NCBI GenBank assembly: GCA_033807695.1
Contig: CM066306.1
Coordinates: 3,038,001-3,102,000 of the forward strand
Reading direction: 5' to 3'
Source of the DNA: Daedaleopsis sinensis
Taxonomy: Eukaryota > Basidiomycota > Agaricomycetes > Polyporales > Polyporaceae
DNA: 64,000 bases
Shown here: positions 1 through 64,000 of the stretch, one piece after another
Numbering within the stretch: position 1 is the stretch's first letter
How the letters are laid out: each line of letters starts with the position of its first letter
Position numbers and translations under genes: made by a program
Notes under the pieces: generated by a model
What the model saw: the letters and a program-made list of their open reading frames with translations, nothing else
Database searches by the model: none
What the model was told of the DNA's origin: nothing

Positions 1-3000
1 AGATCAGGATCAGACTTACGACACAGTGCTGAGATGCTATGGGATGAGGCATTCAGAGCTCATCAGTTCACGGACAGGCAGGAGGAAATTATGAGGTTTT
101 TCCACATTAGATATGAGTGCAACGATGCCCGTGATGATTTCTCAGCCATGCGAAAACAGTTAGAGAAAGGGTCTGGCTCATACTACATGAACCGTGATGA
201 CTTGGATGAGATGGAAGTTCAACACTATACCTTTGATACAACTTCATCGGTACAAGACAGAGAGGATGATATAGTAAATAGTAAGGAGTGGAAAGATATC
301 AGCCGGTCAGAGATAATCCGATTAGCACGCAGTGATAAAGCAGAGAACATAATGACACAAGCGGGATGGATGGATAAAATGCAGCATGATAAGCAAGTCA
401 ATTTGCCAAATATTCCAAAGAGATTGACCGTATCTGAGGACAAGTCAGCATCAGAATGGCGTCAAGTACTCACTGAAGCTCGACAGAAGATATTGGATGC
501 CCGAGATGCAGAAGCTAAGAGCAAACCTCCAAAGAATGCTACAAATGCACTGCCTGTAAATCATGAGATTGACTCCGTCAAATTGGTTGATAAACAATAC
601 TTCATGGACAAGAATTTCCAAGCTACCGACCCTCAGGCCAAGGAACTTATTGAGAATACAGTAGTCAAGTTCAGTTTGAATGAGGCCCAAGAGCGTGCAT
701 TTAGGATTGTAGCCAATCATGCTATAGACTCTTGCGGAGAACATCTCAAAATGTACCTTGGAGGGATGGCTGGTACCGGAAAATCACAAGTAATCAAAGC
801 ATTGACCCACTTCTTTGGAGAGAGAAATGAATCCTACAGGTTCATGTGTCTGGCTCCAACTGGTTCAGCTGCCTCCCTGATAGGTGGATCTACTTATCAT
901 TCTATGCTAGGGTTTAGCAAAGCTGATTCAACCGAGTCGGTGGCCAATGTGATGCAAGTGCGAAGTCGACTCATGAATGTGGAGTACATATTCATCGATG
1001 AGATCAGTATGCTGGACTGCTTCAGTATGTACAATATTTGTGCAAAAATGTGTGCTGCTCTCAAGAATGATGGAACTCCATTTGGTGGTATAAATATTAT
1101 TTGTGCCGGAGATTTTGCTCAATTACCACCGGCAGTCCAAGCAAAGCCTCTATATTCACACGAAGTTGGAAGAGTTATTCACAAAACACATGATCACAAG
1201 AAGCAGAAGTCCTCTATTGGTAAGGCACTTTGGCACCAGTTCACTACAGTAGTTATCCTTAGGGAAAATATGCGGCAGCGGTCACAAAAACCCGAGGATG
1301 CAAAGTTGAGAACTGCACTAGAGAATCTGAGATATAGAGCATGTACTGAGGCTGATATTAAGCTAATCCAATCACGGGTGGCTGGTAAAGGCAAGAAGCA
1401 TCCCAAAATTAATCAGCCTAGGTTCAGAAATGTATCGGTAATTACCACATATAATTCCTACAGAGATGCTATCAATAGGCTGGGCTCTAAGCGATTTGCC
1501 AGGGAGAATAATCAGGCATTGCATACATTCTACTCTATTGACAAACTAGCATCAGAGTCCGATGACAAGAACCTGCCCAAACATCAGCGCAAGAAGAAGG
1601 TCAACCCACACCGTTCCACCAATATTGTCAATGAAGAATTGCAGACCCGGCTATGGGATTTATCCCATGAACTTACTGAGCATCACCCCGGGCAGTTGAG
1701 TATATGCATTGGACTACCGGTGATGATCAAAGTCAATGAAGCTACGGAGTGCTCAGTTACCAATGGTGCGGAAGGAATAGTAGTAGGATGGACATCACGG
1801 CCTATCACTGAGGATAAATTTGCATTAGAGACACTTTTTGTCAAGCTCACAGCTGCTCCCACTCCGATAAAACTCCCTGGTCTTCCAGAGAATGTTGTCC
1901 CGCTTTCGCATGTAAACAAGAAAGTGAAGTGCAAACTCCCCAATGGTATGCTACTAGAAATAAACCGTGACCAAGTACCGGTAGTACCCAACTTTGCTAT
2001 GACAGACTTTGCTTCACAGGGACGTACAAGGCCCAGTAATGTGTGTGACCTGCAGAATTGTCAAACACACCAGTCTGTATACACTTGTTTGTCACGGGGT
2101 TCAACTCTTGAGGGAACTATCATTGTCCAGTCATTTGACAGCGGGAAATTGACAGGAGGTATTGCAGGCTCATTGAGGCAAGAGTTTAGAGAGCTAGAGT
2201 TGCTGGATGAAATCACAAAAATGCGGTACCTTGGTACTATATCACCCGAAGTATCGGGAATTACAAGAAATGAACTTATTCATTCTTTCCGCCAATGGAA
2301 AGGTGAAAAATTTGTACCCAAGACTATCCACAGTGCTCTGAAGTGGACTGCTAGTGATCCTTTCCCAATTCAAAAGGTGACCGAAGATACTCCCTGGACT
2401 TTGGTGAAAATTTACAAAGACCAGTCATCTAGCAAGGCCGACAAGGCTGACAGCGGCACCAAAGAGAAAGTTGAAAAGCCGCAAGTCAAAAGGGATAGGA
2501 CTGCATTTGTATCCGCACAGGGGTCACAAGCATTACAGACTGTCAGCAATGTTACAAGAACTAATGCTACTAAGCGTAAGCGGGATGAGGAGACTGAGAT
2601 TGAACAGACCACAAAGCCTCAGCCAGCTAAGAGAATCAAAGTAACCAAACCCCCAGTAGGCAAGATGTTTGCAGGCTTTCCATGGGATTCTGTCAATCAC
2701 AGTTGTGCATATGATAGTCTGCTTACGGTGTTGCTCACCCTGTATACTGACTGCCGTGAGGCATGGATACATCACATGCCAGAGCAAAGTCAAATTCTCA
2801 CGGACTTAGGTGTATTGTTTGATGGTACTCTCCCGGACAACAGGTCAATGACTTTGCAGCGAGCACGGGATACATTGAGAAATAGATTGGCTGTGTCACA
2901 TCCTGACCTGGGACCTCGGGGGAGTGAGCCTACTGATATATATCTCTTATTGGAGAACATTATCAAGATAGACATCCCTATTCTACAGCAGTGCTACAAA

Positions 3001-3498
3001 TGCCGAGCATGTGACCATGACGGTCCTGCTAACAGCAAAGCTGAAGCAGTATGGATTTGTGATGACTATGTGTGGAAAAATAGTCCAGCCACATCCGGTA
3101 GATATCAAGGGAAAACAGTCACACAATGGATCAGTGCTTTACTCTCCCAGAAATCTGAGAAGAAATGCCCACAATGCAAGCGTCAAATGCACAGGTCATT
3201 ATCTTATACTGACTCACCTAACATTATAGCTATTCGTGCACAGCAGAAAATAATAGTGGAGTCTCAGATTGTATGGCCTGATATTGACCAGATGTACCGG
3301 CTGTGTGGTATAATCTACTTTACTCCTTCTCACTTTGTCTGCAGGTTCATTGACAAGTCGGGAGATGTCTGGTACCACGATGGTGCAGAAAATGATGCGA
3401 AGGTTCTGTACTACAGTAATATTGTCAACTGGTCAGGAAAAAAATTGCAAGAGGCCGGTAAGTATAAGATGAGCATTCTACTGTACACTAAGCTTTAG
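1..3498 (+). CDS. Helitron-type PIF1-like helicase with C-terminal cysteine-peptidase-like domain (5' end outside window)
   Basis: The frame is open from base 1 (no stop before the ATG at 34), so the true start lies upstream and the usual Rep/HUH part, if present, is not visible. Counting from the ATG at 34, helicase motifs are clear: Walker A GGMAGTGKS near residue 243, Walker B FIDEISMLD near 321, motif III CAGDFAQLPP near 358, the late motifs DFASQGRT near 660 and YTCLSRGST near 683. This is the SF1/PIF1 order seen in Helitron RepHel proteins. From about 880 a second domain starts with PWDSVNHSCAYDSLLTV (candidate catalytic Cys near 891), has CxxC pairs (CYKCRAC, CPQCKRQ) and ends with SHFVCRF and WYHDG. 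This resembles the Cys box and His box of ubiquitin-specific peptidases, as reported for some fungal Helitron-like proteins. The last 40 codons are intact and the stop is TAG. Helicase certain; Helitron origin likely; peptidase activity inferred. Confidence 0.85.
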   Translation, partial: RSGSDLRHSAEMLWDEAFRAHQFTDRQEEIMRFFHIRYECNDARDDFSAMRKQLEKGSGSYYMNRDDLDEMEVQHYTFDTTSSVQDREDDIVNSKEWKDISRSEIIRLARSDKAENIMTQAGWMDKMQHDKQVNLPNIPKRLTVSEDKSASEWRQVLTEARQKILDARDAEAKSKPPKNATNALPVNHEIDSVKLVDKQYFMDKNFQATDPQAKELIENTVVKFSLNEAQERAFRIVANHAIDSCGEHLKMYLGGMAGTGKSQVIKALTHFFGERNESYRFMCLAPTGSAASLIGGSTYHSMLGFSKADSTESVANVMQVRSRLMNVEYIFIDEISMLDCFSMYNICAKMCAALKNDGTPFGGINIICAGDFAQLPPAVQAKPLYSHEVGRVIHKTHDHKKQKSSIGKALWHQFTTVVILRENMRQRSQKPEDAKLRTALENLRYRACTEADIKLIQSRVAGKGKKHPKINQPRFRNVSVITTYNSYRDAINRLGSKRFARENNQALHTFYSIDKLASESDDKNLPKHQRKKKVNPHRSTNIVNEELQTRLWDLSHELTEHHPGQLSICIGLPVMIKVNEATECSVTNGAEGIVVGWTSRPITEDKFALETLFVKLTAAPTPIKLPGLPENVVPLSHVNKKVKCKLPNGMLLEINRDQVPVVPNFAMTDFASQGRTRPSNVCDLQNCQTHQSVYTCLSRGSTLEGTIIVQSFDSGKLTGGIAGSLRQEFRELELLDEITKMRYLGTISPEVSGITRNELIHSFRQWKGEKFVPKTIHSALKWTASDPFPIQKVTEDTPWTLVKIYKDQSSSKADKADSGTKEKVEKPQVKRDRTAFVSAQGSQALQTVSNVTRTNATKRKRDEETEIEQTTKPQPAKRIKVTKPPVGKMFAGFPWDSVNHSCAYDSLLTVLLTLYTDCREAWIHHMPEQSQILTDLGVLFDGTLPDNRSMTLQRARDTLRNRLAVSHPDLGPRGSEPTDIYLLLENIIKIDIPILQQCYKCRACDHDGPANSKAEAVWICDDYVWKNSPATSGRYQGKTVTQWISALLSQKSEKKCPQCKRQMHRSLSYTDSPNIIAIRAQQKIIVESQIVWPDIDQMYRLCGIIYFTPSHFVCRFIDKSGDVWYHDGAENDAKVLYYSNIVNWSGKKLQEAGKYKMSILLYTKL

Positions 3499-3615
3499 GT
3501 TATAATACATCTTATTATTTATTATTATTATCTATCATCTAACATATGAGCTCCTCGGTCCCCCCATCCTCATCAATCGTCCTTGCCAGGAATGGCCCAC
3601 TCCAAACCAAGTAGG
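3499..3615. mobile_element. Junction between the Helitron-type sequence and the truncated gypsy element
   Basis: About 40 bp of AT-rich sequence follow the helicase stop, then the pol frame runs in from the other strand. The last 20 or so codons of that frame (about 3539-3605) do not look like integrase. The break therefore lies around 3600-3615, and 3499-3600 may be the Helitron 3' end or foreign filler. I see a CTAA tetramer at 3538-3541 but no convincing hairpin before it, so the Helitron terminus is not proven. Confidence 0.45.
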
Positions 3616-6200
3616 ACCGCATGATCATGTCCTGCGTCTTTACTGCACCCGGATGTCCGGCTGAGATCGAGTCATGATGTGCTGCGATTACACGACCGCG
3701 AAGTTCCGTGTGATTTGGAACGACCAACTTCCCCCTCCTGTAGATCAAGCCGTCCTCGGCTGATTCCAGGTCTTCCGATTGGCCTAGTTTCTCGACGATA
3801 GAGCGATCGTACAGAGACACATGTTTAAGGCACAAGTCGTGAAGCTCCGAAGCGCCGTCAACCGTATGCGTAGCATTGAACCAGTGCTCTGGCAACATGA
3901 TGACGTCCTCCTGTGGCACTTCGGAGTCCATGTGATCAGCTCGACGTGAGAGAGCATCCGGTTTCCCCATACTACGACCAGGCTTGTGTGACAAGGTGAA
4001 GTGGTAATTGGCGAGTTCTGTGTGCCATCGTGCTTGACAGGGGTTAAGCAGCTGCGGTTTGCGGAAGTATTCGAGATTCTTGTGATCATTATGAATCTCG
4101 AATGGTTGACGTGCACTCTGGAGGAAATGACGCCATTCCTGGAGTGCCAGCATTACCGCGAGCATTTCACGATCCCAGATCTCGTAGCCGCGCTGAGCGG
4201 GTGTCAGAGATTGTGACAGGAACGCGATTGGCTTCCATTGACCATCTTGACACTGGGAAAGTTCTGCTCCGACAGCGTAGTTCGAAGCATCACATTCTAC
4301 TCGGAAGGGATCTGTGTCATTTGGAATAGCTAACACCGGGGCGCTGGTGATGGCTTTCTTGATCCCTTCAAAAGCGAGCTGCTGTTCCGGACCCCACATC
4401 CATTCCGTTAGACCCGTGAGACGATTGAGCGGGCCGGCCGTTTTCGAGAAGTCCTTGATGAACCGTCCGTAGAAGTTGGCGAAGCCAAGGAAACTCTGGA
4501 CGTCCCGTTTGCACGTGGGGACCGGCCAGTCGGTGACACCTCGGATCTTCCCTGGGTCCATGCGAATTTCCCCAGGGGAGATGATATGACCGAGATATTC
4601 TGTTTCCTGTGTTTCGAATTCGCACTTCTCGGGTTTACACGTGAGACGATGTTCTCGAAGGATCTGTAGAACTTCCCGGACCGTTTTCCGGTGCTCTGCT
4701 AAGTCCATGGAGAGGATGATGATGTTGTCCAAGTACACAATGACCTTTCCGGTCAGAATAAGATCTCGGAAGATCTCATTCATCATGGTCTGGAACGTGG
4801 CCGGGGAGTTCGTGAGTCCGAAGAACATGACGAGAGGTTCGTACAGCCCACGATTAGTGATGAACGCGGCTTTCTCTTCGTCACCTTCTTTGATCCGGAT
4901 ATTGTTGTATCCCCAGCGAATGTCCAGCTTTGTGTAGTACTTGGCACCTTTGAGTCGATCAAGGAGTTCGGACATGAGCGGGAGTGGGTACACGTTCTTC
5001 TTAGTCATGCTGTTCAGCTTGCGATAGTCCTGGACTGGTCGCAGCTTCCCATCTTTCTTTTTGACAAAGAAGAACGGTGCTCCCCAGGGCGATTTAGAGG
5101 GTCGAATACGTCCAGTGCTCAATTGTTCCTCCAGGAAGACATCTAAGGCATCCTGCTCGTCTAGGGTCATGGGATAGATCTTTCCGCAGTACGGTTTCGC
5201 ATCCTCGGTCAATTCAATCGCATGGTCATACGGCCTTCGTTCGGGAAGAGTAGAGAACGTCGATTCGTCAAAGACGTCTCGGAAATCTCGATACTGCTCC
5301 GGGACTGTTTCCTCGAACGTTTTCTTGGCTTTGGCCGTATTCTGCTCGATAGCGATTTCCATTGCAACCGAGGTCTTTACACGTACATGGACGGTACGCG
5401 AGTCACACCATGACTTAGTGTTAACCATGAAAACACGCTCTCCGGGGTTCACGACATGCTGGCAGGTACTCGGGCAGCGACGGAAGTCAAGAATCTTAGA
5501 CTTCCAATCGATCGTGGGATTATGGTGTTCGATCCACTCGTGGCCCAGGAAGACGTCCGACTTGCCAAGGTCTGTGACCAGGAATGGGATGCGCTCCCGG
5601 TGATCTCCGATCTGCAGGTCGACTTCGACATAGTGTGTGATCCGTCCCCCTATGTTTGGTGTCCCGTCGGCGTTGAAGACGTCGATAGGCTGGTCGAAAG
5701 GCTTAGGCGTGAGACCTGCTTTGAGGACGAAGTTTCGATGCATACACGATCCGGTGCAGCCGGTGTCGAGGAGCGCTTTGATGTCATAGGTGCGCAGGGT
5801 CTCGATGTTTGTGATCATGGCCGGGACGTCGAACTGCCGTTTTCCACCTGTGCCACGGACTGCTCGGAAGTACTTAGGCCCGTAGGGCATGATCGGGATG
5901 GCGTTAACTGGTTTGGATTTTGGTTCCTCCGCACAAGGATATTTTTCGAATTTTTTGTTATTTTTGGAAGAGGAATTAAGCACCGATTCACGTCGGCCGC
6001 GCTCCTTGCTAGGAGACGCCTCTTCGGTAGATGTGATAGATACAGGAATAGGGTCCGATGACGATAACGGGGCGATAAAGGTAGGCATAGTGGTGGGAGA
6101 GAGAATCGGTATTGTACAATCTGCGTTACTGGATTCGAGTACATAAGAAAAGTCCGTATCAGATCTACGTGCGGCTAGAACTGATTGTCCTGAAAAACCG
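3539..6200 (-). pseudogene. pol: Ty3/gypsy pol: protease, reverse transcriptase, RNase H, integrase stub
   Basis: The minus-strand frame is open upstream of the ATG at 6088 and overlaps the end of gag, so pol is probably reached by a -1 shift near the run of five T residues at 6193-6197. Counting from 6088: aspartic protease LLDTG at about 106-110; RT with FFVKKKDGKLRPVQDYRKLN and MFFGLTNSPATFQ; RNase H with ECDASNYAVG, DREMLAV and NDHKNLEYF, ending at DALSRR. Only the first His pair of the integrase zinc finger remains (AAHHDSISAGHPGAVK). After MIMRSYL the frame runs into unrelated sequence and stops at 3539. The catalytic YxDD box reads YLDN (codon at 4724-4726), so the second Asp is lost. 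The element is dead: truncated integrase, no 3' LTR in the window, damaged RT. Confidence 0.92.
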
Positions 6201-7865
6201 AAACAATGGGCTCGTTGCTCGAATCCGAAATGTCCTCCTGCTCCTGCTGCTCAGCTCCGATCTCCGGTACGACCTGTTCCATGAAGTCCTGCAGGTCCTC
6301 GACGATGTACTGCCGAATCTCATCTAAGAACGGCTCACGTTGACCAGGAACTTCCCATCGACGCATGCGCTGCGCATCCGTGCCGGTGCGGTTCGGGACA
6401 TGCCATCTATCTCCGCACGTGCCCTTCTCCGACTGCTTGGCACCACACTTCCGGCATGGTCTAGCGCGGAAGGTGTCGATGTCCATCGGCTGTCCTCGAC
6501 CTCCGTAGACGGTACCGGTTCCAGTACGACGATCACTGGTTGGTTGAGCCTAATATACAGGCTGCTGCGGTGCGGGAGGTGCGTAGTACTGATAGCGCGC
6601 AGGTGGGGGTCCCGGCGGAGGAGCGTATGCCATAGGGGGCGCTGCGTAGTACTGAGGAGGTCGTGGAGCGCGGGGAGGTGGCTGCTGCTGCTGTTGTTGC
6701 CGTGATCGTCCGTAAAGACGCTGATGAATGTGATGCTGTTTAGAGAGTGCCGTGATGCGATTTTTCCACTTGAGATAGGTGTCCGGCACGGTCTCGTTGG
6801 CGTAGATCATCTGCACGAGATCCATAGGCAGGGCGAGTTCCAGCTTGTGGCGCATGTACGGGGTGTCACGCTGCGTGTTCATGCCGGCACGCGTCGTTAA
6901 GTCCTCCCATTCTGCGAAGAAGTCCTCGGCCGTCTTGTTTCCCATGCGAATGTGGTCGAGAGTGCTGACCGCATCGTATTCGTCAGTAGGGGATTTGAAA
7001 CGACTATCGAGCTTCGACCAGAACGTGTCCATGTCAGCGATCCTCGTAAGCCAGGTACCGTTCACAAAGTTGGTTTCCACAAAGTTCTTCTTCCAAGTCA
7101 TCAGACGTGGGGACCGGATGTAGGAAAGAACGAGCCGGATTGCATCATCTGTTCCCATACCGGCCACATAGACCTGGAGTAGATACTTCCAGGCGTTATA
7201 CGCATCTGGGGATCCATCGAAGGGTTCTGGATCGGCGACTTTGGGCGCGGAGGCTCGGATGACGTGTTGGCGTTGGAAGAGGTTTGTGAAGAAGGTTTTC
7301 GCGTCTTGGTCGAGCGAGAATGCCGGTTGCGGTGCTGTCCCCATTCTGGTATGAGGTTGGGATGAGGAGCTCGAAGAGGAGTGTTGGGTAGCTGTGCTGG
7401 ACGACGAGGAAGAGGATACGGATCGGTTGGACGGGCCGGGAGCTCGAGCTTGTGGGAGGGGAAGGGCTTCTTGAAGCGGGGTGAGGTCGAAAGCGCTTCC
7501 GGTGAGGTGAGCGTCGACTTGCGCTTGAGTGGGAGTGAGAGAACCGGGGTCAAAGAAGGGGAGTGCGTCGGTAGGGATTGGTGCTGGGGGATGGATGAGG
7601 CGGATGATATCGTTTTCGGGGATCGGTTCAGGTGGCACGCAGTTCTCGAATTGAAGCGGGCAAGGTTGTTCCTGGCAGCGGGTAACGGAATCGTCACTTT
7701 CGTTGAAGCTATAGTCGTCCCACTGATCTGAGATGGTTTGCCTTCCTTGGATATGTAAGCTCCCGGCGCAGGGATATCGGGTGTCTCCTTCCGTGATGTC
7801 TCTTGAAGCGCGTGGTCCCGCGCTTCGGTTTCGTATTCAAGGAGCAACGAGTCCCACTTGTCCAT
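6175..7865 (-). pseudogene. gag: Ty3/gypsy gag with an in-frame stop and a frame change
   Basis: The best start is the ATG at 7865 (MDKWDSLLLEYETEAR). After about 35 codons the coding frame changes near 7735-7760; the continuing frame runs through FENCVPPEPIPEND to the capsid-like region around 6800-7300 (PEPFDGSPDAYNAWKYLLQV, TAEDFFAEWEDL), then a Gln/Pro-rich tail. A TAG at 6550-6552 interrupts the frame. The same frame then continues without another stop to 6175 and holds a Cys-rich zinc-knuckle-like stretch (CRKCGAKQSEKGTCGDRWH). The in-frame continuation shows that the stop is a mutation rather than the end of the protein. The frame change could be an indel or a missed intron. Gag would form the particle and bind the genomic RNA; this copy cannot make it in full. 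Confidence 0.85.
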
Positions 7866-7950
7866 AAACTAAAGAAGGATGTGTAAATGTAAAGCGATCA
7901 AACACAGTCGAGATCACGAGGGCGTGTAAGGCCTGACGCACACCTACAAA

Positions 7951-8460
7951 TGTTCTTGCGAACACCGGCGGTCGGAACTCGTGACTGCACAACCGATTTT
8001 ACCGCGCCTGGCGAGGCGGAGTCTCTCGGACACGGTTGCCTAGAAGGCTGACTACCGCGTGTGTATGTAGGAAAGGGTAACACCGGAACGGAACGTACGG
8101 ATACGGAGACGTATAGTACGCAGAGGATCGAGGGTCTTGCTGCCGTGGGCTCGGCGCCCAGAGATCGAGGGTAGATGGGCGGGATGTGTGAAGGTCGGGG
8201 TGAAAGGGATGGTGGTGGGCGGGGTTGGTGGTGATGGAGGAGAGGTGGAGACGTACGGGGTAGTACTGATACAGCACGCCCGTAGTCGAGAAGAGTGGTA
8301 GCTTCGGATTATGATACGCCCTTGGCTAGGACGAAGGCAGACTAGAGTTGGGTGACAATGTACCAATCCGAAGCTGGGGACTCTACCCCAGCATCCAGTG
8401 GCTTTTATATTGTAGAGGCCTGCCTACGAGAACAATAACACATGTAGAACAATAAGAACA
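7951..8460 (-). repeat. 5' LTR of the Ty3/gypsy element
   Basis: The 510-bp stretch starts TGTTCTT and ends AAGAACA on the plus strand, a perfect 7-bp terminal inverted repeat of the TG..CA type. It lies 85 bp upstream of the gag ATG. On the minus strand it holds TATAAAAG (8402-8409), well placed for the element's promoter. No partner LTR is visible on the other side because the element is cut at about 3540-3615, so the boundary rests on the termini and position alone. I could not recognise a tRNA primer-binding site next to it. Confidence 0.7.
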
Positions 8461-11090
8461 TGAGGCGTGCTACGGAAACCAAGCGGAAAGCACGGAGGCC
8501 CGTCGAGGGTCACAGGACAATAGCTAAGACAATAACGAATGAAACAGGGTGGGAACGAGGATGAGGCGAGGTAGAACATGTGCTCGTAACAGCAGCGTTT
8601 GGTATATCGAGAGCGTTATCTGAGGAGCAGCGGAAGTGTGCCAGCAGCAAGAGGAAGGTTGCTGATGATGGCATCAACCATTGTCAGCACGAGCCGCGAT
8701 GGCTGACTTCCTTGTCTGGTAGAAACCCAGCCGGCACCTCGCTCGCACCGCAAAACCTGACCACTGCGGCCGCGACGGACACGGCAAGCGAGTCGCGTGT
8801 GCTCGTCGTCTGTGAGGCAAGGTGCTGACCGCGACCAAGACCACCCATTGTCGCGGTGTGGAGGCTCGGGACCGCGGAGACGCTAACAAATGACATATCA
8901 CCCGGCAGTCCTCCGGGGCAGCTCTCTGGCTCTCGCGTCTGCCGACGTCGGGCCGTCCGGCTGGCCGTCGCAAATGACCGACCCGCGTGCGGGAACATCG
9001 CCCACAAACTGCGCCATATCTCCGCGCACGCATCGCAAGCTGCGCCCTCACGGCGCGCTCCACGCTCCACGACGGATGCGCTGGTGTTCACAACGAATGG
9101 ACGGGGTCGAGACAATCGCCGTTCGGGCGGTTCATGGGCGTCCGGGAGGCTGCGCCTTCTCGCTCGCACAGGACATCTTCGCGTGCGGATGACGATGCTG
9201 ATGTGCTCTGTAGAGCTTGGAGGTACTGCCCGAGCGCTGCAGAGCACAGCGGCAAGGTCTTAGGGCTAGGGTTAATCGCGTCTCAAGGCTCGGTCTCGGG
9301 AGCGTATACAAGGACGCGAACGACGTGGTACGTACCGTTCTCGGGTCGGTTAGCGTCTCCTCGCGAACGTATGCGTGCGAGGACTGTCAGCCGGCGACTT
9401 GCTGACAGTCGGCCGCTCTGTGATCCACACTGTGTTTAGCTATGGACACGGAATATATCTCGATTGGAACTCACGGATGTGGACCGCCCCCTCGCGCGTG
9501 TACGTGCAGCAACGGGGCGTGTGCGACTCGGATGCACACGAGCGAGTGAGGCAAGGACGCAACCGCACGAGCGCGTACACCGCCGCGGCTCTGCTCTTAG
9601 AGCTGGACGGAAGGCGGACGCTGCTTACGGTGCGTCAGAATCCTGGGCGGTGACTCTGAAAAGCGTGCGTTCGTACTCGCACCCCCTCAGCCACTGACTG
9701 CCAGTGAGGCTCCCAGGTCGGCGGGTCTGGACACGCTGCCGCCCGCTCTGAATCTGACTCTGCACAACCCTAAGATGAGTGCGTGCGGACGGTCAACTCA
9801 TGAAGCGACTGGTGCGCGGCGAGATGCACTCATTGGTGCTGGTGTGTTGTGGCGGCGCACGCGGACGCGGTAGAAGCTCTGGCTTTTGGCGTCGGCTCTG
9901 GTGTCAGTGGGAGCGAAGGGTGTGTGTAGCAGCAGCGATCTCACCGGTGCCGTGACCGAGCGCTGCTCGGACTGGCGTCGCGATGGGTCACAGATTCCCC
10001 ACCGGCCCGCTGTCGGCGCAGTCGATGGTGTTGGCGAGTGTTACTCGGGCTGCGAAGGCTCTATGTCGGATGCGGGCGCTGGTGAGTTTCGATTGGACTT
10101 GTCTAGACGACGAGGCTGCTCACTGGTGGCGTCATACGTTAGCGTAGGTTCCAGATAACAGTAACGGACCTATAATACACTGCTGATGATCAGTCTCGCG
10201 TAGACAGCGACTGTGCGGTCCGACGAGCTTACCGGTTTGAGCACGCAGGACTCAGGCGTCCAAAGTGAAACTGCTGTCGCGCGCCGGGGGCACCAGAAAG
10301 GCCTCCCGGATCAGTATGTTGTTGGCGGGCACAAGACATACAGAAGTGGTCACCCGGGTGTTAGAGTGCTTACAGCACGATCCCGGAACTTGAATTCAAA
10401 TACCGCGTGGCCCTTGCGTGCATGACTTCCGGACGAGCGGCCGAGATCGAGCGGTGTCCATCGCAGATGACTGGATAGCGGTCTCGGGATCTACAAACAG
10501 AGTCAGTAGCCGTCGCGCGCATGTGTACGTGTGGTGCCGAGACGTACTGAGAGAGACACGCGGCGCATGGAAAGCCATGGACCCGGACGTGAGCAGGTGT
10601 GCGGTAGGCGGCGACAGAGATGTGGAGTGGATGCGAGAGTGAGAGGGTGAGAGGGTAAGAGGGTGAGTGCACAGTGTCGGCGCGACACCGAGCGTACTTA
10701 TACCTCGCAGAATGGTCCGTGAGTGGTGCGTACACGAAGTCCCCAGGGAGACAGTCGAGTCTCGTGCCTGTGGAACACGTACCTTACCCGACAGTTGGCA
10801 TGACTCGATTCGCCCTGGGGACTGTGCCGGTTGTATTTCGTAACCTGTCGTTTGCTGCTTGTAATCAGGCCTGTGAACGCATCACTCAAGTAGGCGAGAT
10901 GCGGAGCATCAGAACACTCACCATAGCAAAGCCAGCACGGCTGCTGCGCGGCGGTCGCATACTTCGACGTGTAGCGTCGAAGGCATGTCGAGACGGACGA
11001 GTTTTGGACTAGCAAACAGGGCGTGAAGGACAACGAAGGTTCGAGTGCAGCCGAGACAGGACGTAGTGGGAAAGCGAGGAGTGCGCTAAC
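8461..11090. other. GC-rich stretch without a recognisable gene
   Basis: Long open frames here lie in several frames on both strands at once, as expected for GC-rich sequence, and none shows a domain I know or an exon chain I trust. A telomere-like run (TTAGGG, CTAGGGTTA) lies at about 9261-9274, and a short tandem array with unit GAGGGTGA at about 10630-10665. Confidence 0.5.
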
Positions 11091-12470
11091 TCAGCGCTCA
11101 GCATCCCGCTGCGTACTCTCTCCTGGAGCTCGCGCACCTGCCGCCAGGTACAATGACTGTGGTATTGTACCTCGGAGGGCGGCCATGGCCGCTTCTGCTG
11201 AAGCCGTTGACGCTCCCACTATGCTCGCGGCGGACGACATTGCTCGTGCGCGGGACGTATCGTCGGGCATGTTCTGTGTCCGAAGGAGCTGCTCCTGCTG
11301 CTGGATATTCAACGGAGGCGAGGTATTGCCCCCGTTGCTGTCGTCGTCGCCGTGCGAGGATGTGGGCGATCTGAACACCGCAGGGCCGCCGTTGACCAGC
11401 GGCGCGCCGTACATCTGCTGCGCAGCGGCGTGCCAGACGTCGACCACGTTGTCACTGACATTCAAGTTCCCGTGGAGGACGGCGGCGCCCTAGTATGGCA
11501 TTCAATGGCCGCCGGTGAAGGGCACGTGGATCTGTTGGGGCTCGTACAAGCCCGCAGCCATGGCCGAGTTCTTGAGAGAGACCGCAGATGGTCTCTAATG
11601 GTGTGGGGCCCAGTGTTGGCCCAGTGACGTGAGTGGAGGAGCAGGAAAGGATCGTCTGGAGTCGGCGCCCGGCGCCCGGCTGAGGCACGTTATGCGCGGT
11701 CGGGTTGACCTTGCCAGACTTCGTAAAGGCGACGGAGAAATGCTGCTGAGTGACCGAAAGGAGTCCGTGGGCGGCGTCATTGTGGGCGATGTAGTTCTCG
11801 TCGGGGTAGTTGTCACGCCTTCTGCACCCTCTTCGTCAACAGGACAGGCGTTGAGGACCTCGGCCGCCCAAGAGAATCACTTGGAAGGCCTCGCCGCGGA
11901 CAGGTTCGTCGACGCGGGGCGAAGCGGTCGCGCCATTCATTGGCTTCGCAGCGGGCGGCGTCGGACTCGAGCTTGAGGCGAGGGATCACCAGGGCGGCGA
12001 TGAGGCGGTGGTGGCGAGAGACATGGATGTGGGCGATGATGGAGTTTACGATGGAGGAATTTGAGGGGCGGCGGATGCGGTTAGGTTCGGGAGCAGAGCG
12101 GCAAGATCGAGGAAACGGCTGTTGAGATTCTCGCGACAGTGGCGTGGGCTGCCCTACGCGTTTCGGTGTTGGAACGCCTGCTGGGCTTGTGCTTGGCTGC
12201 ACCGGGTTGAGTGGGTTGGCGCTCTGTGCGGAAGCGGCCCCCTCGATGGGCGGGGGAGAGAGAGCGTCTCGTCGAGGGACGGACGGGGTTGTGAGGACCG
12301 TTTGAGCCGTCAGAAGAGAGGGAATTGCTGGCATAGGGTGAGTCGGGGATGAAGAACGGGATATCCATTGCTGTAGAAGAGCTTACAGACGTAGAGCGGC
12401 GAATGATGGGCGGTAATGACGGGATGTCGAGCGATCGTCTAGGGGTGCGAGTGGACGTCTTACAGCACAA
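11091..12470 (-). pseudogene. Possible multi-exon gene of unknown function, probably decayed
   Basis: Several minus-strand segments read like protein but lie in different frames: a Ser/Pro-rich start with MDIPFFIPDSPYASNSLSS near 12360, a helical stretch IIAHIHVSRHHRLIAALVIP near 12000 followed by RLKLESDAARCEANEWRDRF, a segment with DENYIAHNDAAHGLLSVTQQ near 11780, and a Gln/Ser-rich end with VVDVWHAAAQQMYGAPL near 11440. I could not join them with good splice sites. It may be a broken gene or one with introns I cannot place. No family is recognised. Confidence 0.3.
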
Positions 12471-15400
12471 GGGAGAGGACGTCGGAGAGACGAGGCGGGG
12501 GTGCGAAGGAGTTAAGCGGAATGGGACGTGGGTCGACCAGCACAGTCGATGGCGGAGGGGGTGCGGGTGGGGAGACTAGTCGCGAGCGAAAGCCTAAAGC
12601 AGACTAGGACAGCGGAGAGGGTGGGAGGAGGGTCGTTTGGAAGGCTAATAGTCTTGCCTGGTTGGGAGGAGGGCGGATGAGCGGGAGCCGGCCAGGCCCG
12701 CTGAGTTTCAAACGAGAGTCGTGCAACGACGAGAGGGTGATGCATGCAGAGTTCTCTCCCTGTGTCCGCCATGCTCCTCGTGTGTCCTGCCGTGGCCGCA
12801 CCTCGTCTCCACCGTGTCGGGAATTCGTAGAAATGAAGCGACTCGCGAATCCGTTAGGTGTGTGAATTGGTTTCTCCCGACAAGCACCATGCGACATTGT
12901 CTGCGGCGTGAACCCTAAGGCAACCCGGCGCCGCCCACGGTTAGTCGCCTGCCACCCTGGAAGTCCCGTAGATCCAACGCTGAGCATAATGGCATACTTC
13001 GAGGTACCCAGCGACGGCGTAAGTGCCAGGGGCTTCCGATACGCTGTCGCCCACGGCTTCCGGTTGGACTCGCTCAACCGGGTCGACTGGTTGAATCCAC
13101 GATCTTCGCCTTTCGTCGCGCAAAGTGGCCCATCTCGACACGGTGCAGGGGCGTCTGTCATGCCCTCTGTCGAGCGCGGAAAATGGCGGACAGCGTGTAC
13201 CGGTCAGAAGAGTGGGCGGAGCCCTGCAAGGTTCACGACGACTCTCGTGAATAGCATGGCCACCATGAACATCCGAGTCGCACTCACCGTTCTAGGGTTC
13301 CACACGCAGACAATGATTGGACAGAGGTGGCGGACATGTTAGAGATAGGGGGAGGAGGTGCAGCGCTGCGTGGCGTGGTGTAGGAGCTATCTCGATTCAC
13401 GTGCGTGGAGATGGAGAGTCGGGCGAAGAGAGCTCGGACTCGCGGTGGATCGGGGGCTCTGAGCGAGTCATGTCAGCGGACTGAACAGAGATCATACAAC
13501 ACGGCAGCCGAGTGCAGCCTGAACGCACTCCAGGGAGCCGTGCAGTGCTCGCTCAATTGACCGCAGCAGCATGAGTATCCTGAGAGCACGTCGTCAGTGA
13601 GGGCGTGCTTTATGTGTCGGAGAGACACTTGGCGGTCAGAGAAAACCAAGGGACGGTCGTCCAGAGCGGTCGCGCGCACGCGCAGGTGATGATGCGACCG
13701 AAATAGAGCGGGCGGAGCTTGAGGGAGTGCGAAGCGGGATACGGTGTTGGGTCCGACTGTCGACGAGAGGCGCCACCACTCTGCACTTGTAGCCTCAGGT
13801 CCGATTCTCCAACGGAACGGGAGGCATGGAAGGAGGTCATTGACGTAGCGTATGAAGCCCGGGAAGGGCGAATGGAGGTTGTTTGCTCTAGTAATGGACA
13901 TCGATGTTAGGTCAATATGCCGAGTGGGGGTCGGACGATACAGGGTAGGCAACCCTAAGCTTGTTTTTGAGAGGGTGCACGCGGATGGCCGTACCGCGCA
14001 TTGGGAGTTTGGTCGATATTGTCGAAGATCACAGAGGTCTTCGTGTGAACGGAGAAGATAGATCTAATGCGGCGCTGTCAACTTCACTGGCATGGGGATC
14101 GGGCGTCGGATGAAAAGACTTACAGATGTCGGCTGTTTGGAATCACAGGCCGTAGCCCGGGTAAGTATAGGGGCTCCTGTTTGAATTCGGATTCGGTGGT
14201 ACCCGCTCGGAGTGCCCGTGCTGGTAGTACGTGCGGCGAGGCGGAGCGAACAGTGCTTGGACTTGTGGTGGGTAGAGTCTGAGAGCCGGTTAAATCAGCG
14301 AACAGGAAAGAGGTATGACTCAACGAGTTAATGAAGAGTTAGAAGCTGCGATATAAAGAGACACTCGAGTCAGCCGTAGCAACTGTCTCCTGCGAGCTTT
14401 CGTGAGTGAAGGCAACCGTCCAATAACTTGAACATGTCGAGGAGAGACTTACTGCCGGTCAGAGCTGCCCTAAGTAACCCTCGTTCGAAGCGGGCGGCCG
14501 CGCCCAAGTTGATACGGGCCTACAATGTGCGACCGATGAAGCTTGATACTTCAAGAGTGGGAGCGCCCTGGTGGAATGCACATTGGGTTGCGAGAGTCGG
14601 TGGTCGAGAGGCGCAACTTTAACCGCCGTGGCGGGCAGCACAGCGTTCGCGGATAGATTGAGTTTGCCAAATCAGGAGGCCATCGTGGCGTGGGAACCCG
14701 AAGTGTTGGCGCTTAGTGTGACTTCGCCTAGGCTGCAATCCTAGTCCCGCTCTGCCCTAACCCGCTCCTAATCTCTCCGTTCTGCAACTCTCCGCTCGCT
14801 GCTGCAACCCGTTGGATCGCACGCCGGGAATTCATGTTACCTCTCACCCGCGGACGTCTCAGCCTTCTCGCCGGCATATATACATTACTGGTTTGAACCC
14901 ATCCCCGTAAGTCGTCCCCGCCCGCGTGCAGGTCAACCCATGGCTAATGGCTCTAACCCTCCGCACAAGAGATTTTGTCCGCTTGCGAGCCCTCGTCTTC
15001 CCCTGCGCCCCCGCTCTTCGCGCAATTACCAGGATCCGGTTCAAGGTCGGCCTCACCGTCAAGAACGCTCACCGCCCAACCCAACCGCGCCCGCCCATCC
15101 TTCGCTCCCTCCCCACACTCTCTCCCTCCCCACACTCTCTCCCTCCCCACACTCTCTCCTCGCCCGCAAGCGTTATGTCGGCGCCTCTGCCGTCTACGTT
15201 CACTAAGTCTGTCTCATCCGTGGGCCGTCGATTCCTGTCAACTGCGCTGCTCTCATCAACCAGGCAACTCGTCTCCTCACACATATTCTCGCTTGCTGGC
15301 ATCCTCGACTACCGCGCTTGGTGCCGCAGGCGGCCTCGACTTCCACTTCCCAGACGTCACCCGAAGCAGCGCGTGCTCCGCCGCGCCACACGGCCCTTCT

Positions 15401-16450
15401 ACCCCAACCCTCCGCAATATCTCCTGCACCAGGCGCATAAGCTCGCATGCGAGCCATGGCCGTATGGCCAGTCGACTAGCGGGTGGGCGTCGAGGATGAT
15501 CTTACAGGGGTTTTGGAGTGAGCACGAGGAGAGGGGGAGGCAGAAAAACAACACGTTCAGCAGACCGAGGTCTATACGCGTACCAGCCAGGTGAGTACCG
15601 TGCTCCCTCGAACTTTCACCTTTAAATTTGTCCGATTCGTGCACTGCGAGTTTGCGGACGCGCTCGCATCTCGCGGGTATCATCGGCTTCCAAACGTTTG
15701 GGATCCCCACGGTCGAGGACGGCGCGGGAACAGGGGACGTACAACGGCTCCCACTCCGTTACACCCATGGTTGATTCTGTGCGCCACCTTGCGTGTGTGC
15801 AAAATTTCTGCTAGCGCACCCACATGCCCCACGCGAACCCACGTGCCTTTGTGCACGTCGGACAAAAACTACACGCAGGTCGTTTCGAGATCTCTTACAT
15901 TGCAGTGACTCTGTTGGGCGGTGTCCCCTCCAAGCGCACTGCACCTGCATGGGGAGCAGGGCGCAGCTTGTCGTGTGTCACCTGCTCCGATATACCGCCC
16001 ATCTAACCCCGTCGCGCTCGCGATTCGCGTGTGACGTGGCTCCCTTCCGTTACAATATTCTGCTACCCCGCATATTAGGGTCAGGACATAACGGCTCACG
16101 CTCGGTTTCGTCCGGCGTGGTTGTCATTCTGCCCTAGCCCTACCTTGCGTGTTGGCACCGATTCTGCTAGACCGCCTGCCCACGCTGTTCGTCGGGTTGC
16201 CAGCTCGTCCATTCGTGACACAGCATGAGTTGGGCTCCCGAATGCAGCCCCCGATGCACTTGCAGCACGTTCGCGGTTTGTGCGCTGTCATCTAACTCAC
16301 TGCTGTGGGCGAGCGCAGCATCAACTTATTGTTAGACTGTTGCGCCTCCACTGCGCCTGCCCGTCTGCGCGATTAAAATGTCCATCGTCCGTCACGCCTC
16401 TCCGCACAGCCCTTCTTGACCCTCCTCCTCGTCGCCCATTTGGACCCTAC
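12471..16450. other. Stretch without a supported gene; short tandem repeat inside
   Basis: Nothing here forms a convincing exon chain. A GC-rich plus-strand frame from about 14926 to 15594 is mostly low complexity. Telomere-like CCCTAA words recur (about 12910, 13951, 14755), without forming an array. Confidence 0.4.
15111..15161. repeat. Three 17-bp tandem units
   Basis: Unit CCCCACACTCTCTCCCT is repeated at 15111, 15128 and 15145, the last unit partial. It is a small pyrimidine-rich tandem repeat. Confidence 0.85.
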
Positions 16451-16469
16451 TGACCCATTCCGCTCTTGC

Positions 16470-17520
16470 AGAAGGTCTCCGAAGCCGCCGTGGACGTTCT
16501 CGGGGCCGCGAACTACGTCGCACATGATATGCTGGAGATCGGCGTGGATGTGGTCTAGTTGACGGCGTCGGGCTCGAGCAGACTGCTCGAACATTGTTGA
16601 ATATCGCAGCAGCTGGGGTCGATGTGAGCGCTTCTGTGAGACATCGTCAGGCCGCTAACAACTATATCAGAAGATCGACTGGCATGCCTCCGGCTCACGG
16701 AGCAATGCGCGACGGATCTCATGTCCATCCGCGAGGAGATTGTGGAGGCTGGAGGTGACGTGGGGGTGCAGCTGCAATCACCGCTCATTCGATTGCTCGA
16801 GTATGTTCTCTCACCCGCGTCTCCATTCGCGTGCTGACCCTTCACAGATCGTACCGCGAGGTCGACCGGCCCCTCGTCAAGCAGGCCCACCGGCAGTTCA
16901 TCAAGCGGTACTTGCAGCGGGACGAGATCCAGAGAGCTCTGCCAGGTTACCGCAACAGTCTGAATGACGTACACGGTACTATGCATGTTCACTGTGCGTC
17001 GTTCCGTAGTCACCCGGAACGTGTACTGACATGCGCACACGCACACCTCCATCAAGCAGGTGGTCGCAGCAGAAAGGCAGCGGCGGGTAAACACGGACGC
17101 CATCCTCGTCTCGATCGACCAACAGCCCGCGAACGCCGCGGCCACCGTCTGGGCTGCCGCACACCGCCGAGCCGACGCCGATGGAGGGTCACGTCCGCGC
17201 GGCTACAGGCAGTGACGGCGGAGCAGAACGACCGGGGCGTGGTGCATGACGTAGATCTCCGACACCTGATGCGGACAGCGCTGCAGGCGGGCGTTGAGAT
17301 TATTGTCGGGCGGGGGGAGGTGCCCGAGGCGATCAATCCCTCCAGCGTGCACTCGAGAACGAGGTCGCGAGCTGGAACGGGTCGCGGCGGAGCAGGATGG
17401 CACGCTATGGCCACGGAGGCCACACCAACATCGGCCGACGTCACTTGTGGATTGGACTCGGAGATGGGCACCGTGGTCGCCAGACTTCCAGTCGCGCGAG
17501 ACCATGCAGGTGCGTTCGCT
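16470..17520 (+). pseudogene. Remnant of a protein with an MLKL-like N-terminal helical domain
   Basis: The exons read like the four-helix N-terminal domain (MLKL_NTD / HeLo-like) found in many Agaricomycete proteins, often ahead of a TKL kinase. A first exon after a good acceptor at about 16470 gives KVSEAAVDVLGAANYVAHD. The next, about 16671-16800, gives LACLRLTEQCATDLMSIREE. It splices in phase over the 47-nt intron 16801-16847 to SYREVDRPLVKQAHRQFIKR. Later segments give QRRVNTDAILVSIDQQ (about 17080) and LRHLMRTALQAG (about 17265), then GEVPEAI. Near 17334 the frame breaks: LQRALENEVAS, which should follow, is in the next frame. No kinase catalytic motif follows, so the gene is truncated or broken. 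In relatives this domain is linked to signalling and cell-death proteins; here no function can be claimed. Confidence 0.6.
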
Positions 17521-18733
17521 TAGCTCAAACGTTTCGAAACGAGAAGTGACTGACGAGGTGATTTGCATAGCCGGCGCGGGTGCGATGTCTAAGATGCTCA
17601 GCGGGGGACGTGCTCCACGGTGGACGTGATTTTCCAAACCTTTCGAAGGTGGATGAGATAGACGGAACCTTCGGCGGTCGAGAGTGTGGCATCGCACGCC
17701 GTCTGCGAACGCGAAGTAACTCCCGGACTCGGATGTTAGTTGAACGAGCACTCACGCTGTTCGTCATGGTACAGGTTGTTTGCGCCGTCCGAGTCGGCAG
17801 ATGTTCACCACCTGCGGGCTGCGGTGGACGCCATCCGGGCGGTGACGTGGCGCAAAACGGACATGATCGACAGGCGAGGGGCGGGTCTCGGCTTTTGAGT
17901 TCTTAATGACGAGGTGAGTAGTCTCTACTCACAAACGGCGCCTGGATCCCTCTGTGCCGACTGCTGCGTGGACAGGCTGTGTATCGAGCGCGAAGGACGA
18001 GTGTGAGCCGGGAGCGAAGCGCGGACGTGCGGCGGTCACGTCTAGCTCACCGCTCGAGGTGAAAGCGGGCGGGAGCTATTTCGGGTGGGGGTGCGATGAG
18101 GAGTGGCTGCTTGTCGGACAAGGGAGTTGCGTACCTCAAGCGCTGTTCGTACTAGTTGTATTGCGTCATACTTGGAGCAGGAGAGCCACGAGCAGGAGTC
18201 AGTACTTAGTGCCCTTTGTATCCCCCCATGATTCTGCACTTCATAACCCAACGATATCAACGGCCTACGAACGTACATTAGCCAGCGCGCAACGAAATAC
18301 ATTCAACTACGCTATGTACACGCCCGTCGAACGCTTGTCCTGCCTACGGTTGACTTTGAGGTCCTCCTCGAGCGTGAGGTTGAACGAGAGCGTTCCGAGG
18401 AGATGATGGCCTACACGTCGTCAAAGTACGATATCCAGTGCTGGCGCTGTGCGTGCAACAGAACATCCCCTACACGACTTATCAGCCTCGGGTGGGCTCG
18501 GTGAAGACGTACACAGATCGGGCTGCCACAGACATCTGAGAGGAAATTTGTGGCGCAGTGATTAGCTTTCGGTGCGCGTTGCACTGTGTCTCACATGCAC
18601 CGATACTACTCTAGTACGTCCGCGACTCGCAATATATATCATCGTGCGTGCGACAAGACATAACAAAAGCGAAAGCCCAACTCACAGCACTCAACTCATG
18701 GCGCTCAAGTCACTACACGTCGCCTTCAAGTAA
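17521..18733. other. Coding-like debris, no gene called
   Basis: A short exon-like segment after a good acceptor at about 17776 reads FAPSESADVHHLRAAVDAIR before a stop, and another near 18345 reads VDFEVLLEREVERERSEEMM. They may belong to the remnant just upstream or to another broken gene. I see nothing else. Confidence 0.3.
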
Positions 18734-19564
18734 TCAGTCGATGAAAAGGTTCCCCTATGGGAAGATTGGTCATATTGATTGTCGTATTGCGATGCAACAT
18801 ACCGGTAGAAATTCCCTGGCGCGCTTGAGGATCTGACCCAGTCGATTGATCTCTGCGGTCCGAGAATCATGGCATACAGCAACAACAATCGCGAAGAAGT
18901 CGTCCCAGTCTTCGGCGACGGTGCGACCGCGGCGAGCATCACCTGAATCTCCGAAGTAGCGCATGATGCCTATGATGATATCGATGAAGCGGCGGTGGCG
19001 CGCGCAGAGCTCGTGATATATGTAGGAGAAATGTTCTCTGTCCCATAGGCTAGCCACTCTGCGCTCGATTGGGAGATTAACCTACGTGTATGTGTTAGGA
19101 ATACTGACCACAATGGGCCGAAATTGTTACGCACCATTCTGCCTTTTTCTTGTGCAGTGCTGATCCTCCGTTCGGGGTCGAGGTCCAGCCAAATCCAGAT
19201 GTTCTGAACATCCGCCGTCACGCGAGCGTCGGCGGGTTCCAAATCGATGACTGCAAAACCTCTTGCGACGTTGGTCGCTGATATCATATCAGTTGGGATG
19301 GCTCGCGATCTCGATAGTGGACGACTTACCTGCGCTGGGGAACCATGTTGTGACCCAAGGGCCCCTATACTCTGGGGCCACCCATCTCCAGGTCGTGACG
19401 GGGGTATCTCCATTACCGGAGTCCGATGTTTCAATGAGCTGCGGCGACGAGGGGTGCTCTGAAGCTGCGGTGGTGGTGTTGACTTGGGCTGCGTGATGGG
19501 AGTGAGCGGTTGAAAGAGTGGAACTCAAGGCTGAACCATCGCGAAGCCCGAGCGTAACGAGCAT
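18734..19564 (-). CDS. Four-exon gene, hypothetical protein of about 225 aa
   Basis: Exons 19330-19564, 19135-19277, 18803-19081 and 18734-18754 join over introns of 52, 53 and 48 nt, all GT..AG with GTAAGT, GTGCGT and GTATGT donors, and the reading frame stays open through every junction to a TGA. That phase agreement is strong evidence for a real gene. The N-terminal third is Ser/Thr-rich, possibly disordered. The rest is globular, with WIWLDLDPERRISTAQEKGR and then HFSYIYHELCARHRRFIDII. I know no family for it. There is no signal peptide or membrane segment. Extra upstream exons are possible because the minus strand stays coding-like to about 19780. Confidence 0.65.
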
Positions 19565-19779
19565 GACCTACAAGATGACTCTTCTTCGCTGAAGACCTCA
19601 GGAAGTCCAGAGGGTGAGGTACTGTGAGACTCAGGGCTGTTCATGGCTGTTGAAGGGACGGGATGACGGAGCGAAGCTGGGAGAGCGTGAGAACGCGGGA
19701 AGAACGGGTGGGCGAATTGAAAATCGACGCGTGAACCTAATATGCCGTCGGTGACCGGTGCAACAGTCGTCGCCACCAC

Positions 19780-22140
19780 GGTCTTCTGCCATAAAGGTAT
19801 AAGTATGGTACGTATATTGTTACAACGATTTATACACGAGATATTTTAAAGAATGCCTTAGCCTTCATCGTTTCAACTCCTACACGCTGTTACCGTACGC
19901 GGAATGAGAGATTACTACAGGTGAATTTGAGATGTACGGAACACTCGGTGCTGAATGTGAAGCTGTTTTCGGGGGAAATGGGGACGAGAAGCGCCGTAAC
20001 ATCTGTCGAACATTGTACGAGGCGGCCCGCGGTAGGTTCTCAGTGAGCAGCTTACAAGCTGAAGGTTGGGTCAACCTTCTCAGCTTGTAAGCTGCTTACA
20101 AGTGAGCTAAAGGTGATATATAAGTATACTTATGTCATGTGCGTCTCCACCGTCGGTACTCCCCTCCGATACGCATCAGTAGGCATCAGTACCGTTGCGG
20201 GCTGCGCACCGACGCTGATGGGGCCCGAATGCGCGCGCGCACCAGTATTCCGCTCACTTGTGTGTGTGCGAGGGGAGGGATGAGTCCTAGTTCGTAGTAG
20301 TGGCAGCGGGCAGGAGGGAGGGGAGGGGGAGAGGCAGGGCATGCGGAAGCGTCGAGCTGGACGAAGCATAACGTGAGCAGGCGGAACGGCGGTAATGATA
20401 CAAAGAGCTGGAGGACGTGGATGGTCTAGCGGTAGGATAGGAAGATGCGATGAGACAGCTGGGCCGATGATGAGCGTACTGAACAGATATGGACATGGGG
20501 ATATGGGGGTGTGGGAATGGGACACGAGATGAAGATGGACTCGGAGGTAGAGTGCGGGGCAAGGCTGGGATAGGCTGAGATATGACTAGTACTGTGAGAT
20601 GGGGGCGGAACTGGGAGATGGGATACGGTCTGGAACGAAGATTGAATATATATGAGTCGCGATGTCCGACGTCTCTTTGAGCGATCGGTAATCAAAACAA
20701 GGTCCGTTGCACGCATGGCAGAGTCGGGACTCGTGCCCGCCGCCGTCATCTCATGCGCATATCATTGGCTGTGGCGGTGAGCGTGCGCGGTGCGTGCTGA
20801 CCTCGCGGCCTGGGGTCCACCGCGCTTTGCGACGGCCGACGAGTGCACACCTCGAGTGGCCGCTCGTCCTCGTCCTCCCTCTCGTCGTCACCATTCTGAT
20901 ATGCCCCCCCCCTGCGCCGTAGAGGAGCGTCTCCTCGTCGATCTCATCCATGCGGTCGCTTGAGTAGATCAACGTCATGTCCTTGGAGGGCCGTGTGGCC
21001 GCAAAGTTGGGCGCGGTCCAGGATGCGGCACGCATGGCCTTCGTCAGCTTGCCGCTCATGCTGCTTTGGCGCGAGGTGATGTGGCAGCTGAGGGCCTCAC
21101 CGCTGTTGCAGGGCGATCGCAGACATCTTGCGCGAGACGCCGAGTGCGAGCGAGATGCTCGTCTCGTTCATTGGGAAGTTGTGAGATGACGGATACGAGG
21201 ATTGTCAATGGCTCCCGCTGAACTTAAGACTCGAGACCCACCGCATTGCGACGCTGCGCGGACGCTCACTGTCGGGCGATCCAAATGGTTTCCAAACCGG
21301 GGCAGCCAGTGGAAGCGGACGGAGCCTCAGTCACGGAGGACATGGCTGAATCGGTCTCATCGTGTGTGGGCTCTAGTTGTATATATTTTGTCAGCCGTGT
21401 CTCGCGCAGCCATTCCTGCGGGTTCTCTAGGTCCTTGACGATCCAGGGATCCAGGGATGCTGCTTAACGTATACTTTCGATTCGGATAGATCGACTACTA
21501 GCAGTTCTTCTGTGACTGAAGGCACTGTGCTCTGGAATGGATATTAGGACAAGCACAATTTGTTACGCTCTTGCGAAACCAACCTGTAGCCCAGCGAGCA
21601 GCGTGTTTGTACCATTGCGACAGCGGAGGGTGCCAAAGCGACTCCCAGGTCTCGCGCCTGTAGGTATTGGTTATGCGCTCAAAGAATCTAGTGATGCATG
21701 GATGGGTAAGCATTATACATGCGTGACGGTCGGGCTCGGGCTCGACGGACGGATGTACCATGGAGCAATGTAGAACTTACCAGAGTCATAATACGTACGT
21801 CGTAATACGTCTGCGTTGACGGGATCCAAAGTGTCATCCGTCCAGGGTTCCTGGGGTTCTGGGGGCCCCATTTCCTAAACAGCTCGTAGGAACGCTAATA
21901 TTCAATGGCCGTTGTGTAACGCGTCTTGTAGGCTGTTTGCACTGCATTCGCACCGTCCTGACGATAGGTATCTAAGAGCACATACCTGTGGACGAAGTCG
22001 CTAATCTCAGCTTGCAAAACTGGGCTAAGGACGAAGAGGGCAGTACGGGGGTCTGACCCACTGTCTCCGAGTGGAGGCGAGTCGCGTATCCAGGCTTCGA
22101 TCGTCTTATTCTGGTAAGACAGATATCCATGCGCAAGTGG
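19780..22140. other. Stretch with one weak coding segment
   Basis: Apart from the inverted repeat, only the minus-strand frame 20751-21059 looks somewhat protein-like (PSKDMTLIYSSDRMDEIDEE). It is not joined to neighbours by convincing introns and belongs to no family I know. The rest shows no gene. Confidence 0.3.
20048..20094. repeat. Near-perfect inverted repeat with a 3-nt loop
   Basis: The left arm CAGCTTACAAGCTGAAGGTTG (20048-20068), loop GGT, and right arm 20072-20094 pair throughout except for a 2-nt bulge (CT at 20079-20080). Each arm contains a half that is itself nearly palindromic, and part of the motif recurs at 20091-20107. It could form a hairpin in RNA or a cruciform in DNA. 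Confidence 0.85.
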
Positions 22141-22143
22141 AAG

Positions 22144-23480
22144 TTAGGATTCACCTAACATTCGTCTGCTCGCCATGAGAACAGCGATCAACTTGATCTT
22201 CAGTTCGTTGGTGTTGGCGACCTCCTGGCGAGTCATATAGATGCAGTACCCAGTGCCGACACATCCGGAATCCTTTTCCGGGTCGGTCTTGTGCAAATCT
22301 ACAAGAAACTTAAAACGAGACAATCGTACGTGCGTGCGGTCTGTAGCATGGCAGCGCATCCTGCACATCTCAGAAGGAGATATGCAGGAGATGTGCCTGC
22401 CAGTGCAGGGACTGTGTTTGTACACGTACCTGTTGGCGCGTCGTGTTTGGCCAGTGTCCAGATGGTACGGTCCTGGGATCTGAGTTCTCCAGGAAATTGT
22501 GAATACGCGCAGTGTAGTACGCGATTTAAGCATACGCGAGAGTGCACGGAGTGGAAAAAAAGTGGACCCGCGTTGAGGACACGTTGGTGGGTCGGATGCG
22601 TGCGGTACGCAAGCTTGGGGATGTCGCGGATGGTACCCTGTTTGCGTCCTTTCTGTGCGGGCAAGCAGGTAAGTAGTCTTAGCGCTGCATCACCATCAGC
22701 CTCGGCACTCACCGGCAACTCGACGACTTTTGTCAGTCGAATGCATTTCGAAACGGCCCTTAAGAATTGAGCAGCCCTAGAGGATGCAATAATGATCACC
22801 CCAGCGATTCGGACGTCCAGACCTTCCCAAATAATTTGACGGTCGAGATCGAATGATTGTGCGCTTGAATCTCTATCGTGGACCCCTACCACGACGCGCG
22901 CGTCTCTGCTCCGTATCCGCGATGACGAGGCAAGAATAAGCGCGCAAACAACAGGGGTTGCAACGACAATACACTCACAACAAACTGATGGGCCCACATG
23001 AGAAGTGGTGGCCACGTCGTGATTTCCAGCAGCACATATCGCATAGACTACGTCGGCGACACTATATCCGTGCATGCGAACGAAGTCGGCAGCACTGCGA
23101 GGACGGACCCCACCGAGTCCATGTTTCTGCCCCACCGAGCGCAGCTGTCAGAGACAGTGCAAAGCGTTTGTGCGGTGTGCCTGAGGCCACCCCTTCAGGA
23201 GAAATCGGCGATCATCTACTGCACGGATCAATCGTCAACGGCGGAGTCCTATAATGCGCGGTTGCAACTTGGACATACCGACGGCGCTCACCAGCTGGAA
23301 GCTGGAGCAGGTCGAGACGGGCTTGTAGAGCTTGCCTGCGAGCTTGAGGCCCCTCTCAGACATCCGTGGTCTGCAGGGGATGCTAGATCCGCTCACTGTG
23401 CACCCTGCTATCATGCTACGTGATCCGTAGGAGTTTGGGAGGTCCGAGCGGCAGAGTTGGGTGCGCTTTTCGCGGGACAC
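22144..23480 (-). pseudogene. Coding-like minus-strand segments of an unrecognised gene
   Basis: Segments that read like protein include HKTDPEKDSGCVGTGYCIYM with the following RQEVANTNELKIKLIAVLMA (22150-22300), FPGELRSQDRTIWTLAKH (about 22440-22500), FDLDRQIIWEGLDVRIAGVI (about 22790-22850) and MSERGLKLAGKLYKPVSTCS (about 23310-23370). They lie in different frames; some joins have plausible introns, others do not. It may be a multi-exon gene of unknown function, intact or broken. Confidence 0.3.
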
Positions 23481-24575
23481 ATGGAGCGACGATGTCTAGA
23501 GTAAGTACAGTACTCACATAGTGTTGGAGATCCAGAGCGCCCGTTCACCCACATAGCTATAGCCGTGGAACACTACACTGAAGCATGGCAGATCGACGTC
23601 GAGGTTAAGCTTCCAGCTGTTTGTGGGGATATAGTGTTGAGGGAGAAGAGACTCAGGAAGCTTCGAGTCGGAGGGGCTGTGGAGTTAGCGCCGTGGACAT
23701 CTGCCCGGCCCGATACCGCCGTGAAATCGAAGGAACTTCGTCGGAGAGGCGACATACACAAGTATTGTTCAGTCGGTGCGCTAGACCTGCAGTCCACAGT
23801 CCACCAGGTTCGAGATGAATTAGGTCTACGAGACTTTCAGTAAGCGGATCACAATCCAACGAGATAACGGTGCCGAACACTGAGCAGGACTCGAGCGCGC
23901 GAGGACGGAGCGAGCCCGTATAAGATGGGCGTGTGGTGTAGTGTGAGATACAAGCAGGAGGTGATGCAAGGAACAGATGGGGAACAAAACAAGAGCTCTG
24001 AAAGACAGATAACGCCCTTCACGGAGGGCGCGCGACCGTGAGCGGGGGGAGGCGGGCGAAGGAAATAAGCTACGGAAACAGCCAGCGCGGTGGGAGGACT
24101 CGGACTGAAAGAGTCGCTGCGGGCGATGGATCGTGCACATCGGCGCAGGCGAAGAGTAAAGTTACAACAAAGGGCGACCGTGGTGCAGGAGAGTGGGAAC
24201 AAAGCAACGCCGAGGTTGGCAGAGACTTCTGCGCGCCGCCGGGAGTAAGCAACAGTTCGACGGCGCGTGCGAGGCCTGGGAGAGGGGCGGGGATGCTCAC
24301 AATCAAAGTAATAGTACAATCCGAGTGTATGCGATAACGTCGACGTCAAAAGCGAGGGCCACACCGCTCACCATGCTTCCGCGTAATGGTGATCCTCCTG
24401 TGGGATACGTCAGCGCACGTTGCGGCGGGGGAGCACGACAATGCATACCGGCGATAGTGGACTTTTGTTGTCCGTCCCACTTAGGGAAATGGGAGACTGC
24501 CCATAGTCCGCGTCAAACTGAACGGTCCGCTGGGTGATTTTGCCGACCATGAGGAAGGTTGGCATAGTAGTCGTT
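23481..24575. other. No gene seen
   Basis: Frames on both strands overlap without splice support or known motifs. Confidence 0.4.
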
Positions 24576-25200
24576 TCAGCGTCTGTGCCGCGACCTCGGC
24601 TGACTCGACGAGTGTTGAGTCTGCGAAAAGTTCAGCTGCCTGTATCCGGGGAAAGTGTGATAACGAGGATCACTTACGCGGCCATGAAGGAATTGGCGTA
24701 GACTTAAAAAATCACGGTTAGTGAATGATCGGTACCAGCGAAGGGCAACATACTTTTGCTGAGGACGAAGTAGCATGCCATGAAGATGCCTGGCATCAGG
24801 TTATACTATGACAGTTACGATCAATACAGGTCTCCTTGTAACACTGAGAAGACTCACGAGGATAAGAGTCGTCAAACTGAACACGCTATTGGTACACTCG
24901 GGCGTAAGCACCTGTTCGACCGTAGGTTTGCCACGGACATACCTAGTCAATCCTCCTGTGCTGATGGCGTAGATGATCAATGAGTTCACAAGGGAGTCAT
25001 CTCTGTTGGATAGGTTAGGCACAAAGGTCGACATATACTGAGCCAACAATGAGACTGACTTGTGATGTCCTGTGCGAAGACTCCGCAAGAAATAACACAA
25101 CGCTGCGGCGATAACGACATCCGTCGCCATGCCGAGAGCAAGGGATAGGGTTCCGATGTACTTCATGCTACCGATGTCCGCGAGACTCTTCAGCTGGAAA
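24576..25200 (-). CDS. DUF6534 integral membrane protein (5' exons not resolved)
   Basis: Six exons join in phase: 25060-25200, 24943-25002, 24858-24885, 24754-24805, 24678-24702, 24576-24639. The product carries the hallmark C-terminal half of the fungal DUF6534 family: FQLKSLADIGSMKYIGTLSL, then a membrane segment ending in VIAAALCYFLRSLRTGHH, then DDSLVNSLIIYAISTGGLTS, then FSLTTLILYNLMPGIFMACY and FVLSKIYANSFMA. These proteins have about seven membrane helices; here the last three or four are visible. Their function is unknown, and a receptor-like role has only been suggested. A coding-like 5' extension reaches at least 25480, but I could not fix the first exons or the start codon. The C-terminal tail after the last helix is short. 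The gene may be intact. Confidence 0.75.
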
Positions 25201-25483
25201 CTGTATAGCAGGACGTAAGTTCTGACTATATAGAGATCGACAAGACCTTGGCATGACGTACGCTTGGTAGGTGTAGACTGGACATATCGAAAGGTTGAGA
25301 CAACGATAGCAGCGAGGAGGACCAGAGATAGGGCTCACCACAGGCAACACCGAGTTCTCCGAAGGTGAGCAACAGCTGCGCAACCATGAGCCTGAATACG
25401 TGATAAGATCTTAAGCGAACTTACGATAAGGCCCGTCACCGGAATGTTGTGGCTGCTGACTGTATCTCGTGGTAAGTAACCCA

Positions 25484-27216
25484 CTTTGGCGAACCGCATT
25501 GGAGGGACATACATCGCCAGACACGGCCAGCATAGAGCCTGTTCGAAGTTGTAAGTGCCAGCGTCAGGGATATGCCATGATCGACCTACACTTTAACAAT
25601 GGTTCCAGTTACCACCTCGGGCGGGGCAGGTGCAGGTGCGAGGGGACATTCAGGAGAGTTGAAGGGCATGACTCGCGCACAGAAGTACTTGGAGGGAGCG
25701 TGTAGGAGACGATGCAGACACGACTGCAGGAGAACGACGAGCATGAATGATCGCGAGACTCGGATGGAGAGAGAGCGCCCCAGGGAGTGCGCGGGCCCGT
25801 CTTTGTGTTGGTTGTGGTAGACGGCTGTGGGGCAGACGGCACGCTCGCGGGGTCGTCCGCTGGGTTGACAAGCATTCCCGTCGGACTGGGCGGGTCACCC
25901 AAGAGCGGGCTTGCCGGTGGGGTAGGAGTAGGAACTCTGGCTGGGATTAACGTGTATGGTTTCGCTGGTCTCTTTCCTTTATCTGGTCGGTCAAGTTCGA
26001 ACTCGTGACATCGTATGTTTTGACTCGGTCACAAACATGGACAAACAGATGCAAATATACATGAAGTCCTTAAGTTCGACTCGATATATTTTTGGTGGAT
26101 ACTCTCAAACTGTGCGCGTGAAATCTATGGCAAGTGTATTTGGTCCAGACGAGTTGCATTTAATAGTTGATCGTATCCTCTCCAGGCTCTCAAGACGTTC
26201 ATAATGAGGACTTAGGCCAGTCAAGCCGGACGACAGGGTCGACCTTCCCCCCACTTACGGTACGCCGCCGTCGCTTCCCGTTCCTAGCCCGCCATCTCTT
26301 CCCCGTGTTCTCTGCGCGCAAGTCGTTAAACAAGTCTCCACGAAGGGGTGAGTATGATGCACTTGCAAGGTAAGCATCATGCTTGCGGACGTGTCACAGC
26401 CGGTATTAGCTCATCTATACTCCCCCAGTGGGCCAAGTCCTCCACGCAGACCTTCCTAGTGATCACGATTGGCATTCGGACTTTGAGGTCAAATGCCAAC
26501 GTGTGCGGTGCACTGTCGTGTGATTAGTCGTGCCTACTATGTTTCCTGAACATGTAGAGGCTCATTTGATACATCGATGCGGCCATAAATAATCTGCTAC
26601 GCATTCCCTATCCTCGAGAGCTGGCCAAGCCTCCGTGAACTAATCGCTCTCGTGTGAGCTCCCTGCTGACCACGCGATGCTCCTGGAGCACCGTTTGCTA
26701 GACTGGAGAGCCATCGGGGATACGGACGTTTCGCACGTCGTGGTTTCCAAAGCTCCGATACCTGGGCACGGAGTGACGGGGAGAAGTGGCAGCGAGCGAC
26801 ATCATGGGGTGGCTCGAGCGCTGGATGGACACTACGATGCTCTGAAGGTGGACGACGGTGACGCATGCTGCCAAGGTGCTCGCGTTAGTACGCTGCAGGA
26901 GCAGCGTTGGATGGCGTCTGCGACGCCATCCATGAGCGAACTCGCTGGTCAGAGTATCTCACCCGCACGAACCTAATTCTAGCGTCGCTATCACGAGCAC
27001 TCAAAGCTACCTGTTACGGAACATGCGTTTCGGCGCGCGCAGAACAAGCTTAGAATTTGCTTCACTGTGGTACGGAGGATTCTCAGCCTTCGTGTTAATC
27101 AGAGCAAGGGACTTCTAGATGATGAGCAGTGATGCAACGGATGTATGTCAGTATGTCGAATTAAACCCCTCAAAGTCTGTCGAAGGACCGGGAAGGCCGC
27201 TCATTAAGGATGCATT
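25484..27216. other. No gene supported
   Basis: The minus-strand frame at 25609-25902 is Pro/Ser-rich and could be the tail of an upstream gene. Otherwise I see no exon chain and no known motif. Confidence 0.35.
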
Positions 27217-27569
27217 TAATAGGGGTGGTCAAAGATGAAGATTCAATGGACGATTCGAAGTTTGCTTCGAGGCAGGGAAGCCAATTCGCGATTCGGGCGA
27301 TTCGAGGCGATTCAGGCGGAATTGTCGCGAAGCCTCGGTGCTCCTCCAGAGGAGCACCGCCGGACGGAATCGCAATTCTGGGGATGCGCTTCGACCACCA
27401 GGGAGCGTTTACGTAGGACTTTGATGCGGAAACCCTCTGCGAAGCGATAGGTCTGCTGCGGGGGTGGTCAAAGATGGAGACGATTTCATGAACGATTCGG
27501 TTGTCAGAATCGTCGCCAAATCCTTGCAAGAATCGCCTGCGAAACCTTCATCTTTGACCACCCCTATTA
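27217..27569. mobile_element. MITE-like element with 22-24 bp inverted terminal repeats and TA flanks
   Basis: The 24 bases at 27217-27240 (core AGGGGTGGTCAAAGATGAAG) are repeated perfectly inverted at 27546-27569. Trimming a TA dinucleotide from each end leaves 22-bp terminal repeats flanked by TA on both sides, the target duplication of Tc1/mariner-type elements. A third copy of the terminal motif, in direct orientation, lies inside at 27461-27479, so the element may be a smaller one (27461-27569) with an added arm. The interior is full of short inverted repeats around GATTCG and holds no transposase, so it would be non-autonomous. Confidence 0.8.
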
Positions 27570-28345
27570 GAGTATGAGAGAAGGGTGTCTGGAGACGTGC
27601 ATAGGAGCATCCCTGACTGTCGTTGTGCGCCAACAGTCACTTCAATGAAGGCGGCGGTGCCGGCATCTGCTTTCACGACCGAGCACAGTTAGCATTCTAA
27701 ACCAATAGAGCAACGCGACGTAGAACAAGTAAGGAGTGAGAGCTTCGGAGTGTCGTAGTACTACCATGGAGACAACCTGGGGGTCATCGGCGCCCGATGG
27801 GAGCCTTGTATCCGAACCGACGGGGGTGGTGGAGGATTAGATTTCAAGCGCACACCAGCCTGTTGCCTCTCAATTGCGCGAACACTGACTCGAAACCTCA
27901 CCCTCTTGGGTACCTACTATCTAGCACCACTCAACTCTTACTACTCGTACGCTCTGATGGCCACCCCGAGTCTTCCAATCAACGTCATCAATCAGCTGGG
28001 GCAACCCAACATCACCGTTGGGCAAAACACGGTCGGCGGCCAGGCATGCCCACAGGGCGGTGGCGATGCGATGGATGTGGATCAGCAGCCAGTGGGAAGC
28101 GATGTTGAGATGAAGGACGCGTGGTTGGTCGACGGCGATGAAGCCATGCAGATCGACTCTTAAAAGTCGTCAGGTGAGTATGTTCTTTTATCAGATTTGC
28201 GATATGGATATCATCGACGGCTCTTCCAGACGCGTCAAACGCGTAGAAGCTTGGGAGTATGTCGTCTGACGAATATGCAGAGTTGAACGGTTGCAGGTGA
28301 GGGCTATTGGAGCTCCTGAGCAGGGCGATGCTGACGCGTGTCACG
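27570..28345 (+). other. Possible C-terminal exon of an unknown protein at about 27906-28163
   Basis: A plus-strand frame reads PSLPINVINQLGQPNITVGQ and ends in an acidic tail (DAMDVDQQPVGSDVEMKDAW ... MQIDS) with a stop at 28163. Acidic MDVD/VEMK repeats like this are common near the ends of fungal nuclear proteins. No upstream exons are found, so it may be a fragment. The rest of the interval holds nothing. Confidence 0.3.
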
Positions 28346-28570
28346 CAGCCCACACTACAATATCTTGGAGTTCACAAAACACCGGACACGCAGCGAACAC
28401 TGCAATATCTTGGAGTTCACAAGGCACCGGACATGCAGCCCACACTGCAATATTTTGGAGTTCACAAGGCACCGGACACGCAGCCCACACTGCAATATTT
28501 TGGAGTTCGCAAAGCACTGAACACGCAGCCCACACTACAATATCCTGCTGTTCACAAAGCACCGGACACG
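28346..28570. repeat. Minisatellite, five 45-bp units
   Basis: Units start at 28346, 28391, 28436, 28481 and 28526 and share the core CACTRCAATAT with GGAGTTC and ACACGCAGC. The unit length is a multiple of three, and one plus-strand frame (28307-28657) stays open across the array with a 15-residue repeat of the form QPTLQYLGVHKTPDT. Other frames on both strands are open too, so coding is not shown. Confidence 0.9.
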
Positions 28571-28657
28571 CTCGTCAGCATGCAGCAGCGCGTCGGCAGT
28601 CGCGTCTTTTATGGAATTGGCTGCCCTTCAGTGCCTCAGCGTATTCATAGATCATGA

Positions 28658-29859
28658 GACTGCCTACTTGTTGCCTACTTGTGCTGTCTGCAATTACGCC
28701 GCCCCGCGTTGGGAGTTTGCGGAATTGAAGCGACTTCGAACACCCGAGTATCGTGCACGCTTCAAATTTAACCTAATGCTCTCCACCCGTATCTCCTCTA
28801 CACATGGCGGCCACTATGCGCGAGTAAGATTCGTACACAGAAAAATATGAACCCATTGAACATTAGGCAAGTATACACATGAACAAACCGCCTCCCGCCA
28901 GCAGCATTTTCTAGCAAGTCCTTAATCTGCGAGTACTTGTCCTCGCGGCCAGCTCGCCTATGTCTCTCGTCGCTTGACATGTACTCGAGCCGCGCACCAC
29001 CATCGCTCATGCTGAGTCGGGCATCTCCTTCGCGCCGCACGCCCAGGAGTAGCCTGTGTGGGTGGGGAAGGGGGCGCGCGCGCAAAGCCTCGGAGATGGT
29101 CGCGCAAAGAAGCGCGTCTCTAGTTGTTCTGTCTTCTCATATCTTGCCATGAGCATGCCGCGCTGTAACTCTCGCATAATCTGCACTCACAGATCTCTAG
29201 AACTACTTCGCTGTACGCCGTCGCGGTCAGTGTCTTGTGTGACGACTATCCGAATATATGTCGACAGACGGTACTGACTTGGTCGTCACTAGCGTACCTA
29301 CCCACTTGGTGCCTGTGAAACAAACACCGCTCGCGGTTAGCTCGCAAGATCCTTACAACTTATATGCTTGCAGTTACCCCCTTCACGTTCTTCCTCGATG
29401 GCGGATTGCCACTTGGCGAGTTTGAAGTAGAGACGCGCGGGAAAACGCGGTAGCTCCTCCGGCTTGCTTTCGCGGCACAATCAGGCTGCGTGTTCGTGCT
29501 CGATTGGATATCCTTGGCAGACAGTCAGGCAGGTGATTCAACACTGTCTCCTCCCCCCTTGACTCAGTTGCATCCCAGATATGCATAGATGACCATGGCA
29601 ACGCGTTAAACATCCGCGGTTCCTAATGCTATGACCTAAGTTAGGACACAACGTTTGAAGATAAAGATCTAGCCGTACCTTGTCTGGGACTCCTCACGGA
29701 TGGACAGATGAGCCTTGACAGGTGGTCCGAGTGGATGACGCGCCGGGTCGGGCCTTTCGTACGTCCTAACAATGAGCGGAATTCTGATGATTGGAGGTAA
29801 TCTTGTTGGTGCCACTGGGCGCCGAGCGTGAGGAACGCATCGTACTGGGTAGTAACGGC
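28658..29859. other. No gene seen
   Basis: A short minus-strand segment near 29400-29600 (LPWSSMHIWDATES) faintly recalls F-box-associated sequence but cannot be extended. Nothing else is supported. Confidence 0.3.
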
Positions 29860-31380
29860 CGGCCTCCAGACGCATCTTGAGGCCCTCCAGGGCTTCGCGC
29901 TCGCGCAGGTCACGCTCTGCGCGTTCCTTTGCGAGGATGAGCTCAGCCTCTTCCTAGTCGTCCTTACGGGTCGCTGCGAGGAGAGGGCACATCTGCATTC
30001 GACAACGCTGAGCACGACACTAGCATAGCTCCGAGAGATGCACGTACCTTGGTGCAGAGGTTCCACCACGGCCAGTCCCGCAGCTCGCTGTAGATGCGCG
30101 CGTTCCTCTGGATAGTGTGGATCGCCACCGCACGGTTCAGGATCTTCATCTGGCGGCGCGGGGTGAACATACGCGCGACGGCCTGAGCCCCAAGAACATG
30201 TCGAAGGGGAGCGCGTCGCGCCGCTCCTCGAGCTCCGCAGAAACGCCCGCCTTGAAAAAGATCTTCGACGTGCCATTGTGGAAGATGGACTTGTCGAGCT
30301 CGAGCGCGTCGACCATGCGTAAGCAAGCCTTGCGCCCGTCTATGTCCCCCGGCGGTATAATGTCGGGCGTGAGCATCTCGTGGCGCTGGCGGAACTCGAC
30401 GAACGGGAGACGGTTCGGGTAGCCGAGGCACGCGATGCGGATGCCCTCGAGGACGCCGTTGCAGCGGAGCTGGTAGAGCACGAGCGGGTCGACGCGCCCG
30501 GGCTTCTTGAGTGTGTTCGGGACGATGCAGCGCATCCTTGTGCGGCTGGCCGACGGTGCGGAACGCGCCATTCTTCGTGATGCGCATCTTGCCGATCGTG
30601 GCGGCGTGCAGCGCGTTGCTGGTGGACAGAGGGGCGTCATCGTACTCGGCGAAGAGGGAGGAGACGTAGCGCTCGGAGGAGCCGGCTAAGACGCGAGTCA
30701 CCTTGTCGTTGAGGGGATCTTTGTTCTTCTCGAGCCAGCCGCAGTGGTGCACGATGGAAACCTTGCTCGAGGCGCGCGCCGGTTTCGTGCTTGAAGGTAC
30801 CGGGATGCGGCTCTTCACTAGACTGGGGCTCTGCAGCCCAGATGGCGTGCAGCTTGTTGGTGAAAGTGCGGTCTGTCGCCTTGAGCATGACCCACTATTC
30901 GTCGAGAAGAATGAGCACGCCGATAGCAACTCCACTCGTCTCGATGAGGTCGATCGTTAGTTGGAGGTCAAGACCAGAATTGCCGTAGTCCCACTCGATC
31001 GCTTCACGCGCGTAATCATCTCCTGCCCGAGAACGAACATGTGGTGGTTGAAAAACTGCTGGAGCATCTCATTCGTGTAGCTGATGATGAGCAACTGCTC
31101 GTGGCCGTTGATGTCGAAGATCTCGAGCCCAGCAATATCGAGGACGCCGATGAAGGCAGACTTTAAGATGGGAGATCCAAAGCGCGGTTGACTCGGATGC
31201 GATCGACGAGCGTTCCGAAAGACCTCTCGTACAAACTCTTGTACACAGCAGAGAGTTCCTCTAGAGCCCGTTGTCTTGTTCGTGCTTAGGTCACCCATCC
31301 GCGACCGGCTAGCAGACGAGGCCGGAGAACGGCCTTGGTGAACTCAGAAAGCGGAAGTCCGACGAAGTGGCAAACGCGTT
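29860..31380 (-). pseudogene. Fragment of a class II (conventional) myosin heavy chain
   Basis: Conserved motor-domain blocks appear in the correct order on the minus strand: [20 protein letters not shown] (about 31310-31375), [17 protein letters not shown] (about 31230), [13 protein letters not shown] with [16 protein letters not shown] (about 31020-31160), ATDRTFTNKLHAIW (about 30850), [20 protein letters not shown] (about 30440-30495), [15 protein letters not shown] (about 30250), [20 protein letters not shown] with RDWPWW at the lever arm (about 30060-30155), and the start of the coiled-coil tail, EEAELILAKERAERDLRERE (about 29900-29950). The N-terminal half of the motor, with the P-loop and switch I, is absent, as is nearly all of the tail. 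A TAA at about 31280, frame changes and stop codons interrupt it. Cytokinetic myosin II works in contractile rings, but this is a displaced, dead piece of such a gene. Confidence 0.85.
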
Positions 31381-32930
31381 CGGCTTGGGAGGGATCGGGG
31401 ATGCGGCGTCGTTAAGAGCGAGTAGAGGTGATGGCAATATCAAGCGCAGCCTGGTGGAAGTGTTAGCGCAAGCTCCTTCGATGTAGAGGTGAATCACCGT
31501 AAGAAAGTTCCATTCTTCTCAATCATCTATACCATCGACCTCCCGTCCGCTCTTATCGAGACACTCATAGTCCTCAACATCACCATCGAGCAGTAATGTC
31601 TCTGGCTTACGATCAGTACTCATCGAACATGTATCAGAATTCAGACGAGAGTACCTTTGAGACTTCCGCCACCTTCCATAAGCTGATAAAACACTTGGAA
31701 ACTGCGTTCGGCCTCACTCCTCACTACTACTTGGAACAAGTACTAGTACCAATAAATGTTTGCTTCACCCGTATCAGCTTCTCCCCCGATGGGAGCATCG
31801 ATAAACTTGCCGAAATGACTAGAGCTGTTGTTAATGCGTTGATGTTGATTGCGGACATATCGCTTGTGACGCCTACCAGATTCGCAAGATGCTCCAAGTG
31901 GACGACTTGAATGCGCAAAAACGCAATCATCGCGACCGTGGCCAATCCTGGATAAATATAGGGGAGATCCGTCGATATGACAATCACAAGCTGACTCGCT
32001 GAACGACTCAACTGACAAGGGACGTAACACGCTTCGACTCCTCTGTCTTGAAGAACGACATGAGAACCTCAATGACCTTTGTGGTGATGAGATCCTAGAG
32101 ATTGGTCCGGATCGGTGAGGCTCCTCCAAGCTACGCTAACAAGAGTAGCAATCCTCCTCCGACTTGATCCAGCGCCTGTAAATATTAGCCACTTTTCGAA
32201 TAGAGTTGGCTTTTGTAATGTAACGAAGGGGCCGCCAAATTGGCTACATCGAGTTGCACGAGGTCGGGAACGTGCGGCATGACGACTCCGCTACCAACGC
32301 AGAGAATCTCTCCGCGAGGCGTCAGTCATATTGGTGTCGTTCGCATCAGCAACAGGATTCGTAATATGGGGGATCAATTTCGGCTTGATGAGACGCTAGG
32401 TCGCGTTCACGAAAATAGTGGAGATGCTTGCTTTCTTCCCGATTCGAGCTAGAGAAGTCACCGTGTCAGCGTGGGCACTTTGCCTCTAGTAGTTGCAAAA
32501 ACATTGACCTACGTGCCCTCTAGTATTCGATTCGATGTCGGACGAAAGCTTTTTGACACACGCTAGATTGTGCATAGCGAGGCGGCCGGTCAATGTCACA
32601 CCCGTTGCCCTGTTCTCGAAACAATACTGCCTGCCCAATGCTCGTATGAGTTTGCACGACCAATTCCTCGCGAATGAGTGTTATTATGCCTGGCATACCT
32701 TGATCAGCTACGGCCACAGCGATCTGCTCGTTTAACACGTCTTCGATCAGCTCAAATTTTTGCCTGCAGATCGAATCGCAAGTCAGTGCCGCCGAAGGCT
32801 TCATTAATATAGATGATGGTCGTGAATCAAGTACTAAGGGAGCGCACAGTGGCGAATGAGCTCGACCAAAGCATACCTTACGGACGAGGTGAGTCACTGT
32901 CGCCACAATAACAGATTAGTAACAGACTAC
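31381..32930. other. No supported gene; weak minus-strand coding signal
   Basis: Minus-strand frames at 31727-32011 (LATVAMIAFLRIQVVHLEHL) and 32520-32906 read partly like membrane protein pieces but show no exon chain. They may belong to the DUF6534-like remnant to the right or to a separate broken gene. Confidence 0.25.
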
Positions 32931-33580
32931 TGAAAGCGAAAGTATGAACAGCAGTCGACGCAAGTGTTGTCTAGCAGTCGATCTATATGGCAATGAGTGG
33001 CCGATCAAGACATTAGGAATAGGCAACATGATGAGTACCTTGATACGTCTTCAGCTTCGTGTTACATATGTGACTCACGCTAGCTATGGTGGCGAGGCTT
33101 GGCGCAGCGGCCGACAATCTATCATGCACTTTAGATTGCCGTGCAGGACCAGCCCCAGATTGTGTTTAAGCTTGCGCGGGCGTGTCGACACTGTCAAAGA
33201 GTGACTACTGCGTCACGGGCAGCGCGGAGAATGCGGTCGTGGCCACGGTCGACGCCGCGGCATCGACGCGGTCGTGCACAAGGGAACGGACCCGCGCGTG
33301 GAGATGCATTCCGCGACACCCCGCGAGCGAGCGCGGTGAGCGACGTCGGACTGCGTTCTGAGTTTACGATTGAGTTCATTATACGTGTACTCCCCACTGC
33401 AAACCCGTCTTGACATGTGGACATAATAGACAGAACGATGATCTCGCTGCTTATCGCCATTGCGACGAAGCCAAAGCCTAACCTGGTCTGAATGAAGGTG
33501 CTTACTTCAAGGCTATAACCAACATACATTGATATGATAATGAAATAGTCCAATTGCGACACAGCTGACATCTTGGTGCG
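32930..33580 (-). pseudogene. Second DUF6534-like membrane protein, decayed
   Basis: Two family landmarks occur in order on the minus strand: TRLGFGFVAMAISSEIIVLS followed by DGF and STRIMNSIVN (about 33350-33490), matching the membrane segment and the RTGF..STDxxxNxxI box, and further on VLIMLPIPNVLIG (about 33020-33060), matching the helix before the final SLLATLN box. Roughly 280 bp between them is GC-rich and in the wrong place for the conserved helix, so an insertion or decay is likely. Identification rests on pattern memory of the family. Confidence 0.4.
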
Positions 33581-34180
33581 GGAGTCATGAGCGGGGCTGG
33601 AGAAGCGGCGGAGCGAGATGTTTGGTATGATTGTGACCAGTAACCTGCATAGAGATACAAACGCGTACCGGAAAGCACCCCATTAAGACCTTGCCGTTCG
33701 AGCTCGCAGGCATGCTGGTGGACTGCGGGCCATCCACCGCCTATTCCTATTCTGCATTGCAGAGGACATCGTGGTCTCCACGTCTCACCGTCTGATCGTA
33801 CTTTGAGCCGAACGTGTCGCGAGAGTAGATACATATTAGCGTCGGGGGATAGTTCCTGCCATGGTCGCGATGGGGCGAGGGTACGAGGGCAGGCAGGTCA
33901 ATTGATGATACAAATTAGTATGCATGAAGGTCGCACGTACGGCGCTGATATTGGCAGACGATCTAGTTCAGTGCGAGAGAGAAAGAGGAAAGAGTGAAGA
34001 AGGAGGAAAAGAAGGGAAAGGACGTTGGTAGTGAGGCCTAATGAACACTGAAGAAGTGGATATGGTCACGGAGGAGGAGGAGTGTATAGCAGTGTGAGAA
34101 GGCGCTAGGTGCGTGGGTAAGTGGGCGATGCGGGAACGGCCAAGTGAGTCAAGTGAAATTCATCCGCGAACTTCCCGCCT
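33581..34180. other. No gene seen
   Basis: Purine-rich stretch (GAAAGAGGAAAGAGTGAAGA near 33980) and no coding signal. Confidence 0.4.
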
Positions 34181-34184
34181 ACGG

Positions 34185-34320
34185 TAACTAGTACTACTTA
34201 GTAACTGCCGCTTGCGCCCGGACCTGCCATCGAGTCCGGGGATTCCAGCGTACTCACTGACTTTCTAGCCGACGGGGTGCTGGCACTGACTCTAGCAACA
34301 TGATATGGATGCACCGTCAA
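34185..34320. repeat. Upstream element shared with 42525-42675
   Basis: The stretch beginning TAGTACTACTTAGTAACTGC and ending near GGTGCTGGCACTG is repeated, with substitutions and short indels, about 8.3 kb away at 42525-42675. Each copy lies just upstream of a kinase-cluster gene (A1 here; the B1-D1 promoter there). At 42.5 kb it adjoins a perfect 28-bp palindrome of which only one arm is present here. Confidence 0.8.
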
Positions 34321-34429
34321 CGCGCCCACATTGGAGGCAAGCAATGATAAACAACAAGTGTTCTCGACATCACGATGCCGCCCTCACTCTGCCCCCCGAC
34401 TCGGTACCATCTCTCATCCATCAGTACAG

Positions 34430-35770
34430 ATGTACGACCACGGGGCACATGCCAATCATCCTCAACACCACCAGACTCTCTTTGGTGGACTTCTTGACGA
34501 CGAATACTTCTGGAGGGACCAATCCAAATGGCTGGCCGAGTCGGGTTACAGGTTACGTCCCCGCTATCAGGAGGACTGGCAACCGTCTTGGCTCAAAACG
34601 AAGCAGCCAGTGTATATGTGTGAGGACGGATTAACAAAGATGGTAGGTCATCAACTACTGCTTCCTGTAGTCTCTCTCAATCCCGTCTGAAGGTGTCTGT
34701 GACGATGGATGCGATTCGGGTCTCCGACGGTCGTGTTGTTTCAATCAAGAAGGTCTCTAGGACCAATCACCCTGACGAGGAAGAGATACTTCGGTCCCTC
34801 ACACATGAAGAACTCCTTAAGGATCCCACCAACCACACTGTACCTCTCTACGAAATCCTTCAGTCGCCTCTTGACCCCGACTGCTTCTTCATTGTGATGC
34901 CCCATCTCATCGGTATACATACGGTGAAGTTTGCGACCGTTGGAGAGGCTATCGAGTGCTTCCGGCAACTTTTTGAGGTGAGTGGTACTCGAAGCTCCGA
35001 CTTCACAGCAGAAGCTGAAGCACCAAGGGAACAGGGCTTGAAGTTCATACATAGTCGCCGTGTCGCACATAGGTGTGAACTGTCTTACTGTTCAACACGA
35101 TATTTAGCTGACAGTGTATTGATAGCGATATAACCCTGCTGAATGTCATGATGGATCCTTTACCCCTGTACTCGGAATGGCCTCACCCCTCCCGTCGGCG
35201 TAGGAGCTACGACTTCAAACGGAAAGTCAAGGAGTACACCCGCACTGATCGTCCTACACGATACTACTACATCGACTTTGGACTGTCCGTCAAGTTCAAT
35301 CCTGGGGAAGAGACCATATCGCCCATCAACATCGGGGGTGATAAGACTCTTCCGGAGTACAAGAACCGGCCAGGAATGTACAATCCCTTCAAGGCTGATA
35401 TCTACACGCTCGGCAACCTCATTCGTCAGAGATTCATGGATGTGAGTCCGCATGCATGGGAAGGGTGTAACAATATTGTTTCGCTGACATCGTCGCGTCC
35501 ATCTTTCAGGAGAGCCATAGCCTCAAGTTCTTAGCCCCACTGGTGGCCGACATGACCAAGAAGAAGCCCGAAGATCGTCCTTCAATCGAAGACGCGTATC
35601 GACGTTTTGAAGAGATACGGTCTTCATTGCCGTCGTGGACACTGAGGTCTCGGTTTGTCTATCGGGATGAGTTTCTCATCGCGTGGATCTTTCGAGCCTG
35701 TCGCCACGTCGTTCGCATGAGCATCTGGATTGCGAACAAGACGCCAGCCCTCCCTACCCCTCCGCAGTGA
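34430..35770 (+). CDS. Kinase A1: protein-kinase-like protein, 370 aa, HSD variant
   Basis: Exons 34430-34642, 34693-34977, 35035-35072, 35126-35441 and 35510-35770 join in phase. The family, frequent in Agaricomycetes, has no glycine-rich loop; a Trp/Tyr-rich N-terminal segment (EYFWRD, SGYRLRPRYQEDWQPSW) takes its place. Kinase landmarks: Lys90 in VVSIKK, Glu of EEEIL (about 100-102), catalytic loop VAHSDITLLN (His178, Ser179, Asp180, Asn185), metal-binding DFG at 229-231, LPE in place of APE, ADIYTLG for the F helix, and EDRPS near the end. The HRD Arg is Ser because the intron at 35073-35125 splits that codon as AG|C. All other catalytic residues are present, so activity is possible but unproven. 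The C-terminus holds a basic and aromatic segment and ends in ALPTPPQ. It is the only complete A copy without a family C gene upstream. Confidence 0.9.
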
Positions 35771-36300
35771 CAGTTTTGCCGTCTCGTATCTCCTGGATCT
35801 TTTTTGATGTATCTCAATCTGATTGTGTATGTGGATTCTAGTGAAGTTGAGCCGAGCGAGAATGTCTCGTTCACGCGTCCGTGCGTGTCCGTGTTGCAAC
35901 AGTGAGTGGTACTACTGTCAAGTATCTTCAAGCTTCACGACCGTCGACTTGTCAATGTCTGGCTAGTACGGTCGATAGCTTCCCACTACAATGAGGACGG
36001 CCTTCCGCCTGTCTACCTGCCTCAACGATCAACGTTACTGTATCCCACCATTGACAGCCTCGCCCCGTCTGCGGACTATGGAGGATCCGCGCCGACAATA
36101 AGACATGCGAGGCCGCTATCCGAAGCAGCAAGAGCGTCTCCAGCCTGTGCACCGCACTACGGTCGACTACCGCAATACAAAGCTTGCCCTGGAAGAGTAT
36201 CCAAACGCGCGCGGGTTCAAAATCGGCTCCCCTACGAAGCTTGCATCGTACGTACGCATGCTCATCCTTATCATTCCACTATACTAGCATAACATTAACA
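35771..36300 (+). repeat. Downstream element of the A-type kinases, A1 copy, with small ORF 36105-36287
   Basis: Sequence after A1 is related to that after A2 (40020-40690), A3 (47775-48470) and, inverted, A4 (62600-63240). In the A1 copy a frame at 36105-36287 reads like a protein (RYPKQQERLQPVHRTTVDYR, then EEYPNARGFKIGSPTK). In the A3 copy the matching frame has stops after YYPKR and after LAMEE. It may be an ancestral small gene or exon that decays in the other copies. No family is recognised. Confidence 0.45.
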
Positions 36301-36905
36301 GTACAATTCATGATAGGTCGAGTAGTACCTATTGGCACTGTGGAGCTTGACTCTCTCGGAAGAGCACTACTAGTATTCGTATCAGTAACCGCGCACGACA
36401 CACTGGCATGGCTGTCGCTGCTTGATACGACTCGGAGTCATCCAGAAATCACCGCCATTCAACTTCCAGAAAACTGCTGCACAATGGTCGCTGCTTGATA
36501 CCGTGACGACTCGAAGCCATCCATGATGCCCTCGCTTCGCCGATGTTGATGCGAGCAACTTAGTAGCATCGGATGTCCAGAGTCATTATTGGTATCATAT
36601 AATCTTGCTCCCTTGACAAATTCTGTCCGTGGTACATAGTTCGTAGGCTACATACAGTATTACAGCCGCCGCCATGCGAGGTCCCGGGAAGTAATAGATA
36701 CATTCAGAAACGAGATCACGAGAGGGTACATAACGGATGAATCACCGAGACTAGCGAGCGAGCGTACGATGAAAGAAAGCGGAAGGCGGCGATTTCCAGA
36801 GTGAGCCGGAAGACGAGCATGGAATCACCTGTGGATATAGCGATCTTGTGCAAGTGTCAGAGAGCATTGCCACATGAGAGTCACACAAAGACTCACCCGC
36901 TTCCA
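36301..36905. other. Duplicated non-coding sequence
   Basis: No gene. Much of it recurs at 44310-44700 downstream of gene C2, so it belongs to the duplicated A-C block. Confidence 0.6.
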
Positions 36906-38128
36906 CTACATTCCGGAGTCGACCGTCGTGATAGATATCATAGAGGCGCTGGGATCGTATCCCTCGTCGACTAGAATCGAGAACGTCTCCCCATCTTCGC
37001 TCAGCATAACAGAGGTGCCATCCCCATCATACGCTGTCACAAACGACATCGTGTCTTCGTCGTCATCCTCCAAGCCGTCCTCAAGCCGGGTGATCGCGAG
37101 GTTAGTGATAGATCGCACGCTGTAGCTAGGCATGCTCATGCCCAGATCGGCGATGCGTCGGTTCTCGGCGCCGGGAACCAGTTCAGCAAGACCAGACACT
37201 AGTCATAGAGGGTTAGGGGCACGCGCGAGCCGATATGAGCTGATGTCCAGACGTACCCGAATACGATCTAGGAACCTTCCCCTTGTATGGTCTTCCCGAT
37301 TCGTCGCCGGGGCGCTTGCTGGAGGATAGTCTGACAGAGCCCCCCTCTGCAGGAACGGTCAGGGCTCTGAACTAGCTATATGTGAGAGTAGCCCCATACC
37401 GTCGCATTGGACTTTCAGGTCAACGCCTGCGCCAGCCACAATCTTTAAGTCCTTGATTTGGATATACAACGTTCCCGGTGCTGGCGTCCCTGAAGGTCCA
37501 TTCAGTTGAACACGTTGGTCTATGATATAGCAGTGGAATATGAGGCCCTATTCCGTATGACTAGGAAGAGAACGTACCCTGAGGATGGGGGTCCTCCTCA
37601 GCGCCTGTACTACTTGTCAGTGCCTTCCTCTGCTTCTCGTCTAATATCGGACGTCTCGCTGCGGTAGCCGATATAGTCTATGATGATAGGATAATGATGA
37701 TTAAGACCGTCGCTTCTTAGCAGGTTCTTAAGAGCTGTAGAAGGCGAGATATGGTACCTGAACGGCAATATAGTAGCTATCAACCGAATTGGAGTAGTTG
37801 CGGGACATAGAGAAGACTTCTATGGGATTCTTGACGATATCTCTGAACCTCGTAGATGGGAGGGTTTCTCGTGTTTGTAGCACACTATGGAGTCATGAAT
37901 TGATCTCGTTAATGGGGATGAATATAGAAGTAGAGCTCACAATGCTTCTGAAGTTCTGAGGTCTTCCAAGTCGTGCTGGGAAAAGAGATGCTGGTTCTCT
38001 TCCATGATCGTGGCGATCTTCCTCTCCTTGTCCGCAGCTCGTTCCTGAATCTTGGTAGGGGACATACGCGAAGCGATGGTGACGAGTATCTGTACAACAG
38101 GAGTGATGACATCCAGAGCAAGCGGCAT
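36906..38128 (-). CDS. C1: unknown protein of 311 aa, six exons
   Basis: Exons 37941-38128, 37758-37884, 37578-37677, 37400-37519, 37257-37364 and 36906-37198 join with intron phases 2, 0, 1, 1, 1 and stay open to the stop, 936 nt in all. Exon 1 encodes a helical N-terminus (MPLALDVITPVVQILVTIAS, then ERAADKERKIATIMEENQHL). Exon 2 holds LPSTRFRDIVKNPIEVFSMS with RNYSNSVDSYYIAVQ. Exon 4 holds a beta-like strand pattern, GTLYIQIKDLKIVAGAGVDL. The last exon holds ELVPGAE, an acidic stretch DGLEDDDEDT and a strand pair around GDGTSVMLSEDGETFSILVD. No membrane segment or signal peptide is obvious. Two paralogues (C2, C3) share it. It starts 401 bp from kinase A2 on the other strand. I do not recognise the family; its function is unknown. 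Confidence 0.85.
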
Positions 38129-38528
38129 GTTTGGCGTCGAGGGGATGAGCAGGCGGGGTGGTCACTGCCAGGGAATCTTCAAGTTAAGTTCAAGCAGTCG
38201 CTCAGAGATCGACAACGACGAACTTCATATTTATGCAGCCGGCGAGTCGCTCGTTCAGCATAGGAGTAAAACGCGCAGCAACTCTTCTGACGCAGAAGTT
38301 CTCAGCAGGGTACAATGGGCGCAACAAGGGGTGCAAGTTTGTTGGGTAAGTGTCATGTCAGTCGTTGTGCTCAGGTTCCCAGCTTGTGCGCCACCAAGGT
38401 GTACAGCGTGTGAATGGGCGCTCGTATAATATCACACGAACGCCCACAATGGAGCCAAGCAATGACAAATAATAAGCGTTCACCACACGCCCTCTGAACT
38501 CTGCTCCCTCCTCCATCCGCTAGTGCAC
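38129..38528. promoter_or_regulatory. Shared 400-bp divergent promoter region of C1 and kinase A2
   Basis: The two start codons face away from each other with 400 bp between. A block at 38441-38476 (CGCCCACAATGGAGCCAAGC and following AATGACAAATAATAAG) is conserved before A1 (34321-34360) and A3 (46222-46257), about 50-110 bp upstream of the kinase ATG. An imperfect inverted repeat, GGGCGCTCGT with ACGAACGCCC, frames TATAATATCAC at about 38417-38446. These are candidate promoter or leader elements. Confidence 0.6.
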
Positions 38529-39886
38529 ATGTACAACGCAGGGACACATGCCAATCATCCTCTACACTACGAGAATCTGCGCGGCGGACTTGTGGACAGC
38601 GAGTACTTCTGGAGGGACCATTCCAAATGGCTCGCCGAGTCGGGTTACAGGTTACGTCCCCGCTATCAAGAGGATTGGCAACCATCTTGGCTTGAAACGA
38701 AGAGGCCAACATATAAGAGCGAGGACGGATTGACAACTATGGTGAGTACTAATCTACTGCTTCCTGTAGTCTCGCTCAATCCCGTTCAAAGGTGTCTGTG
38801 GCCATGGACGCGGTTCGGATTTCCGACGGTCGTGTTGTTTCAATCAAGAAGGTTTCGAGGACCAAGCACCCTGATGAGGAAGAAATACTTCGATCCCTCA
38901 CACATGAAGAACTCCTTAAGGATCCTACCAACCACACCGTGCCTCTCTACGAGATCCTCCAATCGCCTCTTGACCCCGATTGCTTCTTCATTGTCATGCC
39001 CTATCTCACCCGCATTTATATGATCAAATTCGCGACGGTTGGAGAGGCTATCGAGTGCTTCCGGCAACTGTTCGAGGTGAGTAGTTCTCGAAGCTCTCAC
39101 TTCAGCAGACGCTAAGGCCCAAAGGGAACAGGGCTTGAAATTCATCCATAGTCGCCGTGTCGCACATAGGTGTGAACTGTCTTATCGTTTAACACGATAT
39201 CTAGCTGACGGATATCATTAGCGATATAACCTTGGTGAATGTCATGATGGATGCTACGCCCCTCTACTCAGACATACCTCACCCCTCTTATGCCTATCCG
39301 CAAAGGAGTTACGACTTCGAACGGAAAATCAAGAAGTACACCCGCACTGATCGTCCTACACGATACTACTATATCGACTTTGGATTGTCCGCCAAGTTTA
39401 ATCCCGGGGAGGAGACCATATCGCCCATCAACATCGGGGGTGATAAAACTCTTCCGGAGTACGAGAACCCGTTAGGAATGTACAATCCCTTCAAGGCTGA
39501 TATCTACACGCTCGGCAACCTCATTCGTCAAAGATTCATGGATGTGAGTTCGCATGCACGGGATCGCATGCATGGGATATACGTTGTCGTATAGTTTCGC
39601 TGACTTCGTCGCGTCCATCTTTCAGGAAAGCCATTGCCTCCAGTTCTTAGCCCCTCTGGTCGCCGACATGACCAAGAAGAAGCCCGAAGATCGTCCTTCA
39701 ATCGAAGAAGCGTATCGACGCTTTGAAGAGATACGCTCTTCGTTGTCTTCGTGGACTCTCAGGTCTCGGTTTGTCTATCGGGATGAGTTTTTCATCGCGC
39801 GGATCTTTCGAGCCTGTCGCCATGTCGTTCGCACTAGCATGTGGATTGTGAAGAAGACACCAGCCCTCCCCACCCCTCCGCAGTGA
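38529..39886 (+). CDS. Kinase A2: protein-kinase-like protein, 372 aa, HSD variant
   Basis: Exons 38529-38741, 38792-39076, 39132-39169, 39222-39543 and 39626-39886 join in phase. The intron that splits the catalytic-loop codon is 39170-39221 and again gives AG|C, so the loop reads VAHSDITLVN. Lys of VVSIKK, Glu of EEEIL, YYIDFGLSAKF, LPEYEN, ADIYTLGN and PEDRPS are all present. Relative to A1 it has two extra codons in exon 4 (AYPQRSYDFERK). The last intron is longer than in A1 and A3 through an insertion with repeated GCATGCA. It is head-to-head with C1. Confidence 0.9.
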
Positions 39887-40019
39887 CAGCTCTGTCGTGT
39901 TGTATATCCTGAGTCTTATCTTGCTGTTTCTCGATTATCTGATTGGGTATGTGGACGAACACGCCTCTAGTGAAGTTGAGACTGCATCGTTCACGCGCCG
40001 GTGTATCCATGGTCGCACT

Positions 40020-40690
40020 AGTGAGTGGTACTGTCAAATATCTTCAAAATGAACAAGGGTCAATCTGCAATGTCTAGTTCCGGTTCAATAGCGTCCCGCT
40101 TACATTCGTCTACTTGTCGCAACCGGTCAGCTTTGATAGCCGCTCCCCGCTCCCCCTGCGGACTATGGAGGCCCCGCCGCGGTAAGAGCTTCTCCTGCTT
40201 ATGCACTGCACGACGGTCGACTACCCCAATACAAGGCTTGCCATGGAAGAGTAAGCATCCGAACCCCCGCGCGGGTTCGAAGCGGTTCCCACTACGAGCC
40301 TGCATCGTACGTACGCATGGTCAGGGTTCGGGCTCGATGAGAGAAAATACAACGCACCGCGTGTACGTGGCGGGGGGTCCATCGCGCTCGTCAGTAGCTC
40401 ACATTTCTATTGTTCCGAGGATAACCACCCCAGGGCAGCGGGATGGCACTTTACAACCGGCGGCGACTCATTTTGCAGCGACCCTGTTCAGTTTGACACT
40501 GTTCCTGAGTTTGACACTTGTGATCCAGGGGGCATTCCGGTGCTTTCGGTGCGAATACAGCCTTGAGGTGACCGCTTCTGCCGGTAAGCTTGATTCCATG
40601 GTAGTACTCGACTAGTCGCTTGAAACCTCCAGACACGGAAGAAACCGATCCTTGGGTGCGCGTCGAAATGCGGTTCCGCGCGCCCATAAC
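40020..40690. repeat. Downstream element of the A-type kinases, A2 copy
   Basis: This matches 47775-48470 after A3 and, inverted, 62600-63240 next to A4. Landmarks are ATGAACAAGGGTCAAT at the start and GTACTCGACTAGTCGCTTGA near the end. A variant of the end also occurs at 44130-44190. Frames are interrupted differently in each copy, so it is probably non-coding or decayed. Confidence 0.8.
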
Positions 40691-40973
40691 GTCGCTCTTG
40701 ACTGAAGTCGATATTTGTCCGCTGGCAGTGTCTTCCGAAAATTGCTGCATTATAACGCAACTTCCGCACTGCGCACACATGTACATGCTCAACGCTCACA
40801 TTTCATCGGCCATAGCATTGCAGAGTTGTGTTATGGCGACATGGTGACAGCAATACCGGGAGAACAACGTAACAAGCGACAGCAGTAGCACGAACAGCGA
40901 GGGGGGAAAGTGATGTAGAAGATGACTGGCGGCGAATGGCTAGGAGGCGGGAAGCTACAACGGCAGTACGGGA
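40691..40973. other. Convergent intergenic region between A2 and B1
   Basis: No gene seen. Confidence 0.5.
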
Positions 40974-42284
40974 CTACACCTTGGGAGTCGGAATAGGCGA
41001 GCGTCCGGTCACCAAGTTGGGTATGGCACGGGCAGAAAGGTAGTGTGCGCCCTTGATTAGATTCATGAAGGGCGAGTCTCGTCGTTCCACAAGTCGCTCG
41101 CGAAGCTTGCACCACGACAGCTTAGAGGCGATCTGAGTTAAATCGGCGACAACGGCGTCCATACTCGGACGTTTGTCAGGTGCATCTTGTATCATCCGGC
41201 TGATCAATGGCTCCATGAACGAGAAGTTCGTGTAAACCTTTCAAGTATCAGTACCATGTAGTGGCAGAGCGGAGAGCATGACTCACTTCAAGGAAATCCC
41301 GACGGATGAGATTGCCCATGTAGTAAACATCGGTATGGAACGGATTTCGGGGGGTATGCGGGTCGTTCTGGAACTCTGGAACCGTTTTGTCGCCCCCCAG
41401 GATGGGAACCTCGAGGGGGCGGGTATCGTCTGGACCGTACCGTCGCGACAACCCGAAATCAGTGAAATAGTACTTCACTGGATGTGCGGTGCGAGTATAC
41501 GGGCGTACGTCCCTCTTCAGGTCGCGTGTCTTCCAAGGGCGTTGAGGATGGAATTGGGTTGGTATTATGGGCTTCCACTCCATCATGACGTTCAGCTTCG
41601 AGATGTCTCTACCGACCGAGTTAGACACAAGGCACAACAGCAAGTAATTTAAATGAGCACTAACCTGTGGGCGACCTGTTGCTCGTGGATGAATTGCAAG
41701 CCCTATTGGGCGTGCGGTCTGCATACTAATACTAGCACGGTCAAACATGAGGTGGACTTACCTCAAACGCTTGTCGAAAGAACTCCACAGATTCGCCCAC
41801 AGTCACAAACTTTGGATCGGTGTAGAACCTCAACAGCGGCATGACAAGGAACCGTTGGTCGTCGTCGTGAGGGTCATCTAACACGTCGAGGATTGGACAA
41901 CAGTGGTTGCGAGAGTTCTCAGCGAGGGGCGGAGACGACAAGAAGAGAGCAATCTCGCTTTCAAATGGATGAGTTGACTTCGAGTAGTGTTTAATGGCGA
42001 CCACCTCTCCATCCCTTTCCCTGACAGCGTCCATGACTTTCGTGGTCTGTAGTATCAAAGAGTGAGAAGAGCAACACATAGAGAGGAGTAAGACATACAC
42101 CGGGATATATACCATCCTCGCATTGCAAACGAGATCTCTCCGTTGTCTGCCATGAGGGAACCCAGTTTGGAGAGTACCGGGGACGAAGGAGATAGCCGCA
42201 ACGTTGGAGCCATTCGTAACGGTCCCGCCAGAAGATCTCTGATTCAGACAGCAGACCCTTCCGAAGGGCATCTTCCCCAACCAT
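40974..42284 (-). CDS. Kinase B1: protein-kinase-like protein, 364 aa
   Basis: Exons 42099-42284, 41762-42046, 41665-41702, 41287-41608 and 40974-41237 join in phase. It is the B subfamily type: same intron positions as A and identical lengths for exons 2, 3 and 4 (285, 38, 322 nt), but a divergent sequence. The N-terminus has EIFWRDRYEWLQRCGYLLRP. Landmarks are VVAIKHYSKS (Lys), FESEIALFL (Glu), and the catalytic loop VAHRDISKLN, where the split codon is AG|A and therefore Arg. YYFTDFGLSRRY, PEFQND, HTDVYYMGNLIRR and DKRPSMD follow. All catalytic residues are present, so this may be an active kinase. Exon 1 ends at GGT before the GTATGT donor at 42098. It is head-to-head with D1, 665 bp away. 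Confidence 0.9.
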
Positions 42285-42949
42285 GTTACCTCGAGCTTAG
42301 ATGCACAGAGATATGAGCTGGAATGTAGGCCGGAGAGAACAGCAGGTCGGGCATCAGAGGACAAAGTGCGAACGACATCGGACGTGACAAGGTTTGCGGA
42401 CGGAGACAAGCGCGGAAACACGTGGCGTAACAAATGCATGCAAACTCCCACGTCATGTCACAGTCCGACGCTCCTTGCTGAATTTCCTGAACCACTACTA
42501 GTAGCTATAGTACTAAGTAGTACTAGCTAGTACTACTTAGTAACTGCCGCCTGCGCCCAGACAGGCCCAGACTTGTCGAACAGCGTCCGGGGCTTCCTGC
42601 GTAAGCGCTGACTTGCTTGTGAATTCTGGCCGGCGAGGTGCTGGCACTGGCAACATGGTATGATGCGCCGTCTTGAACTTCACTTACATCTTTCCAATCT
42701 CGGGAGTTCTTGTTGCACTTACTGCCACGCAATTTAGCCAACCTACGGCCCTTACGTCTAAAGCCCCCGCGCGCATGACATTAAACCCACGATCCTGGCA
42801 ACATGACTCTTTGACTACAGACTACTGCCGCAACTCCCTCCGGACATACTCCTAGGTCCTCTTCTCTCTCCTCTCGTAGCATATCGCACCTTCGATCACC
42901 GACAAGGAGCTCACTCGATCATAGCGACACTTCGAACGAACGTGACGAT
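42285..42949. promoter_or_regulatory. Divergent promoter region of B1 and D1, with a perfect palindrome
   Basis: A 28-bp perfect palindrome (half-site CTAAGTAGTACTAG) lies at 42513-42540 and begins the element shared with 34185-34320. A related half, ACTAGTAGCTATAGTACTA, precedes it. It is a candidate binding site for a dimeric regulator or a hairpin-forming repeat. Otherwise no gene is seen in the interval. Confidence 0.55.
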
Positions 42950-43988
42950 ATGGGTGATTCGGAGCAGATCTCTCCCTCTTCCGATCCTAATCCTAATTCG
43001 AACGACGACATCTCCGCCGATTCGGTGGTGCGAGCCCCCCGCTGGCTTGGGCCGCTCAAGCGATGGCATCCCAGATACCAACTGAATCGTGGCTTAGGCT
43101 ACTATTTCGAGGGTGTCAAAAACATCAGATATGTCCTGGTCGCTCATGATGACTGGAGGCAAAAGGCTGAGATGCGAGACCTCGTTGACGAGGGCATCAG
43201 GTGAGTGCATTCCGAGTATCATCGCCGCCGGTTGATTAATATTTTAGAATCATCGGGGACTTTGGGGAGATTCGCGGTCGATCTAAGACCTTGTCGGTCG
43301 ACGAATGTCGGACGTGGAAGCGTGATGCAAGACGATTTCTCAACAGCGCTGAGGTATGTCCTTCGCCTTTCAGTAAATCGGGCATCTGTTCATGGACATC
43401 GTACTACGTCCTCACCGACAGAGCTCGTCCCATACAGCACGAATCACATCTCTTAAAAAATATCTGAGAGAACCAAATCCCTTCACGGATAGCAACGCTC
43501 GTGAGTGGTCCATAACTCACTGAACATTGTCCTCGCTCATTCTTCGACAGCGTCTGGAGTTTCCACTCCCCACTACTCCATACGCAATGTCGTTCCGAGG
43601 AGTCCAAGATTCGGAAACAGAGAAGATATATGGGAAGCACTTGTTCCATCGAGTCTGCTGCCCGTCCCCGAAGTCTCGTGTCAGTACTATGTCCCTCTCC
43701 GCCGTTATATCATCTGATGTACGACTTGCAGCGCTTGTGAATGCTCTCGCCATTGACGACAGCATCACTAACCTATCAGCCAGGGTGCCACCGGAGCGTA
43801 TGGACACTGTGCTAGGAATGCCGCGGCCCGGTACGGGTATAGACGAACATGACCCCCCTGCAGAAGACGATGACCCGCGATCAGCGACACCGTCCACACC
43901 CGCTGCACAGTACGAGTGCCCTCCTCGCCGTGTCATTCGCCGTTGCTCTTCTCATCCGAACATGGGTATGATAAGTCACGTTCCCTGA
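42950..43988 (+). CDS. D1: unknown protein, five or more exons, 3' end uncertain
   Basis: Exons 42950-43200, 43248-43353, 43422-43500 and 43551-43672 join with phases 2, 0, 1, matching D2 exon by exon (exon 2 is 106 nt in both). The product has a helical region, YQLNRGLGYYFEG followed by VLVAHDDWRQKAEMRDLVDE, then CRTWKRDARRFLNSAE, then WEALVPSSLLPVPE, where D2 reads EAVVFSSLPIPPVP. The final exon is unclear: the frame simply continues to a stop at 43717, or a later exon reaches the stop at 43988 through an acidic segment (PPAEDDDPRSATPSTPAAQY). The family is unknown to me. It is paired head-to-head with kinase B1. Confidence 0.7.
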
Positions 43989-44703
43989 CGGCACCTTGTT
44001 CATCGAGTGAATACACTTCTATGTATGTATGTATATAGATTGCTGACGAGGGCTCTGCTGGGTGATTGGCTTCAGAATGTACTAGTTGCTCAGATAGGTT
44101 TCACGAGTGCGTTTTTGCCGGTTTGGTTACATCGAAGTAGGACTCGACTAGTCCGAGTCGCTTGAACCCTCCGGACACGGTAGAAGCCGGTTCTTACTAC
44201 TTTGGAGCCTGAGGTGGCACTTAGGACGATTGCGCAGATTACGAACAAACGCACCCAGACTATTCCCGATCCAGCGGACTGAGCTGAATTCACTAGCGAT
44301 AATAACAATACAATTCATGGTAAGTCGAGTAAGGCCTAGTAGTAGTACCTACTGGCACTGCCATGGAGACCCGACTCTCTCAGAAAGAGCGTTACTAGTA
44401 TTCGTGCCGGTAACCGCGCACGACACATGATATCGATCTACTGTCGCTCCTTGATACGACTCAGAGCCATCCACCATGGGCTCGCTTCGCCGACGTTGGT
44501 GCAGCTTAGCATCGGATGTGTAGAGTCACTATCGGTATCGTATAATCTTGCTCCCTTGACGAGATTCCGTCCGTGGTACATAGTAGGCGATTTCCAGAGT
44601 GAGCCGGAAGATGAGCATGGAATCACCTGTGAATATAGCGATCTTGTGCCAGTGTCAGAGAGCATTGCCACATGAGAGTCACACAAAGACTCACCCGCTT
44701 CCA
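43989..44703. other. Intergenic, partly duplicated sequence
   Basis: No gene. 44130-44190 resembles the end of the A downstream element, and 44310 onwards matches 36300-36905. Confidence 0.6.
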
Positions 44704-45920
44704 CTACATTCCGGGGTCAACCGTCGCGAGGGAAATCAGAGATCCATTGGGATCGTATCCCTCGTCGACTAGAATCGAGAACGTCTCCCCATCTTCGCTC
44801 AGCATAACAGAGGCGCCATCCCCATCAGACGCTGTCATAAACGACATCGTGTCTTCGTCGTCATCCTCCAGGCCGTCCTCAAGCCGGGTAATCGCGAGGT
44901 TAGTGATAGATCGCACGCTGTAGCTAGGCATGCTCATGCCCAGATCGGCGCCGCGTCTGTTCTCGGCGCCGGGAACCAGTTCAGCAAGACCAGACACTAG
45001 TCGTAGAGGGTCAGGGGCTGCGCGAGCTGATATGAGCTGATGTCCAGACGTACCCGAATACGATCTAGGAACCTTCCCCTTGCATGGTCTTCCCGATTCG
45101 TCGCTCGGACGCTTGTTGGAGGACAGTCTGAAGGAGCCCTGGCCCTCTGCAGGAACAGTCAGGGCACTGGACTAGGTATGAGAGAGTAACCCCATACCGT
45201 CGTATTCGAATTCGACGTCAACGCCTGCGCCAGCCATAATCTTTAAGTCCTTGATTTGGACGTACAACGTTCCCGGTGCTGGCGCCCCCGAGCTTGAAGG
45301 TTCATTCAGAGCACGCTGGTCTATGTTGTGGCCTATGTTATAGAAGTGAGATATGACGCCCCGGTTCGCATGAGTGGTAACAGAACGTACCCTGGGGAAG
45401 GGGAGCCTCGCCTGTAGAAGCTGTCTCCGGCTCAAGTACTTGACGTGTCAGTGCGGAAGCCGATATAGCCTATGATGATGTGATGATTAAAACCGTCGCC
45501 TGTTAGTAGGTTCGTCAGAGCTGTAGAAGGGGAGATATGGCACCTGGACAGCAATATAGTATCTATCAACCGAATTGGAATAGTTGCGGGTCTCAGAGAA
45601 TACGTGTATGGGATGCTTGACGATATCTCTGAACCTCGTAGATGGGAGGATCCTTCGTGTTCGTAGCACGCTATCAGGATAGAGTCATGAATTGATCTCG
45701 CCACTGGGGATAAATATGGACGTAAAACGCACTATCGTTGTTTGGTTTTGAGCACTTTCAAGTCACGCTTCGAAAAGAGATGCTTGTTCTCTGCCATGAT
45801 CGTGGCGATTTTCCTCTCCTTGTCCGCAGCTCGTTCTTGCATCTTGGAAGGGGACACATGCGAAGTAATAGTAACGAGTACCTGCAGAACGGGGGTAATG
45901 ACATCCAGAGCAAGCGGCAT
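44704..45920 (-). pseudogene. C2: paralogue of C1 with a lost splice acceptor before exon 5
   Basis: Exons 45733-45920, 45544-45670, 45391-45469, 45198-45320 and 44704-44996 match C1 exons 1, 2, 3, 4 and 6 with the same phases. Exon 1 (188 nt) and exon 2 (127 nt) have identical lengths, and most residues agree (ERAADKERKIATIMAENKHL, LPSTRFRDIVKHPIHVFSET, GTLYVQIKDLKIMAGAGVDV). Exon 5 of C1 begins after CAGAG; here the same place reads CCAGTG, so the AG at the exon border is gone, and the nearby AGs give stops. Exons 4 and 6 are both compatible (phase 1), so skipping exon 5 would still give an open product about 36 residues shorter. It could be a pseudogene or a shortened isoform. It is head-to-head with kinase A3, 382 bp away. 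Confidence 0.75.
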
Positions 45921-46302
45921 AGTTGGCGACGAGAAGATAGGAAGGCGTGTGGGCAGTGGTCACTTGGTGGTGACTGGGGAATGTTGCAATCGCTTGATTG
46001 AAAACGACGGAGCATATTTATGCGGCTGGCGAGTCGCTCGCAGTGCATAAAAATGAGACAAACTGTTACTCTTCAGACGTAGAAGCTCTTAGAAGGGTAC
46101 AACGGGCGCAACAAGGCCGGTGCCAGTGTCATCATGTCAGTTGTGCGGATGAGGTTCTCGGCGCTCATTCTGTGCCACCAGGGACAGCGTGTGAATGGGC
46201 CCTCGCATAATCTCACACGAACGCCCACAGCGGAGCCAAGCAATGATAAACAATGAGAGTTCGACTCGCCCATCTGCCCCCCTCCTCGATCCCCAATTAC
46301 AT
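45921..46302. promoter_or_regulatory. Divergent promoter region of C2 and kinase A3
   Basis: This is the same arrangement as between C1 and A2. The conserved leader block at 46222-46257 reads ACGCCCACAGCGGAGCCAAG and on to ATGATAAACAATGAG. Confidence 0.6.
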
Positions 46303-47645
46303 ATGTACGACGCAGGGACACATGACAATCATCCTCTACACTTCGAGAATCTGCCCGGCGGACTCCTGGACGACGAGTACTTTTGGAGGGATCACTCTAA
46401 ATGGCTTGCCGAGTCGGGTTACAGGCTACGTCCCCGCTATCAAGAGGATTGGCAACCATCTTGGCTTAAAACAAAGAAGGAAATATATGAGAGCGAGGAC
46501 GGATTAACAACCATGGTAAGTACTAATATAATGCTTCCCGCAGTTTTGCTCAATCCCGCATCAAGGTGTCTGCGACCATGGACGCGGTTCGGGTCTCCGA
46601 CGGTCGTGTTGTTTCAATCAAGAGGGTTTCCAAGACCGATCACCCTGATGAGGAAGAGATACTTCGGTCCCTCACGCATGAAGAAGTCCTCAAGGATCCC
46701 ACCAACCACACTGTACCTCTCTACGAAATCCTTCAATCGCCTCTTGACCCCGATTGCTTCTTCATTGTGATGCCCTATCTCACCCTCATTCATATGATCA
46801 AGTTCGCGACGGTTGGAGAGGCTTTGGAGTGCTTCCGACAACTGTTCGAGGTGAGTACTTCTCGAAGCCTCACTTCAGCATACGCTGAGGTGCAAACGGA
46901 ACAGGGCTTGAAGTTCATCCATAGTCGCCGTGTGGCACATAGGTGTGAACTGTCTTGCTGATCAGCACGATATCTGGCTGACGGATATCAATAGCGATAT
47001 AACCTTACTGAATGTCATGATGGATCCTACACCCCTCTACTCGGACATACCTCACCCCGCCTATGCCTATCCGCAAAGGAGTTACGGCTTCGAACGGAAA
47101 GTCAAGACGTACACCCGCACCGGTCATCCTACACGATACTACTATATCGACTTTGGATTGTCCGCCAAGTTTAATCCCGGGGAGGAGACCATATCACCCA
47201 TCAACATTGGGGGTGATAAAACTCTTCCGGAGTACGAGAACCCGTTAGGAATGTACAATCCCTTCAAGGCTGATATCTACACGCTCGGCAACCTCATTCG
47301 TCAGAGATTCATGGATGTGAGTCCGCATGCATGGGATGGGTGTAACAATATTGTTTCGCTGACTTCGTCGCGTCCATCTTTCAGGAGAGCCATTGCCTCC
47401 AGTTCTTAGCCCCTCTGGTCGCCGACATGACCAAGAAGAAGCCCGAAGATCGTCCTTCAATCGAAGAAGCGTACCGACGCTTTGAAGAGATACGCTCTTC
47501 GTTGTCTTCGTGGACTCTCAGGTCCCGGTTTGTCTATCGGGATGAGTTTTTCATCGCGCGGATCTTTCGAGCCTGTCGCCACGTCGTTCGCACTAGCATC
47601 TGGGTTGCGAACAAGACGCCAGCCCTCCCTACCCCTCCGCAGTGA
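46303..47645 (+). CDS. Kinase A3: protein-kinase-like protein, 372 aa, HSD variant
   Basis: Exons 46303-46515, 46566-46850, 46905-46942, 46995-47316 and 47385-47645 join in phase. It is very close to A2 in exons 4 and 5. The split codon is again AG|C (VAHSDITLLN). The Lys residue context is VVSIKRV, and DFG, LPEYEN and PEDRPS are intact. The intron before exon 5 lacks the insertion seen in A2 and resembles A1. It is head-to-head with C2. Confidence 0.9.
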
Positions 47646-47774
47646 CAGCTCTGTCGTGTCGTATACCCTGGGTCTTATCTTGCTGTATCTCGATTCAAAT
47701 CTGATTGGATATATGGACGAACACGCCTCTACAGGCTCTACTAGTGAAGTTGAGACTTCATCGTTCACGCGCCG

Positions 47775-48470
47775 GTGTTCTCCATGGTCGCACTAGTGAG
47801 TGGTACTGTCAAATGTCTTCAGAATGAACAAGGGTCAATTTGCAATGTCCAGTTCCGGTTCAATAACCTCCCGCTTGCATTCGTCTGCTTGTCGCAACCG
47901 GTCAGCTTTGATAGGCGCCCCCCCTGCGGACTATGGAGGACCCGTCGCGACCGACAAAAAGAGTTACTATCCGAAGCGGTAAGAGCTTCTTCCGCCTGTG
48001 CACTGCGCGACGGTCGACTACCCCAATACAAGGCTTGCCATGGAAGAGTAAGCATCCGAACCCCGCGCGGGTTCGAAGCGGTTCCCACTACGAAGCCTGC
48101 ATCGTACGTACGCATGGTCAGGGTTCGGGCTCGATGAGAGAAAATACAACGCACCGCGTGTACGTGGCGGGGGGTTCATCGCGCTCGTCAGTAGCGCACA
48201 GATTTATTGTTCCGAGGATAACCACCCCTGGGCGGCGGGATGGTACCTTACATCTGGCGGCGACTCGTTTTGCGACGACCCTGTATCGTCTGGCAGTTGC
48301 AAGGGGGCTTCTGAATCCGGTGCGAATACAGCCTTGAGCTGACCGCTTCTGCCGGTAAGCTTGGTTCCATGGTAGTACTCGACTAGTCGCTTGAAACCTC
48401 CAGACTCCACGGAAGAAACGATCCTTCGGAGGAGTGTACGCCAAAATGCGGTCCCGCGCGCCCACACGGA
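47775..48470. repeat. Downstream element of the A-type kinases, A3 copy
   Basis: It is closely related to 40020-40690, and its inverted relative lies at 62600-63240. The stretch shared with A4 is especially similar (for example the segment with GTGTACGTGGCGGGGGGTTC), so A3 and A4 may be the closest pair. Confidence 0.8.
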
Positions 48471-49550
48471 TGTCTTGACGTTTGTGCGCAGCTTCTTCTG
48501 GAGGTTGCTATGTTATGACTTATCTTCCACGCAGCGTACGCTTCAACTTAGAATGCCTCCTGATATGTACGTGCCTACATTTTATCGCTCATACTATGTA
48601 GGATTGCAGAGTTATAGTATTGAACCCACTTGAGTAAGCTCATATGGTTCTACGGAGCTGCAGAAAAGCATCTTCAAGGAGTAACTTCCCATCATACGGT
48701 ACTGAACGTGAACGGCGGCAACCATCCCTGCATATATGAAACACAACGCTCGCAGCATCGTGGCGGAAGCCGCCAGCGCAGTGGGATCCTAGTCACCTTC
48801 CTTGAGTCCTTATCGATCATCATGAGTCTATGGCTCACCTGATGATGGGCCCGGGCGGGCCAGTTGTGGATCCATGAGTACTGTGATCAGACGATAGCGG
48901 CAATGTCTGCGCGTGGTTAACGCTGATATGTGTGATTGTCAACTTCAGTCGCGAACCACTCCTTCGCATGATCAATCGAGAAGAAACCGATCATAGATAT
49001 TAAGAAAATCCCATCGAGTTCTAGTCATCGCGCACCATGAGAGTCCTACGACATGTAATTTAGCCCAGTGTAGCGAACTCGGCAGCAAATACAACACTTT
49101 ACCACAGAAATCCTTGACGTCGCATGAGATCTACCCAGAGTCCGCACACACGAGAAGTCTGGGCGCGCACGCTGGTGACACACCTCGTTCCTTCCTCCCC
49201 TAATTCCTTGCGACCCTCGCGCTACTGAGATCCGGCCCTCTCAAGAGAAGAAAACGCATCTCGCGCCCGACCGATCCGATGCACAGGCGAGTTCAAGTTC
49301 TTCTTAGTCCGGCGTCGTCCACAGGATCATTGCGACGAACGCGGACGGACTTGCGCGATATCATGACATTGCGACAGCGAAGTAGTAAGCTACACTATAT
49401 TCCAAAGGGAGCAGAGATCACGACGAGGCTGGCAGCGACGCTCGGAATATCTGGGTGGAAGATAACTGGCGACATCGCGGAGTGGCGAGTCAAGAATACC
49501 GTCTGCCACCTCAAGTAATAAGTATACACCAACGATTCAAACAAACATAC
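48471..49550. other. No gene supported
   Basis: A plus-strand frame at 49279-49518 (KLHYIPKGAEITTRLAATLG) is mildly protein-like but isolated. Nothing else is seen. Confidence 0.35.
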
Positions 49551-49559
49551 CATCTTCAC

Positions 49560-49765
49560 ATTCAGACTCGCTCGGTCTATACGTCCTCCGCCACATGTCA
49601 GAGTAGACCCAGTCGGAGGTGTGACTAGTTTCTCGGAGGTAGCCACAGCGCTGAAGGGGCCATTCGTACTAATGCCGGTCTCGCCGGAGGATCTCGGATT
49701 CGGACAACATATCTTTCTGACGAGCATATTCCCCATCCAACCGACGTGGTCTTTGTGTGAATTCA
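49560..49765 (-). pseudogene. Relic of a B-type kinase first exon
   Basis: In one minus-strand frame the sequence reads RQKDMLSESEILRRDRH, a stop, then YEWPLQRCGYL, matching the B1 first exon (LRKGLLSESEIFWRDRYEWL). It ends near an ECEDG-like motif. The remaining exons are absent. It is a stub left by deletion or an incomplete duplication. Confidence 0.6.
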
Positions 49766-49954
49766 AAACGCAGTAACAATCACTGAGGTGCAGGTCACTA
49801 GTGCTATAGATACTATAGTACAATTCCAATAATCGTAACAAAAATTGGGGGCAGTGGGAATATCCTTCGAGACAAGGTGCATGTTGGCAGGTACACTCGC
49901 GGCGCGTAAATTCGTCAACGACCTAGGAGTCCAGACTGAGAGATACGTGGACAG

Positions 49955-51240
49955 TTAAACTTGGACTGCGTTGTCGCCATGTTCGTTGTCAACAGAGATC
50001 GAGATAGTGACCCCATCGACGTTGAGCAGAACGGAGGTACCTTGTCCGCCATGGCCTGGCACAACCGTGGTCGCGTCCACTGGCACAGCCAGGTTGTCCG
50101 ACTCTAACCCGGAGTCGGCAACCCGAATGACGGCGACGTCAGTGACGGACTGCACGCGATACTTGTGCGCATCTTCGTCGAGGGCTGCGGAAAGCGGTCA
50201 GCCAAGCAAGCGGCATGAAGACCGAGCGACAACTCACCACCTGCCGCCTCGGGGACCAGCTCAGCAGTTCCAGACACTACGACGGTGAGCTTCGTGAGGT
50301 ATGCGAGTCGAGCGAGTGATGGAGTGCATGCGTACCCAAGTATTGGTTTCTATCGTTGCCTTCCTCGCTTGCAATGATTTTCAAGGAGAGTGTGATTGAA
50401 CGGTCATCTAGAGATGGTCGTCAGTACAGAGCGTTAAATTGTTGGAGGGTAAAATTCAAATAATTACCTCCGTAGTGGAGTTCGACACTTGTCCCCGTGC
50501 CTGCTTCTTCTACCTCGACATTCTCAAACTTGAGGCTTAGTATATCGAGAGGGGGGGTTTCCGGATCTTCGCCTTCCTCGTCCTCGCCTTCTTCGTCCTC
50601 GCCTTCAGCGCCTATAAAGTTTCCATGGGTTGTAAGTTGAAGTCCCGGGCCTATAAAAAGTCCCTGAAATTGCTGATCTACTACTTGCTATCAGGATCAC
50701 AATCGTAGCAGAAGAATGGGACACATACCGGGTCCCGCGTGACCAGCGTTCCCATTGTCACGACCAAATAAATTTCTCATTTGGGCCGTAAATGTGAGTC
50801 TCTTCGGGACAGCGGGGGGATCGTAAGTCACGGTCAGTGCTGAAATACGTCGAACAAGACGCACTTGAACCTGAAGGTAATATTCTTGAACCCTGTTGTG
50901 ATACTTGCGTGTCGCTGTGAACACCTTGACTGGGTGTTTCCCAACGTTCCCCAGTTTGGTAGACGGTAGATGCTGTTGTGCGTCGAGCAGGCTATAACCA
51001 CATTAGTACCTGTGTCAGCAACCTTGAACTAACTCGAGTGACAGAGACCGACCGTTCTTCACTCATCTGCAACTGAGCGCAGTCCCGTTCGGATAACAGG
51101 TGCATGTTCTCTTGTAAGAGTTCAGCAATCTGTCTCTTCGTGTTTGCAGCTCGCTCTACCATCAAGGAAGGAGATATATGCGAAGTGACGGAGAGGAGGA
51201 TCTGAGAAATTGGAGAAGTCGTGTCTGCTGCCGCTGGCAT
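49955..51240 (-). CDS. C3: divergent third member of family C, 290 aa, seven exons
   Basis: Exons 51053-51240, 50865-50991, 50729-50801, 50468-50611, 50336-50407, 50238-50276 and 49955-50184 join in phase, 873 nt in all. Exons 1 and 2 are 188 and 127 nt, exactly as in C1 and C2. Shared motifs are SHISPSLMVERAANTKRQIA (exon 1), LPSTKLGNVGKHPVKVFTAT with EYYLQVQ (exon 2), LSLKFENVEVEEAGTGTSVE (exon 4), SGTAELVPEAAG (exon 6) and GQGTSVLLNVDGVTISISVD (last exon). An extra intron splits the last C1 exon. Exon 4 carries an acidic EGEDEEGEDEEGED insert from a small GA-rich repeat. It has no kinase on the opposite strand next to it. Confidence 0.85.
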
Positions 51241-52697
51241 GGTCGAAGATAGATGTGAATCTGTGCGGATGGGCAGTCGTGTCGAGAGATGGTTTGTGAC
51301 CTCGACAGCGGGAGAGGCTGCGCCCTCTTATACTGCCATGCCTTCCGAGTCAGCTAGTAAGGCTGAGATGTGTCCCCCGTCTAGTACTTACACACAGAAC
51401 ATAGGCCAGCGGCGAGAACAAGGCGGGCGTCGCGCCATGAACGTACAGGTGTCGTGTACGGGTGTCGTGTCGAAGTCGAGTTGTTCCTGTCGTGCGCATC
51501 ATGCCAGAGCGACAGGCCTGGCATGGCGTGGGATAATACTACTAGTGTTTTCACACGTGCGCCCACAAACCCGATTTGGAGGGCACAGCAAAACAAGTGC
51601 AAGCGAAGTGTTGTCGGTGGCCCGGGACATGCCGAATCAAGGTCGCCGACAATCGTTGCCATCCTCCCTCCGACTTTCCGCTACAATCCTCCTCCATACG
51701 AGTTTTGAAGGCCCTTCCACTGAGCTAGTTGAGACTGAGATCTCTCTTTGTGCTGCTGTGTACCGCAAGGACTCGTCCTTCGTCGACTCAGGTCGACTTC
51801 GATAACTTCCCCAGAGGCCGCCGTCGAGATCTCCGAGTCGTTCGCACCACTGGCAGCCTGGCCGCGGGAAAACACCCTCGCTTCCCAGTGTCTCTCCGGA
51901 TGGATGCTTTATCTTACTGGTCTGCTATCTCCCGTAAGTACCGTTGTACTGCCAAGTAAGGATCAGCCTTGTTCCTGCTGCGACAGGAAGCCTGCGCTGG
52001 CATATTGACGCCTCTCGTACGGTCTATGGATAACCCACAAAGATCCCGTATGCCGCTTATGTGTCTGTTTCCGTGGCGATGGGTACAAGGATTGCACAAG
52101 AAGCTATACCGCTTGGATCCTGTGGTTGAGATGAATAGACAAACATGCATGTACGTATAGGCAAGAGGCGAAATCGAACAAAGCACCCATTTTTTTAGGT
52201 CTGTCTAGCGAGCCTGTTGAATGTGTAATAGCAGCTTGAAATTTATTCCGAGAAATCGGCACCGATCCATTGCAAAATCCGAGGCCTGATCGAGATCTGC
52301 GAATTTCGATAACTTGTAGGAAACGGCGAATATGTTATGACAAGCTTCAGCAAGCCACATTATATTTTCAGAGAACGCGAGGGAAAACCCCCTTAACGTC
52401 TACTCCTGTACTAGTCACTCAGAAAACTCCAGCGGCTGGAAAACCTCGAGAAGAGCACACTAACCGATGTCGCCGCCGTGGCTCAAGCCAATCCGGGTCC
52501 GACCCACCGCACCGCTCGCAACTTACATGCTCCCTTGTTCCCAAACGCTATATACACCTACCTGTACTTTAATGGGCGCATTTCCGTGACAGCGGTCGAT
52601 GCGAAGTAGCACGCCGCAATCTTTGTTCTCACCCGCTTCGCTGAACAGACCAGAGCAGGCGTGGCAATGCGGAGCAACCGTTGACGCAACAATCTCG
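51241..52697. other. No gene supported
   Basis: A plus-strand frame at 51454-51805 is open but has no motif I know. No kinase exon is found where a head-to-head partner of C3 would be expected. Confidence 0.35.
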
Positions 52698-54485
52698 ACC
52701 GTGAGAGTACAAGTGATGAAATAGCATTGGGATTTCCTGCAAAACGACAGCAGTACAGTAGATGATAGCGGTGTAAAAATAATAGAGGGCGAGGGGCCAG
52801 CGAGGCATGGGAGCATGGGAGGTCAAGGTAGACGGTATTCGATCAGCGGTGAACCGACTTTCCCCCAGGAGTGGGAATGGGATGGCGGAATGTGAGAACA
52901 AGGGGCACCGTGCGACAGGAAACATGATACACATTTTTCCAGAAATTCACGGTTTGGCTGTCCTTTTTCAAGATGACGCGTTCACGTAGCGTCCAGCTGT
53001 TGAGTTGCGACATGATAGTCGCAAACGACGACACTACTTCGTCCATAGTGGGACGTGCGCTCGGCTCGTCCTGAACCATGCGAGCGATTAGCTCGTCCAT
53101 GAAGCCGAAGTTGGTATATTCCTACGACGCCAAAGCATCAGCACATGCAGTGTCACCGAAGTAGCATACTACGTTGACAGACCTGGAGGAAGTATCTGCG
53201 AATGAGATTTCCCATGTAGTACACGTCGGTGTGGAACGGATTGCGCGGAGTCGACCTGTCGTTGCGAAACTCCGGCACAGTTTTGTCTCCACCCAGCAAA
53301 GGTACTTCTAATGGGTTCTTGTCTCCTGGGTCATATCTCCGGGAGTGACCAAAGTCGGTGAAGTAATATTTCACGGGGTATCGGGTGCGCGAGCGAGGGC
53401 TCACGAAGTATCGGAAGTCTAACGACATTCGCGGACTCTGAGGATGGAATTGCTTGGGAAGAATCGGCCGTGAATCCATCATGACGTTGAGCCTTGATAT
53501 GTCGCTGATGGTTTGTGGTCAGAAAAGAATCACCCGGGGTGTCCGAGATCGCAAAGCGCACTCACCGGTGAGCGATATGATGCTGGTGCATGAACTGAAG
53601 GCCCTAAATGTCGACTCAACATGGCATGAGCGATATGATTCACAAGGATGTACATACCTCAAACATTTGCCGAAAAAACTCTACAGCCTCGCCAACCGTG
53701 TCCATTCTTGGCTCATCGAAACGGCGAAGTAGCGGCATGACGATTAATTCTAGTCTCTCGTCGTATGGATCTTGGAGGACTTCGAGAATAGGACAGCAGT
53801 GGTTACGTGGATTCGAGGCAAGCTCCTCTGTAGAGAAGTATGTTCCGATCTGGCCCTCCCACGGGGCAAGCACTTTCTCTACTCGCTTGATCATGACAAT
53901 ATTACCCTCGCTCACCCTCACGGCGTCCATGACTTTGAATGTCTTATGCTGCCATCAGGATAAAACGGCATAGTAGAGCAAGATGGGCTTACAACCACTT
54001 TGACGCCGTCCTCACAATCCAGACTTGACTTGTTGGTTTTGTGCCAAGAGGGGATCCAGCCAGGTTTATACCGGTGCCGCAGTCGGTAACCTTTTCTGCC
54101 CAGCCAGTCGTAGCGATCGCGCCAGAATACTTCTCGTTCAGGGAGTGTAAAGAGGTCTGCAGCTGGTGAGGATGTCATCGCGGGGGAAGAGAGGCTGGCA
54201 AATGGGATACACTCGGAGCACGCTCATAGAGGTGGTCGGAGAGAACATACGGCGTGGGAAAGAGGTGCAAGTGCCGTCGCTTACACGAGCGCCCAATGAA
54301 GTTGTGTGCGCTTATGTACGGCTCTGGCCATTGTTCTCTTTCAAGCTATCGGTATCCCGACCATTGGTCCTCGTTCTTGCCATCCTGATGTGGTTCCCTC
54401 CGGTGGCGCTACAAACGACATGGGTAGTGGGTGCTGTCCTTATGTCATTGTCATTGTTCAGCTCTGGGTACTAATAGCGGCAAGA
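52698..54485. repeat. 1.8-kb segmental duplication, copy 1 (carries B2)
   Basis: It is nearly identical to 60686-62460 in direct orientation, including introns and flanks. Landmarks are GTGAGAGTACAAGTGATGAA at the left end and TTGTTCAGCTCTGGGTACTA at the right. Confidence 0.9.
52843..54178 (-). CDS. Kinase B2: protein-kinase-like protein, 369 aa
   Basis: Exons 53993-54178, 53658-53942, 53566-53603, 53183-53504 and 52843-53121 join in phase. The catalytic loop reads IAHRDISRLN, with the Arg codon split CG|C. Other landmarks are IVMIKRVEKV (Lys), EGQIGTYF, YYFTDFGHSRRY, PEFRND, HTDVYYMGN and ARPTMDE. The last exon is 15 nt longer than in B1, ending TPGGKSVHR. It is intact. The DFG is followed by His rather than Leu. 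Confidence 0.88.
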
Positions 54486-54646
54486 CTAGTAGTGGTTTGG
54501 TAAGAACAAGTCACTGTTAACAACTGAGAGCGACGATAGATAGCGACATGACAGCGATATAACACAAAGACAAACAAGTCTGGTCTGGTTGGAAATGGCG
54601 AGAACGAATGAAGCACTAGGATGCACGAGCTGCTAGCAGAACACAC

Positions 54647-55967
54647 TCAGGGCTTCGGGGTAGGGATAGGTGAGCGGCGAGTGAGAAAGTTTGGTACGGC
54701 ACGAGAAGAGACGTAGTGAACGCCTTTGAGAAGATTCATAAAGTGCGAGTCCCGTCGCTCAACAAGTCGCTCACGGAGCTTCCACCACGATAGCTTAGAG
54801 GCGATTGAGCGGAATTCGGCGACGACTTCGTCCATAGTCGGACGCTTCTCTGGTGCGTCCTGGACCATACGCGTGATCAAGGGCTCCATGAAGGCGAAGT
54901 TGCTGTAAGTCTGTTTGACGTTAGTTAGCCAACTTCGTTATAGACCAAAGAAGAGCATAGTAGGCGTCGAACCTGGAGGAAGTCGCACCGTATCAAATTT
55001 CCCATATAGTACACATCAGTGTAGAACGGATTGCGGGGAGTACGGTGATCGTTCTTGAACTCGGGGACGGACCTATCGCCTCCCATGATAGGAAGCTCCA
55101 GCGGATTCGTGTCCTCTGGGCTGTACCGTCTTGATAGTCCATAGTCGGTGAAGTAATACTTGACAGGTCGTGCTGTCCGGGTATGAGGGCTGACAAACTT
55201 TGCATTGTCGCGTGTCCGCCACGGTAATTGGGGATGAAACATATTCGGTAATATGGGCTTTGGATCCATCATGATATTCAGTTTCGAGATGTCACTGTGC
55301 AACTACTCAGATCACGCGGGCTTGGGCTAGAAGACGTGCACGAACCGGTGAGCTATGCGGAGGTCGTGCATGAGCTGTAATCCCTGCGGGCAACGTCAGT
55401 CAGTGTACACGATGATACACATGTCTCTAGGCCTACCTCAAACGTTTGACGGAAGAATTCCATAGCTTCTCCGACAGTGGCGAACTTAGGATCGTCGTAC
55501 AGCCTCAGAAGAGGCATGATGACGAAACGTTCGTCACTGTCGGTAGGGTCATCGAAGACATCGAGGATTGGGCAGAAATGATTGCGGGGGTCATCTGTGA
55601 CTGGCGGAGACGAGAGGTAGAGTGCAATATCACTCTCATAAGGATGCGTAGACTTGGAGTAATGTTTGATGACCACCATCTCGCCGTATTTGTCTCTGAC
55701 AGCATCCATGACCTTCGTAGTCTAGAAACAGTATAAGTACGTGAGATATCGTCCAAGGATGCAACTCACCAGTGGCACAATGCCGTCCTCGCACTGAGAA
55801 TACCACTTGCTTGTGCCCCTCCAAGAAGGGACCCAGTCGGGTGCATATCGAGGTCGAAGAGTGTAGCCTAAACTTCGAAACCATTCGTACCGGTCCCTCC
55901 AGAAGATCTCGAGTTCGGTGAGCAAGCCTTCCCTCATCGCACGGAGTTCATCCTCGATCGTGGGCAT
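54647..55967 (-). CDS. Kinase B3: protein-kinase-like protein, 368 aa
   Basis: Exons 55770-55967, 55437-55721, 55346-55383, 54973-55294 and 54647-54910 join in phase. The loop reads IAHRDISKLN (split codon CG|T). Also present are MVVIKHYSKS, YESDIALYL, YYFTDYGLSRRY, PEFKND, YTDVYYMGN and EKRPTMDE. The metal-binding motif is DYG instead of DFG, a conservative change found in some active kinases. It lies in tandem with B2 upstream of it and B4 behind it, all on the minus strand. Confidence 0.88.
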
Positions 55968-56449
55968 GGCGAGAGAATAGTAGACACGTATGAGCGACTC
56001 AAGCAGGAGACAGGAGAGATGGTCTTGCGGAATAGAACTACTCGGACGGTGTGGTACTAGTAGACTAAGTGGTGACCGGTGACCAGTCAGTCAAGCGCCA
56101 CACGTATTGTGTCCTCCCACCGTCACGTCACAGTCGGTATTGTTATCTACCCGATCTGCCCGTCACGTAGTCACAGGACTCCCTGCTTAACGCAAGACTT
56201 TACGGCGGTATACGGCGGTATACTGTGCGTGATCAAATAACTTGCGCTAAATCATCAATGGAAACCTGATCTGATACGAGCCATATATGACTACAACATT
56301 CGGTAAGTTGAACAACTGGCGGGATAGAGAGAGTGGATGATAGCGACGCAAGTGACCTGACGAGAGCTCGATATAGCACGATGCAGAGGAATGTGATTGC
56401 GGTTAAACACAGCGATAGTGGATGCTAGATGTGCGGAGTGAGATGGTCA
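55968..56449. other. Intergenic, no gene
   Basis: A small direct repeat, TACGGCGGTATA twice, lies at about 56200-56222. Nothing else is seen. Confidence 0.5.
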
Positions 56450-57782
56450 CTACGCCTTCGGACTTGGAAGAGGGGGGCGGCGGTTCAACCAGAGAGGAAG
56501 AGTGCGGAGGGCGGCGTGGTGGACATCCTTCAGGAAGTTCACGGTCCGACTGTCCTTGCGCTCCGCCAGTCGTTCCCGGAGTTGACAGTTAGAGAGTTTT
56601 GACACGAGCTCTTTATAGGATGCGACAACCTCGTCCATGGTGGGGCGTTTACTCGGATCGTCGTGAACCATCCGTGCTATCAGCGGATCCATAAATGTCA
56701 GATTCGAATACATCTATCGCGCGACTCATGAGATATCGCACACAGCGGGCAGACGCAAGGCGACTTACCTGTAGGAAGTTTTGCCGTATGAAGTTTCCCA
56801 TGTAGTACACGTCGGTATGGAACGGATTTCGAGGTATAGTCCTGTCGTTCTGGAACTCAGGCACGGACTTATCACCCCCCATGATCGGTGGTTCCAGGGG
56901 ATTGGTTTTTTCTGGGCTGTAGTGTCGCGACAGCCCGAAGTCGATGATATAATACGAAACTGGGTGCGCAGTGCGTGAACGTGGGGCCACAGGGCGTTTG
57001 AAATCTCTTGACATGCCAGGAGATTGAGGGTGATATAGGTTGGGATAGATCGGTTTCGGGTCCATCATCACATTGAGCATAGATATATCGCTACATTTCC
57101 CCGTAAGCAAATCACAGTGAGTATAGGTAGTCATAACAGACCGATGGGCAACGTGATGCTCATGCATGAATTGGAGACACTGGCGAGAGATACATGAGTG
57201 ACCGCGTGAAGAACGTCTGTGACAAGTTAGGACATACCTGAAAAGTTTGACGGTATAACTCCAACGCTTCCCCGACGGTCTCCAACTTGGGGCTATAGTA
57301 TCGCCGGAGGAGGGGCATGACAATCAACTGCACGTCCTTGTCGTACGGATCTTCGAGTACTTCGAGAGTGGGACAACAGTGGTTCCGAGGGTCAGAGGCG
57401 AGAGGAGATGACGAAAGATAGAGTCCTATTTCCCCTTCAAACGGATGCCTCGACTTGTCTATACGCTTGATCACAACGACGCTGTTGTCCTTGAGCCGGA
57501 TGGCATCCAATACCTTCGCTGTCTGGGACGATTGCGGGTTGCGGGTTAGAACGGGTGATATGGCATACACTGAGCGTGTCGCACCTGTGGCCACACGCCA
57601 TCTTCACAGTCAAGGCGAGACTTTTTCAGTGCTTTCCATGAAGGAACCCAGTCAGGCTTGTATCGGGGACGTAACTGGTAGCCAACACCGAGAAGCCAAT
57701 CGTAACGGTCGCGCCAGAAGATCTCGAGGTCTGAGAGAAGTCCCTCAGCAACGGATGCTACGTTCAGGTTCAGAGAGGTCAT
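56450..57782 (-). CDS. Kinase B4: protein-kinase-like protein, about 368 aa
   Basis: Exons 57585-57782, 57238-57522, 57142-57179, 56769-57090 and 56450-56713 join in phase. I chose the ATG at 57782 (MTSLNLN) because it aligns with the B2 start MTSS; an in-frame ATG at 57824 is also possible. The loop reads VAHRDISMLN (split codon CG|C). Also present are VVVIKRIDKS, FEGEIGLYL, YYIIDFGLSRHY, PEFQND, HTDVYYMGN and SKRPTMDE. All catalytic residues are kept. It is head-to-head with D2, 419 bp away. Confidence 0.88.
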
Positions 57783-58201
57783 GAACAGTGCAAGGGAGGG
57801 GGCACGGTTTGAGTCTGGAGGCATCAACCGTCACGCATCCTTAGTGACGAACGGGCGTCTTGAGTGAGCGTCACCCACGTGTCCAAACAAAAACACAGGA
57901 TTTTCCCATGTCCTCGGATACAAACCCCATTGATGCAAGTTGCCCTTGTGCCAGTTCTGTACGTGGGTTCATCCTGCTGCCAAAACCTGTCCCCATCTGC
58001 AGCGATGCGATGCGAACTTTTGCGTATTGTGTGCTCACTGGTTCCCTAGCGATTCTCTCGTAGGAAACTCAGGAGGCTGTTCTGTTCACACCGTTTACGT
58101 CTAGCCACCGCAACGCAATGGCGCGCACAACGCCTTAAGCTTCCCCCCTCGAACGAATTCCGGCCCCTACGACCCCGTTCCCCTTGATCCTCCTTCTACA
58201 T
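57783..58201. promoter_or_regulatory. Divergent promoter region of B4 and D2
   Basis: About 420 bp separate the two start codons. No further gene is seen inside. The layout repeats that of B1-D1. Confidence 0.5.
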
Positions 58202-59279
58202 ATGCAGACCTTTGATTCATTTGCTGCATCCCCCCCTCAACTTGTCGAACTTGCATCTGCCACAAAGTCGAAAGGAGTCGGCCGCGTAAGTCGTCAAGTT
58301 GCTCTGTCAGTTAGCCGAGGATTAATATGGGAGGCTCCTTCCGTTGCTTCCGTTACTTCTACAGCTGGACCCCTCGCTCAGTCGCCCTTTCCGCGACGAG
58401 CGGCCAAATGAGCGCATACTGCGCTTGCCGTGGTTCATCCGGAACCTACTCAAGGACTATCAAGTTCAAAAAGGACGATTCTACCACTCTCGAGGAGCGC
58501 AGGTCCTTCGGGAGACCTTGGAAACGCACACGGAATTCGCGAATGAAACTATGGCTAAGGAGCTGCTTGTGCGGAACGTCCAGTGAGTATCCCGCCCACG
58601 ATTCATGTAGTTATCATTGTCTAGCATCAGCACAAAAACAGGGTCGCCGCCAATCTTCAAACGTTACGCCAAGACCCGAGCCGCGCGAGTCGTCAGGCAT
58701 ATCGCAATTGGAAACATGATGCCCGCGATTTCATGGCAGACGTGATGGTACCGGGGTATATGACCGATGACAGTCGGTAGCTCGCCCTGAATATCTCTTT
58801 TCAGGTCTCATCCTCTCTTGTAAGCGCACAATACATGGAAGCAAGCGTGCAACTTGAACCGCCTCGCCGTCGGTCCCTTGACGATAGCGATATCCGTGAG
58901 GAAAATTAGCGGTGCTCCCCGGCGACGTCTAACCCGCGCTGCTACAGATACATACTCAGGTAGAAGCACGCCTTTCCCTTGGAGACGCTCCCCGTCAGAG
59001 ATCGAGGCAGTTGTATTCAGTAGCCTGCCAATACCGCCAGTCCCAGGTGAGTTCTAATTTTAGTTGTTCGGCAATGGTCTGACCATGCGAGTAGGACCGT
59101 CAGGTACCGTGCATGCAGAAGGAGACTCGGGATCAGACATCGTTTGCGCCGCAGGTTTTGAGATGACTTTAATCCACGAGCCGGCTCCAACGTTGGCAGA
59201 AACGGTAGACGATATCGAGGACGATGCTAACTCTCGACGCGCACTTCTTCCTCGCTCTCCGTCTGCGATTACACTATGA
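58202..59279 (+). CDS. D2: unknown protein of 261 aa, six exons
   Basis: Exons 58202-58285, 58365-58582, 58642-58747, 58805-58895, 58948-59046 and 59092-59279 join in phase, 786 nt in all. The last intron (45 nt) has a CTGAC branch-like motif before CATGCGAG. Residues: a helical part with LPWFIRNLLKDYQVQKGRFY and VLRETLETHTEFANETMAKE, then YRNWKHDARDFMADVM, then a Pro-rich linker (SSLPIPPVP) and a beta-like end with GPSGTVHAEGDSGSDIVCAA. The phases after the helical exon (2, 0, 1, 1) equal those of family C, and the C-terminal strand pattern resembles that of C3. I infer common descent, but function is unknown. It is head-to-head with kinase B4. Confidence 0.82.
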
Positions 59280-59499
59280 CTTTGTGTGCCTTCATCGTGC
59301 TTGTATTTGTATCTATGCTTTCTATTGTAGTTCCGTGATGGATTTTGAGTTCTCTGTATTGACACCGAGATGTTGTCGCCCGGGCCAAGCGTCAACCCCC
59401 GCTCCCTCAAATCGGCGCACAATATGTAGATACAGCAAGATGGTAGAATGAGTCAGGGGTTTTCGTTCACCACCACAGCGTTAGTGGTAGGCAGGATGT

Positions 59500-60260
59500 G
59501 ATTCTCGGGAGAGGGGATGGGTGCGCGACGACAGACAACATGGACAGTCCTGTCGCCTCCCAGCATGTATGGGGAGCTCCGACGGGGCCGTCTCCGTCTC
59601 CGACTCGGAGTGCGCGCTGTAGCGCTTTGACTGCCCGACGTCGGTGAAGTAGTACCTCACGGGGAGCGCCGTCCGGGTGTGCGGACGACGTGCGTGCTTC
59701 GACCTGTCGCGCAGTGTTCGCGACGGTGATCGCGGGTGGAACGTCTCCGGGAGGATGGGCTTGGCATCCATCATGATGTTCGACTTCGTGATGTTCCTAC
59801 CGGGTCAGGCTAGTTAATATCGTGCTCCTGCTCCTGTCGTCAGCGCGAAGACATACCGATGGGCAACGTGATGTTCGTGCATGAAGTGCGGCCCTGCGAT
59901 ACCACTATTAGTCTCCGGCTGTATAGTAGCAAACCCATGGTAGTTGGGAGGATTACCTCGAACGCTTGTCGGAAGAATTCCACAGCTTAGCCTACTATGG
60001 TGGACTTGCGCTCGTCGTACGCCCTGAGAAGAGGCACGACGATGAACCGCTGGTCGTCATCGAGGGGATCCTCCAGGACGTAGAGTATCGGACAGCAGTG
60101 GTCACGGTTGCGAGAGTGGTTGCGAGGGTCGTTAGACAGCGGCGGAGACGAGAGGTAGAGAGCGATCTCGCTCTCGTGGGGGTGCGCGGATATCGAGATA
60201 TGCTTGATCGCTACCATAAGTTGCGCATCCGCGATTCTGACAGCGTCCATGACCGTGGTC
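59500..60260 (-). pseudogene. B5: decayed B-type kinase
   Basis: An exon-2-like part (59957-60250) reads VAIKHISISAHPHESEIALY but has a codon duplication (RNHSRNRDH) and a stop just before AVEFFRQAFE at about 59985. In the exon-4-like part the split codon and its neighbour give HRN, so the catalytic Asp is lost (RNITKSN), and DFG reads DVG. The frame then shifts after ELPIHAG. The first exon and the fifth exon are not recognisable. The gene is dead. Confidence 0.85.
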
Positions 60261-60685
60261 GTCTACAGCAGCTCGTGAGCATACTCGGACACCGAAAGGC
60301 AAATGCATTGATAAGTGGCTGGAGCTATAGAGCTCACCGGTGCTCATCAACGACAAGTTGGGGTTCGCATGTTACGGATGGGCAGGGAAGTTGGGTCGTT
60401 CATCGTCCACGCTGACGGCCTGAGATTCATTAAGGCGCAATTCGGAATGCACATGCGATTGGCCCGTCGAGTCTTCAATGTGCCGAGGTCTTGTCTGTAT
60501 CTTCGCGTGCAGCGACAGTGAGAGGCAACCGTGTGATCGCCTTTTCGACAATGAAGAAGGTGCAGGATGATGAGGTGAGTTACTGCGATCGTCGAGCTCG
60601 TGTTCGGGCAAGGCCACAGCCTTGGCGAGTAGCAATCATTATCTCAAGAGACTTGATAGAATCTGCGAAAGACGGAATGACGAAC
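60261..60685. other. No gene seen
   Basis: Former 5' flank of B5; no exon recognised. Confidence 0.4.
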
Positions 60686-62460
60686 ACCGTGAGAGTACAA
60701 GTGATAAAATAGCATTGGGATTGCCTGCAAAACGACAGCAATAGATCATAGCGGTGTAGAAACGATACAAAGCGCAGGGGTCAGCGAGGCATGGGAGGTC
60801 AAGGTAGACGGGACTCGATCAGCGGCGAACCGACTTTCCCCCAGGAGTGGGAATGGGATGGCGGAATGTGAGAACAAGGGGCACCGTGCGACAGGAAACA
60901 TGATACACATTTTTCCAGAAATTCACGGTTTGGCTGTCCTTTTTCAAGATGACGCGTTCACGTAGCGTCCAGCTGTTGAGTTGCGACATGATGGTCGCGA
61001 ACGACGACACTACCTCGTCCATAGTGGGACGTGCGCTCGGGTCGTCCTGAACCATGCGAGCGATCAGCTCGTCCATGAAGCCGAAGTTGGTATATTCCTA
61101 CGACGCCAAAGCATCAGCACATGCAGTATCACCGAAGTAAGATACTACGGTGACAGACCTGTAGGAAGTATCTGCGAATGAGATTTCCCATGTAGTACAC
61201 GTCGGTGTGGAACGGATTGCGCGGAGTCGACCTGTCGTTGCGAAACTCCGGCACAGTTTTGTCTCCACCCAGCAAAGGTACTTCTAATGGGTTCTTGTCT
61301 CCTGGGTCATATCTCCGGGAGTGACCAAAGTCGATGAAGTAATACTTCACGGGGTATCGGGTGCGCGAGCGAGGGCTCACGAAGTATCGGAAGTCTAACG
61401 ACATCCGCGGACTCTGAGGATGGAATTGCTTGGGAAGAATCGGCCGTGAATCCATCATGACGTTGAGCCTTGATATGTCGCTGATGGTTTGTGGTCAGAA
61501 AAGAATCACCCGGGGTGTCCGAGATCGCAAAGCGCACTCACCGGTGAGCGATATGATGCTGGTGCATGAACTGAAGGCCCTAAATGTCGACTCAACATGG
61601 CATGAGCGATATGATTCACAGGGATGTACACACCTCAAACATTTGCCGAAAGAACTCTACAGCCTCGCCAACCGTGTCCACTCTTGGCTCATCGAAACGG
61701 CGAAGTAGCGGCATGACGATTAATTCTAGTCTCTCGTCGTATGGATCTTGGAGGACTTCGAGAATAGGACAGCAGTGGTTACGTGGATTCGAGGCAAGCT
61801 CCTCTGTAGAGAAGTATGTTCCGATCTGGCCCTCCCACGGGGCAAGCACTTTCTCTACTCGCTTGATCATGACAATATTACCCTCGCTCACCCTCACGGC
61901 GTCCATGATTTTGTATGTCTATGCTGCCATCAGGATAAAACGGCATAGTGGAGCAAGATAGGCTCACAGTCACTTCGACGCCGTCCTCGCAATCCAGACT
62001 TGTCTTGTTGGTCTTGTGCCAGGAAGGGATCCAGCCAGGTTCATACCGGCGACGCAGTCGGTAGCCTTTGCTACCCAGCCAGTCGTAGCGATCGCGCCAG
62101 AAGACTTCTCGTTCAGGTAGAGTACAGCGGTCCCTAGTTGATGAGGAAGTCATCGCGGGGGAAGAGAGGCTGGCAAAGGGAATAGTCTAGAGGACAGAGT
62201 CCGCCGTGAGAAAGAGGCCCGGGGGTCACAAGTGCCGTCGCTTACACGAGCGCCCACTGAAGTTGTGTGCGCTTATGTACGGCTCTGGCAATTGTTCCGA
62301 GTCTCTCTATCGGTATCCCGACCATTGGTCCTCGTTCTTGCCACTGGCGATATCCTGATGTGGTTCCCTCCGGTGGCGCTACAACCGATATGGGTAGTGG
62401 GTGATGTCCTCATGTCATTGTCATTGTTCAGCTCTGGGTACTAGTAATAATAGCGGCAAT
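60686..62460. repeat. 1.8-kb segmental duplication, copy 2 (carries B6)
   Basis: Direct copy of 52698-54485. Small indels lie outside the exons; the first exon of the kinase shows the most changes. Confidence 0.9.
60819..62153 (-). CDS. Kinase B6: near-identical copy of B2, 369 aa
   Basis: Exons 61968-62153, 61634-61918, 61542-61579, 61159-61480 and 60819-61097 join in phase, all equal in length to those of B2. Exon 5 differs from B2 by only a couple of residues. The catalytic loop and DFG are intact, and the DFG neighbourhood is YYFIDFGHSRRY (Ile for Thr). The first exon has diverged most (MTSSSTRDRCTLPEREVFWR), while WRDRYDWLG is kept. Confidence 0.88.
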
Positions 62461-62599
62461 AAGTTAACAGCTTGAAACTGGGTTCACTCGTGGCAGGGAA
62501 CGAATAGATCTAGTTTTGCAACGCGAGGATGGTGTACATCTTGGTGCATATCTTACTCATCCCTGTTGGTCTTTGGCGCGCACTGCTCCAAACGATCGG

Positions 62600-63240
62600 T
62601 TTCTTCCGTAGCTGGTGGGTTCAAACGTTCAAGCTTCAAGCGACTAGTCGAGTACTATTACCATGACTCGGAACTAAGCCAGCAGAAGCGGTCCACTCAA
62701 GGCTGTATTCGCACCGGATTCAGAAGCCCCCTTGCAAGTGTCAGACGATACAGGGTCGTCGCAAGACGAGTCGCCGCCAGATGTAAGGTACCATCCCGCC
62801 GCCCAGGGGTGGTTATCCTCGGAACAATAAATCTGTGCGCTACTGACGAGCGCGATGAACCCCCCGCCACGTACACGCGGTGCGTTGTACTTTCTCTCAT
62901 CGAGCCCGAACCCTGACCATGCGTACGTACGATGCAGGCTTCGTAGTGGGAACCGCTTCGAACCCGCGCGGGGTTCGGATGCTTACTCTTCCATGGCAAG
63001 CCTTGTATTGGGGTGGTCGACCGTCGCGCAGTGCACAGGCGGAAGAAGCTCTTACCGCTTAGGATAGTAACTCTTTTTGTCGGTCGCGACGGGTCCTCCA
63101 TAGTCCGGAGGGGGAGCGCCTATCAAAGCTGACCGGTTGCGACAAGCAGACGAATGCAAGCGGGACACTATTGAACCGGAACTACTAGACATTGCAAATT
63201 GACCCTTGTTCATTTTGAAGATATATGACAGTACCACTCA
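62600..63240. repeat. Downstream element of the A-type kinases, inverted copy beside A4
   Basis: Inverted relative of 47775-48470 and 40020-40690. It follows A4 on the minus strand as the others follow A2 and A3 on the plus strand, so the kinase and its 3' flank moved together. Confidence 0.85.
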
Positions 63241-63375
63241 CTAGTGCGACCATGGACACACCGGCGCGTGGACGATGCAGTCTCAACTTCACTAGAGGCG
63301 TGTTCGTCCACATACCCAATCAGATAATCGAGAAACAGCAAGATAAGACCCAGGATATACAACACGACAGAGCTG

Positions 63376-64000
63376 TCACTGCGGAGGGGTGGGGAGGGCT
63401 GGTGTCTTCTTCACAATCCACATGCTAGTGCGAGCGACATGGCGACAGGCTCGAAAGATCCGCGCGATGAAAAACTCATCCCGATAGACAAACCGAGACC
63501 TGAGAGTCCACGAAGACAACGAAGAGCGTATCTCTTCAAAGCGTCGATACGCTTCTTCGATTGAGGGACGATCTTCGGGCCTCCTCTTGGTCATGTCGGC
63601 GACCAGAGGGGCTAAGAACTGGAGGCAATGCCTTCCTGAAAGATGGATGCGACGAAGTCAGCGAAACTATATGACAACGTATATCCCATGCATGCGATCC
63701 ATCCCGTGCATGCGAACTCACATCCATAAATCTCTGACGAATGAGGTTGCCGAGCGTGTAGATATCAGCCTTGAAGGGATTGTACATTCCTAACGGGTTC
63801 TCGTACTCCGGAAGAGTTTTATCACCCCCGATATTGATGGGCGATATGGTCTCCTCCCCGAGATTAAACTTGGCGGACAATCCAAAGTCGATATAGTAGT
63901 ATTGTGTAGGACGATCAGTGCGGGTGTACTTCTTGATTTTCCGTTCGAAGTCGTAACTCCTTTGCGGATAGGCATAAGAGGGGTGAGGTATGTCTGAGTA
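63376..64000 (-). pseudogene. A4: A-type kinase with a frameshift, cut by the window end
   Basis: Exon 5 (63376-63635) is 260 nt where A1, A2 and A3 have 261: just after the acceptor, GAAAGCC of A2 is GAAGGC here, one base short. The frame of exon 4 (63722 to beyond 64000) therefore runs out of phase with the conserved frame of exon 5 (PEDRPSIEEAYRRFEEI) and hits a stop near 63536. The intron retains the GCATGCA-type insertion of A2. Exons 1-3, with the HRD/HSD codon, lie outside the window. It is a likely pseudogene unless the base is a sequencing error. Confidence 0.8.

Follow-up and report, generated by a model that had tools for sequence, protein, structure and literature searches.

Head-to-head pairing of a kinase family with genes for probable membrane-anchored helical proteins in Daedaleopsis sinensis

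Our analysis of the genome of Daedaleopsis sinensis, probably a wood-rotting fungus, revealed that genes of one protein kinase family stand repeatedly head-to-head with genes of partner proteins that are probably membrane-anchored and helical. This repeated pairing suggests an old two-gene working unit, and comparison of the sequences indicates that kinase and partner duplicate jointly, with the partner evolving faster.

Divergent pairs in the window

The window (the whole 64,000-nucleotide stretch of contig CM066306.1 that was analysed) had been read, from its sequence alone, as containing four divergent kinase/partner pairs with 0.38–0.67 kb between start codons. Our gene models, built with a home-made predictor and with splice sites set by hand, confirm these pairs once starts are rechecked: the spacing is 377–665 bp, counted from start codon to start codon and not between transcription starts. 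Partner gene C1 (36906..38128, minus strand; 305 aa, six exons) encodes an N-terminal hydrophobic stretch, a helical region, and an acidic tail, and is separated by 400 bp (38129..38528, a putative shared promoter) from the divergent kinase gene A2 (38529..39886, plus strand; 372 aa, five exons in a lenient model). Kinase gene B1 (40974..42284, minus; 364 aa) diverges across 665 bp (42285..42949) from D1 (42950..43988, plus; 273 aa), in which introns of phase 2 then 0 flank a 106-nt exon. Partner gene C2 (44704..45920, minus), a copy of C1 with 80% amino acid identity and a dN/dS of 0.55, is divided by 382 bp (45921..46302) from divergent kinase A3 (46303..47645, plus), whose start was aligned with that of A2; an in-frame ATG upstream at 46243 would shrink this spacing to 322 bp. 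The last pair comprises kinase B4 (56450..57824, minus; 382 aa) and partner gene D2 (58202..59279, plus; 260 aa, with the same intron phases around a 106-nt exon), 377 bp apart (57825..58201).

These are not four independent cases, as "four times" had implied. A segment of ~3.9 kb carrying C1-A2 (36788..40686) recurs at 85% identity with C2-A3 (44586..48464), which rules out four independent pairings; since A2-C1 and A3-C2 stem from this single segmental duplication, three pairings remain in the window once recent copies are discounted. Gene C3 (49955..51240, minus; 333 aa model) is, as had been stated, the one member of the five C and D genes without a kinase partner, and an N-terminal fragment of a B-type kinase, with stops, lies just past its 3' end (49525..49734, minus). 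Conversely, no partner was detected for kinase A1 (34430..35770, plus), for the tandem copies B2 (52843..54178, minus) and B3 (54647..55967, minus), or for B5 (60819..62153, minus), which has 95% amino acid identity to B2. The window also contains an incomplete B-type kinase stretch (59453..60262, minus) and kinase A4 (63376..64000, minus), which continues beyond the window to ~64740 of the joined contig and repeats, in inverted orientation and at 95% DNA identity, the A2-bearing portion of the duplicated segment but not C1. Head-to-head orientation per se is common in compact genomes; the surprising feature here is the identity of the divergent neighbour.

Pairing across the genome

The genome search recovered 42 kinase-family genes, defined by an N-terminal match (fragments at C6:2161, C7:2667, C7:3087.6, C7:3097.9, and C11:1524 were excluded). 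A head-to-head partner lies within 1 kb of 23 of them, or of 20 if partners F, G1, and G2, which were located by position and have weak gene models, are set aside. Among the other 19, three have a partner remnant, three have a partner 3–9 kb off in the same head-to-head orientation (the intervening DNA was left unread), and 13 have none that we found, a result that is weak for the kinase at C5:430.7, where the flank was searched by protein only. The remnant beside kinase K1159 was identified by eye only, and tblastn (E ≤ 0.05) detected no further remnants in the DNA around 31 of the 42 kinases. The link is not obligatory, since 13 kinases are partnerless and gene C3 is kinase-less. Several of the 13 are tandem copies.

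The sequence-only reading had proposed counting divergent kinase neighbours at partner homologues in related genomes; within this genome, that count is far above chance. Sequence searches with E-type partners outside the cluster on contig C3 found ten loci, all head-to-head with a family kinase and seven at 0.53–0.58 kb from it. Under random placement, the probability of at least seven of ten lying within 1 kb is ~2e-22, or 3e-14 if the loci represent four independent clusters, gene density being ignored in both cases; chance neighbourhood is thus ruled out by these genome-wide searches. With the seven loci of the contig C3 cluster, which were taken by position, all 17 E-type loci are head-to-head with a family kinase and 14 are within 1 kb, and the genome sequence searches found no E-type locus away from family kinases. 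Start-to-start spacing is 480–595 bp in 13 of the close pairs, from clusters on contigs C3, C5, C7, C10, and C11, a range that is approximate because it was partly taken from search-hit ends; the 14th pair (E4) has an ambiguous start and stands outside this count.

The C-type search outside the window found three places, two of them head-to-head with a kinase; one of these consists of a single exon. The D1, D2, D3, and F queries recovered nothing beyond their own loci and noise (E ≥ 0.14) and so contribute no pairing test. Noise hits (E 0.14–0.73) and a weak distant kinase hit at C11:3089947 (E 1.4e-4) were left uncounted, and a hit at C7:3094674-3094841 (E 0.07, internal stops), inside B4 on the opposite strand, was taken as chance.

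Joint duplication and rates of change

On the sequence-only reading, the pairing would be explained by an ancient pair whose two genes duplicated together; the excess of divergent kinases, the confinement of partner types to kinase clades, and matching synonymous distances support this within the genome studied. Synonymous distances are 0.195 for A2/A3 versus 0.206 for C1/C2, and 0.434 for A2/K2834 versus 0.448 for C1/C2833; those of kinase and partner agree less well in the E units than in the C/A units. Each partner type is restricted to one clade of the kinase tree, some forks of which are moderately supported, and in the contig C3 cluster the kinase and partner trees have the same deep split. 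Partner labels on the kinase tree, all types together, require 15 changes, whereas shuffled labels need 18.1 on average (a value as low occurred in 2 of 200 shuffles); partnerless kinases are interspersed among the C and D labels, which for that reason cluster no more tightly than under shuffling.

Whole-partner dN/dS is 0.22–0.55, values at which positive selection on the partners is not seen. For the C/A units, and for E5 compared with E6, E7, and E1, dN/dS is higher in the partner than in its kinase; this does not hold for E1-E2 (0.39 versus 0.44) or E1-E3 (0.43 versus 0.45).

Joint duplication could also reflect passive hitch-hiking, in which tandem and dispersed duplications amplified a single ancestral head-to-head pair whose genes remained neighbours without any joint function. 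The plain segmental duplication behind C1-A2 and C2-A3, the partnerless 13 of 42 kinases, and the richness of the arrays in tandem kinase copies all fit such a history. However, linkage (and, among E types, spacing) has been kept across several contigs and kinase clades, and an E-type record of 17 out of 17 loci head-to-head, 14 within 1 kb, is hard to square with it; we regard hitch-hiking as rather unlikely.

The kinases

Matches to PF00069 (42.9 bits for A2 and 39.7 for B1; Pfam cut-off 31.7) identify the family as protein kinases. A database search with A2 returned 311 relatives at E ≤ 1e-10; across the 72 of these that were aligned, the catalytic columns (Lys, His, Asp, Asn, and the Asp and Gly of DFG) are invariant, such that the family is predicted to be catalytically competent. 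One copy outside the window, K3111, has NFA instead of DFG. Kinase catalytic loops usually carry a lysine two residues after HRD, which, as read by eye, is not in place in these kinases. A structure model of a kinase relative (pLDDT 95) gave 1,986 PDB fold matches at E ≤ 0.001, the best 50 of which are kinases or pseudokinases, while a PDB sequence search with B1 gave no match at E ≤ 0.001.

A 19-residue hydrophobic stretch over KD 1.6 occurs in one of 120 relatives (120 of the 311), which fits a soluble kinase; against this, stretches over KD 1.5 occur in 6 of 31 kinase models from this genome, in the kinase core or at doubtful ends. Relatives among the matches listed (again 120 of 311) bear names such as 'kinase-like' and 'hypothetical protein', and the family, judged from the names among them, is spread over the Agaricomycetes. 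Some of these relatives have locus tags close to each other (Ganoderma sinense GSI_01647 and GSI_01651; Hohenbuehelia grisea HGRIS_006688 and HGRIS_006691), and would be near neighbours if tag numbering reflects position. Three longer relatives (P0039, P0082, and P0092) yielded no kinase-partner fusion, their extra parts being unlike the partner when compared by eye.

Pkinase_fungal (PF17667, also called FunK1) resembles the kinases described here in being a lineage-specific fungal kinase family, but B1 falls below its cut-off (13.8 versus 24.1 bits), as does the Mycena relative P0020 (20.3 bits), and A2 was not listed. Another family, the fungi-specific lineage of kinases (FslK), is described, in the part of the published account used here, as a tyrosine-kinase-related group that has expanded in Agaricomycetes, most members carrying no additional domain and being predicted to be active (PMC3937382). 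The likeness is by description, and the same part of that account mentions no partner gene or head-to-head arrangement (PMC3937382).

The partners and their possible role

Pfam searches with partners, C1, C3, D1, and D2 among them, found no family over any cut-off. C1 has no database relative at E ≤ 1, P0001 (the sole partner searched in NCBIfam) has no match there, and a viral fold library returned nothing at E ≤ 0.001. The strongest N-terminal hydrophobic 19-residue stretches (KD) are those of the four E types measured (2.0–2.4), followed by C1 (1.87), F (1.78), and C2 (1.71); the stretch is weak in gene C3 (1.08), and the D types have no clear one in their first 120 residues (D1 0.29, D2 0.45, D3 1.38). 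The E-type partner P0001 models as a hydrophobic helix plus a three-helix bundle (helices 4–32, 35–59, 64–90, and 106–128; block pLDDT 77–94), with most residues outside these helices at pLDDT <50.

We give roughly even chances to the reading that each pair is an ancient co-inherited unit, in which a soluble kinase and a fast-evolving membrane-anchored cognate regulator or substrate diverge from a short intergenic region. From the pairing, joint duplication, and catalytic residues, which are observed, and the E-type helix and bundle, which are modelled, we infer that the intergenic region would act as a shared promoter and that the partner would sit in the membrane with its bundle and tail facing the cytosol. 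The partner may bind its own kinase, whether to anchor or regulate it or as its substrate, and the two together would then resemble a receptor kinase whose parts reside in separate proteins. Fast change in the partner could mirror the signal read, or specificity between many parallel pairs per cell. A wider and distinctly tentative reading, which we consider unlikely, is that agaricomycetes maintain a repertoire of parallel self-matching units, each kinase working only with its back-to-back membrane-anchored partner, as expandable recognition or immune-like split receptor kinases.

Alternatively, the pairs may be kinase-gated cell-death or immune modules, a reading we consider improbable, in which the kinase, like RIPK3 with MLKL, would switch on a partner that attacks membranes with a helical bundle of the MLKL, HeLo, or plant CC kind. 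The logic would then be that of RIPK3-MLKL and of the fungal HeLo/HELL cell-death proteins (PMC12881547), with a helical-bundle protein in the membrane as the target of a kinase. None of the HeLo, HELL, MLKL, and plant CC families came up in the Pfam listings for C1, C3, D1, D2, D3, E5, E1, F, and the G1 model at E ≤ 10, or for P0001 at E ≤ 1, and the fold match to these four-helix-bundle domains lies within the noise for helical bundles. A selfish or protective toxin-antidote system, with a toxic partner and protective kinase or the reverse, would account for the tight linkage, many copies, and broken remnants, but is very improbable given that each gene also occurs alone (13 kinases and gene C3), which is awkward unless other copies protect, and that the kinase family is spread over the Agaricomycetes (among 120 of 311 relatives listed).

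As a co-inherited two-gene unit, the pairs invite comparison with basidiomycete HD1/HD2 mating-type pairs, which are head-to-head, co-inherited, and in part fast-evolving, with several parallel pairs per array. HD1 and HD2 are homeodomain transcription factors, whereas the pairs here join a kinase to a protein without a homeodomain match (the Pfam listings at E ≤ 10 include no homeodomain family). Bidirectional gene pairs and head-to-head plant NLR pairs likewise comprise two genes that diverge from starts no more than 1 kb apart; in the present case, by contrast, many such pairs, spread over several contigs, involve the same kinase family, and the partner in each is uncharacterised. A literature search, outside which most subscription journals lie, gave no paper on such kinase/partner pairs among the matches listed. 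The co-inherited partner supplies each paired kinase with a testable cognate protein, and if partners are membrane-bound sensors or executioners, the pairs would make up a type of signalling or immune system in fungi that we have not found described.

Relationships among partner types

Profile-profile comparison, with profiles of 1–9 sequences each, detected no significant similarity among partner types C, D, E, F, and G (the best, E-F, had a probability of 7% and an E of 0.005), and homology among them is not borne out by this approach. Gene structure provides indirect support for a common origin of C, D, E, and F. A pair of introns, phase 2 then phase 0, flanks a 103–145-nt exon in C1 and C2 (127 nt), D1 and D2 (106 nt), D3 (103 nt), E1, E3, E5, E6, and E7 (145 nt), and F (139 nt, from the predictor); such a pair occurs in 1 of 29 background genes. 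Gene C3 has the first intron alone at the shared place, with the second elsewhere in its model, and a common origin is not extended to G, as the intron phases of G1 differ from the shared pair. The shared introns are located in the helical region.

Recurrence of divergent kinase/partner pairs

The four divergent pairings of kinase genes with genes of another family proposed by the sequence-only reading (A2-C1, A3-C2, B1-D1 and B4-D2, kinase first) were all confirmed, with start codons 377-665 bp apart (C7:3038001-3102000; assembly of 51.6 Mb in 24 contigs). The gene set of the window consists of kinases A1-A3 and B1-B5 from a simple exon-intron model, A4 completed from the adjoining stretch of contig beyond the window, and C1, C2, D1 and D2, whose splice sites were checked by hand; for the C3 gene (window 49955-51240), the start was set by hand and the remainder came from the exon-intron model. 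A2-C1 and A3-C2 are parts of one 3.9-kb duplication (85% identity); A4 copies only the A2 portion of this segment and lacks C1.

Across the genome, a search with kinase K1101 (kinases outside the window are named by kb position) found 42 kinase genes with an N-terminal match, a count that leaves out five fragments and with which A2 and B1 queries agree. They lie on contigs C3 (11, at 1.07-1.16 Mb), C5 (six), C6 (two), C7 (three at 0.09-0.20 Mb, five at 2.64-2.84 Mb and 13 at 3.07-3.12 Mb), C10 (one) and C11 (one). A partner lies within 1 kb of 23 of the 42 (20 if the F, G1 and G2 partners are set aside), a partner remnant accompanies three (K2829, K1109 and K1159), and three have a partner 3-9 kb away (C7:92, C7:138 and C5:457, in kb), a spacing that transposon insertions might explain. 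No partner was found for the other 13 (A1, A4, B2, B3, B5, K2638, K2836, K2838, K1093, K1150, K2154, K3111 and C5:431). The divergent side was read by position for the 31 kinases with fetched DNA.

Partner types

Six places, each of them on C7, carry C-type genes: the paired C1 and C2; a gene at 2833.7 kb, 431 bp from K2834; exon 1 only at 2828.5-2829.0 kb, 437 bp from K2829, the gene breaking off near an A/T-rich run; a copy without exon 1 at 2810 kb, unpaired; and the unpaired C3 gene. Two of the three places outside the window are thus head-to-head with a kinase. An N-terminal fragment of a B-type kinase (window 49525-49734, minus strand) adjoins the C3 gene and is perhaps the relic of a lost neighbor. 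D-type genes comprise D1, D2 and D3 (C7, about 3121-3122 kb), the last separated by 451 bp from a kinase located at 3122.5 kb and having a model that matches D1 at E 8e-4; searches of the genome with all three sequences found no further copies. The F-type partner (C6, 818 bp from its kinase) and the two G-type partners (C7 3115 and 3119 kb, 374 and 359 bp from the kinase in the models) were found by position and have weak gene models, and the similarity between G1 and G2 was judged by eye alone.

In the kinase array on contig C3, E-type partners lie beside seven of the 11 kinases (among them E4, in which the hydrophobic start had no match), and partner remnants lie beside two more, at 1109 kb (tblastn) and 1159 kb (by eye). 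Outside this array, an E5 query gave one strong match, at C11 561.4 kb, and weak matches (E 0.006-0.7) on C10, C7 and at three C5 places. Combined with a second query, taken from the N-terminal region of the C10 partner, it yielded ten E-type loci (in kb, C11:561.4; C10:3186.1; C5:415.5, 449.4, 459.8, 497.1 and 713.6; C7:88.7, 129.4 and 196.0), every one head-to-head with a kinase of the A/B family, at 533-583 bp in seven and about 3.4, 7.3 and 8.4 kb in three. Under random placement, with gene density ignored, the probability of at least seven of ten within 1 kb is about 2e-22, or about 3e-14 for four of four clusters. An additional weak match (E 0.07) falls within kinase B4 and was regarded as a chance hit.

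Sequence profiles revealed no relation between partner types, and gene structure hints at one. C1, C2, D1-D3, E1, E3, E5, E6, E7 and F share a phase-2 intron, an exon of 103-145 nt and then a phase-0 intron, which cut the helical region; the C3 gene has only the first of these introns and G1 has neither. The same pair occurs in one of 29 other predicted genes of the fetched DNA. By hand count, C1, E5, E10 and F also carry a proline after the hydrophobic stretch, about 39-44 codons ahead of the first intron.

Joint inheritance and rates of change

In a tree of 30 of the 42 kinases (the 31 with fetched DNA minus K2154), C partners are confined to the A clade and D partners to the B clade, G partners fall in one pair, and a third clade holds the E and F types. 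Since partnerless kinases are scattered within clades, C and D labels alone cluster no more than shuffled labels; the E label is clustered, an equally low value arising in 5 of 500 shuffles. The full set of labels requires 15 changes, whereas shuffled labels average 18.1 and reach so low a figure in 2 of 200 cases. In the C3-contig array, kinase and partner trees contain the same two groups, with the order inside them differing or unsettled.

Synonymous divergence (dS) of kinase and partner agrees in C/A units (0.195 vs 0.206; 0.434 vs 0.448) and agrees less in E units (0.098 vs 0.183; 0.150 vs 0.190; 0.245 vs 0.339; 0.215 vs 0.106), perhaps owing to gene conversion. Partner dN was 1.2 to 3 times kinase dN in seven matched comparisons. 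Judged by database searches, kinase and partner differ greatly across species: 311 relatives of A2 reach E<=1e-10 (1,360 candidates), E5 has a single one, P0001 of Daedaleopsis nitida (2,118 candidates), and C1 none at E<=1 (2,892 candidates). Because the search depends on five-residue words in common, it would overlook highly diverged partners.

These data support an old unit, inherited jointly, in which a cytosolic kinase that is probably active is joined by a partner that changes fast. Among the partners, F, C1, C2 and those E types that were measured look anchored in a membrane, and C3 and D do not clearly do so; the partner putatively serves as its own kinase's anchor, regulator or substrate. 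The alternatives are passive linkage of kinase and partner, a kinase-gated cell-death pair (for the RIPK3-MLKL/HeLo comparison, see PMC12881547) and a toxin-antidote pair. A kinase expansion in Agaricomycetes is reported in PMC3937382. In the family libraries and the literature searched, no counterpart turned up for the partner families or for their pairing with kinases.

Host and further observations

The introns of window genes, together with Polyporales as the best-named relatives of the window kinases (Daedaleopsis nitida, 66% to A2), indicate that the host is probably a wood-decay basidiomycete. K3111 (C7:3110198-3111327), with NFA instead of DFG and the HRD motif absent from its model, is a degenerate copy or pseudokinase. 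A relative, P0020 of Mycena filopes (639 aa), holds two kinase stretches within one protein. Six protein-kinase matches at C9:779510-830293, spaced by about 10.06 kb with equal or nearly equal scores, probably reflect a long repeat, bearing a kinase, that is arrayed in tandem. Recognized by eye were copia-type gag-like text at C5:498.0-498.25 kb, directly behind an E-type partner, and predicted window proteins resembling a PIF1-like helicase (34-3498, plus strand) and a Ty3-type polyprotein (3515-7865, minus strand).
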